64,000 nucleotides of DNA, taken from NCBI RefSeq assembly GCF_036226745.1, contig NZ_CP109013.1, positions 5,146,001-5,210,000 of the forward strand, written 5' to 3'. The stretch comes from Streptomyces sp. NBC_00683. GTDB lineage: Bacteria > Actinomycetota > Actinomycetes > Streptomycetales > Streptomycetaceae. Below the pieces are notes generated by a model. That model saw only the letters and a program-made list of their open reading frames with translations. It did no database searches and was not told where the DNA came from. Of the stretch, positions 1 to 64,000 are shown one piece after another (positions within the stretch are counted from its first letter, which is position 1; every line of letters begins with the position of its first letter). Both the position numbers and the translations under genes were made by a program.

Positions 1-790
1 GCTCGTCTCCCTCATCGGCGAGAGCGGCAGCGGAAAGTCCACCATCGGCCGGATGGTCCTCGGCCTCACCAGGGCCAGCGGCGGCAGCCTCACCCTGGAC
101 GGCGAGCAGGTCAAGCCCGGCAAGGACTTCTACCGCCGCGTCCAGGGCGTCTTCCAGGACCCCTTCAGCTGCTACAACCCGGTCTTCAAGGCCGACCGCG
201 TCTTCGCACTCGTCCGCCGCTCCTACCACCCGGGCCTCTCGGACAAGGAGTGGGCCGACCGGGTCGAGAGCGCGGTACGCGACGTACGCCTGGACCCGGG
301 ACAGGTCCTCGGCCGCTACCCGCACCAGCTCAGCGGCGGCCAGCTGCAGCGCCTGCTCATCGCCCGCGCCCTCCTGCTGGATCTGCGCTTCCTGGTCGCC
401 GACGAGATCACCAGCATGCTCGACGCCTCCACCCGCATCGATGTCCTCAACCTCCTCGCCGGCCTCAAGGAACGCGGCCTCGGCGTCCTCTACATCACCC
501 ACGACCTCTCGCTCGGCACCTACCTCGCCGAGAAGACCGTGGTGCTCCGCAGCGGCCGTGTCGTCGAACGCGGTGACACGCAGAAGGTCTTCGGCAACCC
601 GCTGCACCCCTACACCCGCACCCTCCTGGCCGCCGTGCCCCGCCTCAACCAGCCCTGGACGGCCGCCGTCCCCGTGGAGACCTGCGCCTACCACGAGGGC
701 CCGGCGTCCGGCGACGACCTGTACGAGACCGAACCGGGCCACTTCGTCGCCTGCGCCGGGCTCCCCGACTGCGGAAGGACCCTCACGTGA
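1..790 (+). CDS. Peptide-type ABC transporter ATP-binding protein (5' partial)
   Basis: This is the ATPase subunit of an oligopeptide/dipeptide-type ABC importer. It is cut by the window edge, and the reading frame is already open at base 2. Walker A (GESGSGKST) lies in the first 45 bases. It is followed by a Q-loop (FQDPF), the signature LSGGQLQR, Walker B ending in VADEITSMLD and the switch histidine in ITHDLS. The C-terminal NPLHPYTRTLL segment is the oligo_HPY extension typical of OppD/OppF-type ATPases. The stop overlaps the GTG start of the beta-mannosidase gene, so the transporter probably imports a mannose-containing oligosaccharide. That substrate is inference. Confidence 0.93.
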   Translation, partial: LVSLIGESGSGKSTIGRMVLGLTRASGGSLTLDGEQVKPGKDFYRRVQGVFQDPFSCYNPVFKADRVFALVRRSYHPGLSDKEWADRVESAVRDVRLDPGQVLGRYPHQLSGGQLQRLLIARALLLDLRFLVADEITSMLDASTRIDVLNLLAGLKERGLGVLYITHDLSLGTYLAEKTVVLRSGRVVERGDTQKVFGNPLHPYTRTLLAAVPRLNQPWTAAVPVETCAYHEGPASGDDLYETEPGHFVACAGLPDCGRTLT

Positions 791-3192
791 CCCTGCGCCA
801 CCTGCCCCTGCACGAAGGCTGGACGCTTCACGCCGACGGCCCCGTGCCCGTGGGGCTCCCCGCAGGAGGCGTTCCGGCGGCCGTCCCCGGCTGCGTCCAC
901 ACCGACCTGCTGGCCGCCGGACTGATCGAGGACCCCTATCTGGACGACAACGAGACCCGGCTGGGCTGGATCGGCCGCACCGACTGGACGTACCGCACCA
1001 CCTTCGACTGGTCCGCCGACGAGCACACGTTCACCGATCTGTGCTTCGACGGCCTCGACACCGTCGCCACCGTCCTGGTCAACGGCACCGAGGCCGGCAG
1101 CACCGCCAACCAGCACCGCAGCTACCGCTTCCCCGTCCGGCCGCTGCTGCGCGAGGGCGCCAACACCCTCGACGTACGCTTCACCGCCCCGTACACCTAC
1201 GCCGAGGCGCTGCGCGACAAGCTCGGCGACCGGCCGGGCGCGTACACGGAGCCGTACGCCTTCATCCGCAAGATGGCCTGCAACTTCGGCTGGGACTGGG
1301 GGCCGACCCTGGTCACCTCCGGCATCTGGCGCCCGGTCGCGCTTGAGTCCTGGACGGGCCCGCGCATCGCCGGCGTGAAGGTGCTCGCCGACCTGGACGG
1401 CGACGGGGTGCCGCGCCTCGCGCTCACCCTCGACGTCGACCGGGCCGGGGACGGGCCGCTGGAGGCCTCGGTGGAGGTGGCCGGCGAACGGGCCGTGCTC
1501 ACCGTCCCCGCGGGAGAGGACCGCGCGGCCGTCACCCTGCCCGTACCCGGGGCCGGTCGCTGGTGGCCGCACAGCCATGGCGAGCAGCCGCTGTACGACG
1601 TCACCGTGCGCCTCGGCGACCACGCCTGGACCGGCAGGACCGGCTTCCGGGGAGTGACCCTGGAGCGCGAGGCGTTCGGCCTCTCCGTCAACGACGAGCC
1701 CGTCTTCGTACGCGGGGTGAACTGGATCCCCGACGACTGCTTCCCGGCCCGCGTCACCCGGCAGCGGATCTCCGACCGCTTCGACCAGGCGATCGCCGCG
1801 GGCGTCAACCTCGTCCGGGTCTGGGGCGGCGGCCTCTACGAGAGCGACGACTTCTACGAGCTGGCCGACGAGAAGGGCCTGCTGGTCTGGCAGGACTTCC
1901 CGTTCGCCTGCGCCGCCTACCCCGAGGAGCAGCCGCTGTACGACGAGGTGGCCGCCGAGGTGCGCGAGAACCTCGTACGGCTCGCCCCGCACCCCTCCCT
2001 GGTCCTGTGGTGCGGTAACAACGAGAACCTGGAGGGCCACGCGGACTGGGGCTGGCAGGAGGAGCTCCAGGGCCGGACCTGGGGCCACGGCTACTACCAC
2101 GAGCTGCTGCCCGCCCTGTGCGCCGAGACCGACCCCACCCGCCCGTACTGGCCGGGGTCGCCCTACTCGGGCTCTCCGGAGCTTCCCCCGAACGACCCGG
2201 CCCTGGGCACGGTCCACCTCTGGGAGGTCTGGAACCGTGTCGACTACCGCCACTACGCCGACACGGCCCACCGCTTCGTCGCCGAGTTCGGCTTCCAGGG
2301 ACCGCCCGCGTACGCCACCCTGCGCCGGGCCGTCAGCGGCCCGCTCGCCCCGGACGCCCCGCTGGTCGCCCACCACCAGAAGGCCCAGGACGGCGACGCG
2401 AAACTGCTGCGCGGCCTGGGCGACCATCTCCCGCAGCCGTCCGGCTTCGACGACTGGCACTGGCTCACCCAGCTGAACCAGGCCCGCGCCGTCGCCTTCG
2501 GCATCAGGCACTTCCGCTCGCACACCCCGTACTGCACGGGCTCGATCGTGTGGCAGCTCAACGACTGCTGGCCGGTCGTGTCCTGGGCCGCCGTGGACGG
2601 CGACGGCCGCCGCAAGCCGCTCTGGTACGCGCTGCGCAAGGTGTACGCGGACCGTCTGCTGGCCGTACGGGACGGCGCCCTGCACCTGGTCAACGACTCG
2701 GCCCGTGTCTGGGAGGGAAACCTGCGGCTGACCCGGCACGGGCTGGACGGGGCGGTCCTGGCCGAGGAGGAGATCGCGGTGAGCACGGCCGCGCGCGGCG
2801 TCACCCGCGTCGACCTCCCGCCGTCCGTCGCCCTGCCGGGGGACAGCGCCCGCGAGGTGCTGGTGGCGCGGCTGGGCGAGGTGAGGGCGGTCGAGTTCTA
2901 CGAGGAGGACACCCGGGTCGCGCTGCCGCCGGCACGGTACGACGTGTCGGTCACACAGGGTGACGAGTCCGGTATCGGTTACCGGGTCACCGTGACGGCG
3001 CGGACGCTCCTGCGGGACCTCGCGCTCTTCCCCGACCGGCTGGATCCGGCGGCCGAGGTGGACGACATGCTCGTCACCCTGCTGCCGGGCGAGAGCGCGG
3101 TGTTCCATGTCACCGGTGCCGTCCTGAAGGACCCGGAGGCACTGGGATCCGGACCGGTTCTGAGGTGCGTCAACGACGCCGTCGCACCCTGA
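787..3192 (+). CDS. Beta-mannosidase, GH2 family
   Basis: This 801-residue glycoside hydrolase should release terminal beta-mannose from manno-oligosaccharides, probably in the cytoplasm because no signal peptide is seen. The N-terminal sandwich domain is beta-mannosidase-like (FDGLDTVATVLVNG, then FIRKMACNFGWDWGP). The (beta/alpha)8 domain carries RGVNWIPDD, the acid/base glutamate in CGNNEN, and the probable nucleophile in VAEFGFQG. The GTG start overlaps the TGA of the upstream ABC ATPase gene (GTGA), which indicates one operon and translational coupling. Length fits the family (about 800-850 residues). Specificity for mannose over other GH2 substrates rests on the WDWGP and NNEN motifs. 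Confidence 0.93.
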   Translation: MTLRHLPLHEGWTLHADGPVPVGLPAGGVPAAVPGCVHTDLLAAGLIEDPYLDDNETRLGWIGRTDWTYRTTFDWSADEHTFTDLCFDGLDTVATVLVNGTEAGSTANQHRSYRFPVRPLLREGANTLDVRFTAPYTYAEALRDKLGDRPGAYTEPYAFIRKMACNFGWDWGPTLVTSGIWRPVALESWTGPRIAGVKVLADLDGDGVPRLALTLDVDRAGDGPLEASVEVAGERAVLTVPAGEDRAAVTLPVPGAGRWWPHSHGEQPLYDVTVRLGDHAWTGRTGFRGVTLEREAFGLSVNDEPVFVRGVNWIPDDCFPARVTRQRISDRFDQAIAAGVNLVRVWGGGLYESDDFYELADEKGLLVWQDFPFACAAYPEEQPLYDEVAAEVRENLVRLAPHPSLVLWCGNNENLEGHADWGWQEELQGRTWGHGYYHELLPALCAETDPTRPYWPGSPYSGSPELPPNDPALGTVHLWEVWNRVDYRHYADTAHRFVAEFGFQGPPAYATLRRAVSGPLAPDAPLVAHHQKAQDGDAKLLRGLGDHLPQPSGFDDWHWLTQLNQARAVAFGIRHFRSHTPYCTGSIVWQLNDCWPVVSWAAVDGDGRRKPLWYALRKVYADRLLAVRDGALHLVNDSARVWEGNLRLTRHGLDGAVLAEEEIAVSTAARGVTRVDLPPSVALPGDSAREVLVARLGEVRAVEFYEEDTRVALPPARYDVSVTQGDESGIGYRVTVTARTLLRDLALFPDRLDPAAEVDDMLVTLLPGESAVFHVTGAVLKDPEALGSGPVLRCVNDAVAP

Positions 3193-3405
3193 GATGGCGA
3201 TGCCCTGGCGATCGGTGGCGCGGCCGTGGCTGCTCGGCCGTTGGGGTGCGGCGAGTTTCCGTCATTCCGGTTTGCGGGGCTTCGCTCCCGTTACCCCGTC
3301 CGGGCATGTGCTGATGCTGTACGCACCGTCTGACGCACCCTCAAACGGTCAATAAAATAAGACAACATCGAGCCGCTGTTCCGCTGTTCGAGGGAGGCCC
3401 CCGGA

Positions 3406-3411
3406 TAGGGT
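3406..3411 (+). promoter_or_regulatory. Candidate -10 element of the bldA promoter
   Basis: TAGGGT lies 29 bases upstream of the mature tRNA 5' end, a sensible distance for a tRNA promoter. The best -35 partner (around TGTTCG, 3385-3390) is poor, so the assignment is tentative. The rest of 3193-3440 shows no gene I can support. Confidence 0.35.
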
Positions 3412-3440
3412 CTTGTGCCAACGCGGAGCCGCGCGCCCAC

Positions 3441-3527
3441 GCCCGGGTGGTGGAATGCAGACACGGCGAGCTTAAACCTCGCTGCCTCCTCGGGGGCGTG
3501 CCGGTTCGAGTCCGGCTCCGGGCACCA
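3441..3527 (+). tRNA. bldA: tRNA-Leu (anticodon UAA), bldA
   Basis: This is an 87-base class II tRNA with encoded CCA. Acceptor arms are GCCCGGG and TCCGGGC (one G-T pair). The anticodon stem GCGAG/CTCGC (3466-3470, 3478-3482) closes a loop CTTAAAC with anticodon TAA at 3473-3475. A long variable arm follows, and the T arm contains TTCGAGT. It decodes UUA, which is rare in Streptomyces. In that genus the tRNA is bldA, the developmental switch needed to translate TTA-containing genes in differentiation and antibiotic pathways. Identification rests on anticodon, class II shape and host type. Four TTA-containing genes occur within 30 kb downstream. Confidence 0.97.
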
Positions 3528-3672
3528 CCGCACAGTCGGTGGGGCCCGATCGGGCGCACAATACTTCAGTGGTCAACTTCTCTCAAAGATCCTCCTCTGG
3601 CACTAGAGTCATTGTTTTGCCTACCCATTACTCTTGTGGCAAGGCCACGCAGGGTGGCCATGGAGGAGTGAA

Positions 3673-4560
3673 ATGAGGAGCAGCAACCCGGTCTTCTCGC
3701 GACGGGGCTTCAGCCGCGACAACGGCTATGCGGGCTTCAACGCGGCACCGCAGGCCGGGGCCCCCGCAGCGGGTGCCAACCCGTACGCGCAGGGCGCCGC
3801 CGCCAACCCGTACGCCACGAACCCCTACGCCCAGCCGGACGCCCAGTACGGCGCCCCGCAGGCGCCCGCGCGCTCCGGCGCGATGACGATCGACGACGTG
3901 GTCACGCGTACGGCGATGACGCTGGGCACCGTGGTGCTCACCGCCGCGCTCTCGTGGGCCCTTCTGCCGGTCGACGAGGCCAACCTGGGCAAGTCCTACG
4001 GCATCGCCATCGGCGCCGCCCTGGTGGCGTTCGTCCTGGCGATGGTCCAGTCCTTCAAGCGCAAGCCGTCCCCGGCGCTGATCCTCGCGTACGCGGCCTT
4101 CGAGGGTGTCTTCCTCGGAGTGATCTCCAGCGCGGTCAGCACCTACATCAGCCCCGGCACGGTGATGCAGGCGGTGATGGGCACCATGTGTGTCTTCGCC
4201 GGTGTCCTCATCGCGTACAAGATGCGCTGGATCCGCGTCACCCGCCGCTTCTACGGCTTCGTGATGGCAGCGGCCGTCGGCTTCGTGCTCCTGATGATGG
4301 TCAACCTGCTGGTCTCCGTGTTCGGCGGCGGTGACGGCCTGGGCTTCCGCAGCGGCGGCCTCGGCATCCTCTTCGGAGTCATCGGCATCATCCTCGGTGC
4401 GTGCTTCCTGGCCCTGGACTTCAAGCAGGTCGAGGACGGCGTCAACTTCGGAGCCCCGCGCGAGGAGTCCTGGCTGGCGGCCTTCGGCCTCACCCTGACC
4501 CTGGTGTGGATCTACCTGGAGATGCTGCGCCTGCTCTCCATCCTCAACGGGGACGACTGA
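3673..4560 (+). CDS. Bax inhibitor-1/YccA family membrane protein
   Basis: This 295-residue integral membrane protein has an N-terminal cytosolic segment rich in Asn-Pro-Tyr-Ala repeats (NPYAQGAAANPYATNPYAQ) followed by about seven membrane helices from residue 80. The pattern and the ending LALDFKQVEDGVNFGAP...ILNGDD match the bacterial Bax inhibitor-1-like family (PF12811). Its function in actinobacteria is not established. The ATG at 3673 is chosen because a GAGGAG ribosome site lies 6-11 bases upstream; an in-frame ATG at 3634 lacks one. The gene stands alone downstream of bldA and ends at a strong hairpin. Confidence 0.9.
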   Translation: MRSSNPVFSRRGFSRDNGYAGFNAAPQAGAPAAGANPYAQGAAANPYATNPYAQPDAQYGAPQAPARSGAMTIDDVVTRTAMTLGTVVLTAALSWALLPVDEANLGKSYGIAIGAALVAFVLAMVQSFKRKPSPALILAYAAFEGVFLGVISSAVSTYISPGTVMQAVMGTMCVFAGVLIAYKMRWIRVTRRFYGFVMAAAVGFVLLMMVNLLVSVFGGGDGLGFRSGGLGILFGVIGIILGACFLALDFKQVEDGVNFGAPREESWLAAFGLTLTLVWIYLEMLRLLSILNGDD

Positions 4561-4600
4561 CCCGCGGGGATCCCCGGGATCCCTCCGGACCCGGCTCGAC

Positions 4601-4635
4601 GGAACGGCCCGCAGGCACTGCCTGCGGGCCGTTCC
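4601..4635 (+). terminator. Hairpin terminator after the Bax-inhibitor-like gene
   Basis: A perfect 17-bp inverted repeat (arms 4601-4617 and 4619-4635, core CGGCCCGCAGG) starts 40 bases after the stop codon. It sits between convergent genes and may work in both directions. Confidence 0.8.
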
Positions 4636-4659
4636 GTCTGTTGCCGGGGTGCTGCGGGG

Positions 4660-4890
4660 TCACAGGAGCCTTCTGGCTGCCCGCCTCAGGTCGTACTCGT
4701 GGATGATCGCTTTGGCATGGCCGTAGGTGAGGTCGTGTTCGCTCCGCAGCCAGCTGACCTTCTCCTCGAAACGGAAGAGGGAGGGGCCGTCGTCGACGGT
4801 GCGAAGCCAGTCGGCGATGTCACGACCGGTGCATTGAGGGATCCGGGAGAGCAGGTTGCGATGGGTTTCTTCGGAGAAGACTTGAGACAT
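4660..4890 (-). CDS. Small DUF4287-like protein
   Basis: This encodes 76 residues with no signal peptide or membrane segment. The C-terminal half (VSWLRSEHDLTYGHAKAIIHEYDLRRA) resembles the DUF4287 pattern, in which a helix and a GHA(K/M)AI motif recur. The function of that family is unknown to me. The gene is transcribed leftward toward the terminator at 4601-4635 and is divergent from the hypothetical gene at 4991. It starts with ATG at 4890. Length and codon use are consistent with a real gene. Confidence 0.75.
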   Translation of the reverse strand: MSQVFSEETHRNLLSRIPQCTGRDIADWLRTVDDGPSLFRFEEKVSWLRSEHDLTYGHAKAIIHEYDLRRAARRLL

Positions 4891-4990
4891 CGGCGCCTCC
4901 GACGCAGTGCGCGTTGCTGGTCCTTCCCGACACCGTGCCCGAGCTTCGGCCCGTTGGCAACCATCCTGCGGGGGCGCGTAGGGTCACGGC

Positions 4991-5308
4991 GTGCTCGATA
5001 CGACGCCTCTGATCACCGCCGTGGACCGATTCGCCGACCGTCTGCGCAGCGCCCCGCAGAGCCGGCTGCAGCGCGGTGCCGCCGCCGGTGCCCTGGCCAC
5101 GGCCAGGGAGCTGACCGCACGGGCCCAGCGTGCCGAGGCACCGGACCGGGAGCCGCGCGTCATGCCGGACGCCGGGATATTCGCGGTCGGTGACCAGCTC
5201 GCCGTCGCGGGCCGCGATCTGGCGGTGGCACTGGAAACGGCCTCGTCCGCGGAGCTGGACGAGGCCGTGCGATTCGTCGACGCAGCGGCGGCGCGGGCGT
5301 TCTCCTGA
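4991..5308 (+). CDS. Small alanine-rich hypothetical protein
   Basis: A 105-residue, alanine- and arginine-rich, largely helical soluble protein starting at GTG 4991. I see no catalytic motif, membrane helix or signal peptide. The sequence contains GIFAVGDQLAVAGRDLAVALE in two parts separated by typical helix-forming runs. No function is recognised. It is flanked by a divergent DUF4287-like gene and is convergent with the membrane-anchored hypothetical at 5345. Strong third-position GC bias supports coding. Confidence 0.6.
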   Translation: MLDTTPLITAVDRFADRLRSAPQSRLQRGAAAGALATARELTARAQRAEAPDREPRVMPDAGIFAVGDQLAVAGRDLAVALETASSAELDEAVRFVDAAAARAFS

Positions 5309-5344
5309 GCCCGCGCGGGCCGGAGCGGGCGTGCGTACCGCGTA

Positions 5345-6214
5345 CTAGAACGAGGCGATGACGCGGTCGGCGAGGATGTAGACGTTCTCCTTGCCGCACG
5401 AGAACGTCAGTGCGTAGGCGCCGGAGACACCGGAACCACCCAGCAGCACCGGCTGCTCGCCGGCGCGCAGCGAATCGGAGAGCCGCTCGGCGGTCTCGCG
5501 GTGCCCGGGGGTCATACAGAGCGTGGTGCCGTCGGCGAAGACATAGACATCGAGCGTCCCGAGCGGGCCGGGGCGGACGTCGGTGAGCTCGGTACCGGTG
5601 TCGGCGAGCCGCTCCAGCCGGTTCACGGTACGCTCATGGTCAGTGACAACCGGTGTCTGCACCGGGACGAAGTCCGGGTGTGAGGGGTGGCGGCGACGTG
5701 CCGCTGCCAGCTCGGGGGAGTCCTCGGCGAACTCCGCGAATTCGGAGATCTCGGCGACCTCGGGCAGATCGGTCAGCTCGATCAGCTCCTCCATGGCCTC
5801 GGTGGCTTCGAGGTCCATCGCCTCGAGGCCGGCGAAATCGGCCTGGCGGGGCATGAAGAACGGGGCGTCCTCGCCGAGGCCGGCGAGCCCGCCGAGCAGG
5901 GACGGGGCGTCGGCGGCGTCGCGCGCCTCCTGGGCGGCCCAGAAGGCACGGGCTTCGGCCAGCTCGCGCTCCCGCTCCTCGGCGAGTGCGTCGGCGACCG
6001 CAACGCGTATCTCCTCGGCGGAGGCGGAGACGGCGGCGCTCCGGTTCTGCTGTTCGGGCACGGACGCGCTGAGGCTCCGTCCCTCCGCCAGCTCCGTCCG
6101 CAGAGCCGCGACCTGCTTGCGCAGCCCGTGAGCGGCGTGCAGAGCAGCGGCGCCGACAGCCGTGGCAGCGGCGGTGGTCAGCAACAGGGCAAATGACATG
6201 GCGCTCACTGACAT
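5345..6214 (-). CDS. Membrane-anchored hypothetical protein with acidic central region
   Basis: A 289-residue protein. Residues 6-28 form one hydrophobic helix, followed by a probable coiled coil (RKQVAALRTELAEGRS) and a helical stretch rich in Ala, Glu and Arg to about residue 110. Residues 125-165 are strongly acidic (repeats of EAMEEL, EISEFAEFAED). The C-terminal 90 residues look like a compact beta-rich domain (GTLDVYVFADGTTLCMTPG) with two cysteines. No known family is recognised. The ATG at 6214 has GGGAG just upstream, closely spaced; an in-frame ATG at 6199 is the alternative start. Confidence 0.7.
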   Translation of the reverse strand: MSVSAMSFALLLTTAAATAVGAAALHAAHGLRKQVAALRTELAEGRSLSASVPEQQNRSAAVSASAEEIRVAVADALAEERERELAEARAFWAAQEARDAADAPSLLGGLAGLGEDAPFFMPRQADFAGLEAMDLEATEAMEELIELTDLPEVAEISEFAEFAEDSPELAAARRRHPSHPDFVPVQTPVVTDHERTVNRLERLADTGTELTDVRPGPLGTLDVYVFADGTTLCMTPGHRETAERLSDSLRAGEQPVLLGGSGVSGAYALTFSCGKENVYILADRVIASF

Positions 6215-6359
6215 ACTCCCGGTTTCAAATCGACACCCCCGACTTCCTACCTCAGCTTGTCCTGTACTCGTGCCTGCTGTCAGTGCATTACGTCACGAAT
6301 TGGACAGGTCTTTGGGCCTGATGTTTAGCCCTGTGGCTGGTGTGACCTGCGGAAACGAC

Positions 6360-6394
6360 TCTCCCCCGGGACGCAGATCACATCCTGGGGGAGA
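6360..6394 (-). terminator. Hairpin terminator of the thiolase gene
   Basis: Inverted repeat TCTCCCCC (6360-6367) and GGGGGAGA (6387-6394) lies about 85 bases beyond the thiolase stop on the minus strand. The rest of 6215-6477 shows no gene. Confidence 0.6.
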
Positions 6395-6477
6395 TTCGGT
6401 CACGTTCGGGGCTCGGCCGGGTTCAAAACAGCCCCTCCGAGGGAGGGCGAGTCGCTCTCCAGGCCCTGTGCCCGGGC

Positions 6478-7698
6478 CTAGCTGAGGCGCTCGATGACCA
6501 TGGCCATGCCCTGGCCACCGCCCACGCACATGGTCTCCAGGCCGAACTGCTTGTCGTGGAACTGCAGGCTGTTGATCAGCGTGCCGGTGATCCTGGCGCC
6601 GGTCATGCCGAAGGGGTGGCCGACGGCGATCGCGCCACCGTTGACGTTGACCTTGTCCAGCGGCAGGCCGAGGTCCCGGTAGGACGGGATGACCTGGGCG
6701 GCGAACGCCTCGTTGATCTCGGCCAGGTCGATGTCGTCGATGGTCAGGCCGGCACGCTTCAGCGCCTGCTTGCTGGCCTCGACCGGTCCGTAGCCCATGA
6801 TCTCGGGGGACAGGCCGGAGACGCCGGTCGAGACGATCCGGGCCAGCGGGGTCAGGCCCAGCTCGCGCGCCTTGGTGTCGGACATGATCACGAGCGCGGC
6901 GGCGCCGTCGTTGAGCGGGCAGCAGTTGGCCGCGGTGACGAGGCCGTCGGGGCGGAAGACCGGCTTCAGGCCCTGCACGCCGTCCAGGGTGACGCCCGCG
7001 CGCGGGCCGTCGTCCTGCGAGACGACCGTGCCGTCCGGCGTCGTCACCGGGGTGATCTCGCGCTCCCAGAAGCCGTTCTTGATGGCCGCCTCGGCGAGGT
7101 TCTGCGACCGGACGCCGAACTCGTCCATGTCCTGGCGGGTGACGCCCTTGGTCCGGGCCAGGTTCTCCGCGGTCTGCCCCATGGAGATGTACGCGTCCGG
7201 GACGATGCCGTCCTCGCGCGGGTCGGTCCAGCTCGCACCGCTCTCCTCGGCGCGGGCGGCGGTACGGGCCTCGGCCTCGGCGAAGAAGGGGTTGTGCGTG
7301 TCCGGGAGGCTGTCGGAGTTGCCCTTGACGAAGCGGGACACCATCTCGACACCGGCGGAGATGAAGACGTCGCCCTCGCCGGCCTTGATGGCGTGCAGCG
7401 CCATGCGGCTGGTCTGCAGCGAGGACGAGCAGTAGCGGGTGACCGTACAGCCGGGGAGGTGGTCCATCCCCATCTGCACGGCGATGATGCGGCCCAGGTT
7501 GTTGCCCTGCTCGCCGCCGGGGAGGCCGCAGCCGAGCATCAGGTCGTCGATGTCCCTGGGGTCCAGCTCGGGGACCTTGGCCAGCGCGGTCTGGATGATG
7601 GTGGCGGTCAGGTCGTCCGCGCGCAGGTCCTTGAGGGACCCCTTGAAGGCCCGGCCGATGGGCGAGCGGGCGGCGGAAACGATCACGGCTTCGGGCAT
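6478..7698 (-). CDS. Acetyl-CoA C-acetyltransferase (thiolase)
   Basis: This 406-residue thiolase forms or cleaves acetoacetyl-CoA or 3-ketoacyl-CoA in fatty-acid beta-oxidation or related pathways. The acyl-carrying cysteine is Cys90 in RYCSSSLQT. The [14 protein letters not shown] motif supplies the catalytic histidine, and [11 protein letters not shown] near the end carries the second cysteine. The ATG at 7698 is chosen: it has a GGAG site and begins [15 protein letters not shown], the usual thiolase N-terminus. A longer frame to 7767 lacks support. The gene is transcribed alone, with a palindromic site upstream at 7798-7813. Confidence 0.95.
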
Positions 7699-7797
7699 CA
7701 CGCGGCTCCATGAGGGCTGGAAGACTGGGCTGACTTGGAAGTTACCCGGACGTATAGCTGAGGTCACCCAACAGGCTGTGTGATGCGGACCTCTTTT

Positions 7798-7813
7798 CTA
7801 AGCAACCGCTCAG
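7798..7813 (-). promoter_or_regulatory. Candidate operator upstream of the thiolase
   Basis: CTAAGC-AACC-GCTCAG is an inverted repeat with one mismatch between its arms. It lies about 100 bases upstream of the thiolase ATG. TetR-family regulators of acyl-CoA metabolism often use sites of this size and spacing, but no regulator gene is adjacent, so the assignment is inference. Confidence 0.35.
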
Positions 7814-7882
7814 TCGCCCGGGTTGTTCCCGCGGGGGACCGCCGGTCCGCGCCACCGCCGGGCCACCCTCACCCCCGGGCCG

Positions 7883-8980
7883 TCAGGGCCGCTCCCGTGC
7901 GGGCCGCCATGTGGCCCCCGACCCCGACCCGGACGGCGGCGGCCCGGACGGCGGCAGCCCGCCGTCCGCGGCGTCCACGCCGTGCCGGTCCGCCGGCTCC
8001 GTGTGCGCGGGCAGGCGCCGCCGCCTGCGGTGCTTGAGCAGGGCCCACGGCGCCCGTGCCCCCGTGACCTCCGTACCCGCCTCCCGTGCCGCCTGGGAGG
8101 CCGCCTTCGCCACCGGCAGCATGTCCTCGCGCCGCGACCCGTCCAGATGGTCGGACTCCGGCCACAGCCCCAGCACCGCGCACAGCGTCGGCAGCATCGC
8201 CATCGACGCGGTCGCGTACCCCTCCGCCGACGGGTGGTAGTTGTCGGGGCCGAACAGCTCACGCGGATTCGCCTCGAACTCGGGCCCGAGCAGATCGCCC
8301 AGCGACACCGTCCGCCCGCCCTGCTCCACCGCACCGATCGTCTGGGCCGCCGCCAACTGGCGGCTCACCCGTCGCGCCAGCCACCGCAGCGGCTGGTAGA
8401 CCGGCTCGATCGTGCCCAGGTCCGGGCACGTGCCCACGACCACCTCGGCGCCGGCCGTACGCAGCCTCCGTACGGCCGTACTCAGACAGCGCACCGACTG
8501 CGTCGCCGGCATCCGGTGGGTCACATCGTTCGCGCCGATCATGATCACGCAGACGTCCGGCACCCCCGACGGATCGGCCAGGACCAGCGACACCTGCCGG
8601 TCCAGATCGTCCGAGCGGGCCCCGGGCAACGCCACGTTCCGCAGATCCACCGGCCTCTCGGCCACCGCCGCCAGCCCGGACGCGAGCAGCGCCCCCGGTG
8701 TCTGACCGGCCCTGCGCACCCCCTGCCCGGCCGCCGTGGAGTCACCCAGCATCACGAACCGCAACGGATCGGTGGGGCCGGCGAAGGCCACCCCGTACCG
8801 TCCGTTCGCACTCGGTGGGACCGGCGCCGTACCACCGCCCACCTGCCTTTTTGCCAGCTGTACCTCCGCCAGCACCAGACCCACCGTCGCCGCACCGATC
8901 AGCCCGACGCTTCCGCCGCCGTAGGCTGCGCCCGCCGCGATCCGCCGTGCCACCCTCGCCCTCGACACAGTCCGGTCCAC
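7883..8980 (-). CDS. SGNH/GDSL-family hydrolase with N-terminal membrane anchor
   Basis: A 365-residue lipase/esterase-type SGNH hydrolase. Residues 12-42 form a hydrophobic anchor or uncleaved signal, so the enzyme is probably extracytoplasmic. Block I is MLGDSTAAGQG (nucleophile Ser), block III is IGANDVTHR, and block V is NYHPSAEGYA (catalytic Asp/His region). The last 80 residues are proline- and arginine-rich and probably disordered. The substrate cannot be told from sequence. The gene is divergent from the cystathionine beta-synthase gene and runs toward the thiolase, which has its own upstream control site. Confidence 0.9.
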   Translation of the reverse strand: MDRTVSRARVARRIAAGAAYGGGSVGLIGAATVGLVLAEVQLAKRQVGGGTAPVPPSANGRYGVAFAGPTDPLRFVMLGDSTAAGQGVRRAGQTPGALLASGLAAVAERPVDLRNVALPGARSDDLDRQVSLVLADPSGVPDVCVIMIGANDVTHRMPATQSVRCLSTAVRRLRTAGAEVVVGTCPDLGTIEPVYQPLRWLARRVSRQLAAAQTIGAVEQGGRTVSLGDLLGPEFEANPRELFGPDNYHPSAEGYATASMAMLPTLCAVLGLWPESDHLDGSRREDMLPVAKAASQAAREAGTEVTGARAPWALLKHRRRRRLPAHTEPADRHGVDAADGGLPPSGPPPSGSGSGATWRPARERP

Positions 8981-9108
8981 CTCCTCCTTGCTGTGCAGCT
9001 GTACACAGCACTACCTGCCCCGTGCGGGGCGTAGCCCAATCGCTTCGTCCAATGTCCTCCCCGTACGCATAGTCTTGCTTGACCATCTCGGAGACCCCGG
9101 AGTACACG

Positions 9109-10512
<1,404 letters not shown>

Positions 10513-10857
10513 GCCGGATTTCCGGGCTTCGCGAAACCGGTACGAGCGCGACACGTGCACGCAGCACCGGCTTAACACGGCTCCGGCACAGTAGTGGATG
10601 TCGGCAGGGGAAACCCCGCCGGCACCAGATACGGCGACACGGACTACGGAGCGGCTCCCGGACCTCCACCGTCGCCAGGACGCGATACCCGGCCCTGACC
10701 CGGGAGCGCGTCCCTCGCGGGGACCGCCGTCGTCCCGCCCTCCGGGAAACCGGGGGTGCGGCGGTCCCCGCGACATATCCATGCGCGGAGATCGCTGCGA
10801 TCCGTGGCACGCGGATGCGAGCGGACCGGCGGCACTCGCCCCCGCAGCCCGCAGCCG
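10513..10857. other. 345-base gap with structured inverted repeats, no supported gene
   Basis: Open frames here are low-complexity and antisense to each other, and none has a convincing start. A small hairpin (GGCAGGGG-aaa-CCCCGCC, 10603-10620) lies 90 bases after the cystathionine beta-synthase stop and may terminate it. A larger nested hairpin follows at 10716-10772 and is listed separately. Confidence 0.5.
10716..10772. repeat. Nested inverted repeat with inner GAAA-loop hairpin
   Basis: Perfect 14-bp arms CGCGGGGACCGCCG (10716-10729) and CGGCGGTCCCCGCG (10759-10772) enclose a 29-base loop. That loop itself holds CCGG-GAAA-CCGG (10742-10753), a small hairpin with a GNRA-type tetraloop. 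It could be part of a small RNA, an unusual terminator or a cruciform. Transcription strand is unknown. Confidence 0.6.
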
Positions 10858-11283
10858 TCAGGCCTCCCAGTCGGACGAGGTCCTCCCGCGCTGCTTGTCC
10901 CGGAACCACGGCCACCCACGGGCGGCGTGCACCGCGTTCACCCCGACGATCCCGAGCCAGGCCACGACGAGCCCGTCGATCCCGGCATTCGCGACGCCGA
11001 TCGCCGACAGCGGGATGGCCAGCACCAGCGAGACGACCCCGAAGCCGAAGCGCTCCCCGAAGGTCCCGCCCGTCCGGACAGGCTGCGTACCGCCCCGGGC
11101 GACCACCATCTGCTGCTCGGCGAAATGCCGCCGCACCCGCCGGTCGAGGGTGCCGTCGAGCCGCTGCTCGACCTTCTCCAGGAACGAGTCGATGAGTGCG
11201 GACTCGTATTCGGGGCCCAGCTCGCTACGGGCCTGCAGGGTCGCGTCGAGCTCTCGCTTGAGCTCGGAGTCACGGGCTTCCAT
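10858..11283 (-). CDS. Small membrane protein, 2TM-type hypothetical
   Basis: A 141-residue protein beginning MEARDSELKRELDATLQ. The first 75 residues are charged and helical, probably coiled coil. Two hydrophobic helices follow (around GFGVVSLVLAIPLSAIG and IDGLVVAWLGIVGVNAV), then a short basic tail. The function is unknown. The ATG at 11283 is chosen because codon bias and sequence complexity become protein-like from there; the longer frame to 11616 is arginine/serine-rich and antisense to the next gene. It is divergent from the mycothiol-dependent-type enzyme gene. Confidence 0.75.
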   Translation of the reverse strand: MEARDSELKRELDATLQARSELGPEYESALIDSFLEKVEQRLDGTLDRRVRRHFAEQQMVVARGGTQPVRTGGTFGERFGFGVVSLVLAIPLSAIGVANAGIDGLVVAWLGIVGVNAVHAARGWPWFRDKQRGRTSSDWEA

Positions 11284-11437
11284 GCGTCCTACGGTACGAA
11301 TCGCGGGCGCCCGGGTCAGTGGGGTTAGCCCCCCTGTTTCCGCCCGTGTCCCTGCCGGGCGGGACGGCTCATCCCCATGCCGGGCGGGGCCGGGCTCATC
11401 GGCGTAGCGTTGACCGGGCGAAGAGGGGAGCCGGTTC

Positions 11438-12244
11438 ATGACCACCGCGACACCTTCCGCCCGCACCATCCCCCGCACGTCCGAGGAGCGGGCGCGTGAG
11501 GTCAACGAGGCAGAGCTCCGCGCCACGCTGTCCACCTTCCGGGAGCTGTCCGACGAGGACTGGCAGCGCCCGACGACCTGCACGGGCTGGACGGTCCGCG
11601 ACATGCTCGCCCACATCGTCGGCCAGTACGAGGAGCTCCCCAGGCCCTGGGTCTCCGTACGGCGGATCCGGCAGGCGGGGCGGACTCATCCGCACCTGGG
11701 CCGGCTCGACGGTCACAACGAGAGCCAGATCGAGGACAGGCGGGCCGTGCCGGGCAGGGAGCTGATCGGCGCCCTCGCCCACTACGCCCCCCAGGGCCTG
11801 CGCGCACTGCGCCGCGTACCCGCGCCCGTCCGCCGGAAGATGCGGCTCAGCCTGCTCTACCCGGAGGCCAGGGCCCTTCCCGACGACTCGATGGACTACC
11901 TGAACCGGGTGCTCATCGCCCGGGACACCTGGATGCACCGGGTGGAGCTCAGCGACGCGACGGGAGCGGAGCTGCTCCTCGACGGGCACGACCGCGAGAT
12001 CGTGGACCAGGTGGTGCTCGACCTCGCGCTCGCCTGGACCGGCCCCGCGGTGGAGATCGACCTCCACGGCCCCGCGGGCGGCAACTGCCTCCTCCTGGGC
12101 ATCGGCGCCCCCGCGGCGAGGCTCCGCGCGGACGCGATCACCTTCGCCCGCCATGTGTCGGGCCGCCCTCCGCGCGGGCCGCTGGAGCTGGACGGCGACG
12201 ACGACGCGCGGGCGGCGCTCATGGCGGCGCGTGTCGTGTTCTGA
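11438..12244 (+). CDS. Maleylpyruvate isomerase/MDMPI-family mycothiol-dependent enzyme
   Basis: A 268-residue protein of the TIGR03083/MDMPI_N group, DinB-like metalloproteins that often use mycothiol. Residues 25-75 hold the typical start of the domain (LSDEDWQRPTTCTGWTVRDMLAHIVG), where TGW and the AH(I/L) histidine are conserved and the histidine binds metal. DTWMHRVEL near residue 170 supplies a second metal ligand pattern. A C-terminal domain follows. The reaction is unknown, since family members include isomerases and other thiol-dependent enzymes. ATG start at 11438; monocistronic. Confidence 0.88.
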   Translation: MTTATPSARTIPRTSEERAREVNEAELRATLSTFRELSDEDWQRPTTCTGWTVRDMLAHIVGQYEELPRPWVSVRRIRQAGRTHPHLGRLDGHNESQIEDRRAVPGRELIGALAHYAPQGLRALRRVPAPVRRKMRLSLLYPEARALPDDSMDYLNRVLIARDTWMHRVELSDATGAELLLDGHDREIVDQVVLDLALAWTGPAVEIDLHGPAGGNCLLLGIGAPAARLRADAITFARHVSGRPPRGPLELDGDDDARAALMAARVVF

Positions 12245-12319
12245 CCCCCGTGCGTGGCAACTCGGCTATGTAGGCTGCTTGTTGACCTTGCAGTGCGTTC
12301 GACTCCATGAGGAGACCCA

Positions 12320-13144
12320 GTGGCCGAGCAGCCGATGCCTTCCGATGCGCCCGAGCAGCACGCGAGGATCAACACCACGCAGCCGCATACGGCTCGTATC
12401 TGGAACTACTGGCTCGGCGGCAAGGACAACTACCCGGTCGACCAGGCGGCCGGCGACCAGATACGGACACTGCACCCCGGCATCGGTGACTACGCGCAGG
12501 CCGACCGGCTGTTCCTCGGGCGGGCCGTGCGGCACATGGTCGCCGACTGCGGCATCCGGCAGTTCCTCGACATAGGAACCGGCCTGCCCACGGCCGACAA
12601 CACCCACGAGGTGGCCCAGCGGCTGGCGCCCGAGTCCCGCATCGTCTACGTCGACAACGACCCGCTGGTGCTCGCCCACGCGCGCGCCCTGCTCACCAGT
12701 ACGCCCGAGGGGAGGACCGACTACCTCGACGAGGACCTGCGCAACATCGACCGCATCCTGGAGCACGCGGCGAAGACGCTGGACTTCAGCGAGCCTGTGG
12801 CGCTCGTCCTGCTCGGCGTGGTCATCTTCCTCGAGGACAGCGAGGAGGCGTACGGAACCGTGCGCCGCCTGATGGACCGCCTGCCGTCCGGGAGCCACCT
12901 GATCCTCTCCCATACGATCACGGATCCGGCGATGCCCGATGTGGACGCGGCGGTGGCGTTCTGGAACGAGCACGGAACCCCGAAGCTGACCCAGCGCACC
13001 CCTGACCAGGTCGCCCGGTTCTTCGACGGCCTGGAGCTCCTGGACCCGGGCGTGGTGTCGTGCAACCGGTGGCGTCCCGATGCGGACACGGACGGCCTGC
13101 CGGACGAGGTGGCCATGTTCAGTGGAGTCGCACGCAAGCCCTGA
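12320..13144 (+). CDS. SAM-dependent methyltransferase, DUF574 (Methyltransf_19) family
   Basis: A 274-residue predicted methyltransferase of the DUF574/PF04672 family, which is expanded in Streptomyces. The family-specific opening HTARIWNYWLGGKDNYPVDQAAGDQ is seen in full (residues 21-45). The SAM site is LDIGTGLPT, with an acidic VYVDNDPLV at strand 2. The substrate is unknown. The GTG at 12320 has a GGAG site 6-9 bases upstream. The gene ends at a hairpin (13159-13180) and appears monocistronic. Confidence 0.93.
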   Translation: MAEQPMPSDAPEQHARINTTQPHTARIWNYWLGGKDNYPVDQAAGDQIRTLHPGIGDYAQADRLFLGRAVRHMVADCGIRQFLDIGTGLPTADNTHEVAQRLAPESRIVYVDNDPLVLAHARALLTSTPEGRTDYLDEDLRNIDRILEHAAKTLDFSEPVALVLLGVVIFLEDSEEAYGTVRRLMDRLPSGSHLILSHTITDPAMPDVDAAVAFWNEHGTPKLTQRTPDQVARFFDGLELLDPGVVSCNRWRPDADTDGLPDEVAMFSGVARKP

Positions 13145-13158
13145 GGGTGTCGCTCGAA

Positions 13159-13180
13159 GGACCGTCCCGGACGACGGTCC
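13159..13180 (+). terminator. Hairpin terminator after the DUF574 gene
   Basis: GGACCGTC-cCGGAC-GACGGTCC forms an 8-bp stem 15 bases after the stop. Its last base is shared with the palindrome that follows. Confidence 0.6.
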
Positions 13181-13197
13181 TGTATATGGACATACAG
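13180..13197 (+). promoter_or_regulatory. Palindromic candidate operator upstream of the RpiR gene
   Basis: CTGTATATGGACATACAG is an 18-base near-palindrome (arms CTGTAT/ATACAG) 65 bases upstream of the RpiR regulator start. It is AT-rich against the local background. Autoregulation by the RpiR protein is a natural reading but is inference. Confidence 0.45.
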
Positions 13198-13261
13198 TCC
13201 GCTTGCTGGCTGAATAGATTCGTCGGCGCCGTGCGGTGCGACGGATTCCGGAGGGACCAGC

Positions 13262-14110
13262 ATGAACGGGAGCAGCCCGGCTGCGCGCTTGCAGCGGCTC
13301 TTCGAAGGGCAGCGGCTCACGCCCACCCAGCGGCGGATCGCGCACTCCATGGTGCGGCGGGCCGCCGACGCTCCCTTCCTGTCCAGTGTGGAGCTGGCCG
13401 AGCTGGCCGGGGTCAGCCAGCCGTCCGTTACCCGGTTCGCCGTCGCGCTCGGCTTCGACGGGTATCCGGCCCTCCGCAAGCACCTGCGAGAGGTCGCACC
13501 GGACGGAGCGGCCGGCGGGGGTGGCGTGGAGGAGACCCTCAACGAGTACCAGCAGGCGGTCCGGGCGGAGATCGAGAACCTGCAGCACCTGGCCGAACTC
13601 CTCGCCGATCAGGGCCCGGTGGAGCGGGCGGGCCGGTTGCTGGCCGGATCGCGCCCGCTGCCCGTGCTGGGCCTGCGGGCGGCCTCGTCGCAGGCGCGGG
13701 GGTTCGGGTACTTCGCCGCCAAGGTGCACCCGGACGTCCGCGTGCTCGACGAGGGCGGCAGCATGCTGCACGACCGGATCGACGCCGCCCGGCGGGCGGG
13801 GGCCACTGCGCTGATGTGTTTCGCGCTGCCCCGGCATCCGAGGGAGGTCGTGGACGCGCTCGGGTACGCGCAGGCGCAGGGGCTGACCGTCGTGACCGTT
13901 GCCGATTCGGCCTTCGCCCCGGTGGCCAAGCACAGCGACGTGCTGATTCCGGCCGCCGTCGGGACCGGGCTCGCCTTCGACACGGCCTGTGCGCCGATGC
14001 TGCTGGGGCGGGTGCTGCTGGAGGCGATGTGCGACGGGCTGCCGGAGGCGCAGGCCCGGCTGGAGGAGTTCGACGCGCGGGCGGCGGCGCGGGGGCTGTT
14101 CGTCGAGTAG
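13262..14110 (+). CDS. MurR/RpiR family transcriptional regulator
   Basis: A 282-residue regulator. The N-terminal HTH_6 domain (residues 15-85) reads LTPTQRRIAHSMVRRA...VELAELAGVSQPSVTRFAVALGFDGYPALRKHLRE, the standard RpiR recognition-helix region. Residues 120-270 form a SIS sugar-phosphate-binding domain (LPVLGLRAASSQARGFGYF, VADSAFAPVAKHSDVLI). Such proteins sense phosphosugars or small metabolites. The gene is monocistronic and lies 3 kb upstream of the hut operon; a role in hut control is possible, but nothing local proves it. ATG at 13262 with GGAGGGA upstream. Confidence 0.92.
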   Translation: MNGSSPAARLQRLFEGQRLTPTQRRIAHSMVRRAADAPFLSSVELAELAGVSQPSVTRFAVALGFDGYPALRKHLREVAPDGAAGGGGVEETLNEYQQAVRAEIENLQHLAELLADQGPVERAGRLLAGSRPLPVLGLRAASSQARGFGYFAAKVHPDVRVLDEGGSMLHDRIDAARRAGATALMCFALPRHPREVVDALGYAQAQGLTVVTVADSAFAPVAKHSDVLIPAAVGTGLAFDTACAPMLLGRVLLEAMCDGLPEAQARLEEFDARAAARGLFVE

Positions 14111-14221
14111 GGATCCGCTGACTGCCCTCGTTTTTTGGCGATTCTCAGGTGTCGCTCATCTGTGCCCATTAATCTCCGCGCCCAGGAAGGTCCACAGGGA
14201 GTCGTGGAGAGGGGTACGGAC

Positions 14222-14791
14222 GTGGGGCGCGGAGCGCAGTCGTTGGCGAGGGTGGCCGTGATCGTGCGGGCGGGGGCGGCACCTCTGTGGTGGCCGGGCC
14301 TGCTGGCGGCGGCAGTCGGGGCATTCGTACCGGGGCTGACCGGGCGGCGGGTCGGGCTGCTGGCCGGGGCGGCGCTTTTCCTCGTGGCCGCGGCCGTGGT
14401 GGCTCTGCTGCGTACGGGGCGGTACGCGGAGCTCGCCGAGGGGGCCGCACGGGCCGGACGGAGCGACTTCCTGCAGGACCGGGCCGTGACCGTGCGGAAC
14501 TGGCGGCGGGGGCACCGGTGGTGGCTGCTGGGGGCGTTCGTGGCGGCCGTGGCGAGCGGTTTCCTCGTGCCGGGGGCCGGCGGGCTCGTGCTCGCCGGGT
14601 CCGGGGCCGGGCTCTGGGCCAAGGCCGTGCGGATCGGGCGGCGGGAGCGGCGGGACGACGTCCTGTACTGGGTGCGCACCGACTGGGTGGTGCGCGGCAG
14701 GCCCGCGGGCAAGCAGGTGAAGGCGTACCGGACGACCGGGCCCGCGGCGGGCGACGCCGCGCCCGGAGGGGCGCGGCGTCGCAGCCGCTGA
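14222..14791 (+). CDS. Hypothetical membrane protein with four predicted helices
   Basis: A 189-residue protein starting at GTG 14222 (GAGAGG about 10 bases upstream). Hydrophobic segments occur around APLWWPGLLAAAVGAF, VGLLAGAALFLVAAAVVALL, WWLLGAFVAAVASGFLV and GLVLAGSGAGLWAKAV, with basic loops and a basic tail. The function is unknown. The start is uncertain because the frame is open further upstream to 14135. Its last 40 bases form a 14-bp hairpin, and it converges on the Roadblock operon with a gap of only ten bases. Confidence 0.6.
   Translation: MGRGAQSLARVAVIVRAGAAPLWWPGLLAAAVGAFVPGLTGRRVGLLAGAALFLVAAAVVALLRTGRYAELAEGAARAGRSDFLQDRAVTVRNWRRGHRWWLLGAFVAAVASGFLVPGAGGLVLAGSGAGLWAKAVRIGRRERRDDVLYWVRTDWVVRGRPAGKQVKAYRTTGPAAGDAAPGGARRRSR
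14751..14782. terminator. Bidirectional hairpin inside the 3' end of a coding region
   Basis: Perfect 14-bp arms GCGACGCCGCGCCC (14751-14764) and GGGCGCGGCGTCGC (14769-14782) with loop GGAG lie within the last codons of the membrane-protein gene. They are 20 bases beyond the stop of the leftward Roadblock operon, so the hairpin can serve both transcripts. Confidence 0.55.
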
Positions 14792-14801
14792 TGCCGGGGC
14801 G

Positions 14802-15176
14802 TCAGACCTCCAGTTCGGCTTCGATCTTCTTCAGCTGGTGGCGGGCCATCGCCAGGTTGGCGCGGCCCGAGTCCAGTACCAGGTAGAGGAACAGGCCGTT
14901 GTTGCCGCGGGTCTTGAGCAGGCGGATCAGGTGGTACTGGCCGCTGAGGGTGATCAGGATGTCCTCGATCTCTTCCTTGATCCCCAGGTGCTCCATCGTG
15001 CGGAGCTTGGCGCGTACGACGTCGGTGTTGCCCGCTGCCGCGACATCCAGGTTGAAGTCCTTGCCACCGCCGAGGGTGCCGAGTGCCATGCCGCTGGTGT
15101 AGTCGACGAGTGCGACACCGAGGGTGCCCTCGATCGACGTCATCGCGTCCTTCAGTGACGCTTCGGTGTTGGCCAT
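14802..15176 (-). CDS. Roadblock/LC7 domain protein (third Roadblock of the operon)
   Basis: A 124-residue single-domain Roadblock/LC7 protein, similar in size to MglB-like regulators of small GTPases. The pattern GVALVDYTSGMALGTLGGG followed by DILITLSGQYHLIRLL and the helix LDSGRANLAMARHQLKKIE is shared with the first Roadblock gene of the operon, so the two are paralogues. It is the last gene of the leftward operon, 50 bases after the preceding gene. It has no TTA codon, unlike its two paralogues. No GTPase gene is adjacent. ATG at 15176 with an AGGAA ribosome site. Confidence 0.9.
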   Translation of the reverse strand: MANTEASLKDAMTSIEGTLGVALVDYTSGMALGTLGGGKDFNLDVAAAGNTDVVRAKLRTMEHLGIKEEIEDILITLSGQYHLIRLLKTRGNNGLFLYLVLDSGRANLAMARHQLKKIEAELEV

Positions 15177-15226
15177 GAGTGCTCGTTCCTTTCCTGGCCG
15201 GCCCGGGCGGGCCGGATTCGTGTGTG

Positions 15227-15691
15227 TCAGCTGGGGTCTTGTGTGGGGCGACGGGGGAGTGCGCGGGCCTGCGGGGCGCGTGCCGGGGGCGCGGGGCGGT
15301 CGGCGCGCTCCAGCGCGGCGTCGACCACCTCACCGATGCGGGCGCCCGCGCGGCGTCCCTCCAGGTGCAGCCGGCCGACGTTGATGCGGTCCTCGGCCAG
15401 CAGGGTGAGTACGGCGGAGGCCCCTGCCGCGTACGTCGCGATGTAGCCGGTCTCGCCGCGGACCAGGAGTTCGCGGAAACCGCCGCGGCCGGTGGCGTCG
15501 GTCATCCGGATGGACACGCCGAGCGCGGCCGCGGTCAGCGCGGCGACGCCCTCGGCCTCGACACCCGGGGTGTCCTGGGCCAGCACCAGGCCGTCGGTAC
15601 TGGCCGCCAGCGCGCCGGACAGGAGCGGGACCCGGGCCCGTAACCGCTGGAGCTCGTCGAGGACATCCTGCACTTCGGCCTCGGGCACCAT
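15227..15691 (-). CDS. Roadblock/LC7 domain protein containing a TTA codon
   Basis: A 154-residue Roadblock/LC7 protein (LLSGALAASTDGLVLAQDT, FRELLVRGETGYIATYAAG), with a basic, proline-rich C-terminal tail of about 30 residues. Leu17 is encoded by TTA (15643-15641), so full translation should need the bldA tRNA. The ATG at 15691 has a strong GGAGGAG site. The fold resembles conservon CvnB proteins, but the histidine kinase, DUF742 and GTPase partners of conservons are absent. It follows the PATAN gene by 38 bases. Confidence 0.9.
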   Translation of the reverse strand: MVPEAEVQDVLDELQRLRARVPLLSGALAASTDGLVLAQDTPGVEAEGVAALTAAALGVSIRMTDATGRGGFRELLVRGETGYIATYAAGASAVLTLLAEDRINVGRLHLEGRRAGARIGEVVDAALERADRPAPPARAPQARALPRRPTQDPS

Positions 15692-15729
15692 CAGTTGTCT
15701 CCTCCCGGCACGCTGTCTGAGCGCGCGAA

Positions 15730-16536
15730 TCACAGGGCCTCCAATGCGTCTCTGAGCCGGCGCAGCAGGGCGACGTCGGGGTCGGCCGTGACCTCGGGCA
15801 GCGTGATCCGGCCGGCCGTGGCAGCGGATGGGGCCGAGGTCCGGCGGGCCGTGCCGACCAGTCCGGCCGCAGCGAGCCGGCGCAGGTCGACCAGGATGTG
15901 GAAGGCCGAGCGGCCCAGCTCCTGGGCGATGTCCGTGGCCGTACGCGCACCGTCCACCAGGTCCAGGACGCGGCGCTGGCGTGGCGGGACCGGGGCGTCG
16001 ACGGGGTGCGCCGCAGGGGTGAGCGGGGCACTGTCGGTGAGCGCGTCCGGCCAGATCCGGTCCAGCAGTTCCCGGCGCCGGAGCGTCTCGCGCTGCACGG
16101 CGTCCACGGGGACGGGGTGGACGGGGCCGATCCAGTGGGAGACCCCGTAGCGGAAGCGGGCCGGCGTGCGGGTCGGGGCCAGGGCGAAGAAGGCCGCGTC
16201 GTACAGCGCACCCAGGTGGCACAGCTCCAGAGCGCCGCCGGGCACCCGGCCGCTGTCCACGAGGTAGCGGCCGACCCGCTGTCCGGCGCCCGCCTGGGCG
16301 ACCGCGTCCCACCAGCCCTCGGTGCGCAGCGCTCCGCCGGTGATGAGCAGGACGTCGATCCCGGGTGTGGCGGGGCTTTCGGCGTGGACTATCTGGCCGT
16401 CGGCGAGGTACAGGGTGCCGCGGTCGCGCATCAATGCGCCGGTTGCGCGCTCGGCCGCGAGCCGCTGGAGCATGGGGGAGGGGACCGAAGGGGCGGTCTG
16501 TTCGGCGGTGTCCGGCCGGGTGGCGGTCGGTCTCAT
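15730..16536 (-). CDS. PATAN/DUF4388-like protein with C-terminal winged helix
   Basis: A 268-residue protein. Residues 20-130 match the PATAN/DUF4388 style (LAAERATGALMRDRGTLYLADGQIVHAES, a domain linked to bacterial signalling and gliding proteins). Residues 185-235 look like a winged helix (VLDLVDGARTATDIAQELGRSAFHILVDLRRLAAAGLV), so it may bind DNA or a protein partner. The ATG overlaps the stop of the upstream Roadblock gene (ATGA), which implies translational coupling to a gene that has a TTA codon. No catalytic residues are seen. Confidence 0.82.
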   Translation of the reverse strand: MRPTATRPDTAEQTAPSVPSPMLQRLAAERATGALMRDRGTLYLADGQIVHAESPATPGIDVLLITGGALRTEGWWDAVAQAGAGQRVGRYLVDSGRVPGGALELCHLGALYDAAFFALAPTRTPARFRYGVSHWIGPVHPVPVDAVQRETLRRRELLDRIWPDALTDSAPLTPAAHPVDAPVPPRQRRVLDLVDGARTATDIAQELGRSAFHILVDLRRLAAAGLVGTARRTSAPSAATAGRITLPEVTADPDVALLRRLRDALEAL

Positions 16537-16934
16537 GCCAGGACCAGCCGCTCCGCGATCTCGCCGAGCCGTATGCGGGCGAGGGCGAGGTTGCCTTCCG
16601 CGCGGTCCAGCCAGAGGTGCAGGAAGACGCTGCTGTCGAAGTCCGTCTCGACGAAACGGAGAATGTGGTAGCCGGGCGGGGTGGTGACGATGACGTCCTC
16701 GACGGCCGGTCCGGGCGGGGCGGATAAGTCCTGTGGTTGTGACTGCGCGAAGACCGGCTGTTCCGCGGCCATCCTCGCCACCTCGGCCGTCTCGGCGGCG
16801 GTCGCCTCATGGTCACCGCCGGGCGAGTCGCCGATGGTGCCGAGGGCGAGACCGCTCGTCCAGTCGACCACCGCGGCGCCCCGGGCACCGGGCAGCCTCA
16901 TGACTTCGAGCAGGCACTCGTCGATTCCGGGCAA
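16533..16934 (-). CDS. Roadblock/LC7 domain protein containing a TTA codon, first gene of the operon
   Basis: A 133-residue Roadblock/LC7 protein (GAAVVDWTSGLALGTIGDS, VEDVIVTTPPGYHILRFVE, LWLDRAEGNLALARIRLGEIAE). Compared with its paralogue at 14802 it carries an insertion of about 20 residues in the middle, and within that insertion Leu70 is encoded by TTA (16727-16725). TTG at 16934 is the likely start, with GGGAGGGGAG 7 bases upstream. It heads the leftward operon and its stop overlaps the next start, so bldA-limited translation could reduce the whole operon. Confidence 0.88.
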   Translation of the reverse strand: MPGIDECLLEVMRLPGARGAAVVDWTSGLALGTIGDSPGGDHEATAAETAEVARMAAEQPVFAQSQPQDLSAPPGPAVEDVIVTTPPGYHILRFVETDFDSSVFLHLWLDRAEGNLALARIRLGEIAERLVLA

Positions 16935-17156
16935 CGCGGACTCCCCTCCCGACGTGGCGTACGGCTGTAATGGAGAGGCTACGCAACGTGCTTGCGGCAG
17001 GTGGGAGTTCTGGCATTTTCCATTGGTACATGCGGTCGGCCGTGTAAAGGGGCTCCGGGCGGCGGTGCTCGCGCGGGGTTTCCTCCCCGGCCGGTGGTGG
17101 CCGCGCGGAGATTCCGGTCCGCCGGGCGGCCGGACCGGAAGGGCGGGCGCTCCCTG

Positions 17157-17185
17157 TTGACTAGGAGTATTCAGACCAGCAGGAT
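17157..17185 (+). promoter_or_regulatory. Promoter of the hut operon with overlapping inverted repeat
   Basis: TTGACT (17157-17162) and CAGGAT (17180-17185) with a 17-base spacer form a good housekeeping-type promoter 54 bases upstream of hutU. An inverted repeat TATTC/GAATA (17168-17172, 17188-17192) straddles the -10 element and is a candidate operator. Confidence 0.6.
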
Positions 17186-17238
17186 GTGAATAGAACAGTC
17201 ACAGGCAGGACGGTCGCAGTCGCGAGGAGGCATTCCCC

Positions 17239-18903
17239 ATGTCAGGACCCCGCCCCGTACGGGCACCGCGCGGTACGGAACTGAGTGCCCTGGGATGGCA
17301 GCAGGAAGCCGCCCTGCGCATGCTGCAGAACAACCTCGACCCCGAGGTGGCCGAGCACCCGGACAAGCTCGTCGTCTACGGCGGTACGGGCAAGGCGGCC
17401 CGGGACTGGCGGTCCTACGACGCCATGGTCCGCACGCTGCGGACGCTCAAGCAGGACGAGACGATGCTCGTCCAGTCCGGGCGGCCCGTCGGCGTCATGC
17501 AGACCCACGAGTGGGCGCCGCGCGTGCTGATCGCCAACTCCAACCTGGTGGGCGACTGGGCCAACTGGGAGGAGTTCCGCCGGCTGGAGGCCCTCGGGCT
17601 CACCATGTACGGGCAGATGACCGCGGGGTCCTGGATCTACATCGGTACGCAGGGCATCCTCCAGGGCACGTACGAGACGTTCGCCGCCGTCGCCGCGAAG
17701 AAGTTCGGCGGGACCCTGGCCGGGACGATCACCCTGACGGCCGGGCTCGGCGGCATGGGCGGCGCCCAGCCGCTCGCCGTGACCATGAACGACGGCGTCG
17801 CCATCTGTATCGACTGCGACCCGCGCGCCATCGAGCGCCGCATCGAGCACCGCTTCCTTGACGTCAAGGCCGACAACCTGGAGCACGCCCTCCAGCTCGC
17901 CGTCGAGGCGCGGGACGCACGCCGACCGCTCTCCATCGGTCTCCTCGGCAACGCGGCGGAGCTGCTGCCCCGCATGCTCGCCGAGGGCGCGCCGATCGAC
18001 ATCGTCACCGACCAGACCAGCGCCCACGACCCGCTGGCCTACCTCCCCCTCGGCGTCGACTTCGACGACATGGCGGACCTCGCCGCCGAGAAGCCCGCCG
18101 ACTTCACCCAGCGCGCCCGCGAGTCGATGGCCCGCCACGTCGAGGCCATGGTCGGCTTCATGGACGCCGGCGCCGAGGTCTTCGACTACGGCAACTCCAT
18201 CCGCGGCGAGGCCCAGCTCGCCGGGTACGACCGCGCCTTCGACTTCCCCGGCTTCGTCCCCGCCTACATCCGGCCCCTCTTCTGCGAGGGCAGGGGCCCC
18301 TTCCGCTGGGCCGCCCTCTCCGGCGAGGCGTCCGACATCCACAAGACCGACAAGGCGATGCTGGAGCTCTTCCCGGAGAACGAGTCCCTGCACCGCTGGA
18401 TCAAGATGGCCGGCGAACGCGTCCACTTCCAGGGCCTCCCCGCCCGCATCTGCTGGCTCGGCTACGGCGAGCGCGACAAGGCCGGCGAGCGCTTCAACGA
18501 CATGGTCGCGAGCGGCGAACTGGCCGCACCGCTGGCCATCGGCCGCGACCACCTCGACTGCGGCTCGGTCGCCTCCCCGTACCGCGAGACCGAGGCGATG
18601 CTCGACGGCTCCGACGCGATCGCGGACTGGCCGCTGCTGAACGCCATGGTCAACGTCGCGTCGGGGGCCTCCTGGGTGTCCCTCCACCACGGAGGCGGCG
18701 TGGGCATGGGCCGCTCCATCCACGCGGGACAGGTCACGGTCGCCGACGGTACGAAGCTGGCGGGCGAGAAGATCCGCCGGGTGCTCACCAACGACCCGGG
18801 CATGGGGGTCATCCGGCATGTCGATGCCGGTTACGACATCGCGGAGTCCGTCGCCTCGGACAAGGGTGTGCGGGTTCCCATGGCGGAGGGCGAGCAGCCG
18901 TGA
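17239..18903 (+). CDS. hutU: Urocanate hydratase
   Basis: A 554-residue urocanate hydratase, which converts urocanate to 4-imidazolone-5-propionate, the second step of histidine degradation, in the cytoplasm with tightly bound NAD. Diagnostic stretches are [27 protein letters not shown] at the start, the NAD-binding [18 protein letters not shown], and the active-site region [16 protein letters not shown]. Length is normal (550-560). The ATG at 17239 has GAGGAGG upstream. It is the first gene of the hut operon and overlaps the M20 gene by 4 bases. Confidence 0.97.
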
Positions 18904-20147
18904 CGCAGACGGCGCAGCCGTCCTTCCAGTCGATGTGGCGCGACCTCGCGCCCATCGGCCGCCATGCGGGCAGCGGCGGGTACCGGCGTTACGCCTGGAC
19001 CGGGGCCGATGTGGAGTGCCGGGCCTGGTTCCGGGAGCAGGCCGAGTCGCGCGGACTCGCCCACGAGGTCGACCGGAACGGCAACCAGTGGGCCTGGTAC
19101 GGCGATCCGCTCGCCGGGGACGCCGTCGTCACGGGGTCGCATCTCGACTCCGTGCCGGACGGGGGCGCCTTCGACGGGCCCCTCGGTGTGGTCTCCTCCT
19201 TCGCCGCTTTCGATGAACTCCGCCGCAGGGGAGTGGAGTTCACCAGGCCCTTCGCCATCAGCAACTTCGGTGACGAGGAAGGGGCCCGCTTCGGGCTCGC
19301 CTGCGCGGGGTCCCGGCTCGCCGCCGGGCAGCTGACCGTCGACAAGGCGCACCAGCTCCGCGACGGGGACGGTGTCACGCTGCCGCAGGCCATGGAGGCC
19401 GCCGGATACGACCCCGGCACCATCGGGCCCGACCCCGAACGGCTCGCCCGTATCGGTGCGTTCGTCGAGCTCCATGTGGAACAGGGGCGGGCACTCGACC
19501 TGAGCGGTGACCCGGTCGGTGTCGCCTCCGCCATCTGGCCGCACGGGCGGTGGCGGTTCGACTTCCGGGGCGAGGCCAACCACGCCGGTACCACCCGGCT
19601 CGTCGACCGGCGCGACCCGATGCTCACGTACGCGGAGACCGTGCTGGCGGCCCGGCGCGAGGCTGAGCTCGCAGGAGGTCTCGCGACCTTCGGCAAGATC
19701 GCTGTCGAGCCGAACGGGGTCAACGCGATCCCCTCCCTCGTCCGCGGCTGGCTCGACTCACGGGCCGCCGACCAGGCCACCCTCGACGCCGTCGTCGGCG
19801 GCATCGAACGGGCCGCCCGGGAGCACGCCGGGCGGGCCGGGATCGACCTCGACGTCGTACGCGAGTCGTTCACGCCCGTCGTGGAGTTCCAGCACGCCCT
19901 GCGCGACGAGATCTGCCGGGTGCTGGGGAAGCGCGGCCCGGACGACACGGGGCGCACCGTCCCCGTCCTCGGCACGGGGGCGGGCCATGACGCGGGTATT
20001 TTGTCCGCTTCGGTGCCCACCGCCATGCTGTTCGTACGGAACCCCACCGGGATCTCGCACTCGCCGGCCGAACACGCCGCCGAGGACGACTGCGTGGCCG
20101 GGGTGATCGCACTCGCCGACGTACTGGAAGGCCTCGCGTGCAGCTGA
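18900..20147 (+). CDS. M20-family amidohydrolase (allantoate amidohydrolase-like), hut operon
   Basis: A 415-residue zinc amidohydrolase of the AllC/N-carbamoyl-amino-acid hydrolase branch of M20. Metal-site motifs include [32 protein letters not shown] and the C-terminal [11 protein letters not shown]; the lid domain contains [11 protein letters not shown]. It starts with GTG at 18900 overlapping hutU (GTGA) and overlaps hutF at its end, so it is translated with the hut genes. I infer it acts on N-formylglutamate, taking the place of HutG, which is not present here. Allantoate or carbamoyl-amino-acid hydrolysis is the annotation-level alternative. Confidence 0.9.
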
Positions 20148-21505
20148 CTACGCAACCCACAGGCACACCGGTCACCGCCACCTACTGGCTGTCCCACGCC
20201 TGGCTCGGCACCCACGTCGAGCCGGGCGTCGCCCTGGACGTGGCAGCGGGGCGCATCGCCGGTGTCCGTACGGGCATCGACACACCGCCGCCCGGCGCCA
20301 CCGCACTGCGCGGCCTGACCGTCCCCGGCCTGGCCAACACCCACTCGCACGCCTTCCACCGGGCCCTGCGCTCCACCGTCCAGGTCGGGTCCGGCACCTT
20401 CTGGACCTGGCGCGAGCTGATGTACCGGGCGGCCTCCCGGCTCACTCCCGACACCTACTACGACCTGGCCCGTGCCACCTACGCCGAGATGGCCCTGGCC
20501 GGCATCACCGCCGTCGGTGAGTTCCACTACCTGCACCACGCGCCCGGCGGCACGCCCTACGACAATCCCAACGCGATGGGTGAGGCCCTCATCGCGGCGG
20601 CGGCCGAGGCGGGCATCCGCATCACCCTGCTGGACACCGCCTATCTCGCCGCCGGATTCGGCGAGAAGCCCAACCAGCACCAGCTGCGCTTCAGCGACAC
20701 CACCGCCGACGCCTGGGCCGAGCGCGCCTCCCTCCTCAAGGGCGACGACCGGACGCTGATCGGCGCCGCCATCCATTCCGTGCGCGCCGTCCCGGCCGGG
20801 CAGCTGGCCACCGTCGCGAAATGGGCCGAGGAGCGGGAAGCGCCCCTCCACGTCCACCTCTCCGAGCAGACCGCCGAGAACGACGCCTGCCTCGCCGCCC
20901 ACGGCCGCACCCCCACCCGGCTCCTCGCCGACCACGGGGTCCTCGGCCCGCGCACCACCGGCATCCACAACACGCACCTCACCGCCGAGGACATCACCCT
21001 GCTGGGCGGCTCCACGACCGGCACCTGCATGTGCCCCACCACCGAACGCGACCTCGCCGACGGCATCGGGCCCGCCGCAGCCCTCCAACGGGCGGGCTCC
21101 CCGCTCTCGCTGGGCAGCGACAGCCACGCGGTGATCGACCTCTTCGAGGAAGCCAGGGCGATGGAGCTCAACGAGCGCCTGCGCACCCATGTACGCGGCC
21201 ACTGGACGGCTGCGGCCCTGCTCAGAGCCGCTTCCGCCGACGGGCACGCGGCGCTCGGCCGCCCCGACGCGGGCACGCTGGAACCCGGTGCGCCGGCCGA
21301 CTTCGCCACCGTCGCACTGGACTCCGTCAGAACAGCGGGGCCGGCGCCACGGCTGGCAGCAGAAGCAGCCGTATTCGCCGCCTCCGCCGCCGATGTGCGG
21401 CACACGGTCGTGGCAGGCCGGCATCTCGTACGGGACGGTCACCACACACAGGTGCAGGACGTCCCCGCGGCACTCGCCTCCGCCATCGCCGCCCTGCACG
21501 GCTGA
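20138..21505 (+). CDS. hutF: Formimidoylglutamate deiminase
   Basis: A 455-residue amidohydrolase-superfamily enzyme that should deaminate N-formimino-L-glutamate to N-formylglutamate and ammonia. Metal-binding NTHSHAFHR is near residue 70; [21 protein letters not shown] and [22 protein letters not shown] follow as in HutF proteins. GTG at 20138 lies inside the end of the M20 gene (10-base overlap). Presence of hutF means the five-step route through N-formylglutamate is used, which requires a deformylase as the next enzyme. Confidence 0.94.
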
Positions 21506-21534
21506 TCCCCGAACACGAGGAGAGCACACCCCAG

Positions 21535-22707
21535 ATGACGACGACCGCCGTCACCAACATCGCCAGCCTGGTCACCAATGACCCCTCCCTCGGAAACGGG
21601 ACCCCCCTGGGCCTGATCCAGGACGCGGCCGTCGTCATCGAGGGCGACCGCATCGTCTGGACCGGTGAATCGAGCAAAGCACCCGCCACTGACAACGCCG
21701 TCGACGCGGGCGGCCGTGCCATGATCCCCGGCTTCGTGGACTCCCACTCCCACCTGGTGTTCGCGGGCGACCGCACCCACGAGTTCAACGCCCGCATGTC
21801 GGGCCTCCCCTACTCCGCGGGCGGCATCCGCACGACCGTCTCCGCCACCCGCGCCGCCTCCGACGACGAGCTCTCGGCCAACGTCGCGCGCTACCTCGCC
21901 GAGGCGCTGCGCCAGGGCACCACCACCTTCGAGACCAAGTCCGGCTACGGCCTCACCGTCGAGGACGAGGCCCGCGCCCTGCGCATCGCCGCCCGCCACA
22001 CGGACGAAGTCACCTTCCTCGGCGCGCACATCGTGGGGCCCGAGTACGCCGACGACCCCGCCGGATACGTGGACCTGGTCACCGGGCCGATGCTGGACGC
22101 CTGCGCCCCGCACGCCCGCTGGATCGACGTCTTCTGCGAGAAGGGCGCCTTCGACGGGGACCAGGCGCGCGCCGTCCTCACCGCGGGCAAGGCCAGGGGC
22201 CTGCACCCCCGCGTCCACGCCAACCAGCTCGGCCACGGCCCCGGAGTCCAGCTCGCCGTCGAGCTCGACGCCGCGTCGGCCGACCACTGCACCCACCTCA
22301 CCGACGCCGACCTCGACGCCCTCGGCCAGGGCGACACCGTGGCCACGCTGCTCCCCGGCGCAGAGTTCTCCACCCGCGCGACCTGGCCCGACGCCCGTCG
22401 CCTCCTCGGCGCCGGCGCCACCGTCGCACTCTCCACCGACTGCAATCCGGGCTCCTCGTTCACCTCCTCCATGCCGTTCTGCATCGCCCTCGCCGTACGG
22501 GACATGGGCATGACCCCCGACGAGGCGCTCTGGTCCGCCACCGCGGGCGGCGCAGCCGCCCTGCGCCGTGACGACATCGGCCGGATCACGCCCGGCGCCC
22601 GCGCCGACCTCGTGCTCCTGGACGCCCCGAGCCACGTCCACCTCGCCTACCGGCCGGGAGTTCCGCTGGTCAGCAAGGTGTGGCGGCGCGGGGAACAGGC
22701 CGCGTAA
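21535..22707 (+). CDS. hutI: Imidazolonepropionase
   Basis: A 390-residue amidohydrolase opening the imidazolone ring to give N-formimino-L-glutamate, the third step of histidine degradation. Metal ligands are in [50 protein letters not shown] and [10 protein letters not shown] are typical of HutI. The ATG at 21535 follows GAGGAGAG at slightly long spacing. It is the last gene of the hut operon; hutH (histidine ammonia-lyase) is not in the window. Confidence 0.96.
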
Positions 22708-22832
22708 CGGCCGAAGCGGGAGGAGCCGATTTTCACCGGTCGGTCACAAGATGTCGCGGGTGCCTACCGCGGAGTGACCGTGCCCGGTACCGTTCTGGGC
22801 AGCGTGGCTCAGGGGGTGGACCGGGGGGTCTG

Positions 22833-23936
22833 GTGAGCAGTCGGCGCATACGTGTGGTCAGGCCCGGGGATCTGGGCGTGGGGGACATCGAGACCTGGCG
22901 GGAGCTGCGGGCGAAGTCCGGCGCTCCGGCCCATCCGTTCATGGAACCGGAATTCACCCTTGCCGTCGGCCGCGTCCGGCCGCGCGCACGGGTGGCCGTG
23001 ATCAGCGACGAAGCGCAGGGGACAGGCGGCTACTTCCCCTTCGAGCGGGGGCGGTTCGGCGGCCACGGCAGGGCGATCGGCTTCGGGGTCTCCGACCTCC
23101 AGGGCGCGGTGCTGCGACCGGGTCTCCCGCTCGACGCCAGGACGCTCCTGCGGGCCTGCGGGATCTCCGCATGGGAGTTCGACAACCTCGAGGCGGGTCA
23201 GGAACTGTTCGAGGCGGACGCCGCCCGTTCGTACCCCTCGTACGTCATCGACGTCGGTGACGGTTACGAGAGCTACGAGACGGAACTGCGCGCACGCTCG
23301 CCGAAGTTCCTCAGAACCACCCTGGCGAAGGAGCGCAAGCTCGGCCGGCAGGCGGGTGAGGTGCGGTTCGTCCTCGACGAGCGGGATCCGGCGGTGCTGC
23401 GGACCCTGATGGAGTGGAAGTCCGCCCAGTACCGCAGGACAGGACGCCGCGACCGCTTCGCGAAGAAGTGGATCCGCGACCTGGTGGAGTTCCTGTTCCA
23501 TACCCGGGCACCCGGGTGCTCGGGTCTGCTCTCGGTCCTGTACGCGGGGGACAAGCCCGTGGCCGCCCACTTCGGGCTGCGTTCGCGCACCGTGCTCTCG
23601 TGCTGGTTCCCGTCGTACGACCCCGAGTTCGCGAAGTTCTCTCCCGGGCTGATCCTCCATCTGCGGATGGCGCGGGCTGCCGCGGACGACGGCATCGGGA
23701 TGCTCGACATGGGGCGCGGGGCGGCCGAGTACAAGGACGCCCTGAAGACAGGCGAGCTGACGGTCCACGAGGGCGCCTCGGTCAGGCCGGGTGCGGGCGC
23801 GGCCCTCCAGTGGCTCGGCCGTGAACCCTCGCGCAGGGCCCACAGCTTCGTACGGAAGCGGCCCCGGCTGGCGGGTGTGGCACAGCGCGGACTCGAACGG
23901 GCGGGCAGGCTGCGCAACCCGAAGCAGCCGAAGTAG
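22833..23936 (+). CDS. CelD/BcsL-like GNAT acyltransferase, glycan cluster
   Basis: A 367-residue protein of the GNAT/FemAB-like group called CelD in cellulose-type biosynthesis clusters. It should transfer an acyl or aminoacyl group to a glycan precursor in the cytoplasm. Supporting stretches are LRARSPKFLRTTLAKERKLGR, VAAHFGLRSRTVLSCWFPSYDPEFAKFSPG in parts, and the late LDMGRGAAEYKDALKTGE motif, which is typical of this family. The GTG at 22833 follows a G-rich site. The 3' end runs into a 9-base tandem repeat that supplies the stop. It opens a rightward set of glycan genes. Confidence 0.85.
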   Translation: MSSRRIRVVRPGDLGVGDIETWRELRAKSGAPAHPFMEPEFTLAVGRVRPRARVAVISDEAQGTGGYFPFERGRFGGHGRAIGFGVSDLQGAVLRPGLPLDARTLLRACGISAWEFDNLEAGQELFEADAARSYPSYVIDVGDGYESYETELRARSPKFLRTTLAKERKLGRQAGEVRFVLDERDPAVLRTLMEWKSAQYRRTGRRDRFAKKWIRDLVEFLFHTRAPGCSGLLSVLYAGDKPVAAHFGLRSRTVLSCWFPSYDPEFAKFSPGLILHLRMARAAADDGIGMLDMGRGAAEYKDALKTGELTVHEGASVRPGAGAALQWLGREPSRRAHSFVRKRPRLAGVAQRGLERAGRLRNPKQPK

Positions 23937-23945
23937 CCGAAGCAG
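23919..23945 (+). repeat. Three 9-base tandem repeats containing a stop codon
   Basis: Units ccgaagcag, ccgaagtag, ccgaagcag lie in the reading frame of the acyltransferase. The middle unit has CAG changed to TAG, which is the gene's stop. Read-through would add only four residues before a TAA. Confidence 0.7.
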
Positions 23946-24059
23946 CCGTAACGGCCGCAGCGGCCGTATCGGCGTCACAGCAACCGGCGCGGCGGCTGCA
24001 GCACGCGCAGTTCACAACGGGCGGCCGTGGCGTCACGACGACGTGGGGGATGGGACCGG

Positions 24060-25403
24060 ATGCCGTACAGGACACAAAAAGACCGAGCAGCAACGCAGTT
24101 ACCCGACATCCGCCACCTCGCCGGTGTGGCCGTGGCCGAGCTGGAGCTCGGGGCACCGGACGGGGCGGGCGCACGGATCACCCCCGCCCCCGGCGGCCCA
24201 CCGTTCAAGGACGGCCCGCACGAGGGCGAGGACCAGCGGGTCTTCGCGCTCGTGCGGCTGCGCGGGCGCCCGGTCGGCACGGTCGTCGGCCGGATCCGGG
24301 CGGGCGACGACCCGGCCTCCGTACTCGCCGGACAGGCGGTGGACGAGATCGACCTGCCGGAGCCGCTGCCCGAGTCCCTGCCGGGCGACGCCCCCCGGGC
24401 CACCGTCGTCGTCGCGACCCGGGAGCGCCCCGAGCAGCTCGCCCGCGCGCTCGACTCACTGCTGGCCCAGGACCACCCGGACTTCGAGATCGTCGTCGTC
24501 GACAACGCACCTGCCACGACCGCCACCCGCGATCTCGTCGCGGCCGGCTACGCGCACCGAGGCGTCCGCCACGTCCTGGAACCCGTGCCCGGTCTGGCTG
24601 CCGCCCACAACCGGGGGATCGCCGCCGCCGAGGCGGACGTCCTCGCCTTCACCGACGACGACGTCATCGCCGATCCGCACTGGCTCACCGCCCTCACCCT
24701 GCCGTTCGCCGCGGACCCGCGGCTCGGCTGTGTCACCGGCCTGATCCTGCCCGCGCGGCTGAACACCCCTGCGCAGACCCTGCTGGAGAGCCACGGCGGC
24801 TTCGCCAAGGGGTTCGCCGGGCGCCGCTACGACCCCGCGCACCCGCCGGCCGACGAACCGCTCTTCCCGTTCACGGCCGGACGGTTCGGGTCCGGCGCCA
24901 ACATGGCCTTCCGTGCGGGACCGTTGCGGGCCGTCGGCGGCTTCGACCCCGCCACGGGCACCGGTACCCCTGCCAGGGGCGGCGACGACCTCTACGCCTT
25001 CGTACGGATCCTCGCCGGTGGCCACCCCCTGCTCTACACACCCGACGCGATCGTCTGGCACCACCACCGGGAGCGCTGGGAGGACCTGTGCGGGCAGGCG
25101 TACGGGTACGGGGCCGGGTTCACCGCCTGTCTCACGGCACTCCTGGTCCGGCGCCCCGCCCTGCTGCCCGCCCTGCTCGCCCGGCTGCCGCGCGGTCTCG
25201 CCCACGCCCGCACCATGACGGCTTCGCGCGCCACGGACGCGGCCGGCCGACGGGGCGTTCCCGGCGAGCACGGCACGTACACCTACCCGTGGCCCCGGCA
25301 TCTGTCCCGTCTGGAGCGGCGCGGCCTGCTGTACGGCCCGGTCGGATACGTACGCGCCCGGCTGTCCGTCCGAGGCGAACCACGTCCCTGGGAGGGGAGA
25401 TGA
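24060..25403 (+). CDS. Glycosyltransferase family 2 with a TTA codon at position 14
   Basis: A 447-residue GT-A glycosyltransferase. The catalytic domain starts near residue 115 (ATVVVATRERPEQLARALDSLL), with FTDDDVIADPHWL as the DxD region and a late GGDDLYAFVRI/WHHHRERW acceptor segment. The first 110 residues form an extra N-terminal domain (VAVAELELG...LVRLRGRPVGTVVGRI). Leu14 is encoded by TTA (24099-24101), so expression should depend on bldA. The stop overlaps the ATG of the deacetylase gene (ATGA). The start is ATG 24060; GTG 24027 is a possible alternative and does not change the TTA reading. Confidence 0.92.
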   Translation: MPYRTQKDRAATQLPDIRHLAGVAVAELELGAPDGAGARITPAPGGPPFKDGPHEGEDQRVFALVRLRGRPVGTVVGRIRAGDDPASVLAGQAVDEIDLPEPLPESLPGDAPRATVVVATRERPEQLARALDSLLAQDHPDFEIVVVDNAPATTATRDLVAAGYAHRGVRHVLEPVPGLAAAHNRGIAAAEADVLAFTDDDVIADPHWLTALTLPFAADPRLGCVTGLILPARLNTPAQTLLESHGGFAKGFAGRRYDPAHPPADEPLFPFTAGRFGSGANMAFRAGPLRAVGGFDPATGTGTPARGGDDLYAFVRILAGGHPLLYTPDAIVWHHHRERWEDLCGQAYGYGAGFTACLTALLVRRPALLPALLARLPRGLAHARTMTASRATDAAGRRGVPGEHGTYTYPWPRHLSRLERRGLLYGPVGYVRARLSVRGEPRPWEGR

Positions 25404-26221
25404 GCGCTCACAGATCCGGCAGCTCCGGGGCGTCCCGGATACCCGTGCTGCTCTACCACGCGGTGATGGACGACCCCCCGCAGTGGATCGCCGAGTTCAC
25501 CGTGGGGCCGCGCGCGTTCGCCGCCCAGCTGGACGCGATCGCCGCCAGTGGGCGCACCGCCGTCCCGATCAGTGCCCTCGTCGACCATCTCGCGGGGCGC
25601 GGCCCGCTGCCGGACCGTCCCGTCGTCCTCACCTTCGACGACGGTTTCGCGGATCTGCCGGGTCCCACCGCCGAGGCGCTCGCCGGGCGTTCGATGCCCG
25701 CCACCGCGTACCTCACCACCGGCGCGCTGGCGGCCGACGGCCGCAGTCTGCTGCCGCCCGGCCCGATGATGAGCCTGGAGCAGGCTCCGCTGCTCGAGCA
25801 GTACGGCATGGAGGTGGGCGGGCACACCGTCACCCACTGCCAGCTGGACACACTGTCCGGTGCTGCTCTGAGGCGCGAGCTCACCGACTCCAAGAGGGCG
25901 TTGGAGGATGTGCTGGGCCACGAGGTGACCCATCTCGCCTACCCGCACGGGTACAACAGCGCGGCTGTGCGCCGCGCTGCCCGTGCCGCCGGGTACGAGA
26001 GCGCGGTGGCCGTCCGGCACGCGCTGAGCTCCGCGCGGGACGAGCCGTACCGGATCGCGCGGCTGATTCTCCGGCGGGGGCACACGGTGCGGGACATCGA
26101 GGAGTGGATGGCGGGCGGCGGCGCTCCGGTGGCTCCGTTCCCCGACTCGCTGCCGACCATCGGCTGGCGGTGGTACCGGCGGGCCCGGGCGGCGGTACGG
26201 GGACCGGTGTTCGCGGGGTGA
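25400..26221 (+). CDS. Polysaccharide deacetylase (NodB domain)
   Basis: A 273-residue carbohydrate esterase 4-type enzyme removing N- or O-acetyl groups from a glycan. Motif 1 is VVLTFDDGFAD (catalytic and metal Asp), motif 2 VGGHTVTHCQL (HxxxH metal site), and motif 3 appears as THLAYPHGYNS. No signal peptide is evident at the N-terminus, so it may act on a lipid-linked precursor inside the cell or be exported another way. The ATG overlaps the TGA of the GT2 gene, with GGAGGGGA upstream, indicating coupling to the TTA-containing gene. Confidence 0.92.
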   Translation: MSAHRSGSSGASRIPVLLYHAVMDDPPQWIAEFTVGPRAFAAQLDAIAASGRTAVPISALVDHLAGRGPLPDRPVVLTFDDGFADLPGPTAEALAGRSMPATAYLTTGALAADGRSLLPPGPMMSLEQAPLLEQYGMEVGGHTVTHCQLDTLSGAALRRELTDSKRALEDVLGHEVTHLAYPHGYNSAAVRRAARAAGYESAVAVRHALSSARDEPYRIARLILRRGHTVRDIEEWMAGGGAPVAPFPDSLPTIGWRWYRRARAAVRGPVFAG

Positions 26222-26227
26222 GGCGAG

Positions 26228-26257
26228 CGGGGCGGGGGCGGGCGGGGCGGGGGCGGG
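26228..26257 (+). repeat. Two tandem 15-base G-rich repeats (G-quadruplex potential)
   Basis: Two copies of CGGGGCGGGGGCGGG (26228-26242 and 26243-26257) follow the deacetylase stop directly. They offer six runs of three or more G on the coding strand, separated by single C residues, enough for an intramolecular quadruplex. Confidence 0.75.
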
Positions 26258-26298
26258 CGGTGTGACGGGGTGCCGGATCGAGCGAGAGCCGTACAAAG

Positions 26299-26322
26299 GC
26301 GAAGCACATTCCTATACTTCGC
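26299..26322 (+). promoter_or_regulatory. Candidate promoter/operator for the second glycan transcription unit
   Basis: TATACT (26313-26318) is a near-consensus -10, and GCGAAG/CTTCGC (26299-26304, 26317-26322) forms an inverted repeat overlapping it, 55 bases upstream of the large membrane protein gene. The -35 is weak. Confidence 0.4.
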
Positions 26323-26376
26323 TTAAGGGGACAGCGGCGTGACGGCCGCGACCACATCCGTGGGGGGAGTCGCACT

Positions 26377-28281
26377 GTGCAGCAGCCTGTTCCTGTGCCG
26401 GTCGCAGGGGACACCGCAGGGAGCAGCGGCTCCACGCCACCCCCGGCCGGGCCGTCCGGCACCCCGCCCCGCGAACCGTCCCGCAGCCGTGTCCCGGGCG
26501 CGCTGAGACCTCAGCCGCTGCTCACCTGGCTGCCGTTGCTCCTGGCGGCCGCACTCTGGATCCACGCCCTGCCGCACATCGGATTCCGGTCGATGGGCGA
26601 GTACGGCCTGCTGGACCGGCTGCCGGTCACGTACTACCTCTCCCTGCTCGCCCTGACCGCGGGCTTCCTGGCCGGCCTGCGCCGCGCGGGTACGGCGCCC
26701 TGGTGGCCGGCCCTCTACTGCGCCGGCCTGCTGATGGCCCTCAAGGGCGTCCCCGCCGTGCTGTACGACTCCGAGCGCTACCCCTGGGCGTCCAAGCACG
26801 ACGCCGTCATCGACCATCTGCTGGCCAACGGCGAACTGCGCCCGAACGAGGGCCTGTCCGGCAACATGTCGGCCTACGACCAGTGGCCCGGTTTCTTCAC
26901 CCTCAACGGCGGGCTCGTCCGCGCCTTCGGGGTCGAAAGTGCCGCCACGTACCTCAACTGGGCACCCATCGTCCTCGGTCTGCTGATGATGCCGGTCCTG
27001 ATCCTGATCTACCGCACCTTCAGCGAGGACTGGCGCCTGGTCTGGACGGCCGTCTGGATCTTCCAGCTCGCCAACTGGGTGGGTCAGGACTACCTCGCCC
27101 CGCAGGGCTTCGCCTTCCTGCTCCACCTCGCCGTGTTCGCCGTCGTCGTACGGCACTTCGTGCGTCCCGGCTCCGCGGGACGGCTGCGCTCCCGCGCCTA
27201 CCTCGACCCGGCCGCCGCCGTCGTCCCGCCGCCCACCGGCACCCGGCAGCGCGCGATCTGCGTGGTGGTCCTGATGCCGGTGATCGCCGCCGTCAACGCG
27301 GTGCACCAGCTGACCCCGGTGATGCTCTGCGTCACCCTGCTCGCCCTCAACCTCACCCGCCGCTACCGCAACCCCGGGCTGCTCGTCGTGGCCGGTCTGC
27401 TCATGCTGGCCTGGGACCTCACGATGGGCCGTCCCCTGTTCACCGAGACGCTGGGCACCCTGCGCGACTCGCTGGGTGAGCTGACCCAGAACTCCCGTGC
27501 CGGGTACGCGGGTCAGCTCACCGGGGCCGGCCCGGAACTGGCCGGGCGGGCCAACATCCTGATGGTGCTTGCCGTGGCCGCCCTGGCGGGGACGGCCCTG
27601 CTGCTGCGCCGCCGGCTGGTGCACAGCGCACTGCCGCTGCTGCTGGCCTCCCTCGCCCCCGTACCGCTCTTCGTCGTGAACGACTACGGCGGCGAAATGC
27701 TCTTCCGCGTCTACCTGTTCGCACTGCCCGGTGCCGCGTTCTTCGCAGCCGCGGCGCTCGTGCCCGCGGCCGGGGGCAGCGGCGTGCACCGGGTGCGGCC
27801 GGCCGTACGGAGGATCTGCGCGGTAGCGCTGCCCCTGTCGCTGGTCGCCCTGCTGGTGGGCTTCATGCCGTCGTACTACGGCAAGGAGCAGATGAACTAC
27901 ACACCGCCCGAAGAGACGGCGCTCGTCACCCGTGCCATCGACCGGGCCCCCGACGGGGCGCTGATCCTGGCCACCACCGGCTCCTTCCCGCGGGCACTGC
28001 ACCGCTACGACCACCTGGAGCACTGGTTCTTCGCCGAGCAGGAGCTTCCCGAGAACGTGGCGATGCTCAAGGACCCCGCCCGCTATCTCTCGACCCGGAT
28101 GCCGCCCGGCGCCACCGCCTTCGTCATCCTCACGCACACCCAGGACATCTACACCGCCGGTGAGGGGCTCCTGCCGCCCGGCGGCTTCGCCCGGCTGACC
28201 AGGGACCTCACCGCTTCGCCGCTCTTCCGTGTGGTCGAGCGCACCGAGCACGGAGTCGTCCTGCAGTACACCGGGCCCTAG
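26377..28281 (+). CDS. Large polytopic membrane protein, GT-C-like
   Basis: A 634-residue protein with a proline-rich cytosolic N-terminus of about 45 residues and roughly ten to twelve membrane helices (e.g. LLTWLPLLLAAALWIHAL, YLNWAPIVLGLLMMPVLILIY, ICAVALPLSLVALLVGFM). A C-terminal extracytoplasmic domain of about 120 residues follows (from YYGKEQMNYTPPEE). The layout and the loop DQWPGFFTLNGGLV resemble lipid-linked-sugar-dependent GT-C glycosyltransferases, but I do not recognise a specific family. The GTG at 26377 has GGGGGGAG upstream. It lies in the glycan cluster between the deacetylase and GH26 genes. Confidence 0.82.
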   Translation: MQQPVPVPVAGDTAGSSGSTPPPAGPSGTPPREPSRSRVPGALRPQPLLTWLPLLLAAALWIHALPHIGFRSMGEYGLLDRLPVTYYLSLLALTAGFLAGLRRAGTAPWWPALYCAGLLMALKGVPAVLYDSERYPWASKHDAVIDHLLANGELRPNEGLSGNMSAYDQWPGFFTLNGGLVRAFGVESAATYLNWAPIVLGLLMMPVLILIYRTFSEDWRLVWTAVWIFQLANWVGQDYLAPQGFAFLLHLAVFAVVVRHFVRPGSAGRLRSRAYLDPAAAVVPPPTGTRQRAICVVVLMPVIAAVNAVHQLTPVMLCVTLLALNLTRRYRNPGLLVVAGLLMLAWDLTMGRPLFTETLGTLRDSLGELTQNSRAGYAGQLTGAGPELAGRANILMVLAVAALAGTALLLRRRLVHSALPLLLASLAPVPLFVVNDYGGEMLFRVYLFALPGAAFFAAAALVPAAGGSGVHRVRPAVRRICAVALPLSLVALLVGFMPSYYGKEQMNYTPPEETALVTRAIDRAPDGALILATTGSFPRALHRYDHLEHWFFAEQELPENVAMLKDPARYLSTRMPPGATAFVILTHTQDIYTAGEGLLPPGGFARLTRDLTASPLFRVVERTEHGVVLQYTGP

Positions 28282-28299
28282 ACGAGGAAGGCCGCCACC

Positions 28300-28722
28300 G
28301 TGTCAGAGAACCGGCAACCGACAGCACCGGGGCCACAGACCCTGATCAGAGCCGCTGTGGCGCTCTCCGGGTGGGTGGCGCTCGCCGCGACCGCACTGCC
28401 GGGCGGCTCGCCCCTGCGCTGGATACCGGTGTTCCTGTTCGTCTGCGTCGGCCCCGGATTCGCCCTGCTGTACCCACAGCCCGGGATGCTCCGGCCCGCG
28501 GCCCGCCTCGAAGCGCTGGCGCTGGCCGCGCCCTTCGGCCTCTCCCTCGCCGTTCTCGCGGCCACGTCGCTGTTCCTGGCCGAGGCGTTCTCGGCGACCG
28601 CGTTCCTGGTGTCGCTCGCGGCGTTCACCACCGTCGCGGCCGCGTGCCCCGGCCTTCCGCTGCCCGCGGCCACCCGCGGCGCCGCGGAGAGGGGCCGGGC
28701 CAAACCCGTGAAGCGCCGATGA
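28300..28722 (+). CDS. Small membrane protein of the glycan cluster
   Basis: A 140-residue protein with about four hydrophobic helices (IRAAVALSGWVALAATAL, WIPVFLFVCVGPGFALLY, LALAAPFGLSLAVLAATSLFL, AFLVSLAAFTTVAAA) and a basic tail. It resembles the N-terminal membrane part of DUF1616-type proteins (VGPGFAL motif), but that is tentative. The function is unknown. It begins with GTG 18 bases after the large membrane protein and overlaps the GH26 gene by ATGA, so it is probably a partner of one of them. Confidence 0.75.
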   Translation: MSENRQPTAPGPQTLIRAAVALSGWVALAATALPGGSPLRWIPVFLFVCVGPGFALLYPQPGMLRPAARLEALALAAPFGLSLAVLAATSLFLAEAFSATAFLVSLAAFTTVAAACPGLPLPAATRGAAERGRAKPVKRR

Positions 28723-29870
28723 CCGGACGCCCTGCGCCGTGGCCGGCCTCCGTGTCGCGGCTGCGCCGGCCCCGTACGTACCTGGCGCTCGCCCTGGTCT
28801 CCGTAGCGGCGCTGCTGACCGGCCTCATCGCCTGGTTCGGTACGCCTTCGTCCGGTGACGGGGACCCTCCCGTACCTTCCGCGAACGACCTGCCCGCCGA
28901 TGCCGCCACCGGTGAGGTGACCGGTGGCACGTGCGCCCCGTCCGCCACTCTCGTACCGCCGTGCGGAGCCTGGTGGGGCGCCTACGTCCCGCACGCGGAG
29001 AACGGCTCCCTCAAGGACGCGGTGTACGCGTTCGAGAAGAAGATCGGCCGGAGGCTCGACCTCCTGTACACGTACCACGACATGTCGAACAACAAGCTCG
29101 ACGGGCAGCTCCTCACCCCCGACGAGCAGGTCCTCGGCCGGGACCGGATGCTGATGCTGGCCTGGGAGTCCACGGTGTGGCGCGAGCCCCGCCACGCGAA
29201 CTACACCGAGGACCAGCTCGGCTGGGCGAAGGTCGCCTCGGGGGCGTACGACCGCGAGATCATCGACCCCCAGGCACGTCGCATCAAGGCGTACGGGAAG
29301 CGGGTGTTCCTCTCCTTCGACCAGGAGGTCGACGCCCGGGTCGGTGACGCGGGCACCCCGGCGGAGTACGTCGCCGCCTACCGCCACCTCCACGACCGGT
29401 TCGAGGAGCTGGGTGTGGACAACGTGGTGTGGGTGTGGACGGTCTCCGGCTTCCTGCAGTCGGGGGAGCTCTTCGAACAGCTCTATCCGGGGGACGACTA
29501 CGTCGACTGGATCGGCATGGACCAGTACAACTACTTCACCTGCCACGACACCACGGACTGGAAGGACTTCGACCGCAGCCAGCGGCCGACGTACGACTGG
29601 CTGCGCACGCACATCAGCGCGGAGAAGCCGGTCATGTTCGCCGAGTTCGCCACCGTCCCGGATCCGGCCGACGCGGACCGCCAGCGCGAGTGGTACGAGG
29701 AGATTCCCGAGGTCGTACGGACCATGAAGGGGGCCAGGGCGCTGGTGCACTGGAACCGTGCGGTGCCGGGCGAGGGCTGCGACCTCACCGTCAACGACGG
29801 CCCGGGGCTGGAGGGTTATCGCACCGCTGGACAGGACGACTACTTCAAGCAGCCGGTCCCCGGCCGCTGA
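28719..29870 (+). CDS. GH26-like glycoside hydrolase with N-terminal membrane anchor
   Basis: A 383-residue protein with a signal-anchor helix at residues 22-40, placing the catalytic domain outside the membrane. The domain resembles family GH26 (endo-beta-mannanase clan): the acid/base Glu is likely in LSFDQEVD and the nucleophile in KPVMFAEFAT, with VWVWTVSG and DWIGMDQYNYF between them. It may trim or release the cluster's glycan, in the way other exopolysaccharide clusters carry a hydrolase. The ATG overlaps the stop of the small membrane protein. The 3' end overlaps the convergent flippase gene by 26 bases. Confidence 0.87.
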   Translation: MTGRPAPWPASVSRLRRPRTYLALALVSVAALLTGLIAWFGTPSSGDGDPPVPSANDLPADAATGEVTGGTCAPSATLVPPCGAWWGAYVPHAENGSLKDAVYAFEKKIGRRLDLLYTYHDMSNNKLDGQLLTPDEQVLGRDRMLMLAWESTVWREPRHANYTEDQLGWAKVASGAYDREIIDPQARRIKAYGKRVFLSFDQEVDARVGDAGTPAEYVAAYRHLHDRFEELGVDNVVWVWTVSGFLQSGELFEQLYPGDDYVDWIGMDQYNYFTCHDTTDWKDFDRSQRPTYDWLRTHISAEKPVMFAEFATVPDPADADRQREWYEEIPEVVRTMKGARALVHWNRAVPGEGCDLTVNDGPGLEGYRTAGQDDYFKQPVPGR

Positions 29871-32016
29871 GCCTGCCGCGGACGGTGAGGGCCACCGCCG
29901 TTGCCGCGAACAGTCCGCAGAACACGGGCAGTCCGGCAGCGGCGAAGGCGTCCTGGGCCGCCCACCCCGCCACCGCGAGCGCCCACACCAGGGCGGCAAC
30001 AGCCCGACGGGGGGCGCCCGCGGACCGCAGCAGGACGGCCGCGAGCCCCAGGCAGAGCACCTGCAGGGCGAGCGGCAGCCCCAGGAGCACCGCGGCCGGG
30101 GAGTCCAGCCCTGCGGCCTCGGCCAGGAAGCGGGCGAGGGGCCCGTGCAGCTCCTGCGAGGCGGCGGGGCGCCGGACACCGAGGAGCGGCGGGGCCGAGT
30201 GCAGGGCCGCCACGGTCACCAGCAGCGCCGACCCGATCAGCGCGGGCCGGAAACGGTGGAGCGCGACGGCTCCGCTGCAGACGACGATCATGAGCACCCC
30301 CGCCGTCACGGTGACCGGAGGAAGCGCATGGATCAGCTCGGTGCCCGTCAGCCGGTGGTGGCCGGCCTGCGCGACCCGCGTCAACGGCACCCAGAACAGC
30401 CCTGCGGCGAGCCCCAGCAGCAGCCACAGCGCAGCGTTCGGCCAGGACTCGCCGTCCGTCCGGTCCGTGGCCGACGGTGAGCCGTCGCGCACGAGGACGG
30501 GGATCCCGAAGGCGGGAGTCACCGTGTCGTGGGCGCCGCGCAGATACACCGTGTCCGTGGTCCAGTCCGCCCCGTACTCCTCGGCCCGCCGCTCCCGGGT
30601 GCGCCGAGCCGCCGTACGGGCCCAACTGGTGCCGAACTCCTCGTCCTTCGGCGCCCGCTGCCGCCTCCCGCGTCCGAGGACGGGCCGTCCCGTCAGCGCG
30701 GCGCGCAGTCCCAGGGCGGACGCGGACGCCACCGCCGTCATGCTCAGGAGCATCGCCCAGCCCGCCCCCGCGATCCCCAGCGGACCGAGCAGCAGGGCCG
30801 CACTGCCCAGCACCGCCGCGCACATCGCACCCTGGAGGACGGCCAGCGCACCGGTGCGGCCCTGCACCCGCAGCACACCGATGTACAGCTCGACCAGGAC
30901 CCGGGGGAGTGCGGCGGCGGCCAGCAGGCGCAGGACGAGCGTGCCGTGGTCGGCGTAGTCGTGGCCGAACGGGGCGAGGATCTGCGGAGCGAAGACGACC
31001 AGCACGAGGACGACGGGAACCAGCAGCAGGGCCATCCGGCGCAGCGCCCCCCGTACGCCCTCGGCCAGGTGGCCGGGGCTGTGGGAGGCGTGGGCGGTGA
31101 GCGAGGAGGCCATGTTGATGGCCATGAACTCCATGGTGCCGCCGACGGTGTAGGCGATGTAGAAGAAGCCGTTGTGCGCGGCGTCGAAGCGGACAGCGAC
31201 CATCACGGGCAGCAGATTGATCATGGCGAGGCTGAAGAGGGCGCCGACCGAGTCCCCGGCCAGGAATCTGCCGATCTCCCGGAGCCCGGGCGGCTCGCGG
31301 TCCCGGTCGGCTCCGGCCTGGTGCGGGATCAGTCTGCGGAAGATCAGCCAGCCGAGCGGCAGTACGGACAGGGCGATGGCCGCGGCCCAGGAGACGAACA
31401 CGCCGAGTACGGGCAGGGCGGTGGCGAAGGCGGCGAGCATCAGCAGCTTGCCGATGGAGAACACGGCGTTGCCGACGGGCACCCAGAAGGCCTTGCGCAG
31501 CCCGGTCAGTACCCCGTCCTGGAGGGTGAGGATCGCCCAGGCGACACACGAGCCGGTGAACACGAGCCCGGCCCAGGCAGTGCCCAGCGGGGCGTACGAG
31601 TCCCCCCACAGGTCCAGGGTGAGCAGGAAGACGACGCAGACGACGGTGACGACGACGGAGCTGGCCAGATAGGTGCGGGCGACCAGGGACGCGGTGGCGC
31701 GTCCGGCCCGGGGCACGTACCGCACCACGGCCCCGATCATCGTCGTCGCGGTGACCGAGGCGAGGAGCCGCATCGCGGCGATGGCGGCGGATCCCTGGCC
31801 GACGGCCTCCTCGGTGTAGTAGCGGGCCGCGACCAGCCAGAAGCCGAGGCCGAGGGCGGCGGAGACTCCGGTGGAGAGCATCAGGGCGTAGGCGTTGCGG
31901 AACATCGAGTCGCCGCTCGCGCCGTCCTGTTCCGCCGGGACGGGCGCGTCCGCCGCACGGCCCTGTGCGGCGTCGGCGCCTCCGGCCGGCGGGCCGACTC
32001 TGGTGGTGTCAGCCAC
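29845..32016 (-). CDS. Polysaccharide flippase-like protein (MATE/MurJ-type) with extra C-terminal domain
   Basis: A 723-residue polytopic protein. After about 35 disordered residues, residues 38-470 form a 12-14-helix MOP-superfamily transporter (AYALMLSTGVSAALGLGFWLVAARYYTEEAVGQGSAAIA in parts), as in lipid-linked oligosaccharide flippases. A cytosolic linker (about residues 475-540) is followed by about five further helices, longer than the usual 450-500-residue flippase. The GTG at 32016 overlaps the end of the aminotransferase gene by 8 bases, indicating coupling. It probably exports the lipid-linked glycan unit. Confidence 0.88.
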   Translation of the reverse strand: MADTTRVGPPAGGADAAQGRAADAPVPAEQDGASGDSMFRNAYALMLSTGVSAALGLGFWLVAARYYTEEAVGQGSAAIAAMRLLASVTATTMIGAVVRYVPRAGRATASLVARTYLASSVVVTVVCVVFLLTLDLWGDSYAPLGTAWAGLVFTGSCVAWAILTLQDGVLTGLRKAFWVPVGNAVFSIGKLLMLAAFATALPVLGVFVSWAAAIALSVLPLGWLIFRRLIPHQAGADRDREPPGLREIGRFLAGDSVGALFSLAMINLLPVMVAVRFDAAHNGFFYIAYTVGGTMEFMAINMASSLTAHASHSPGHLAEGVRGALRRMALLLVPVVLVLVVFAPQILAPFGHDYADHGTLVLRLLAAAALPRVLVELYIGVLRVQGRTGALAVLQGAMCAAVLGSAALLLGPLGIAGAGWAMLLSMTAVASASALGLRAALTGRPVLGRGRRQRAPKDEEFGTSWARTAARRTRERRAEEYGADWTTDTVYLRGAHDTVTPAFGIPVLVRDGSPSATDRTDGESWPNAALWLLLGLAAGLFWVPLTRVAQAGHHRLTGTELIHALPPVTVTAGVLMIVVCSGAVALHRFRPALIGSALLVTVAALHSAPPLLGVRRPAASQELHGPLARFLAEAAGLDSPAAVLLGLPLALQVLCLGLAAVLLRSAGAPRRAVAALVWALAVAGWAAQDAFAAAGLPVFCGLFAATAVALTVRGRLSGRGPAA

Positions 32017-33208
32017 CGGGCAGCTCTCTCGCGGGCGCGATGCCTGCCGCGGTGAGGACATCGATGACCCGTCCGGCGCGCAGGGGGTCGACGGGCAGGG
32101 CGTGCCGGGCGAACCAGGCAGCGTTGGCGGGGTGGGCGGAGGGGTCGGTGAACGGTTCCCCGGCGTAGGTGTCGAGCGGCGGGTCGTAGAGGTAGCCGAC
32201 GGTGATCCGGTGCCGGGCGAGGGCGGCGATCGCCGCGTCACGGTCGGCCACCAGCAGGGGCACCCGGAACAGCGGCTGTACGGGGGTGCCCGCAGGGTGC
32301 GGCGCCGCCCAGCGGGTGGCGAGGAGGCGCTCGGTGCCTGCCCGGTGTGCGGTGAGCCGGTCGTCGAGGCCGGCGAGCAGGCGTTCGATGCGCCGCAGCC
32401 GTAATCGGCCCGGGGCGACCCGGTAGTCGTGCATGTCGACACGGACCCAGGAGTGGAAGCCGGTCAGGGAGGGCGCGGTGCCGAGGGCCTGCTGGAGTGC
32501 GGCGGGCCGCAGCGGCATCCGGATCTCCTCGCGCTCCTGGAGCCCGAGGAGCCGCAGAGCCCACCAGGCGGCGGGAGCGAGCCGCAGTCCGCGTACCGCC
32601 GCCTCCGCGTACGGCCGTACGGCGTAGGCGAGTTCGGCGGTGAGCGCGGCGGGGTCGAGGAGGGCGTCGCGGGCCTGCTCCAGCGGGGCGCGCAGCCCCG
32701 GGTCGGCGACGGCGAGGAAGCCCCCGGCCTTGGCGCCGACGTGCTTGGAGAGGCTGAAGACGGCCGCGTTCCCGAAGGTGCCGACCGGCTCCCCGTCCCT
32801 CTCGCTGCCGATGGCGTGCGCGGCGTCCTCGATCAGCGGGATGCCGAGCCGGTCGCAGCGCGCGCGCAGCTCCGGGGCGGGGTCGGGGTGTCCGTACAGG
32901 TTGGTGGTGAGGACCGCGGAGAGCCCGTTCCATACGGAGTCGGGCACGGCGTCCACGTCGATGGAACCGTCCGTGGCGGACAGCGGAGCCTGGACGGGAC
33001 GCAGGCCCGCGGCGAGGACGACGAAGAGGATGACGTCGTCGTTGACGGGAGACATCAGGACCCTGCCGCCGGGCTCGCACCAGTGCCGGAGCGCCACGTA
33101 GATGCCCAGCCTGCACGACGGTACGTAGAGGCATTCGCGGCCGATCCGGGCGCGCATCGCCGCTTCCGCCGCGGCGTGGGCTGCCGGACCGCTCTCCCCA
33201 TCAGCCAT
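32009..33208 (-). CDS. DegT/DnrJ/EryC1-type aminotransferase with a TTA codon
   Basis: A 399-residue fold-I PLP enzyme of the sugar aminotransferase group. PLP contacts appear in PLIEDAAHAIGSE and the Lys region VFSLSKHVGAKAGG (Lys155 is the best candidate). It probably makes an amino sugar for the glycan, but members that act on other carbonyls exist. Leu269 is encoded by TTA (32404-32402). The ATG at 33208 has GGGGGGAA upstream. The gene leads a two-gene leftward unit with the flippase. Confidence 0.9.
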   Translation of the reverse strand: MADGESGPAAHAAAEAAMRARIGRECLYVPSCRLGIYVALRHWCEPGGRVLMSPVNDDVILFVVLAAGLRPVQAPLSATDGSIDVDAVPDSVWNGLSAVLTTNLYGHPDPAPELRARCDRLGIPLIEDAAHAIGSERDGEPVGTFGNAAVFSLSKHVGAKAGGFLAVADPGLRAPLEQARDALLDPAALTAELAYAVRPYAEAAVRGLRLAPAAWWALRLLGLQEREEIRMPLRPAALQQALGTAPSLTGFHSWVRVDMHDYRVAPGRLRLRRIERLLAGLDDRLTAHRAGTERLLATRWAAPHPAGTPVQPLFRVPLLVADRDAAIAALARHRITVGYLYDPPLDTYAGEPFTDPSAHPANAAWFARHALPVDPLRAGRVIDVLTAAGIAPARELPGG

Positions 33209-33268
33209 GTGTTCCCCCCAGAACCCAAGTGTCCAATGTGGCCCAGTCCGTGGCACTTCGTCAACAAT

Positions 33269-33307
33269 GCGGAAGGACCTGCCCGTTGCCGGGACAGGTC
33301 CTTCCGC
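33269..33307 (-). terminator. Hairpin terminator of the sigma factor gene
   Basis: Perfect 13-bp arms GCGGAAGGACCTG (33269-33281) and CAGGTCCTTCCGC (33295-33307), 30 bases past the sigma factor stop on the minus strand, separate it from the aminotransferase gene. Confidence 0.8.
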
Positions 33308-33338
33308 AATGATGTCTCGGGGTCCGTGGACCACCGGA

Positions 33339-34304
33339 TCATTCCTCCAGTGTCAGGCCCTTCCTGAGCTTGACCAGAGTCCGTGAGAGCAGCCGGGACA
33401 CGTGCATCTGCGAGATGCCGAGCTCCTCGCCGATCTCCGACTGCGTCATGTTGGCGACGAACCGCAGCGAGAGGATCGTGCGGTCGCGCGTCGGGAGCGA
33501 AGCGATGAGCGGCTTCAGGGACTCGACGTACTCGATGCCTTCGAGTCCGTGGTCCTCGTAGCCGATACGGTCCGCGAGCGCGCCCTCGTTGTCGTCGTCC
33601 TCGGGCTTGGCGTCCAGCGAGCTCGCGGTGTACGCGTTGCTCGCGGCCATGCCCTCGACGACCTCGTCGCCGGTGAGGCCGAGGCGTTCGGCCAGCTCCG
33701 CCACGGTGGGTGCGCGGTCCAGCTTCTGGGACAGCTCGTCGCCCGCCTTGGCGAGGTCGAGGCGCAGCTCCTGCAGGCGGCGCGGGACGCGCACGGACCA
33801 GCTGGTGTCACGGAAGAAGCGCTTGATCTCACCGACGATGGTGGGCATCGCGAAGGTCGGGAACTCCACGCCGCGGCTGAGTTCGAAGCGGTCGATCGCC
33901 TTGATCAGGCCGATGGTGCCGACCTGGACGATGTCCTCCATGGGTTCGCTGCGCGAGCGGAACCGGGAGGCCGCGAACTTGACCAGTGCGAGGTTGAGCT
34001 CGACGAGGGTGTTGCGGACGTACGCGTACTCGTGGGTGCCCTCTTCGAGGGACTCGAGCCGTGCGAAGAGTGTCTTCGACAGCGCTCTGGCGTCCAGGGC
34101 GCCGACTTCGGCGAAGGGCGGGATCTCGGGGAGTTCCTCGGGGCCCTCGCTCAGAAGGTCGTTGTCGTGGTCGTTGCGGGGGGAGGTGCTGCTGGTGCGC
34201 GGGCCGGGTACGGCGTTCGCGGCGGGGGAGTCGGAATCGGTCGGTCCCTGAGGACATGCCGACGCGGCGTTGTGGGTACGCGATACGTCGAGCCGGGGTG
34301 ACAT
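33339..34304 (-). CDS. sigI: RNA polymerase sigma factor, SigB/SigF/SigG family (probable SigI)
   Basis: A 321-residue alternative sigma factor. After about 75 low-complexity residues come region 2 (LVKFAASRFRSRSEPMEDIVQVGTIGLIKAIDRFE), the stretch FPTFAMPTIVGEIKRFFRDTSWSVRVPRRLQEL typical of the SigB group, region 3, and region 4 (LPTRDRTILSLRF...TQSEIGEELGISQMHVSRLLSR). It should direct stress or developmental genes. It is divergent from an anti-anti-sigma and an anti-sigma gene, the arrangement I recall for S. coelicolor sigI. The symbol rests on that context. The ATG at 34304 has GGAGGAG. Confidence 0.92.
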   Translation of the reverse strand: MSPRLDVSRTHNAASACPQGPTDSDSPAANAVPGPRTSSTSPRNDHDNDLLSEGPEELPEIPPFAEVGALDARALSKTLFARLESLEEGTHEYAYVRNTLVELNLALVKFAASRFRSRSEPMEDIVQVGTIGLIKAIDRFELSRGVEFPTFAMPTIVGEIKRFFRDTSWSVRVPRRLQELRLDLAKAGDELSQKLDRAPTVAELAERLGLTGDEVVEGMAASNAYTASSLDAKPEDDDNEGALADRIGYEDHGLEGIEYVESLKPLIASLPTRDRTILSLRFVANMTQSEIGEELGISQMHVSRLLSRTLVKLRKGLTLEE

Positions 34305-34416
34305 GGTTCTCCTCCATCGTTCTCGGCATATGGCTGCCGATGCCCATACGTGTTCCTGCGGTGAAGCGGCGCCTCCAAAGCCGATCGGTTTCCGGGTTTT
34401 GCTGTCCCTTCTACCC

Positions 34417-34441
34417 TTACCCGGTTCCAACCACGAGTTAC
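34417..34441 (-). promoter_or_regulatory. Candidate SigB-type promoter upstream of the sigma factor gene
   Basis: Read on the minus strand, GTAA (34441-34438) and GGGTAA (34422-34417) are 15 bases apart, near the SigB-family consensus GTTT-N14-16-GGGTAA. This suggests autoregulation or control by a sister sigma factor. Confidence 0.45.
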
Positions 34442-34506
34442 AAGCGCCAAATACGCCTGTATGTCCGGTTTGTTGAGGTCTCCGACTACCGTGTGGCGAG
34501 GGAAAC

Positions 34507-34522
34507 GCGTAATGTTTTACGC
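34507..34522. promoter_or_regulatory. Inverted repeat between divergent sigma and anti-anti-sigma genes
   Basis: GCGTAATGTTTTACGC (arms GCGTAA/TTACGC, 4-base centre) is AT-rich for this genome and lies 74 bases upstream of the STAS gene. It is a plausible regulator site. Confidence 0.4.
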
Positions 34523-34595
34523 ACGTCGGCGGCAGCCGCGCAGACAACCGCGCTCCTGGTGACGCGGACAGTGACGGACGGCGAAGAGGGACGGC

Positions 34596-34964
34596 ATGGA
34601 CCGCGGGACGGTCGGCAGTGCGAACCGGGGTCGGCTTCAGGTCGATGTCCGGACGGACGGCCGCAGCGAGGTTGTGACGCCGGTGGGTGAGCTCGATCAC
34701 CACACCGCAGATCTGCTCCGTGAACCTCTGGAGGGCGCGGTCGAGCAAGGGCGTGTGCGCCTGGTGGTCGACTGCTCGAGGCTCGAGTTCTGCGACTCCA
34801 CGGGCCTCAACGTGCTGCTCGGTGCCCGCCTGAAGGCCGAAGCGGCCGGGGGCGGGGTCCACCTGGCCGGAATGCTCCCCGTGGTGGCACGCGTCTTCGA
34901 GATCACCGGGGCCGAGGCGGTCTTCACCGTCCATGCCTCACTCGAAGAGGCTCTGGGCGCCTGA
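34596..34964 (+). CDS. STAS-domain anti-sigma factor antagonist
   Basis: A 122-residue SpoIIAA/RsbV-like protein. Core motifs are VTPVGELDHHTADLLREPLE, LVVDCSRLEFCDSTGLNVLLGARLKA and the ending FTVHASLEEAL. Ser68 in CDSTGLN is the phosphorylation site used by partner-switching kinases. It should bind the anti-sigma factor when unphosphorylated and free the sigma factor. The next gene rightward encodes the likely anti-sigma kinase, and the divergent sigma factor is the likely final target. ATG start with AGAGGGA upstream. Confidence 0.93.
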   Translation: MDRGTVGSANRGRLQVDVRTDGRSEVVTPVGELDHHTADLLREPLEGAVEQGRVRLVVDCSRLEFCDSTGLNVLLGARLKAEAAGGGVHLAGMLPVVARVFEITGAEAVFTVHASLEEALGA

Positions 34965-35161
34965 CCGGGCCTTTTATGCGTCTTTGCAGCCCCCTGGGCC
35001 CCGGGTGTCGCTCTCGTCACGCTGTTGGCGTAGCCGAAGTGGGTGTTGTCACGATTCGGCAGGGCAGGAGACACCCCGGTGGGGTCACGGACCCGGCACA
35101 CTCTGTATCTGATCAGTATCTGTTCGATGGCAACACGGTGAATCGGTGAGGTGAAGCGCTG

Positions 35162-35653
35162 ATGAGCACCACCCGGCAGCATCCGCCGGGCGGCCTCGGC
35201 CGCGAGCCGGACGGCAAGGGCGCTGCCTCTGCCGTACCTGCGGACCGGCAGTGGCGAACCCTCTCCCTGAAGCAGGCCAGTGGCATTGTGCCGATGGCCC
35301 GGGACTTCGCCCGGCAGGCCCTGCACGACTGGGGCTGGCTCCCGGCGTCCGGCGCCGATCGCCGTGCCGCCGCCGAGGACGTCCTTCTCGTCGTCTCCGA
35401 GCTCGTCACGAACGCCTGCCTGCACGCGGACGGTCCTGAGGAGCTCCGTATCGCCTGCTCGCCCAAAGTGCTGCGGGTGGAGGTCGTCGACCGCGGAGCG
35501 GGACAGCCGGCGCCGCGCACCCCGCACCGCGCGGGGCGGCCCGGCGGGCACGGCATGTTCATCGTCCAGCGGCTCTGCCTCGACTGGGGTGTCATGCGTA
35601 CGCCGGACGAACCGGGCAAGACCGTGTGGGCGGAGCTGGCGGCGCCCGCGTAG
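35162..35653 (+). CDS. ATP-binding anti-sigma regulatory factor (RsbW/HATPase_c-like)
   Basis: A 163-residue GHKL ATPase-fold protein. The N box is AAEDVLLVVSELVTNACLHA, G1 is EVVDRGAGQP and G2 is GRPGGHGMFIVQRL. Proteins of this size act as anti-sigma factors and kinases of STAS antagonists. With the STAS gene (200 bases upstream) and the divergent sigma factor it forms a partner-switching module. The ATG at 35162 has GAGGTGA upstream; a 12-bp hairpin follows at 35682-35704. Confidence 0.92.
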   Translation: MSTTRQHPPGGLGREPDGKGAASAVPADRQWRTLSLKQASGIVPMARDFARQALHDWGWLPASGADRRAAAEDVLLVVSELVTNACLHADGPEELRIACSPKVLRVEVVDRGAGQPAPRTPHRAGRPGGHGMFIVQRLCLDWGVMRTPDEPGKTVWAELAAPA

Positions 35654-35679
35654 CCCCTTTGCCTCCGCCCCGCCGTAGA

Positions 35680-35706
35680 AAGAGCGCGCCCGTCGGGCGC
35701 GCTCTT
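35680..35706 (+). terminator. Terminator of the anti-sigma factor gene
   Basis: GAGCGCGCCC (35682-35691), loop GTC, GGGCGCGCTC (35695-35704); two further A-T pairs extend the stem. Confidence 0.8.
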
Positions 35707-35774
35707 CGTCGTTCCCCGGCGGGTACCTACGCCGTTCCCCCGTGGGTGCGTCCCTGCTTCCGGGGGCTACGACG

Positions 35775-35809
35775 GAGGGCCGCCGCACCGGATCGGTGCG
35801 ACGGCCCTC
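35775..35809 (-). terminator. Terminator of the POT transporter gene
   Basis: GAGGGCCGcCGCACC (35775-35789) pairs with GGTGCGaCGGCCCTC (35795-35809), one mismatch, 20 bases past the transporter stop on the minus strand. Confidence 0.7.
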
Positions 35810-35828
35810 GGCAGGGGAGCAGTCCGTG

Positions 35829-37319
<1,491 letters not shown>

Positions 37320-37806
37320 GGTCGATCCTTGCTGGTCGGGACGCGTGCCTCGCGAGAGTGACGCGCCCGGTGGGGGGTAGCCGGCACCGGTACGGCTGCG
37401 CCCCACCCCCGACGCCTCAAGGGGATTCGCTCCGGCCGTCGGCTCCGCAGGGAGTCGGGGCGGAGTCGGGGGACCGACCGCACCGGGATCCACACCCGGT
37501 GCGCGTTTCTCGCACTCCGGGCCCGGCTCACAGGTCATTCACTGATCAGGGCCGGCATGAACCGGCCCGCACATAAAAGTGACCCTTGGCGCGAAACGCT
37601 GCCCAAAGGTCCTTCAGTAGTGCAACAGGCGTCGAGCCACCATACGACACGACACACGGGGATATGAAAGGACTTGAGACATGGATCACAGGTTGTGGTG
37701 GAACCAGAGTCACACATTCAAAGGAGGATGACCGATTCGTAACCCTGACCCGCAGGTCTCCATAAGCGCCTCACCTCGGGCGCCCTGTGCGGACTACCAT
37801 CACTGC
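37320..37806. other. 487-base divergent intergenic region with a possible leader ORF
   Basis: This separates the POT transporter and the response regulator. The left half is GC-rich leader of the transporter. The right half is lower in GC and holds a possible 16-codon ORF (37681-37731) with an AAGGA site. Its stop overlaps an ATG (37728) preceded by AAAGGAGG that opens only four codons. No longer gene is supported. Confidence 0.5.
37681..37731 (+). CDS. Possible 16-residue leader peptide upstream of the response regulator
   Basis: The ORF encodes MDHRLWWNQSHTFKGG, preceded by AAGGA with 8-base spacing. Its TGA overlaps ATG of a four-codon ORF (37728-37742), which has AAAGGAGG. Two adjacent tryptophans and a strong second ribosome site suggest a translated leader, but conservation was not tested. 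Confidence 0.3.
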   Translation: MDHRLWWNQSHTFKGG

Positions 37807-38484
37807 ATGACCCGTGTACTGCTCGCCGAGGACGACGCATCCATCTCGGAGCCTCTGGCCCGTGCCCTGCGTCGAGAGGGTTACGAGGTCGAGGTCCGCG
37901 AGGACGGCCCGACCGCACTCGACGCCGGGCTCCAGGGCGGCGTCGACCTGGTCGTGCTCGACCTGGGGCTGCCCGGGATGGACGGCCTGGAGGTCGCGCG
38001 GCGGCTGCGCGCCGACGGCCACGCCGTGCCGATCCTCGTGCTGACCGCGCGGGCCGACGAGGTGGACACCGTGGTCGGCCTGGACGCCGGAGCCGACGAC
38101 TACGTCACCAAGCCCTTCCGCCTCGCCGAGCTCCTCGCCCGGGTCCGTGCCCTGCTGCGCCGCGGCGCCACCGAATCCGCCCCGCAGCCCGCCACCCACG
38201 GGGTCAGGATCGACGTCGAGTCGCACCGGGCCTGGATGGGCGAGGAGGAACTCCAGCTCACCGCCAAGGAGTTCGACCTGCTGCGGGTCCTCGTCCGGGA
38301 CGCCGGCCGGGTCGTCACCCGCGACCAGCTGATGCGCGAGGTCTGGGACACCACCTGGTGGTCCTCCACGAAGACCCTCGACATGCACATCTCCTGGCTC
38401 CGCAAGAAGCTCGGCGACGACGCCGCCAATCCCCGTTACATCGCGACCGTCCGGGGCGTCGGCTTCCGCTTCGAGAAGAGCTGA
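37807..38484 (+). CDS. Response regulator, OmpR family
   Basis: A 225-residue two-component regulator. The receiver domain (1-115) has the acidic pair in LLAEDDAS, phospho-acceptor Asp in VVLDLGLPGMDG, and Lys in YVTKPF. The OmpR winged helix (130-225) contains LTAKEFDLLRVLVRDAGRVVTRDQLMREVWD and the closing RYIATVRGVGFRFE. It is followed 15 bases later by its histidine kinase gene. The signal is unknown. Confidence 0.96.
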   Translation: MTRVLLAEDDASISEPLARALRREGYEVEVREDGPTALDAGLQGGVDLVVLDLGLPGMDGLEVARRLRADGHAVPILVLTARADEVDTVVGLDAGADDYVTKPFRLAELLARVRALLRRGATESAPQPATHGVRIDVESHRAWMGEEELQLTAKEFDLLRVLVRDAGRVVTRDQLMREVWDTTWWSSTKTLDMHISWLRKKLGDDAANPRYIATVRGVGFRFEKS

Positions 38485-38499
38485 CGTACAGAAACACTC

Positions 38500-39765
38500 A
38501 TGCGCCGTCGACTGATCAACTCCACGCTCGCCGTGGTGCTCGTGGTGATTGCCGTCTTCGGCGTCTCCCTCGTCATCGTCGAGACCCGCACCATCAGCAA
38601 CAGCGCCCAGGAGAGCGTCGACTCCGAGGCGCTCCGGCTGATCAGCGTCGTCGAGAGCCGGCTGCTCGGCGAGGAGCGGATCACCCCCGCCGTGCTGTCC
38701 GAACAGGTCGACCCCAGCCGCTACGCACGGGTCGAGATCCCCGGGCGGCCCCCCATCGAGGTCGGCGAGCGCCCCGACGACAGCGTCATCCGCAGTACGG
38801 AGACGGGCGAGCAGGGCGAGAAGGTCACCGTCGAGGAGTCCCGCTCCGCCGTCACCCGTGAGGTCGGCCGGACCCTGCTCATCATCGGCGCGGTGGCGCT
38901 CCTCGCGATCGTCTCGGCCGTACTCCTCGCCGTACGCCAGGCCAACCGGCTGACCTCGCCGCTCACCGACCTCGCCGAGACGGCCGAACGCCTCGGTTCC
39001 GGCGATCCCCGCCCCCGGCACAAGCGGTACGGGGTGACGGAGCTGGACCGGGTCGCCGACGTCCTGGACGCCTCCGCCGAACGGATCGCCCGGATGCTGA
39101 CCGCGGAACGGCGTCTCGCAGCGGACGCCTCGCATCAGCTGCGCACCCCCCTGACCGCGCTCTCGATGCGGATCGAGGAGATCTCCGTCACCGACGACCC
39201 GGACACGGTGAAGGAGGAGGCGAGCATCGCGCTCACCCAGGTCGAGCGGCTCACGGACGTGGTGGAGCGGCTGCTGACCAACGCCCGGGACGCGCGTACG
39301 GGCTCCGCCGTCTTCTTCGATCTCGACGAGGTCGTCAAGCAGCAGCTCGAGGAGTGGCGCCCGGCCTACCGCAGCGCCGGCCGCGCCGTCGTCTGCTCGG
39401 GCAAGCACGGGCTGAAGGCGGTCGGCACTCCCGGTGCGGTCGCCCAGGTGCTCGCCGCACTCATCGAGAACTCACTGATGCACGGCGGCGGCACGGTCGC
39501 GCTGCGCACCCGTGTCACCGGCAACCAGGTCGTCATCGAGGTGACGGACGAGGGCCCCGGCGTCCCCGCCGACCTCGGGGCGCGGATCTTCGAGCGGACC
39601 ATCAGCGGCCGCAACTCCACCGGGATCGGCCTCGCCGTGGCCCGTGACCTCGCGGAGGCCGACGGCGGCCGGCTCGAACTGCTCCAGCAGCAGCCCCCGG
39701 TCTTCGCCCTCTTCCTCAGCCGGATCGCCCCGACCCGCAAGGAACAGGAGCGCCCGGTGCGCTGA
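38500..39765 (+). CDS. Sensor histidine kinase
   Basis: A 421-residue membrane kinase. Helix 1 is residues 8-28, an extracytoplasmic sensor of about 100 residues follows, and helix 2 is near residues 123-145 (LLIIGAVALLAIVSAVLLAV). Then come a HAMP domain, the H box DASHQLRTPLTALSMRIEEI, N box LIENSLMHGG, and G boxes VTDEGPGVP and STGIGLAVARDLAEADGG. It should phosphorylate the upstream OmpR-type regulator. It ends five bases from the convergent GtrA gene with no terminator visible. Confidence 0.95.
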   Translation: MRRRLINSTLAVVLVVIAVFGVSLVIVETRTISNSAQESVDSEALRLISVVESRLLGEERITPAVLSEQVDPSRYARVEIPGRPPIEVGERPDDSVIRSTETGEQGEKVTVEESRSAVTREVGRTLLIIGAVALLAIVSAVLLAVRQANRLTSPLTDLAETAERLGSGDPRPRHKRYGVTELDRVADVLDASAERIARMLTAERRLAADASHQLRTPLTALSMRIEEISVTDDPDTVKEEASIALTQVERLTDVVERLLTNARDARTGSAVFFDLDEVVKQQLEEWRPAYRSAGRAVVCSGKHGLKAVGTPGAVAQVLAALIENSLMHGGGTVALRTRVTGNQVVIEVTDEGPGVPADLGARIFERTISGRNSTGIGLAVARDLAEADGGRLELLQQQPPVFALFLSRIAPTRKEQERPVR

Positions 39766-39770
39766 GCGCC

Positions 39771-40289
39771 TCAGGGGTGTACGGGGTCGGGCGCTACTTC
39801 GTCGGCGGCTTGTCGCTGCTCCAGAAATCGTTCCGCGTTCAGCACGGCCTCCTCGGCGGGCAGCGCCTTGAACACCCAGGTGCGGTACGACCAGAAGCGG
39901 AACAGGGTGGCGACCCCGATCCCGACGATCTTGAAGACATTGCTCTGCACCGGGCTGTTCCACCCGAAGCCGTACGTCGCCGCGTACAGCACACCGTTCT
40001 CGATCACCGCACCCGCGGCGCTGAACAGCAGGAAGAGCATCAGCTCCCGGGTCCGGCCGGACTTGTCGCGGTCCCGGTAGGTCCAGTAACGGAAGCCGAT
40101 GTAGTTGAAGAGGATGGCGACGAACGTGGCCAGGACACTGGCCCGGACCACCTGGAGGTCCGTGGTGTGCCGGACCAGGTTGAAGACCGCGATGTTGACC
40201 AGCAGGCCCAGAGCGCCGACCGCGCCGAACTTGGCGACCTCCCGGGCAAGCAGATCAAGCCGGGCCCGCAGTGCGCCCCGTTCGCTCAT
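39771..40289 (-). CDS. GtrA-family membrane protein
   Basis: A 172-residue protein with four membrane helices typical of GtrA: KFGAVGALGLLVNIAVFNLV, ASVLATFVAILFNYIGFRYWTYRD, LMLFLLFSAAGAVIENGVLY and VFKIVGIGVATLFRFWSYRTWVF. The FNYIGFRYWTYRDRDKSGR loop is conserved in the family. GtrA proteins help flip or modify polyprenyl-linked sugars. It may serve the envelope-glycan genes nearby. ATG start at 40289. Confidence 0.93.
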   Translation of the reverse strand: MSERGALRARLDLLAREVAKFGAVGALGLLVNIAVFNLVRHTTDLQVVRASVLATFVAILFNYIGFRYWTYRDRDKSGRTRELMLFLLFSAAGAVIENGVLYAATYGFGWNSPVQSNVFKIVGIGVATLFRFWSYRTWVFKALPAEEAVLNAERFLEQRQAADEVAPDPVHP

Positions 40290-40454
40290 GATGATCGCTC
40301 AGCCCCGTCCGTTCGGTATTCGTCAACCCGGCCATGCTAACCAGCCCTCCCGTGTGATGCCTGTGCGCTGCCGGTGAGGTGTGGCGAGGCTGTGACGAGG
40401 GCCTGTGACCGGAGAGGGTGGGGGAAGCCCCGGCGCGCCGGATACCCTGGACGC

Positions 40455-41606
40455 GTGACGTTCCCGGTAGTCGGCATGGTCGGCGGCGGTCAGCTCGCCC
40501 GTATGACCCACGAGGCGGGCATCCCCCTCGGCCTCAAGTTCAAGCTCCTCAGTGACACCCCTCAGGATTCGGCAGCCCAGGTGGTGAGCGAAGTCGTCAT
40601 CGGCGACTATCGCGACCTGGAGACGCTGCGCGCCTTCGCGCGCGGCTGCGACGTGATCACCTTCGATCACGAGCATGTGCCGACCGAGCATCTGCGGGCC
40701 CTGGAGGCGGACGGCATTCCCGTCCGCCCCGGCCCCGACGCGCTGGTGCACGCCCAGGACAAGGGGGTGATGCGCGCGAAGCTCACGGAGATCGGCGCGC
40801 CCTGCCCCCGCCACCGCATCGTGGCGGACCCGGCGGACGCCGCGGCGTTCGCCGAGGAGGCCGGGGGCTTCCCCGTCATCCTCAAAACGGTCCGCGGCGG
40901 CTACGACGGCAAGGGCGTGTGGGTGGTCCGCTCCGAGGCGGACGCCGCCGAGCCGTTCCGCGCCGGTGTCCCCGTCCTCGCCGAGGAGAAGGTCGACTTC
41001 GTACGGGAGCTGGCGGCCAACATCGTCCGCTCGCCGCACGGCCAGGCCGTCGCCTACCCGGTCGTCGAGTCCATCCAGGTCGACGGCGTCTGCGACACGG
41101 TCATCGCCCCGGCCCCCGACCTGGACGAGCGGCTGGCCGGAGAGGCCCAGCAGCTCGCGCTGCGGATCGCCGCGGAGCTCGGCGTGGTCGGCCACCTCGC
41201 GGTCGAGCTGTTCGAGACCCGAAGCGACGACGGGACCCCCGGGATTCTCGTGAACGAACTGGCGATGCGCCCGCACAACTCCGGGCACTGGACCCAGGAC
41301 GGCGCGATCACCTCCCAGTTCGCCAACCACGTGCGGGCCGTCCTGGACCTCCCGCTCGGCGACCCGCGCCCGCGCGCCACCTGGACGGTCATGTGCAACG
41401 TCCTGGGCGGCGACTACCCGGACATGTACCAGGCGTACCTGCACTGCATGGCCCGCGACCCGCAGCTCAAGATCCACATGTACGGCAAGGACGTGAAGCC
41501 CGGCCGCAAGGTCGGCCACGTCAACACCTACGGCGACGACCTGGCGGACGTGCGGGAGCGCGCCCGGCACGCGGCCGACTACCTGCGAGGAACAATCACC
41601 GAATGA
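40455..41606 (+). CDS. purK: 5-(Carboxyamino)imidazole ribonucleotide synthase
   Basis: A 383-residue ATP-grasp enzyme that carboxylates aminoimidazole ribonucleotide with ATP and bicarbonate in purine synthesis. Motifs: [11 protein letters not shown] at the N-terminus, [20 protein letters not shown] in the ATP-grasp core, VEKxD-type [14 protein letters not shown], and [14 protein letters not shown]. The GTG at 40455 is the natural start. The stop overlaps purE (ATGA), so both enzymes are made together. Confidence 0.97.
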
Positions 41607-42139
41607 CTTCCCCCGGTACCGCCCCTGTCATCGGCATCGTCATGGGCTCGGACTCCGACTGGCCCGTCATGGAAGCGGCCGCGAAGGCACTCGACGAGTT
41701 CGAGATCCCCTACGAGGTCGACGTCGTCTCCGCCCACCGCATGCCGCGCGAGATGGTCGCGTACGGCGAGCAGGCGGCGGACCGCGGCCTGAAGGCGATC
41801 ATCGCGGGCGCCGGGGGAGCGGCCCACCTGCCCGGCATGCTCGCCTCCGTCACCCCTCTGCCCGTCATCGGCGTGCCCGTCCCGCTGAAGTACCTGGACG
41901 GCATGGACAGCCTGCTCTCCATCGTGCAGATGCCGGCCGGGGTCCCCGTCGCCACCGTCTCGGTCGGCGGCGCACGCAACGCGGGACTGCTCGCGGCCCG
42001 GATCCTCGCCGCCCACGACAGTGAGCTGCTGGCGCGGATGAAGGACTTCCAGCAGGAGCTGAACGACCAGGCGACGGAGAAGGGCAAACGCCTCCGGGCC
42101 AAGGTCGAGGGCTCGGACTCGTTCGGCTTCGGGAAGTAG
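41603..42139 (+). CDS. purE: 5-(Carboxyamino)imidazole ribonucleotide mutase
   Basis: A 178-residue class I PurE, which moves the carboxyl group of N5-CAIR to C4 giving CAIR. The signature [24 protein letters not shown] holds the nucleotide-binding Ser-Asp pair. VSAHRMP contains the catalytic histidine, and [16 protein letters not shown] and [20 protein letters not shown] complete the fold. The start overlaps the stop of purK, and the dipeptidase gene follows after 8 bases. Confidence 0.97.
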
Positions 42140-42147
42140 GCGCCCCC

Positions 42148-43341
42148 ATGGACAACCTGGACCGTGCCCGGCTGCTCCTCGCCGAGAACCCCGTCGTCGA
42201 CGGCCACAACGACCTCCCCTGGGCCCTGCGCGAACAGGTCGGCTACGACCTGGACGCCCGCGACATCGCGACCGACCAGACCGGCGCCCTGCACACCGAC
42301 ATCCCGCGCCTGCGGGCCGGCGGCGTCGGCGCCCAGTTCTGGTCCGTGTACGTCTCCACCCGTCTGACCGGTGACGACGCGGTCAGCGCCACGCTGGAGC
42401 AGATCGACGTGGTCGCCGAGCTGCTGGAACGCCACCCGGCGGACCTGCGGCGCGCCCTGACCGCCGACGACATGGAGAAGGCCCGCGCCGAGGGGCGTAT
42501 CGCGTCCCTGATGGGCGCCGAGGGCGGCCACTCCATCAACAACTCCCTGGGCACCCTGCGCGCCCTGCACACCCTCGGCGTCCGCTACATGACGCTGACG
42601 CACAACGACAACACCGACTGGGCGGACTCGGCGACCGACTCCGCGCAGGTCGGCGGCCTGTCGGAGTTCGGCCGCGAGGTCGTCCGGGAGATGAACCGCA
42701 TCGGGATGCTGGTCGACCTCTCGCACGTGGCGGCGACCACGATGCGCGACGCGCTCGCCACCTCCGTCGCGCCGGTGATCTTCTCGCACTCCTCCGCCCG
42801 GGCGGTCTGCAACCACCCGCGCAACATCCCCGACGACGTGCTGCGGATGCTCGCGGCCAACGGCGGTGTGGCCATGGCGACCTTCGTGCCGAAGTTCGTC
42901 CTGCCGGCAGCCGTCGACTGGACGCTCGCCGCCGACCGCAACATGCGGGAGCACGGTCTGCACCACCTGGACACGACCGCGGCGGCGATGCGGATCCACG
43001 CGGACTTCGAGGCGGTCCACCCGCGCCCGATGGCCACGGTGTCGACGATCGCCGACCACCTCGACCACATGCGTGAGATCGCCGGGATCGACCACATCGG
43101 CATCGGCGGCGACTACGACGGCACGGCGTTCCTGCCGGCGGGCCTGGAGGACGTCTCCGGCTACCCGAACCTGATCGCCGAGCTGCTCACCCGGGGCTGG
43201 TCGGACACCGACCTCGCCAAGCTGACCTGGCAGAACGCCGTACGGGTCCTGCGGGACGCGGAAGCGGTCTCCCGCGACCTCGGCGCACGGCGCGGCCCCT
43301 CCCACGCGACGATCGACGAGCTGGACGGCCCCGCGGTGTAG
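42148..43341 (+). CDS. M19-family dipeptidase (renal dipeptidase-like)
   Basis: A 397-residue zinc dipeptidase cleaving dipeptides, possibly including D-amino acid or dehydropeptide substrates. Zinc ligands are visible in [30 protein letters not shown] and [11 protein letters not shown], with GGDYDG near residue 320. No signal peptide is present, so it is cytoplasmic. It follows purE by 8 bases and is probably cotranscribed with purK-purE, though no metabolic link is obvious. Confidence 0.93.
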
Positions 43342-43410
43342 CCGCGCCGAACGCCGGGCGGGCCGCATCGGGCCCGTCCGGCGGCCGCACCCGAACACCC
43401 TGGCCGAGCC

Positions 43411-43440
43411 GGATCAGGCCCGTCCGGCGTTTGAGGACAG
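43411..43440 (+). repeat. Copy of a Streptomyces intergenic repeat (GTCCGGCGTTTGAGGAC type)
   Basis: The string CCCGTCCGGCGTTTGAGGAC occurs between the convergent dipeptidase and UDP-glucose dehydrogenase genes, with a partial copy (GGGCCCGTCCGGCGGCCGC) at 43373-43387. From memory this short motif recurs many times downstream of genes in Streptomyces genomes. Confidence 0.5.
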
Positions 43441-43488
43441 GACGACCACCGGGCGGAACCGGTCAACCCGCCCCCGCCCCGCCAGGCG

Positions 43489-44832
43489 TTACGCCTTCGG
43501 CCTGCCCATGGCGCGGTACGTCCACCCCGCCTCACGCCACACCGCCGGGTCCAGCGCGTTGCGGCCGTCCAGGATGATCCGGCGCCCCGCGACCTCGCCC
43601 AGCGCCGCCGGGTCCAGCTCGCGGAACTCGCGCCACTCCGTCAGGTGCAGCACCACATCCGCGCCGCGCACCGCGTCCAGCGCGGTGTCCGCGTAGGCGA
43701 GGGTGGGGAAGAGCCGCCGGGCGTTGTCCATGCCCTTCGGGTCGAAGACCGTGACCTGGCCGCCCTGCAGATGGATCTGCCCGGCCACGTTCAGGGCCGG
43801 CGAGTCCCGTACGTCGTCCGAGTCCGGCTTGAACGTCGCGCCCAGCACCGCGACGCGCTGTCCGAGGAACGAGCCCCCGCCCACCGCCTCGCGGGCGAGC
43901 TCGACCATGTGCCCGCGACGGCGCATGTTGATGGAGTCGACCTCGCGCAGGAACGTCAGCGCCTGGTCCGCGCCCAGCTCACCGGCGCGCGCCATGAACG
44001 CCCGGATGTCCTTCGGCAGACAGCCACCGCCGAACCCGATCCCGGCCCGCAGGAACTTCTTCCCGATCCGCTCGTCGTGGCCGATCGCCTCGGCCAGCTT
44101 CACCACGTCGCCGTCGGCGGCCTCGCAGACCTCCGCCATCGCGTTGATGAAGGAGATCTTGGTCGCCAGGAACGAGTTCGCCGAGGTCTTCACCAGCTCG
44201 GCGGTGGGGAAGTCCGTCACCACGAACGGCGAGCCCTCTCCGACCGGCCCCGCGTACACCTCGCGCAGCAGCTTCTCGGCCCGCTCGCTCTCCACCCCGA
44301 CGACGATCCGGTCCGGGTGCAGGGTGTCGTTCACCGCGAAGCCCTCGCGCAGGAACTCCGGGTTCCAGGCCAGCTCCGCATCCGTGCCCACCGGCGACAG
44401 CTCGGCCAGCCGTGCCGCCAGCCGGGCGGCGGAACCCACCGGGACGGTGGACTTCCCGACCACCAGCGCGGGCCGCTTCAGCTGCGGGGCCAGGGACTCG
44501 AAGGCGCTGTCCACGTAACTCATGTCGCACGCGTACTCGCCGTGCTTCTGCGGAGTGTTCACGCAGACGAAGTGCACATCGCCGAAGTCGCCGACCTCCT
44601 CCCAGGAGGTGGTGAACCGCAGCCGGCCGCTGGAGCCCTCGATACCCGCGACGTGCTTCTGCAGGATCTCCTCGAGCCCCGGCTCGTACATCGGCACCCT
44701 GCCCGCCGAGAGCATCTCGATCTTCTCAGGCACGACATCGAGTCCGAGGACTTCGAAGCCCAGCTCAGCCATGGCCGCGGCATGGGTGGCGCCGAGGTAG
44801 CCGGTGCCGATCACAGTGATCCTGAGGGCCAT
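43489..44832 (-). CDS. UDP-glucose/GDP-mannose dehydrogenase family protein
   Basis: A 447-residue NAD-dependent nucleotide-sugar dehydrogenase, most likely oxidising UDP-glucose to UDP-glucuronate. N-terminal Rossmann motif ITVIGTGYLGATHAAAMAELG, central dimerisation helix, catalytic cysteine in GIGFGGGCLPKDIRAF, and C-terminal domain with LGATFKPDSDDVRDSPAL. It supplies uronic-acid sugar for envelope polymers and sits beside the LCP-rich region. ATG start at 44832. UDP-glucose specificity is inferred from overall length and motifs. Confidence 0.94.
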   Translation of the reverse strand: MALRITVIGTGYLGATHAAAMAELGFEVLGLDVVPEKIEMLSAGRVPMYEPGLEEILQKHVAGIEGSSGRLRFTTSWEEVGDFGDVHFVCVNTPQKHGEYACDMSYVDSAFESLAPQLKRPALVVGKSTVPVGSAARLAARLAELSPVGTDAELAWNPEFLREGFAVNDTLHPDRIVVGVESERAEKLLREVYAGPVGEGSPFVVTDFPTAELVKTSANSFLATKISFINAMAEVCEAADGDVVKLAEAIGHDERIGKKFLRAGIGFGGGCLPKDIRAFMARAGELGADQALTFLREVDSINMRRRGHMVELAREAVGGGSFLGQRVAVLGATFKPDSDDVRDSPALNVAGQIHLQGGQVTVFDPKGMDNARRLFPTLAYADTALDAVRGADVVLHLTEWREFRELDPAALGEVAGRRIILDGRNALDPAVWREAGWTYRAMGRPKA

Positions 44833-44968
44833 GGGTGCTCCTGAACGATGCGGACAGACGTGCGGAGCCGAGCATAACCGGGCCTGCCGAAACCTCGTTT
44901 TGCGGCTGTCGGCAAGCTCACGTGCCCCGCCCGTATGCCGGGTCGGGGCCGGGCCACTAAAATTGGGT

Positions 44969-44980
44969 TACTTAACAGTA
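44969..44980. promoter_or_regulatory. AT-rich inverted repeat upstream of the acyl-CoA dehydrogenase
   Basis: TACT-TAAC-AGTA lies in an unusually AT-rich patch (44956-44990) about 30 bases before the acyl-CoA dehydrogenase start. TetR-type repressors of fatty-acid degradation use comparable sites; this is inference. Confidence 0.4.
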
Positions 44981-45006
44981 GTTAGCATCCTTGGGGAGTG
45001 AACGTC

Positions 45007-46164
45007 TTGGCGGGTTCGACCGACTTCGACCTCTACCGTCCGGCCGAGGAGCACGACATGCTCCGCGAGACGATCCGTTCGCTCGCCGAGGCAAAGATCG
45101 CCCCGTTCGCCGCCGAGGTGGACGAGGAGGCCCGCTTCCCGCAGGAGGCCCTGGACGCCCTGGTCGCCTCCGACCTCCACGCGGTCCACGTCCCGGAGGA
45201 GTACGGCGGCGCGGGCGCCGACGCGCTCGCCACGGTCATCGTGATCGAGGAGGTGGCCCGCGCCTGCGCGTCCTCCTCCCTCATCCCGGCCGTGAACAAG
45301 CTCGGCTCGCTCCCGGTGATCCTCTCCGGCTCCGAGGACCTCAAGAAGAAGTACCTGGGCCCGCTCGCCAAGGGCGACGCGATGTTCTCGTACGCCCTGT
45401 CCGAGCCGGACGCCGGCTCCGACGCGGCGGGCATGAAGACCAAGGCCGTCCGCGACGGCGACTTCTGGGTCCTCAACGGTGTGAAGCGCTGGATCACCAA
45501 CGCCGGCGTCTCCGACTACTACACGGTCATGGCCGTCACCGACCCGACCAAGCGCTCCAAGGGCATCTCGGCGTTCGTCGTCGAGAAGGCGGACGAGGGT
45601 GTCTCCTTCGGCGCCCCGGAGAAGAAGCTCGGCATCAAGGGCTCCCCGACGCGCGAGGTCTACCTCGACAACGTCCGCATCCCCGCCGACCGCATGATCG
45701 GCGAGGAGGGCACCGGCTTCGCCACGGCGATGAAGACCCTGGACCACACCCGCATCACGATCGCGGCCCAGGCACTCGGCATCGCGCAGGGCGCCCTCGA
45801 CTACGCCAAGGGCTATGTCCAGGAGCGCAAGCAGTTCGGCAAGCCGATCGGCGACTTCCAGGGCATCCAGTTCATGCTCGCCGACATGGCGATGAAGCTG
45901 GAGGCGGCCCGCCAGCTCACCTACGCGGCGGCGGCCAAGTCCGAGCGCCTCGACGGCGACCTGACCTTCTTCGGCGCCGCGGCCAAGTGCTTCGCCTCCG
46001 ACGTCGCCATGGAGGTCACCACGGACGCCGTCCAGCTGCTCGGCGGCTACGGCTACACGCGGGACTACCCGGTGGAGCGCATGATGCGCGACGCGAAGAT
46101 CACCCAGATCTACGAGGGCACGAACCAGGTCCAGCGCATCGTCATGGCCCGCAACCTGCCGTAA
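45007..46164 (+). CDS. Acyl-CoA dehydrogenase
   Basis: A 385-residue FAD enzyme performing the first oxidation of fatty acyl-CoA beta-oxidation or branched-chain degradation. FAD/substrate motifs YALSEPDAGSDAAGMKTKA and RWITNAGVSDYYTVMAV, and the catalytic base Glu in QIYEGTNQVQRIVMARNL. I prefer TTG 45007: GGGGAG (44993-44998) gives it an 8-base spacing, whereas GTG 44998 overlaps that ribosome site; the latter would add three residues. Divergent from the UDP-glucose dehydrogenase gene. Confidence 0.94.
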   Translation: MAGSTDFDLYRPAEEHDMLRETIRSLAEAKIAPFAAEVDEEARFPQEALDALVASDLHAVHVPEEYGGAGADALATVIVIEEVARACASSSLIPAVNKLGSLPVILSGSEDLKKKYLGPLAKGDAMFSYALSEPDAGSDAAGMKTKAVRDGDFWVLNGVKRWITNAGVSDYYTVMAVTDPTKRSKGISAFVVEKADEGVSFGAPEKKLGIKGSPTREVYLDNVRIPADRMIGEEGTGFATAMKTLDHTRITIAAQALGIAQGALDYAKGYVQERKQFGKPIGDFQGIQFMLADMAMKLEAARQLTYAAAAKSERLDGDLTFFGAAAKCFASDVAMEVTTDAVQLLGGYGYTRDYPVERMMRDAKITQIYEGTNQVQRIVMARNLP

Positions 46165-46190
46165 CCGCCTGCTCTCGGCGCACACCGCAC

Positions 46191-46231
46191 GCGAAAAGGT
46201 CCGGACGGAGAACCGTCCGGACCTTTCGCGT
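46191..46231. terminator. Bidirectional terminator between acyl-CoA dehydrogenase and LCP genes
   Basis: AAGGTCCGGACGG (46196-46208), loop AGAA, CCGTCCGGACCTT (46213-46225) form a perfect 13-bp stem, extended by GCGAA/TTCGC with one bulge. Confidence 0.85.
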
Positions 46232-46241
46232 GCGCCTGCGG

Positions 46242-47525
46242 TCAGTTGCCCTTGACCGTGACCTTCTCGTCGTTCTTCAGCTGCTCCACGAGCTGCTTGA
46301 CCTTGGCCTTGTCCCAGACCAGGTTGCCGCCGGTGCTGCCCGAGATCGGGATGTTCATCGACGTGCCCTCGCCACCCGTGACGCCCTTCATCGCGAAGAA
46401 CATCTTGCCCAGCGACCAGAGCGACATGTCCTTGTCGACGATCAGCGTGTCCAGGCCGGCGCCCATCGTCGGGTACAGCTTGAACGGGTTGAGGATCGTG
46501 GACGGCGTCGCCGTCTGCGAGGCCAGCGCCGCGAGGAACTTCTGCTGGTTCTTCGTACGGTCCAGGTCGCTGCCCGCGAACGCGTACCGGGTGCGGACGA
46601 AGGCGAGCGACTGTTCGCCGTTCAGCGTCTGCTTGCCGGCCTGGAAGTCGGCACCGGACTTCTTGTCCTTGAAGGCCTTGGGGATGTCCAGCTCCACGCC
46701 GCCGATCGCGTCCACGATCTTGGCGAAGCCGCCGAAGCCGATCTCGACGTAGTGGTCGATGCGCAGCCCGGTGTTGAACTCGACGGTGCGGACCAGCAGC
46801 TCCGGGCCGTCCTCCGCGTACGCGGCGTTCAGCTTCGTGGTGCGGCCCGTGCCCTTGAACGTCTTGCCGGACTCGGAACCGACGAACGAGGGGATCTCGA
46901 CGTTCGAGTCACGGGGAAGGGAGATCAGCGTCGGGCCGTTGGAGCCGTCGTGCAGGATCATCATCGAGTCGGTGCGCTTGCCCTCGGCGGAGCCGGTGTG
47001 CAGCTTCTTCTTGTCCTCGGCCGTCATGCCCTCGCGGCTGTCGGAGCCGACGATCAGGTAGTTCGTCCCGTCGCCCTCGGAGGGGCGCTCGATGACCTTG
47101 GAGAGGTCGACCTCACGCTTGAGCTTGCCGTCGGCCCAGAAGTACGTGCCGATGGAGACGGCGACCAGCACGACGACGAGGGTCAGTACGCCGACCTTGA
47201 TGCGCCGGCCCCAGTTGGGCGTGGGGCGGCCCTGTACGTAGCCGCGGTCGCCGTAGCCGTCGCCGCCGTAACCGCCGCCGCCCTGTCCGCCGCCGTTGCC
47301 GCCGCCGTAGACCTGGCCCGTGTTGTAGCCGCTGTCGTAACCGTCGTCGGCGTACCCCTGTCCCTGCGGCGGGATCCGGGGCGGGGCCTGCGGTGCGCCC
47401 TGCGGCTGAGCGGGGCGCCGCCGGACGTGCGGCATGGCGCGGGCGCTCTCGGGCTGCGGGTTCGCGCTGCCCTGCCCATAGCGCTCGCCGGGTCCGCCGT
47501 TCCGTCCTTCGGGCCAATCGTTCAT
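46242..47525 (-). CDS. LytR-CpsA-Psr (LCP) family protein 1
   Basis: A 427-residue LCP protein, which transfers lipid-linked glycans to peptidoglycan or another wall acceptor. The cytosolic N-terminus (about 105 residues) is Gly/Pro/Gln/Tyr-rich with GYGGDGYGDRGY repeats, then one membrane helix (VGVLTLVVVLVAVSIGTYF). The LCP core has VGSDSREG, RTDSMMILHDG, LISLPRDSNVEIP and LAFVRTRYAFAGSDLDRTKNQQKFL; these Arg/Asp residues bind the polyprenyl pyrophosphate. It has no LytR_C domain. ATG 47525 is the first good start, but its ribosome site is weak. Confidence 0.93.
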   Translation of the reverse strand: MNDWPEGRNGGPGERYGQGSANPQPESARAMPHVRRRPAQPQGAPQAPPRIPPQGQGYADDGYDSGYNTGQVYGGGNGGGQGGGGYGGDGYGDRGYVQGRPTPNWGRRIKVGVLTLVVVLVAVSIGTYFWADGKLKREVDLSKVIERPSEGDGTNYLIVGSDSREGMTAEDKKKLHTGSAEGKRTDSMMILHDGSNGPTLISLPRDSNVEIPSFVGSESGKTFKGTGRTTKLNAAYAEDGPELLVRTVEFNTGLRIDHYVEIGFGGFAKIVDAIGGVELDIPKAFKDKKSGADFQAGKQTLNGEQSLAFVRTRYAFAGSDLDRTKNQQKFLAALASQTATPSTILNPFKLYPTMGAGLDTLIVDKDMSLWSLGKMFFAMKGVTGGEGTSMNIPISGSTGGNLVWDKAKVKQLVEQLKNDEKVTVKGN

Positions 47526-47644
47526 GCGGAACAGTGTGCCGTCCCGGCCCGCACGTATTACAGGGTGTACCGGAAATCGGACCAGGGCTGTTGCGAAGCT
47601 GATGCAATGCAACCGGGGGCAAGCCCCCGCATAAGGTGGAGGGC

Positions 47645-48193
47645 ATGACAGATCAGGCCCAGCCACCGGAGGGCGAGATTCCGGCCAAGCCGACCGCGGC
47701 CTCCCGGACCACCCTCAGCCACATCATGACCGGCAGCGACACCAACCTCCTGGGTACGGTGCACGGCGGTGTGATCATGAAACTGGTCGACGACGCCGCG
47801 GGTGCGGTCGCCGGCCGGCACTCCGGTGGCCCGGCCGTGACGGCCTCGATGGACGAGATGGTCTTCCTGGAGCCGGTCCGCGTCGGTGACCTTGTTCACG
47901 TCCGCGCGCAGGTGAACTGGACCGGCCGCTCCTCGATGGAGGTCGGCGTCCGCGTCCTGGCCGAGCGGTGGAACGAGTCGACCCCGGCCCAGCAGGTCGG
48001 GAGCGCCTATCTGGTGTTCGCGGCGGTCGACGAGGACGGCAAGCCGCGCCGCGTGCCCGAGGTGGTGCCGGAGACGGAGCGCGACAAGCGGCGCTACCAG
48101 GAAGCTCAGATCCGGCGTACGCACCGCCTCGCCCGGCGCCGTGCGATCAAGGAGCTGCGGGAGCAGCGCGCCGCCGAGGGCATCGACGACTGA
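47645..48193 (+). CDS. Acyl-CoA thioesterase, YciA-type hotdog fold
   Basis: A 182-residue hotdog-fold thioesterase hydrolysing acyl-CoA. GTVHGGVIMKLVDDAAGAVAGRHSG is the hotdog helix with the family acidic residue, and MDEMVFLEPVRVGDLVHVRAQV and VGVRVLAER follow. The C-terminal 50 residues are very basic and helical, longer than in E. coli YciA. ATG 47645 has GGAGG 4 bases upstream. It is divergent from LCP gene 1 and convergent with LCP gene 2. Confidence 0.92.
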   Translation: MTDQAQPPEGEIPAKPTAASRTTLSHIMTGSDTNLLGTVHGGVIMKLVDDAAGAVAGRHSGGPAVTASMDEMVFLEPVRVGDLVHVRAQVNWTGRSSMEVGVRVLAERWNESTPAQQVGSAYLVFAAVDEDGKPRRVPEVVPETERDKRRYQEAQIRRTHRLARRRAIKELREQRAAEGIDD

Positions 48194-48204
48194 GGCCCGC
48201 ACCC

Positions 48205-48243
48205 GAAGACGGGGCGCCGGTCGCGGACCGGCGCCCCGTCTTC
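48205..48243. terminator. Bidirectional terminator between thioesterase and LCP gene 2
   Basis: Perfect 18-bp stem: GAAGACGGGGCGCCGGTC (48205-48222), loop GCG, and its complement (48226-48243). Confidence 0.88.
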
Positions 48244-48257
48244 TTGCGCCAGGAGGG

Positions 48258-49760
48258 CTACGGGCAGACCACCTGGTCGCCCGTCACCGAGCCGAACTCG
48301 CCCCGCTTCGGATCCTCGGCCTTGACCCGCTGGACCTTCGTGAAGTCGGAGCCCGCCTTCACCTTCATCGTCCCGCCCTGCCCCTTCACGGCCTTCAGCT
48401 CGCACCCGGGCAGCGCCGTCGCCAGGGCCTTCGCCGACCGGTCCCACCGGGGGTCGTAGCTGACCACGGTCCGCTTGAGGTCGCGCGGGCCGCCGTTCAG
48501 GGGGGAGCGGGTGGTGTTGAAACCGGTGCCGCGCAGCGCCGCGTCCACCTTCTGGCCGAGCCCGTCCTTGGGCGTCCCGTTGTAGACCTGCACCCGGATC
48601 TGCTCCGGGGCGACGCCGACGACCGTCGCCCTGGGCTGCTTGGGCAGGTGGGAGGCGAGCGGCTTGTCCTCGCGCAGGGCACGGAACAGCTTCTTCGACT
48701 TCTTCGTGTCCCACTTCACCGTGGAGCCGATGCCCTTGACGGGGTAACCGCCGTCCTGGATCGGTACGGAGGCGAACTCCGACGAGGCCGGGGTGAACCC
48801 ACGCATCGCCTTGCCGAGCTCCAGCATCTGATCCGTGCCGAATCCCTTGTCGGCGCGGACCGATTTGAGCATCGCCGAGGCCACCTGCTGGAACTTCACC
48901 GGGTTCATCAGCACACCGCTGCTGGTCGTCTGCTTGACCAGCGCGGCCATGAACTTCTGCTGGCGCTGCATCCGGCCCAGGTCGGCGGCGCCGTCGATGT
49001 GCCGGGACCGTACGTACTGGAGGGCCTTGCCGCCGTCGAGCTTGTGGGTGCCGGCGGTCAGGTTCAGTCCGGTGTAGGGGTCCTTGAGCGGCTTGGCGGT
49101 GCAGATCTGCACCCCGCCCAGGGTGTCGACCGTCTCCATGAAGCTGGTGAAGTCGACCTCCAGATAGTGGTCGATCTTGATTCCCGTCATGCCCTCGACG
49201 GTGCGCACGGTCAGGTGCGGGCCGCCCTCCGCGTAGGCGGCGTTCAGCTTCACCGGGTGGGCGGAGTGCTCCTTGCCGGTGGTCCGGTCGGTGTGGGCCG
49301 GGATCTCGGCGTAGCTGTCGCGGGGCAGGCTGACGACACTCGCCCGCTGCTTGTCGGCCGAGAGGTGGACGAGCATGAGGGTGTCGGTGCAGTGACAGGG
49401 CGCTCCGCCCAGCCTGTACTTCTTCCTCTCCGCCTTGGTGATCTTCTCCCGGCCGTCGGTGCCGACCAGCAGGAAGTTCATGCCGTGGCCGCCCTGGGGC
49501 CGGTTCTTCATGTCCTTGAACGGATCGACCCGGTCGATCCCCGTCTCCAGGCTGCTCACCACGGCATGGCCGATCCCGCCGGCGCCGAGCACCAGCACGG
49601 ACAGCCCGGTGGCCACCCGCATGCCCCAGCGGGGCGGCCCCTTCCGGCTGCCGTTGCGGGGCCGGTTCCTGGTACCCGCCTTGGGCTGCCGAGCGGTTCT
49701 GCGCTGCGTGGGAGCGGTGCGGGGGTGCGGTGGACGGGGCGATCGGTGCGGCGTGGGCAC
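48258..49760 (-). CDS. LytR-CpsA-Psr (LCP) family protein 2 with LytR_C domain
   Basis: A 500-residue LCP protein. A basic proline-rich cytosolic segment precedes a helix near residues 50-67. The LCP domain shows LVGTDGREKITK, CTDTLMLVHLSAD, VSLPRDSYAEIP, IDHYLEVDFTSFMETVDTLGG and LQYVRSRHIDGAADLGRMQRQQKF. A C-terminal LytR_C domain follows (IRVQVYNGTPKDGLGQKVDAAL). Unusual Cys-His-Cys before TDT is seen only in this paralogue. GTG 49760 is chosen for its GGAGG at 8-base spacing. It is divergent from the GT2 gene. Confidence 0.92.
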   Translation of the reverse strand: MPTPHRSPRPPHPRTAPTQRRTARQPKAGTRNRPRNGSRKGPPRWGMRVATGLSVLVLGAGGIGHAVVSSLETGIDRVDPFKDMKNRPQGGHGMNFLLVGTDGREKITKAERKKYRLGGAPCHCTDTLMLVHLSADKQRASVVSLPRDSYAEIPAHTDRTTGKEHSAHPVKLNAAYAEGGPHLTVRTVEGMTGIKIDHYLEVDFTSFMETVDTLGGVQICTAKPLKDPYTGLNLTAGTHKLDGGKALQYVRSRHIDGAADLGRMQRQQKFMAALVKQTTSSGVLMNPVKFQQVASAMLKSVRADKGFGTDQMLELGKAMRGFTPASSEFASVPIQDGGYPVKGIGSTVKWDTKKSKKLFRALREDKPLASHLPKQPRATVVGVAPEQIRVQVYNGTPKDGLGQKVDAALRGTGFNTTRSPLNGGPRDLKRTVVSYDPRWDRSAKALATALPGCELKAVKGQGGTMKVKAGSDFTKVQRVKAEDPKRGEFGSVTGDQVVCP

Positions 49761-49950
49761 GGGGGACACCTCCGCGGTGCGAGTAGGACTTTCGCACGGT
49801 AGGCCCATACGATCTGCAGACCGGGAGGCGACCCGGCGGCGCGCGCCGGTGTCCCCCATTCGCGGTAACGTGGCGGCCGAATCACGCCGCATCCCGGGGT
49901 GCGAGAGCCCCTCGGAACCCCGGCACCCCCGAGGACCCCCTGAGGACCAC

Positions 49951-50973
49951 ATGTCTGCCGCGCAGTACCCCGCCGTCTCCGTGATCATGCCGGTGCTCAA
50001 TGAGGAACGCCATCTCAGGAACTCGGTCCGGCACATCCTGGAGCAGGAGTACGCCGGTGAGATGGAGGTGGTGATCGCCCTCGGTCCCTCGACCGACCGT
50101 ACGGACGAGATCGCCGCTGAGCTGGTACGGGAGGACTCCCGGGTCCACACCGTGCCGAATCCGACCGGCCGCACCCCCGCCGCGCTGAACGCCGCGATCA
50201 AGGCTTCACGTCACCCGATCGTGGTACGGGTCGACGGCCACGGCATGCTCTCTCCGAACTACATTGCGACCGCGGTCCGCCTCCTGGAGGAGACCGGCGC
50301 GCAGAACGTCGGCGGCATCATGCACGCCGAGGGTGAGAACGCCTGGGAGGACGCCGTCGCCGCCGCGATGACGTCGAAGATCGGCGTCGGCAACGCGGCC
50401 TTCCACACCGGCGGCCAGGCGGGCCCCGCCGAGACCGTGTACCTGGGCGTCTTCCGCCGCGAGGCACTGGAGCGGGCCGACGGCTACAACGTGGAGTTCA
50501 TCCGCGCCCAGGACTGGGAGCTGAACTTCCGCATCCGCGAGGCCGGCGGTCAGATCTGGTTCTCGCCGGAGCTGAAGGTGCAGTACCGCCCCCGGCCCAG
50601 CATCCGCGCCCTGTCCAAGCAGTACAAGGAGTACGGCCGCTGGCGCCACGTCGTGGCCCGCTACCACGCCGGCTCGATCAACCTGCGCTACCTGGCCCCG
50701 CCGACCGCCGTCTGCGCGATCGCGGCAGGCATCGTCGTCGGTGCGGCGGTCACCCCGTGGGCCTTCGTCGTGCCGGCCGGGTACGTCGCGGCGATCGTCG
50801 CCGGCTCGCTGCCCGCGGGCAAGGGCCTGCCGCTCAAGGCGCGCGCGCAGATCCCGGTGGCGCTGGCCACCATGCACATGTCGTGGGGGTACGGCTTCCT
50901 GACCAGCCCCCGGTCGCTCGCGAAGAGGGTCATCGCGAGCCGCCGCCCGGCCGTGCGGGAACAGACGGTCTGA
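49951..50973 (+). CDS. Glycosyltransferase family 2 (ExoA-like)
   Basis: A 340-residue GT-A glycosyltransferase with C-terminal membrane segments. VSVIMPVLNEERHLRNSVRHILEQ starts the domain; VVRVDGHGMLSPNYIA holds the metal-binding acidic motif; RAQDWELNFRIREAGGQIWFSPE supplies the catalytic (E/D)DxE-like segment with QYRPR after it. Two helices near residues 250-295 anchor it to the membrane. It resembles succinoglycan ExoA-type enzymes. It lies between LCP genes 2 and 3, suggesting it builds a polymer that those LCP proteins attach. ATG 49951 with AGGA. Confidence 0.93.
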   Translation: MSAAQYPAVSVIMPVLNEERHLRNSVRHILEQEYAGEMEVVIALGPSTDRTDEIAAELVREDSRVHTVPNPTGRTPAALNAAIKASRHPIVVRVDGHGMLSPNYIATAVRLLEETGAQNVGGIMHAEGENAWEDAVAAAMTSKIGVGNAAFHTGGQAGPAETVYLGVFRREALERADGYNVEFIRAQDWELNFRIREAGGQIWFSPELKVQYRPRPSIRALSKQYKEYGRWRHVVARYHAGSINLRYLAPPTAVCAIAAGIVVGAAVTPWAFVVPAGYVAAIVAGSLPAGKGLPLKARAQIPVALATMHMSWGYGFLTSPRSLAKRVIASRRPAVREQTV

Positions 50974-50986
50974 CAGCCGAACGCAG

Positions 50987-51020
50987 GAAGGGGCCCCGCC
51001 GGAGACGGCGGGGCCCCTTC
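50987..51020. terminator. Bidirectional terminator between GT2 and LCP gene 3
   Basis: Perfect 15-bp stem: GAAGGGGCCCCGCCG (50987-51001) and CGGCGGGGCCCCTTC (51006-51020), loop GAGA. Confidence 0.88.
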
Positions 51021-51031
51021 TCGTACGGGCG

Positions 51032-52717
51032 TCAGAAGGTGTAGTTCGGGTTGACGTGCATGCACGCCTCTTCGTTCGCACCGTTGAGCGCCCCCGCCGA
51101 CTCCGGCGTCTTCTCGTCGACGGCCTTGGCCGGGTACGCCCCGTCCTCGCGCCAGTCGGCACCCACGGCCAGCACGATGCCCGAGGCATCGGTCGACTTC
51201 TGCACCTGGGACACCGGGATCCCGAGCGCCTTGGCGACCGCCTGGGCGTCGGCCTCCATGTCCGCGCTGGGGTAGAGGATGCCGGTCCGGCCGGCCGCCG
51301 CGACGTTCTGGGAGTCGATCGAGGCCTTGGCGAAGCCCGCGTCCGTGAGCAGGTCCTTGACCGCGGTCGCACGGCCCTGTGCCGGACCGAGACCGTCGGT
51401 GCTGGTCGCGTTGCGCACGCTGACCGGGATCTCCGCGACGGGCGCGGCGACGTCCTTGGTGACGGGTGTCTTGCGCTTGGACGCCTTGCCGTCCAGCGGG
51501 ATGTCCTCACGGACCATCCGGAACACCTGCTCGGCCTCACCGGCCTTGGGGAACACCCGGCCGGCCAGATCGCCCGTTCCGTAGACGTTCGGCATGGTCG
51601 TCATGGTGATGCGGTCGGTCGGGGCCTTCTTGAGCTCCTCCGCCAGGTCGTACAGCTTCTTGACGGTGTCCAGGCCCTTGTCGACCGTCAGCGCGCTGGT
51701 GGCCGCCTCGGCGAGCCCCATCAGCTTTCCGGGGTCGGTGAGCTTGGTGCCCTTGCGCAGCTCGCGCACCATCGAGTTCAGGTACTGGTGCTGGGCCTTG
51801 GCGCGGCCGAGGTCCGTGTTGTCCTCGAAGCCGTAGCGGGTGCGCAGCCACTGCAGGGCCTGCTTGCCCTTGACGGCGGTGGTGCCCTCCTCCAGCTTCA
51901 GCCCGGAGCCCTTGCCGTCCCTGCCGTGCGAGTGGATGTTGGCGTCGACACAGACCGGGACGCCGCCGATCGCGTCGGCCATCGAGACCACACCCGCGAA
52001 GTCGATCATCATGAAGTGGTCGATCGTGATGCCGGTGAGTTCGTACCAGGTGGCCACCGTGCACCCGGGCCCGCCACGGCCGAGGCTCTCGTTCGTCTGG
52101 ACGGGCCTCGTGCTGGCCGGGTACACCTCGTCGGTTTTCGGGTCGGTGCACTTGGGCATCTTCAGCATGGTGTCGCGCGGCATGCTCACGACCGAGATGT
52201 TGCTGCGGTCCGCGGAGAGGTGCAGCAGCATCTGTACGTCGGCGAGCGGTGTGCCCCCGAAGGTCTCCTTGGCGCCGCCGAGCTTCTGGTTCGCCTTGGA
52301 GTCCCGGGCGTCGGACCCGATGATCAGGATGTTCAGCGGGGTCTGCCCGGCGGCGTTGGCCTTGTGGTCGGCCATGTCCTTGTCGCCGAGGGTCAGGTCC
52401 TCTTTCTTGATGTTGCCGTTGAGGTGCTTGTAGTAGAGGTATCCGGCTCCGCCGGTGCCGAGTATCAGCAGGGCGAGAACGGACGCGACCCAGCGCAGTA
52501 CGCGCCGTTTGCCGCGTTTGTCGGCCCGCCTGGAACGGCGGTTCGGCCCGCCCTGGCGGTGCCCGCCCTCCGGCGGGGCGGACCGTTCCCGCCGGCCGTG
52601 ACCGCCCCTTGCCGTTCTGCCGTCCTCCGTGTCACCGCTCCCGAGGGCACCGTCGACCGGGCCCTCGTGCCGGACGCGCGACCGCGTCCCCTCCCCAGGC
52701 GTGCTGCTCCGTCCCAC
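51032..52717 (-). CDS. LytR-CpsA-Psr (LCP) family protein 3 with LytR_C domain
   Basis: A 561-residue LCP protein. About 72 basic/polar residues (GRRERSAPPEGGHRQGG region) precede the membrane helix (VLRWVASVLALLILGTGGAGYLYY). Core motifs are IIGSDARDSKANQ, ADVQMLLHLSADRSNISVVSMPRDTMLKMP, GITIDHFMMIDFAGVVSMADAIGG and LQWLRTRYGFEDNTDLGRAKAQHQYL. The C-terminal LytR_C domain begins IPVSVRNATSTDGLGPAQ. The LCP domain carries the cysteine pair (KCTDP and GCTVATWYELTG) shared with paralogue 4. GTG 52717 is the predicted start. Confidence 0.93.
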   Translation of the reverse strand: MGRSSTPGEGTRSRVRHEGPVDGALGSGDTEDGRTARGGHGRRERSAPPEGGHRQGGPNRRSRRADKRGKRRVLRWVASVLALLILGTGGAGYLYYKHLNGNIKKEDLTLGDKDMADHKANAAGQTPLNILIIGSDARDSKANQKLGGAKETFGGTPLADVQMLLHLSADRSNISVVSMPRDTMLKMPKCTDPKTDEVYPASTRPVQTNESLGRGGPGCTVATWYELTGITIDHFMMIDFAGVVSMADAIGGVPVCVDANIHSHGRDGKGSGLKLEEGTTAVKGKQALQWLRTRYGFEDNTDLGRAKAQHQYLNSMVRELRKGTKLTDPGKLMGLAEAATSALTVDKGLDTVKKLYDLAEELKKAPTDRITMTTMPNVYGTGDLAGRVFPKAGEAEQVFRMVREDIPLDGKASKRKTPVTKDVAAPVAEIPVSVRNATSTDGLGPAQGRATAVKDLLTDAGFAKASIDSQNVAAAGRTGILYPSADMEADAQAVAKALGIPVSQVQKSTDASGIVLAVGADWREDGAYPAKAVDEKTPESAGALNGANEEACMHVNPNYTF

Positions 52718-52766
52718 CAGGACCCCCCTGCTGCTCAGACTTTCGCTGTGGCGCGACGACCCGTCG

Positions 52767-54476
52767 TCACTTCGCGCACTCTGCCTTGTCGGCGCTGGCC
52801 TTCTGAATGTCTTCCGGTGCCTTGGCCGGGCCGGTGACGGGCACCCCCGCGCCCTTGAAGTCGGCTCCCAGGGTCAGCACCATCGCCTGAAGGCCCTCGG
52901 CGTCGGCCGTTCCCTGCTTGAGTGCCGTGGCGGGCAGTCCCATGATCGCCGCGAGGGCGCGGGCCTGGTCCGCCTGGTCGGGCGCGTACGCCAGTGTCGT
53001 CAGGTCGATCTTCGCCGGGGCGTTCGCCTTGTTCGTGGCCTCCGGCACGCCCTGTTCGGTCTTCAGCCAGGTGACGGTCGCGTCCGCGGCACCGGCGATG
53101 CTGCCGCCGTTGAGGACATCGACGCGTATGTCGGCCGGATCGGCCTTGGCGCCCTTGAGCACCGCCTGCTGCTTGCTCCTGGCCGCCGTCTCCTTCTGCT
53201 TCACCTCGGTCAGGGAGGTGTCGGAGCGCATCATCGCGAAGAGCTGCTCCGACTTCTGCGGTTCCACGACCACGGTGATGGGCGTCGGCTCGGCCGGGTT
53301 GTCGATCACCGGCAGCGTGACGAAGGTGATGTTCTTGGTGTCGATCCTGCCCAGCTCCTGTGCGAGCGAGGTCAGCTTCTTGATCGACCCGATGCCGGAG
53401 TCGACCGTGAGCGCCTTGGTCGCCGCGTCCGCGAGGCTGAAGAGCTTCGTGGGGCTCGTCAGGGTGTCGTCGGACTTCATCTGCCGGATCATCGAGCCGA
53501 TGAACTGCTGCTGCACCTTGATCCGGTCGAGGTCGCTCTGATTGCCGAAGCTGTGCCGGGTGCGGACGAAGGCCAGTGCCTGCTCGCCCTGGACGGTGGA
53601 CTCACCGGCAGGCAGGTCGAGGTGCGAGTCGGGGTCCTTGATCGCCTTGGCCAGGCAGACCTTGACCCCGCCGACGGCCGTGGAGAGCTCTTTGACCGCG
53701 TTGAAGTCGACCATCATGAAGTGGTCGACGGAGAGGCCGGTGATCTTCTTGACCGTACGCATCGTGCAGCCCGGGTCGCGCCCTTCCTGGCCGAGGCTGA
53801 CGTTGAACCGGACGTTCCGCGAGCCGGGTATGACCTTCTGCGAACCGTCCGGCTGCTTGGTGGTGCACTCCGGGATGTCCGTCATCAGGTCGCGGGGGAT
53901 GCTCATCGCCGTGGCGTTGGTGCGGTCCGCGGAGACGTGGAAGAGGATGTTGGTGTCGGCGTGGCCGGTGCTGCCCTTGTCGCCGTAGCCCTCGTTGCCA
54001 CTGCCGGTGCGCTTGTCCGTGCCGATGATCAGTATGTTCAGCGGCCCCTCGGCGGCGACGCTCTTGCTGCCGGCGTCACCGACGTCGACGGTGTCGAGGT
54101 TGCCGTCGAACTTCTGGTAGAGGGCGTACGCCCCCGCCGATCCGGCGACGATCACGAAGGCCATCACGCCGCCGGTCCACAGCAGGGCCTTCTTCCGCCG
54201 CGCCTTCGGCGATGTGCGCTTACGGCGCCCGGCCGGCACCTGCGGCTGCTCCCGGGTGTGCCCGCTCCGTGCGGAACGGCGGTTCCGCTGCTCGGGGACC
54301 TCGCGGAGGGGCTCGTTCCTGTTGTCGGAGCCGTAGTGGTCCGACGTACGGGAAGCGCCGGACGACTCTGTTCCGGAGTGACTCGGTCGCAATTCGTAAT
54401 TGCCGGTCTGCGGGTTGAGCACCCACTGGTCGGCGGCGTCCATTTCGTCCGCCCGCCCACGGCTATGCGCGTCCAC
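52767..54476 (-). CDS. LytR-CpsA-Psr (LCP) family protein 4 with LytR_C domain
   Basis: A 569-residue LCP protein. The cytosolic N-terminus includes DQWVLNPQTGNYELR, a short conserved-looking sequence, and a basic stretch before the helix (ALLWTGGVMAFVIVAGSAGAYALY). Core: IIGTDKRTGSGNEGYG, HADTNILFHVSAD, MSIPRDLMTDIPEC, LSVDHFMMVDFNAVKELSTAVGG and LAFVRTRHSFGNQSDLDRIKVQQQF. LytR_C begins IRVDVLNGGSIAGAAD. The GTG at 54476 has AGGA upstream; ATG 54443 is an alternative 11 residues in. It lies 50 bases upstream of LCP gene 3, so the two are probably cotranscribed. Confidence 0.93.
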   Translation of the reverse strand: MDAHSRGRADEMDAADQWVLNPQTGNYELRPSHSGTESSGASRTSDHYGSDNRNEPLREVPEQRNRRSARSGHTREQPQVPAGRRKRTSPKARRKKALLWTGGVMAFVIVAGSAGAYALYQKFDGNLDTVDVGDAGSKSVAAEGPLNILIIGTDKRTGSGNEGYGDKGSTGHADTNILFHVSADRTNATAMSIPRDLMTDIPECTTKQPDGSQKVIPGSRNVRFNVSLGQEGRDPGCTMRTVKKITGLSVDHFMMVDFNAVKELSTAVGGVKVCLAKAIKDPDSHLDLPAGESTVQGEQALAFVRTRHSFGNQSDLDRIKVQQQFIGSMIRQMKSDDTLTSPTKLFSLADAATKALTVDSGIGSIKKLTSLAQELGRIDTKNITFVTLPVIDNPAEPTPITVVVEPQKSEQLFAMMRSDTSLTEVKQKETAARSKQQAVLKGAKADPADIRVDVLNGGSIAGAADATVTWLKTEQGVPEATNKANAPAKIDLTTLAYAPDQADQARALAAIMGLPATALKQGTADAEGLQAMVLTLGADFKGAGVPVTGPAKAPEDIQKASADKAECAK

Positions 54477-54698
54477 GGTTTCCTGAATCCTCCGTCGGTG
54501 CCAGGCGAGGCGCCTCCCCGACAGGGCGCTCGGTCTGTCGCTCCAGCAGTGCGCGGCCAGGGGGCCGTCGGCACCGGATCGCGTCACACTATCCGGCGGA
54601 TTCGGCCATGGGCGGCGTGCGTGACATATTCCACGCGTCTTATAACCGGGCATTCTGCCTATTCCGCTCGGATTGCCGCCCATTGCTTGGCCATTGCT

Positions 54699-56102
54699 TT
54701 ACTGGTCGCACAGGTCATCCGCAGCATTCGACCCCGAATAGGTGGGGGCCGGGGTCGGACTCCCGTCCGTACTGCCGGGCTTTCCGTCGGTGGATTCCTT
54801 CTCGGAACTGTGAGTCGGCTGTGAATCCCCCGCATTGTTCTCGTCGGCCGGGACCACGGCGACGGGCTCGTCCTTGCGCAACTGCTCGAACAGCCGGTCG
54901 GCGTCCGGCTGGACGAGTTCGTCCCGGTTCCGGTCGGCGCGGTAGGGCTGCCGGGGCACGGTCAGGAACTGCACCTTCTCCGTGGGGACGTTCCGCATGC
55001 CGCGCACCAGGTCGTACAGGTCCCTGAGCGAGTCCAGCCCCGGGTCGGTGGTGAGCGACTTCGTCGCCGCGTCCAGCACCGGGTACAGCCTCGTCGGGTT
55101 GAGCAGGACGCCGTTGCTCTGCATCTTGTTCACGAGGGCGCCCAGGAACTTCTGCTGGCGGTCCATCCGCTCGGTGTCGCTGCCGTCCCCGATCGACTTG
55201 CGGGCCCGTACGTACCCCAGCGCCTGCTCGCCGTCGAGCTTCTGGCGTCCCGCGGGGAGCTCGAGATGGGCGTCGTCGTCCTTGACCGGCTCCTTGAGGC
55301 AGACCTCGACGCCGTCCACGGCGTCGACCATGTCCTTGAAGCCGCTGAAGTCGATGACCATGTGGTGGTCGACGCGAATGCCCGTCATGTTCTCGACGGT
55401 GCGGATCGTGCAGGCGGTGCCGCCGAGCTCGAAGGCCCAGTTGAACTGGGCGAACTGCTTCTTGGTGGCCTTGCCGCCCGCGGGGTGACAGCTCGGGATG
55501 TCGACCATCAGGTCACGCGGGATGGACACCGCGGTGGCGCTCTTACGGTCGGCCGCGAGGTGCAGGAGGATCGTGGTGTCCGAGCGCTGGCTGCCGCCGT
55601 CGTCCCTGCCGTACTTGCGGTTGTCGCCCGACCGGGTGTCCGAGCCGATGAGCAGGATGTTCTGCGCGTCCATCGCGATCGCGGTGGGGCGCTCCTTCTC
55701 GTACGCCTTGAGCTCGGCGGCGGCGCTCGTGTCGGTCGTGATGTTGCCGTCGAGCTTCTTGTACAGCCACCAGCCGACGCCGGCGGCGACCAGCACGAGG
55801 AACGAGGCGGCGAGAGCGGTCCAGCGGAGCCAGTGCCGCCGGTGCCCGGGGATGCCGCCCTTGGGCCGGTCGGCCCAGGTCCGGATCCCGTCGTCATCGC
55901 CGTCGCTCTTGACGCCCTTGTCGCTCCCGGCACTTCCGTCGTCGCCGCCGGGGGCGGGCGGGCCGTCCTGCGGGGTTGCCCCGGAATCGTCCTGCGACCC
56001 TTCCTTCGGCCCGTCCTCGGCCGAGGAGTCCGGGCGGTCCGGTTGGTCCGGGCGGTCCGGGTCGGCAGGGGGTCCGGAGCTGTCGGTCACGTCTGCGTCC
56101 AT
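54699..56102 (-). CDS. LytR-CpsA-Psr (LCP) family protein 5
   Basis: A 467-residue LCP protein with an acidic, Asp/Pro/Gly-rich cytosolic N-terminus of about 90 residues. The membrane helix follows (WTALAASFLVLVAAGVGWWLY). The LCP core has LIGSDTRSGDNRKYG, RSDTTILLHLAAD, VSIPRDLMVDIPSC, IRVDHHMVIDFSGFKDMVDAVDG and LGYVRARKSIGDGSDTERMDRQQKFL. There is no LytR_C; instead the C-terminus is a Ser/Thr/Gly-rich tail (SSEKESTDGKPGSTDGS). ATG 56102 or GTG 56090 could start it; the ribosome site AAGGA suits the second better. Confidence 0.92.
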   Translation of the reverse strand: MDADVTDSSGPPADPDRPDQPDRPDSSAEDGPKEGSQDDSGATPQDGPPAPGGDDGSAGSDKGVKSDGDDDGIRTWADRPKGGIPGHRRHWLRWTALAASFLVLVAAGVGWWLYKKLDGNITTDTSAAAELKAYEKERPTAIAMDAQNILLIGSDTRSGDNRKYGRDDGGSQRSDTTILLHLAADRKSATAVSIPRDLMVDIPSCHPAGGKATKKQFAQFNWAFELGGTACTIRTVENMTGIRVDHHMVIDFSGFKDMVDAVDGVEVCLKEPVKDDDAHLELPAGRQKLDGEQALGYVRARKSIGDGSDTERMDRQQKFLGALVNKMQSNGVLLNPTRLYPVLDAATKSLTTDPGLDSLRDLYDLVRGMRNVPTEKVQFLTVPRQPYRADRNRDELVQPDADRLFEQLRKDEPVAVVPADENNAGDSQPTHSSEKESTDGKPGSTDGSPTPAPTYSGSNAADDLCDQ

Positions 56103-56242
56103 CCTTCACGTTCGGCGGCGCGATGAGCCGCCGGTCGCAGGAGTAGACGGCTGAACCTCACGCTTGGTTGTGCATTCAGACGGAGTGGTCTGTACCGCCC
56201 GATCATGTACCGCAGCCGGTGCTCAGTCCCGGGGGCTCGGCC

Positions 56243-56272
56243 CGCCGTGGGCCGGACGGGTGGCCCACGGCG
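56243..56272 (-). terminator. Terminator of the TIGR03089 gene
   Basis: CGCCGTGGGCC (56243-56253) and GGCCCACGGCG (56262-56272) form a perfect 11-bp stem just past the stop at 56279 on the minus strand. Confidence 0.8.
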
Positions 56273-56278
56273 CGCTTG

Positions 56279-57031
56279 TCATACCGCGGTGCCGCTGACC
56301 CGCTCGCTCTCCACGCGCTTGGCCAGGCCGTCCTCGTCGAGCAGGCCGAGGTGGCGGCACAGGACCACGGAGCCCCCGGCGGCCAGCGGGGCGAAGAGAC
56401 CGGCGGAGAGCCCTCCCCAGGTGTCGTACGAACGTCCCGTCAGCAGGCGCGACCCCGGCGTGAGGCCCAGTTCCGCCGCGTCCTCGCGGGCCCGTGCGAC
56501 GAGCCGGTCCGCCGTCAGTTCGACGCCGTCCACGGCCAGGGCGGGTGCGGCGGGGTCCACCGGTGCGTACGGGGCGAAGCGGTCGCCCTGACCCGGCACC
56601 TCCACCGCGTAGTCCGCGAAGCCCTCGGGCGGCTGCGGGAAACGGCCGCCGAGGGGGCGCAGCGCCAGCGCGACCCGCTCGCCGCGGCAGGCGCGGGCAC
56701 GGTCCAGCGTGTCCGGTCCGCTGACGACGAGATCGGCGGCGGCGGGGTCGCCCTGGACGTCGGCGACGACGCCCACCGACGAGCACGCGAGCAGCCAGAC
56801 CGCGGACTGCCAGTGGGCGGGGAGCAGCAGCGCCAGCCGGTCGCCCGGTTCGGCGGCCAGGTCTCCCTGCAGCAGATTGGCGGTCTTGGCCACCCAATTG
56901 GCGAAGGTGGCCACCGACAGTTCGACGCGCTCTCCGGTTGCGTCGTCGTAGAAGGTGACCAGGGGGCGGGCCGGGTCCGCGGCGAGCGCGGATCGCAGCA
57001 GGTCGGCGGGGGTGCGATCACTGGCGTTCAT
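56279..57031 (-). CDS. TIGR03089 family protein (N-terminal adenylate-forming-enzyme half)
   Basis: A 250-residue protein resembling the first third of AMP-dependent acyl-CoA synthetases (LVTFYDDATGERVELSVATFANWVAKTANLLQ, GDRLALLLPAHWQSAVWLLACSSVGVVADV). It lacks the P-loop TSGTTG, the adenylate-binding motifs and the C-terminal domain, so ligase activity is unlikely. This matches the TIGR03089 family, which is short by nature and not a truncation. Its role is unknown. It lies between LCP gene 5 and the divergent amidase gene. Confidence 0.88.
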   Translation of the reverse strand: MNASDRTPADLLRSALAADPARPLVTFYDDATGERVELSVATFANWVAKTANLLQGDLAAEPGDRLALLLPAHWQSAVWLLACSSVGVVADVQGDPAAADLVVSGPDTLDRARACRGERVALALRPLGGRFPQPPEGFADYAVEVPGQGDRFAPYAPVDPAAPALAVDGVELTADRLVARAREDAAELGLTPGSRLLTGRSYDTWGGLSAGLFAPLAAGGSVVLCRHLGLLDEDGLAKRVESERVSGTAV

Positions 57032-57170
57032 CCGCGCAAGGGTACGCGGCCGGTACGGACGGGGCGGGGCGCGACGGGTGCCGCTTACACCGGATCGGCA
57101 GACGGGCCGTCAAGTGGGGGCGACCACACTCCAGTAGCCGGAGATGTCGGTTCTGTCCAGGATTCCCTGT

Positions 57171-58574
57171 ATGCATGCACTTCTTGCAACCTCCATCGGC
57201 GTCACCTGCGCGGCGGCACTCACCCTGCCGCTCGCCGCGCCCGCGCCCGCCGCACCCGCTTCCGCCCCGGTCGCCCAGGCGGCTGCGGCAACCGCTGCCG
57301 AACCGTCGGGTTCGACGCAGTCCCTGCCCCTGCGACCGCTCACCGGCGCGACCTCACGGGCCACCGGTGAACCCACCGACTCCAGATCACTGTCCCCCGA
57401 CTCGGCCCAGGGCCTGGGCAGGCACAACGCCCACCGCTTCTCCCTCGTCGGCGTGGTCTGGGACGACGCCGACGCCGAACTCCACGGAACCGTCCAGGTC
57501 CGCACCCGCTCGACCGGCACCTCGCGCTGGTCCGGCTGGCAGGACCTCGAGACACACAACGCCGACCACGGGGCCGACACCGGGAGCGCCGAGCGCGAAT
57601 CCGCCACGGTCCGCGGTTCCACCGCCCCGCTCTGGGTCGGCGACTCCGACGGCGTCGAGGTACGCGTACGGGCCGAGGCCGCGCAGGACCGGGCCGGTAT
57701 GTCGGCACCGCTCCCCGAGGGTCTGCGGGTGGAACTCGTCGACCCGGGCGACGACCCGCAGGAGCCCACCGCGGGCACCCCGGGCACCGGCACCGCCACG
57801 CCCGTCACGTCCCCCCAGCCCGGTGCGCTCCCCGGCGCCCTCACCGTGGCGGCGGCCGAGAGCTCCGCCGTGAACGCCGACCTCGCCCCGCTCGGCGCCA
57901 CCGAGATCCCCGCCCTCAGCAAGGCCGAGTCCGAGGAACAGGCCGTCGTGGCAGCGGGCGCCAAGCCGTTCGTGGGACCACGCCCGCGCATCGTCACGCG
58001 CAAGGGCTGGGGCGCCGACGAGAGCCTGCGGGAGCGCAGCTTCGCGTACACCACGACCGTCAAGGCCGCCTTCATCCACCACAGCGCCACGGGCAACAAC
58101 TACACCTGTGCCCAGGCGCCCTCGGTCCTGCGCAGTATCTACCGCTACCACGTCAAGAGCAGTGGCTGGCGCGACTTCGGCTACAACTTCGCCGTCGACA
58201 AGTGCGGAAACATCTACGAAGGACGCGCGGGAGGCGTGACGAAGGCCGTCCTCGGGGCACACACCCTCGGTTTCAACTCCAACAGCATGGGCATCGCGGT
58301 ACTCGGAACGTACAGCTCGAAGAATCCGCCGGCCGCCTCCGTGACCGCGATCGCCAAGCTCACCGCCTGGAAGCTCGGTCTGTTCGGCCGTAACCCCAAG
58401 GCCAAGGTCACTCTCGTCTCGGGCGGCAGCGGCAAGTACAAGAAGGGTGCGAAGGCCAAGCTCAACGTCATCTCCGGTCACCGCGACGGTTTCGCAACCG
58501 AATGCCCCGGGAGCCGTCTCTACAAGAAGCTCGGCACGGCCCGGACCAGTTCGGCCAACCTGCAGGGCCGCTGA
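57171..58574 (+). CDS. Secreted peptidoglycan-recognition/N-acetylmuramoyl-L-alanine amidase
   Basis: A 467-residue secreted protein. The first 30 residues form a signal-like segment (ATSIGVTCAAALTLPLAAPAPA). Residues 70-280 form a beta-rich region with a long Pro/Gly/Thr-rich linker. The C-terminal PGRP/amidase_2 domain starts at RIVTRKGWGADESL and holds zinc ligands in AAFIHHSAT and ISGHRDGFATECPG. It should cleave between MurNAc and L-Ala in peptidoglycan. ATG 57171 has AGGA at 9 bases; ATG 57144 would add nine residues, but its GGAG touches the start codon. Confidence 0.9.
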   Translation: MHALLATSIGVTCAAALTLPLAAPAPAAPASAPVAQAAAATAAEPSGSTQSLPLRPLTGATSRATGEPTDSRSLSPDSAQGLGRHNAHRFSLVGVVWDDADAELHGTVQVRTRSTGTSRWSGWQDLETHNADHGADTGSAERESATVRGSTAPLWVGDSDGVEVRVRAEAAQDRAGMSAPLPEGLRVELVDPGDDPQEPTAGTPGTGTATPVTSPQPGALPGALTVAAAESSAVNADLAPLGATEIPALSKAESEEQAVVAAGAKPFVGPRPRIVTRKGWGADESLRERSFAYTTTVKAAFIHHSATGNNYTCAQAPSVLRSIYRYHVKSSGWRDFGYNFAVDKCGNIYEGRAGGVTKAVLGAHTLGFNSNSMGIAVLGTYSSKNPPAASVTAIAKLTAWKLGLFGRNPKAKVTLVSGGSGKYKKGAKAKLNVISGHRDGFATECPGSRLYKKLGTARTSSANLQGR

Positions 58575-58653
58575 CCGGGAGAGCTCCGAACGGTCTGCAT
58601 ACACTGGCCAGCCGATACGAGGCCCGGCCCCAGCAGGAAGCAGAGACGGTGCT

Positions 58654-59745
58654 GTGACAGAGGCAAGAGAAGCGATCCTCCTGGTAGGAGGCAAGGGCAC
58701 CCGGCTGCGTCCGCTGACGGTGCACACCCCGAAGCCGATGGTTCCGGCGGCGGGCGTCCCGTTCCTCACGCACCAGCTGGCGCGTGCACGGGCAGCCGGG
58801 GTCGAGCACATCGTGCTCGCGACGTCCTACCTGGCGGAGGTGTTCGAACCGTACTTCGGTGACGGTTCGTCGCTCGGCCTCTCCATCGAGTACGTCACCG
58901 AGCACGAACCGCTCGGTACGGGCGGAGCCATCCGCAACGTGGCGTCGCGGCTGGCCTCCGGCCCGGACGAGCCCGTCCTCATCTTCAACGGGGACATCCT
59001 CACCGGTCTCGACATCCGGGCCCTGGTCACGTCGCACGCCACGTCGGGAGCGGACGTCTCCCTGCACCTCACGAGGGTGGAGGACCCGCGCGCCTTCGGC
59101 CTCGTACCGACGGACGCCACGGGCAGGGTGACGGCCTTCCTGGAGAAGCCGCAGACGCCCGAGGAGATAGTCACCGACCAGATCAACGCGGGGGCGTACA
59201 TCTTCCGCAGGTCGGTCATCGACACCATCCCGGCCGGCCGGCCGGTCTCCGTGGAACGCGAGACCTTCCCCGGACTCCTCGCCTCCGGAGCCCATCTCCA
59301 GGGCATGGTCGACTCCACCTACTGGCTGGACCTCGGCACCCCGCAGGCGTTCGTACGCGGCTCCGCCGACCTGGTCCTGGGCCGCGCCCCGTCCCCGGCG
59401 GTGCCCGGCCGCTGCGGCGACCGCCTGGTGCTGCCCACGGCATCCGTGGCCGCAGACGCCAAACTCACCGGCGGCACGGTCATCGGCGAAGGCGCGCTGA
59501 TCGGCGCGGGCGCGAGGATCACGGGCTCCACCGTCCTGGCGGGCGCGGTCGTCGAACCGGGGGCCGTGATCACCGACTCGCTGGTCGGGGCAGGCGCCAG
59601 GATCGGCAGCCGTACGGTGCTCGCCGGCGCGGTGATCGGGGACGGCGCACAGGTCGGCGCCGACAACGAACTGCGCGACGGGGTCCGCGTCTGGTGCGGT
59701 GCCGTCCTTCCGGACGCCTCGGTGCGTTTCTCGTCCGACGAGTAG
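58654..59745 (+). CDS. NDP-sugar pyrophosphorylase (mannose-1-phosphate guanylyltransferase-like)
   Basis: A 363-residue nucleotidyltransferase making an NDP-sugar from NTP and a sugar 1-phosphate. ILLVGGKGTRLRPLTVHTPKPMVP is the nucleotide-binding start, EPLGTGGAIRNVA and FNGDILTGLD follow, and STYWLDLGTP ends the catalytic domain. The last 100 residues form a left-handed beta-helix of hexapeptide repeats (TGGTVIGEGALIGAGARITGSTVLAGAVVEPGA in parts). GDP-mannose is the most likely product in Streptomyces. GTG 58654. It follows the amidase by 79 bases. Confidence 0.92.
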   Translation: MTEAREAILLVGGKGTRLRPLTVHTPKPMVPAAGVPFLTHQLARARAAGVEHIVLATSYLAEVFEPYFGDGSSLGLSIEYVTEHEPLGTGGAIRNVASRLASGPDEPVLIFNGDILTGLDIRALVTSHATSGADVSLHLTRVEDPRAFGLVPTDATGRVTAFLEKPQTPEEIVTDQINAGAYIFRRSVIDTIPAGRPVSVERETFPGLLASGAHLQGMVDSTYWLDLGTPQAFVRGSADLVLGRAPSPAVPGRCGDRLVLPTASVAADAKLTGGTVIGEGALIGAGARITGSTVLAGAVVEPGAVITDSLVGAGARIGSRTVLAGAVIGDGAQVGADNELRDGVRVWCGAVLPDASVRFSSDE

Positions 59746-59800
59746 GTTCCGTGCCGTCGGCCGTACCCTCGAAGGCAACCAACGACCGAGGACCTCATCC

Positions 59801-60799
59801 GTGGCAGGACGCTTCGTACCCCGCACCACCGCCGTGCCCCACCAGCTGCCGGCGGCGTCGGGCACGTCCGCCCCGCCCCGGGACCGGACCTGGACCCCGC
59901 AGGGTCCGCTGGATCTGCGGCTGGTCCTGAGCCCCCTGCGGCGGGGCCCCGTGGACCCCACGTACCGCTCCCTGTCCGACGGGTCGTTCTGGCGGGCCAC
60001 CCGCACACCGGCCGGTCCCGGCACCCTCCGTGTCACGGCCGGCCGGGACGGCCGGATCGAGGCGGCGGCCTGGGGTCCTGGTGCGCAGTGGCTCCTGGAC
60101 CGGCTGCCGGCGCTGCTCGGCGAGGGCGACGACCCGGATGCCTTCCGCCCGCGCCACCGGCTGGTCGCCGCGACCCACCGCAGCCGGCCCGGTCTGCGCC
60201 TGCTGCGCACCGGTCTGGTGATGGAGTCCCTGATTCCGTCGATCCTCGAACAGAAGGTCACCACCGACGAGGCCTACCGCGCCTGGCGCCTGCTGGTCCG
60301 CCGGTACGGCACCCCGGCGCCCGGCCCCCAGGACGGGCTGTTCGGCGCCCATGGCCTGTACGTCATGCCCGACGCCAGGACCTGGTCCCTGATCCCGTCC
60401 TGGGAATGGCATCGCGCGGGCGTCGACGCCAAGCGCTCCTCGACGATCCTGCGTGCCGTCCGGGTGGCCCGCCGGATGGAGGAAGCGGCCGCCATGGAAC
60501 TCCCCGAGGCCATGGCCCGTCTGGAGCTGATCCCGGGCATCGGCCCCTGGACCGCGGCGGAGACCCTGCAGCGCTCGAACGGCGCCGCCGACGCGGTCAC
60601 GGTCGGCGACCTCCACCTCCCGGGCATCGTCGGCCATGCCCTGGCGGGCAACAGGAACGCCGACGACGAGGAGATGCTGGCCCTCCTGGCCCCGTACGAG
60701 GGCCAGCGGCACCGGGCGACGCGCCTGATCATGCTGTCGGGCCGCACCCCGGCCCGCCGGGCCCCGCGCATGACACCGGGCGACATCGCCCGTCTCTGA
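59801..60799 (+). CDS. DNA-3-methyladenine glycosylase II-like (AlkA/HhH-GPD)
   Basis: A 332-residue base-excision repair glycosylase. The N-terminal 115 residues resemble the AlkA N domain (LDLRLVLSPLRRGPVDPTYRSLSDGSFWRATRTPAG). The HhH-GPD core includes SLIPSILEQKVTTDEAYRAWRLLVRRYG, the hairpin LELIPGIGPWTAAETLQRS and the catalytic Asp region DAVTVGDLHLPGIVGHAL. It removes alkylated purines from DNA. GTG 59801 has GAGGA at 8-base spacing. It is monocistronic and ends at a shared terminator with fbiB. Confidence 0.92.
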   Translation: MAGRFVPRTTAVPHQLPAASGTSAPPRDRTWTPQGPLDLRLVLSPLRRGPVDPTYRSLSDGSFWRATRTPAGPGTLRVTAGRDGRIEAAAWGPGAQWLLDRLPALLGEGDDPDAFRPRHRLVAATHRSRPGLRLLRTGLVMESLIPSILEQKVTTDEAYRAWRLLVRRYGTPAPGPQDGLFGAHGLYVMPDARTWSLIPSWEWHRAGVDAKRSSTILRAVRVARRMEEAAAMELPEAMARLELIPGIGPWTAAETLQRSNGAADAVTVGDLHLPGIVGHALAGNRNADDEEMLALLAPYEGQRHRATRLIMLSGRTPARRAPRMTPGDIARL

Positions 60800-60804
60800 G
60801 GGCC

Positions 60805-60826
60805 CGGGCGGGGAGACCCCCGCCCG
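60805..60826. terminator. Terminator between the AlkA-like gene and fbiB
   Basis: CGGGCGGGG (60805-60813), loop AGAC, CCCCGCCCG (60818-60826). It lies in the 29-base gap between the convergent genes. Confidence 0.75.
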
Positions 60827-60828
60827 CC

Positions 60829-62148
60829 TCACCTCACCGCGAGGAACTCCTCCACCTCGCGCGGGCCCCGCTCGCGCGGCGCTCCCGCCGCGTGCCCCAC
60901 GGCCACCGCGCCCAGCGGATCCCATGAGTCCGGAAGATCGAGCACCTCGCGCACCACGTCCCGGCAGAACATCGTCGAGGACACCCATGCCGAGCCGAGC
61001 CGCTCCCCGGCCAGCGCCACCAGGAAGTTCTGGACGCCCGCGCCGGCCGCGACGACGAACATCTCGCGCTCCGCGGCGTCCCTGCGCTCGTCCCCGTACG
61101 TGTGCGAGCCGTCCATCACCAGGCACGGCACCGCCAGATACGGCGCGTTGCGCAGGACGTCACCCCGCCGCACCCGCTTGGCGATGGACTCCTCGCTCCG
61201 GCCGTCCCGGCGCAGGTCCGCGATCCACGCGTCCCGCATCGCGTCGAGCAGCCGGGTCCGTGAGTCGGCCGACTCCAGCAGGACGAACCGCCACGGCGTC
61301 GTGTGGTGCGGGGCCGGAGCCGTCACCGCCGCCGCCACCGCACGCCGTACGGCCCCCGGGTCCACCGGTTCGTCCGTGAACTCGCGCACCGTGCGCCGCA
61401 GATACAGCGCCTCCCGTACCGCCTCGGACGTTCCCAGCCGGAACATGTCGTCGGCCGCGACCCGCACCATGTCCCGGGCGCCGCCCCCGGTGTCCGCCGT
61501 GGACGTCACATGGGCCAGCCCCCGCACCACGGCGACCGGCAGCCCCGACGCCTTGCCCTTCACCAGGTCACCGGCCGAGGCAAGCTCGTCGGCCGTGGCG
61601 ACCACGGTCGCGCTCAGCGGATTGCCGTACGCGTCCGTGCCGCCCCGGAGGTCGTCCAGCACCCTGACTCCGGCCGCCCCGATCGCGACATCGGTCAGGC
61701 CGTTGCGCCAGGGGCGCCCGAAGGTGTCCGTGACGACGACCCCGACCTCGACCCCGAGCGTGTCGCGCAGCCCGTCCCGGATGGCCCGTGCGGAGGCGTC
61801 CGGGTCCTCGGGGAGCAGCAGTACGGTGCCGGCGGGGGTGTTGGAGGCGTCGACCCCGGCCGCGGCCATGACGAGGCCCTGCCGGTTCTCCACGATCCGC
61901 AGTGTTCCGCGCCGGGCGACCACGCGGACGGTCTCGGCGTCGATCGCCGCCTCACGGTCGGCCGCCTCGACGATCCGGCCCTCCGCCTTGGAGACGATCT
62001 TCGAGGTGACGAGCAGGACGTCGCCGTCCACGAGCCCCGGGTCCGTGGTGGCGATCAGCTTGGCGATGTCGTCACCCGCCCGCACCTCTGGCATCCCGGG
62101 CAGCGCCCACACCCGGTACGAGGGTGCCTCGGCAGGTCCGCGGCTCAC
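60829..62148 (-). CDS. fbiB: Bifunctional F420 biosynthesis protein FbiB
   Basis: A 439-residue fusion. Residues 1-245 are the CofE-type F420-0:gamma-glutamyl ligase ([40 protein letters not shown]). Residues 250-439 are a nitroreductase-fold FMN domain ([47 protein letters not shown]) that reduces dehydro-F420-0 in actinobacteria. It adds the glutamate tail to coenzyme F420. Its ATG overlaps the stop of fbiA (ATGA), so the two are translationally coupled. Confidence 0.96.
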
Positions 62149-63101
62149 GCCCGTACCTCCTCGGCGAGTGTCAGCGCCTGCCGCGCCATCTCGGCGGTCG
62201 CGTCGACGTCCGTCATCATCAGCGGCACGGCGCGGCAGCGGATCCCGGCAGCCTCGACCTCGGCCACGGACCCGGCGTCCACGGTGTCGACGAGCCAGCC
62301 GTCGAGCAGTCCCGAGCCGTAGTGCTGGGCGACGGCCGCGGCCGTCGCTTCGACGCCGACCGCGGCCAGCACCTTGTCGGCCATGCCGCGCACGGGTGCG
62401 TCACCGACGATGGGGGAGAGTCCGACGACCGGCACCCCGGCCTCGGCGATCGCCTCCCGGATACCGGGCACGGCCAGGATGGTCCCCACCGAGACGACGG
62501 GATTGGACGGCGGGAAGACGATGACGTCGGCCTCGGCGATGGCTTCGAGCACTCCCGGCGCGGGCTTCGCCTGCTCGGCGCCGACCGGCACGATCGCCTG
62601 CGCCGTGACGGAGGCGCGCAGCTTCACCCAGTACTCCTGGAAGTGGATGGCCCTGCTCTCGCCGTCGACGTCGACGGCCACGTGCGTCTCGACGCGGTCG
62701 TCGGACATCGGGATCAGCCGGACCCCCGGCTTCCAGCGCGCACAGAGCGCCTCGGTGACCGCGCTCAGCGGATAGCCCGCGCCGAGCATCTGGGTACGGA
62801 CGATGTGGGTCGCGAAGTCACGGTCGCCGAGCCCGAACCACTCGGGTCCCACGCCGTACGCCGCGAGTTCTTCCTTGACCTGGAAACTCTCGTCCGTACG
62901 CCCCCAGCCCTGCTCCTCGTTGATGCCACCGCCGAGGGTGTACATCACGGTGTCCAGGTCGGGGCAGACCTTCAGCCCGAACAGATGGATGTCGTCGCCG
63001 GTGTTGCCGATCACCGTGATGTCCGCGTCAGGGGCGGCCTGTTTGAGGCCACGCAGGAAACGAGCACCACCGATACCGCCGGCCAGAACCACAATGCGCA
63101 T
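62145..63101 (-). CDS. fbiA: 2-Phospho-L-lactate (phosphoenolpyruvyl) transferase FbiA/CofD
   Basis: A 318-residue transferase joining the deazaflavin Fo to the phospho-C3 unit, yielding F420-0 or dehydro-F420-0. The N-terminus [24 protein letters not shown] is the family hallmark; [31 protein letters not shown] is the metal/Fo site, and [22 protein letters not shown] is also conserved. It heads the fbiA-fbiB operon. Length is normal. Confidence 0.96.
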
Positions 63102-63158
63102 GAGGACCAGTCTGTCAGGCGGGGCCCGGTCCTCGTGGGGGTGGTGGGGACTGCGGCG

Positions 63159-63701
63159 TCAGGCGGGTACGGCGTCCAGGGCCGCCGGGGCGCACTGCGC
63201 GGTGTGCATCGGCATGTCGGTCAGACCCGGGTAGTAGATGTGCAGGCTGACGGCCGGTTCGAGCGAGTCGTTGACGACCTCGTGGACGTAGCCGGGCGCG
63301 AACACGCGCTGTGAGCCTGCGCCGAGCGTCCGTGTCCCGCGCTCCGTGCGCTCGGTCAGTTCGCCTTCCAGGACGGTGAGTACACCCGAGGACAGGCCGT
63401 GGTCGTGGAGCCCGCTGCCCTGGCCGGGAACCCAGCTGAGCAGCCACACCTCGTAGCCGAGCGGGGTATCCCCGGCCGGGGAGGAACCGGGGGCCGCGGG
63501 AACGCTCTGCAGCCGGTGGTACCAGCGGGTGGTGGTGTCGTACCGGACGAGGTGTGCCCACCGGGACCGGTCCGCGGCGATGGAGCGGGCCATGCCGACG
63601 AACTCGGCCACGGTGGAGGGATGGGTGCGGGCCGGCCGGAGGAGGTGCTGAACCTCGAGGATGTCGCCGGCGATCGAGAGGTCGCTGTCGCTGCTGTTCA
63701 T
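63159..63701 (-). CDS. Cysteine dioxygenase family protein
   Basis: A 180-residue cupin resembling bacterial cysteine dioxygenase, which oxidises cysteine to cysteine sulfinate with iron and O2. Iron ligands are two histidines in GLHDHGLSSGVLTVLEGEL and a third in FAPGYVHEVVNDS. LLSWVPGQGSG precedes the first motif. Some relatives act on 3-mercaptopropionate instead. ATG 63701 is the likely start. It is 57 bases upstream of fbiA on the same strand, so weak cotranscription is possible. Confidence 0.92.
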   Translation of the reverse strand: MNSSDSDLSIAGDILEVQHLLRPARTHPSTVAEFVGMARSIAADRSRWAHLVRYDTTTRWYHRLQSVPAAPGSSPAGDTPLGYEVWLLSWVPGQGSGLHDHGLSSGVLTVLEGELTERTERGTRTLGAGSQRVFAPGYVHEVVNDSLEPAVSLHIYYPGLTDMPMHTAQCAPAALDAVPA

Positions 63702-64000
63702 GGGTGCGGTGGTTCCTCGGCATGGGGATACATGTGCGGGGGGAGTCGCGGAGACCCGAAAGCGGGGAAAGAGAGCTGGATCAGAGCTGGAGCGCTACGG
63801 CTTCAACAGCTGTGACAGCTGGAACAGCAACAGCGGGCCTGGACAGCCGTACGGAACCCACGGACGTGGGTCGGGTACATGGCTGTCATCGCTGGCATGC
63901 AGTCAAGGAGACCGGCTTGCTCGTCCTTCTGTCAACCCAATGCCCGAATTGGCGGCAATGTTTCACCCCATCCGGTTGCAGTGGATGGAGAAAGGTTTTG
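63702..64000. other. Intergenic region at the right edge, no supported gene
   Basis: No open frame here has a convincing start or codon bias. It contains CAGCTG-TGA-CAGCTG (about 63807-63821) and an AT-richer stretch toward 64000 that may be the promoter region of a gene beyond the window. From memory of S. coelicolor gene order, whiB could follow; the sequence shown cannot confirm this. Confidence 0.4.

Follow-up and report, generated by a model that had tools for sequence, protein, structure and literature searches.

A roadblock operon near bldA in Streptomyces sp. NBC_00683 as a candidate recurrent target of bldA control

Described TTA-bearing clusters and roadblock operons

Widespread Streptomyces genes and gene clusters that have TTA in one or another gene across many species have been tabulated by Chater and Chandra (PMC4255298, Table 2). 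The extreme TTA-bearing case is adpA, with TTA in 14 of 14 species (PMC4255298). A study of 213 species (PMC10327506) has reported 11 position-conserved TTA codons in orthologous genes, and its list includes the S. mirabilis hypothetical protein FNV68_RS14920 with TTA at nucleotides 49-51. The conservons (cvnABCD) are short operons of actinobacteria that include a gene for a roadblock protein (PMC13343842), and one conservon gene, cvnC13, is listed as TTA-prone by PMC4255298 (Table 2).

The operon described in this work consists of four genes, rbB-duf-rbA-rbC (14802-16934, minus strand; labels coined in this analysis), that encode three roadblock-type proteins and one DUF4388-like protein. It lies in the window, which is the whole stretch of 64,000 nucleotides that was analysed. 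Of 161 distinct loci, 149 have all four genes in this order. The first gene, rbB (16533-16934, minus strand), encodes a roadblock-like small protein of 133 amino acids if translation begins at a TTG, or 122 if it begins at ATG 16901, and the aligned start codon is GTG in 136 of 149 operons. The rbB protein has no Pfam match, and the identity of 12 rbB copies to the rbC of this genome is 27-35%. The ATG of duf (15730-16536, minus strand) overlaps the rbB stop (ATGA). Its DUF4388-like protein of 268 amino acids exhibits a weak PF14332 match below the cut-off, and a fold search of the protein returned nothing useful (best E-value 0.5). Its homologues are often annotated as transcriptional regulators or helix-turn-helix proteins, and many of those listed have 265-269 amino acids. 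The rbA protein (15227-15691, minus strand; 154 amino acids) belongs to Roadblock/LC7 (PF03259, E 5.7e-16) with 58.5 bits against a curated cut-off of 23. The fourth gene, rbC (14802-15176, minus strand; 124 amino acids), has no Pfam match. Its AlphaFold2 model (pLDDT 88.8) predicts a roadblock fold.

The top PDB matches of the rbC model are MglB of Myxococcus (6hjm and 6h5b), with the same fold, a TM of about 0.8 and an identity of 16-18%. Unlike the MglB/MglA pair, no MglA-like GTPase gene was found among the 32 neighbours of rbC that were scanned, and a partner may be encoded elsewhere. The operon also resembles the conservons in that rbA, like CvnB, is a roadblock protein. However, the Pfam scan of 32 gene products from 53 to 37319 identified no gene in or beside the operon for a histidine kinase (as CvnA), DUF742 (as CvnC), or a GTPase (as CvnD). 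The sole HATPase-domain gene of the scanned stretch (35294-35653) adjoins a sigma factor.

The roadblock operon is like the clusters in PMC4255298 in that TTA is found in varying genes in many species. Table 2 of that paper has no entry described as roadblock or DUF4388. Its entry SCO0683;0684;0685 is described as 'Unknown', with TTA in 2/12, 4/13, and 2/13. SCO0682-0684 are hypothetical genes with positive expression values (PMC3610822), and none of SCO0682-0685 appears in PMC2000904. The SCO0683-0685 entry may be the same operon. This equation is disfavoured because rbA of the close clade predicts more than two TTA orthologues for SCO0683 or SCO0685 if several species of that clade are among the 14, a membership that we presume. 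S. coelicolor was not among the best 120 of 1334 and of 1379 protein matches, nor among the best 80 of 339 relatives. The accessible literature on roadblock or DUF4388 with Streptomyces (including PMC2367054 and PMC13343842) exhibits no apparent treatment of this operon.

TTA codons of the window and the position of bldA

The bldA gene, tRNA-Leu(TAA) (3441-3527, plus strand), is the single tRNA that ARAGORN found in the window, and it was matched in 120 of 121 genomes of the genus. The window gene set consists of 54 genes from a home-made codon-usage caller in which TTA was later scored as neutral; the caller relies on GC bias, and atypical genes, possibly richer in TTA, may escape it. Two starts were set by hand in the frame census (ATG 24060 for the GT2 gene and 16536 for the DUF4388-like gene). 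The census covered 68 TTA triplets, 33 on the plus strand and 35 on the minus strand. In-frame TTA is found at four places, 15643 (minus), 16727 (minus), 24099 (plus), and 32404 (minus). Another 23 triplets fall inside called genes, either in a different frame or on the opposite strand, and the remaining 41 lie outside any called gene. This agrees exactly with the original prediction, which named just these four codons. They do fall, as it also said, in two gene groups near bldA, namely the roadblock operon and a polysaccharide-like cluster.

The prediction had further claimed a notable, clustered excess of TTA genes. The window has 4 TTA genes among 54 and the genome elsewhere has 16 among 931 (Fisher p = 0.020), or p = 0.081 when the window is counted as three TTA genes; this test was picked after the data were seen. 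Since the four codons are confined to two gene clusters, they represent about two independent events. An excess is present, but it is modest. The proposed clustering of TTA around bldA was not found, since TTA genes number only 4 among the 312 called in the 200 kb on either side of the window, compared with 12 of 619 genes, called in the same way, in 39 evenly spread 20-kb stretches of the genome (one further stretch was omitted for its overlap with the window surroundings).

The bldA neighbourhood could be a gathering place of bldA-dependent genes, as the p value of 0.02 would favour. For the window's genome this explanation is largely refuted by the counts in the surrounding 400 kb, and it is very improbable. 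The orthologous operons also argue against it. In 79 genomes the roadblock operon and bldA share a contig, and in 61 of these they are no more than 100 kb apart, which points to old synteny. TTA is present in 25 of 59 linked operon copies, in 7 of 13 copies at least 1 Mb from bldA on the same contig, and in 11 of 13 copies on another contig, some of which are perhaps separated only by broken assemblies (counts made before the rbB start was corrected). Operons far from bldA thus carry TTA at least as often as linked ones, and the adjacency to bldA is itself ordinary and means little. One of the two TTA clusters, the roadblock operon, is a real and notable TTA locus, but not owing to this adjacency.

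The polysaccharide-like cluster (22878-33157) consists of 8 genes, and its function is suggested by its domains: a GNAT-type acetyltransferase domain, GT2, polysaccharide deacetylase, a GH26-like domain, a weak Polysacc_synt match, and DegT, with two products having no Pfam match. The TTA at 24099-24101 (plus strand) is codon 14 of the GT2 glycosyltransferase gene given the ATG 24060 start. It is in frame only if the gene starts upstream of 24126, the caller's own start; ATG 24060 was accepted because the ATG and the TTA are both common to the closest relative. This TTA is present in one close relative and in 0 of 17 further loci, several of which fail to align that far upstream. The TTA at 32402-32404 (minus strand), codon 252 of the DegT-family gene, is private, being absent from all 28 other loci whose alignment covers that codon. 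The TTA codons of this cluster are therefore ordinary and mostly private.

Both groups could instead be recent AT-rich or horizontally acquired genes with foreign codons. GT2 matches of at least 67% identity are found in 16 of 121 genomes, own genome included, and 8 of 108 gene calls of the cluster's relatives bear TTA, which would fit such an origin. However, the third-position GC of the TTA genes (0.88-0.92) is within the range of other genes. The roadblock operon, moreover, is kept near bldA in the 61 genomes noted above and is found in other genera of the family. The conserved synteny contradicts such a recent or foreign origin of the operon, and this explanation is improbable overall.

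TTA codons in orthologous operons

The survey of TTA in Streptomyces covered 149 operons, which were obtained from 170 loci after 9 exact duplicates and 12 incomplete loci were removed. The named genomes are the best 80 of 339 relatives and are tilted to close relatives. Of the 97 genomes that match rbA strongly, eight lie outside the operon set and are among the weakest matches (G008, G018, G035, G048, G051, G064, G087, and G089); the G087 operon was counted only in the family-wide survey.

The operon is frequently TTA-bearing. With the conserved rbB start, TTA is found in the first three genes of 85 of 149 operons, and 64 of 149 have none. The TTA operons consist of 48 from 85 evenly drawn genomes and 37 from 64 named best-match loci, and 52 of 115 operons outside the close clade have TTA. 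A first count, which lacked the N-terminal 11 codons of rbB, gave 78 of 149, and the per-gene, column, linkage, and parsimony figures rest on it. Outside Streptomyces, TTA is present in 5 of the 16 operons examined from the same family. This family-wide survey covered 23 of 30 loci, the other seven being genomes already sampled, and 3 of its 7 Streptomyces operons have TTA.

The codons are spread over three of the four genes. Over the 149 operons, 33 TTA codons are found in rbB, 39 in duf, 34 in rbA, and none in rbC. The expected number in rbC at the own-genome rate is about 1.6 codons (from 2881 Leu codons), and the absence is striking only beside the neighbouring operon genes. The TTA codons occupy about 30-31 alignment columns, for which parsimony gives about 49-50 gains and 3 losses. 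At the level of the whole operon, 6 gains and 8 losses of TTA presence are reconstructed, and the presence is labile.

The TTA at 15641-15643 (minus strand), codon 17 of rbA, recurs in 30 of the 34 orthologues of more than 80% identity and is thus conserved within the close clade; across all operons it is found in 33 of 149. The TTA of S. mirabilis FNV68_RS14920 is also codon 17, a likeness by position only. The criterion in PMC10327506 was a site present in at least half of the gene-holding species, whereas the rbA site is present in the smaller share given above. Counting per gene would miss an operon whose TTA shifts between genes. The TTA at 16725-16727 (minus strand), codon 70 of rbB counted from the TTG and codon 59 counted from the ATG, lies in a variable linker and is private to the window's genome among the operons seen. 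Conservation across orthologues is therefore exhibited by the codon at 15643 and by the operon as a whole, but not by the codons at 16727 and 32404, nor, beyond one relative, by that at 24099. The idea that one TTA is enough is not supported, as a second TTA is found in 13 of 30 operons with TTA at codon 17 compared with any TTA in 48 of 119 others.

Codon usage and the proposed dependence on bldA

We propose that the rbB-duf-rbA-rbC operon is a recurrent, selected target of bldA control, with a probability of about 0.6. The repeated gain of TTA suggests that cells produce the operon proteins only in the presence of the bldA tRNA. The UUA codons in the first three genes would make the synthesis of two roadblock-type proteins and one DUF4388-like protein dependent on that tRNA in the cell, and these proteins would appear late or in development. 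Judging from the sequences, in many lineages selection would retain UUA in at least one of the three genes, its exact position changing over time; the rbA codon 17 site is nearly fixed in the close clade to which the window's genome belongs. The rbC gene would be kept free of UUA, and its synthesis need not wait. The dependence is not universal, since 64 of the 149 operons have no TTA.

The TTA rate per 10,000 codons is 12.5 in the three genes, 0.17 in the flanking genes (466 gene calls), and 0.56 in the own-genome sample. The flanking genes of the same loci have 2 TTA in 120,551 codons, and TTA genes among conservons are 0 of 101. Both flanks and conservons are strongly conserved genes and hence strict controls.

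A possible but clearly less probable explanation is relaxed codon selection, in which TTA is tolerated and drifts in and out of a weakly or late expressed operon, and bldA dependence is a by-product. CCA, AGA, CGA, and ATA are also raised, 2- to 4-fold over the own genome (CCA 4.1, AGA 4.2, ATA 2.2) and 4- to 11-fold over the flanks (CCA 11, AGA 10.5, ATA 7), which fits partly relaxed codon choice. Many TTA sites also lie in variable linkers, and the labile presence of TTA in the operon agrees with such drift. However, TTA is raised 22-fold over the own genome compared with 2.1-fold for CTA, and 61-fold over the flanks, the latter on only 2 flank codons. TTA is also more numerous than CTA in the three genes (106 vs 36), while the flanks have 2 TTA and 17 CTA. 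Of the 159 Leu codons in minority-Leu columns of rbB, 30 are TTA, and this share, like the retention of rbA codon 17 in the close clade, speaks against relaxed selection.

A shared DNA motif at the TTA sites was considered and rejected. C or T follows TTA in 106 of 106 operon cases, yet 16 of 18 other TTA codons of the own genome are alike, and C comes next after 29 of 36 operon CTA codons. The pattern is therefore one of codon context in general and not a motif of the operon.

Selected bldA dependence could also take a more specific form, which we regard as doubtful. The operon would act as a switch, gated by bldA, that changes which proteins make up a roadblock complex. The always UUA-free rbC would be made early and form one complex, to be joined only in the presence of the bldA tRNA by the UUA-prone products, namely rbB (a paralogue of rbC), rbA as partner, and the DUF4388-like protein. 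Selection would then act on UUA anywhere in the three gated genes and not on a fixed codon.

If selected bldA dependence is true, a conserved and apparently undescribed signalling-type operon would join the short list, beside adpA, of repeated bldA targets in Streptomycetaceae. The bldA dependence would be kept at the level of the operon while the codon moves between genes, and surveys of one gene or one codon would therefore undercount such targets. The lineages with and without the codon would provide a simple testable set for why UUA control is kept.

bldA and the in-frame TTA codons of the window

The bldA gene for tRNA-Leu(TAA) was located by ARAGORN at 3441-3527, and no further tRNA was found by it in the 64-kb window. 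The genome of Streptomyces sp. NBC_00683 is a single contig of 8,519,659 bases in which the window occupies 5146001-5210000. The original prediction was that four TTA codons are in frame and that the two gene groups holding them lie within 30 kb of bldA. This was confirmed exactly at the positions claimed, and the four codons are among 68 TTA triplets on both strands. Three of the four are in frame with certainty. The TTA at 24099 is in frame depending on the start of the GT2 glycosyltransferase gene, and it was counted because the nearest relative has both this TTA and the ATG at 24060.

The background genes were called with the same caller as the window, which is blind to TTA. TTA genes amounted to 12/619 in 39 stretches spread evenly over the genome and to 4/312 in the 400 kb surrounding the window. 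The assumed Streptomyces norm of about 2% is about right. The proposed clustering around bldA is largely contradicted in this genome by the lack of any rise in these 400 kb. Across 213 surveyed species, a genome contains 51-505 TTA genes, with a mean of 177 (PMC10327506, available text). The notable excess claimed for the window holds in modest form with four TTA genes among 54 against 16/931 in the background (p = 0.020) but weakens with three when 24099 is left out (p = 0.081), and the codons sit in two clusters and are therefore not four independent events.

TTA codons in the roadblock operon and its orthologues

The first gene group is a four-gene operon (14802-16934, minus strand) that we labelled rbB, duf, rbA, and rbC. 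The rbA product is a roadblock/LC7 protein (PF03259, E 5.7e-16). The rbC product has no match in Pfam; its predicted model (pLDDT 88.8) has the roadblock fold, with best matches that include MglB. The rbB product is related to that of rbC (27-35% identity across 12 rbB copies). The duf product shows a likeness to DUF4388 that scores below the cut-off, and its homologues are often annotated as transcriptional or helix-turn-helix regulators in public records. The rbB gene starts with GTG in 136/149 operons and with TTG (16934) in the window, and an ATGA overlap joins rbB to duf in 81/149. Only rbA carries TTA among the 13 roadblock genes called in the genome.

A match of some kind to rbA was found in 118/121 genus genomes and a strong match (E < 1e-30) in 97. 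The loci examined comprised 90 places in 89 of these 97 genomes, together with the best 80 of 339 relatives as named loci. Dropping 9 duplicates and 12 loci that were incomplete left 149 operons for counting. At least one TTA is present in 85/149 operons when the rbB N-terminus is included: 48/85 from the evenly drawn genomes and 37/64 from the named loci. Outside the close clade of operons with more than 80% identity, 52/115 carry TTA. In a first count without the N-terminal 11 codons of rbB, TTA codons numbered 33 in rbB, 39 in duf, and 34 in rbA; rbC has none across the 149 operons. In other genera of the family, 5/16 examined operons carry TTA, again with rbC free of it.

The operon lies less than 100 kb from bldA in 61/79 genomes with both on one contig (median 14.8 kb), and this linkage is an old synteny. 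By the first count, TTA is present in 25/59 genomes with bldA-linked operons, in 7/13 with operons at least 1 Mb away, and in 11/13 with operons on another contig. Distant operons carry TTA at least as often, so nearness to bldA is not the cause.

The three TTA-bearing genes hold 106 TTA in 84,806 codons, against 2 in 120,551 codons of flanking genes at the same loci (466 gene calls). A control of conservon genes at 30 loci gave 0/101 genes with TTA, a strict control as these genes are extremely conserved. The operon TTA rate is 22x that of the genome and 61x that of the flanking genes. The main rival explanation is that TTA codons are merely tolerated in a weakly expressed operon. This would account for the slight enrichment of further rare codons, where CTA, ATA, AGA, and CCA reach 2 to 4x the genome rate and CCA, AGA, and ATA 7 to 11x the flanking rate. 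It does not easily explain the specific excess of TTA (106 vs 36 CTA), nor the nearly fixed codon 17 of rbA (15643, minus strand), which is TTA in 30/34 operons of the close clade and CTG in the other 4. Among the other 115 operons, this codon is mostly CTG or TTG and is TTA in 3. The TTA codons are spread over 30 columns of the alignment, for which about 49 gains against 3 losses were reconstructed; the presence of TTA in an operon gives 6 gains and 8 losses. Both counts are rough, coming from equal-cost parsimony on a quick, midpoint-rooted FastTree tree.

The base after TTA is C or T in 16/18 genome cases and 106/106 operon cases, compared with about 39% after other Leu codons, and C follows 29/36 operon CTA codons. 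This may reflect an avoidance of TAA and TAG regardless of frame.

The polysaccharide-like cluster and other TTA sites

The second gene group comprises eight genes (22878-33157), several with domains for polysaccharide making and handling. Conservation among orthologues, which held for rbA codon 17, failed here. The TTA of the DegT gene (32404) is matched in 0/28 other loci alignable there of 29 searched, and 6/29 have TTA elsewhere in that gene. The GT2 TTA was found in the closest relative and in 0/17 further loci, and for several of these 17 the alignment does not reach that far upstream; locus L086 has a TTA more upstream, perhaps ahead of the gene start. TTA is present in 8/108 gene calls of 11 cluster relatives, which is somewhat raised yet scattered. 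The adjoining genes (33339-35653) encode a sigma-70-family sigma factor, a STAS-domain protein, and a HATPase, and look like a sigma factor with partner-switching regulators.

A 25-27 bp copy of the bldA 3' end lies about 8-43 kb from bldA in four genus genomes (G003, G015, G019, and G111; loci L303, L304, and L305). A phage-integrase-family gene (PF00589) directly adjoins bldA in G003 and G019, and the stretches in G015 and G019 hold genes that are phage-like by eye. bldA thus looks like a site of integration; the word bldA is absent from the 20 papers, of 39, that a literature search listed. The integrase of the G003 element (L303:17642-19474) has TTA at position 49. Beside another roadblock gene of the NBC_00683 genome, L311:406-1026 has TTA at codon 50; its product matches PF03029 (ATP_bind_1), which makes it a candidate conservon GTPase gene.

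Relation to known TTA-bearing clusters

Table 2 of PMC4255298 names 29 frequently TTA-bearing genes or clusters, and PMC10327506 catalogues 11 conserved TTA positions. In the available text of both, no entry carries a roadblock or DUF4388 description. SCO0683-0685 ('Unknown' in that Table 2) could be the rbB-duf-rbA-rbC operon, and an S. mirabilis protein listed without a name, whose TTA lies at nt 49-51 (PMC10327506), could belong to it. The operon joins a known class of often TTA-bearing clusters, and we reserve the claim of novelty since either entry could match.

What is established about UUA codons in Streptomyces (PMC4255298, available text) leads us to infer that the operon would depend on bldA in the cell. 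The simplest account of the sequence patterns would be that the operon has been brought repeatedly under bldA control. Selection would then hold the property of bldA dependence, not the codon site.
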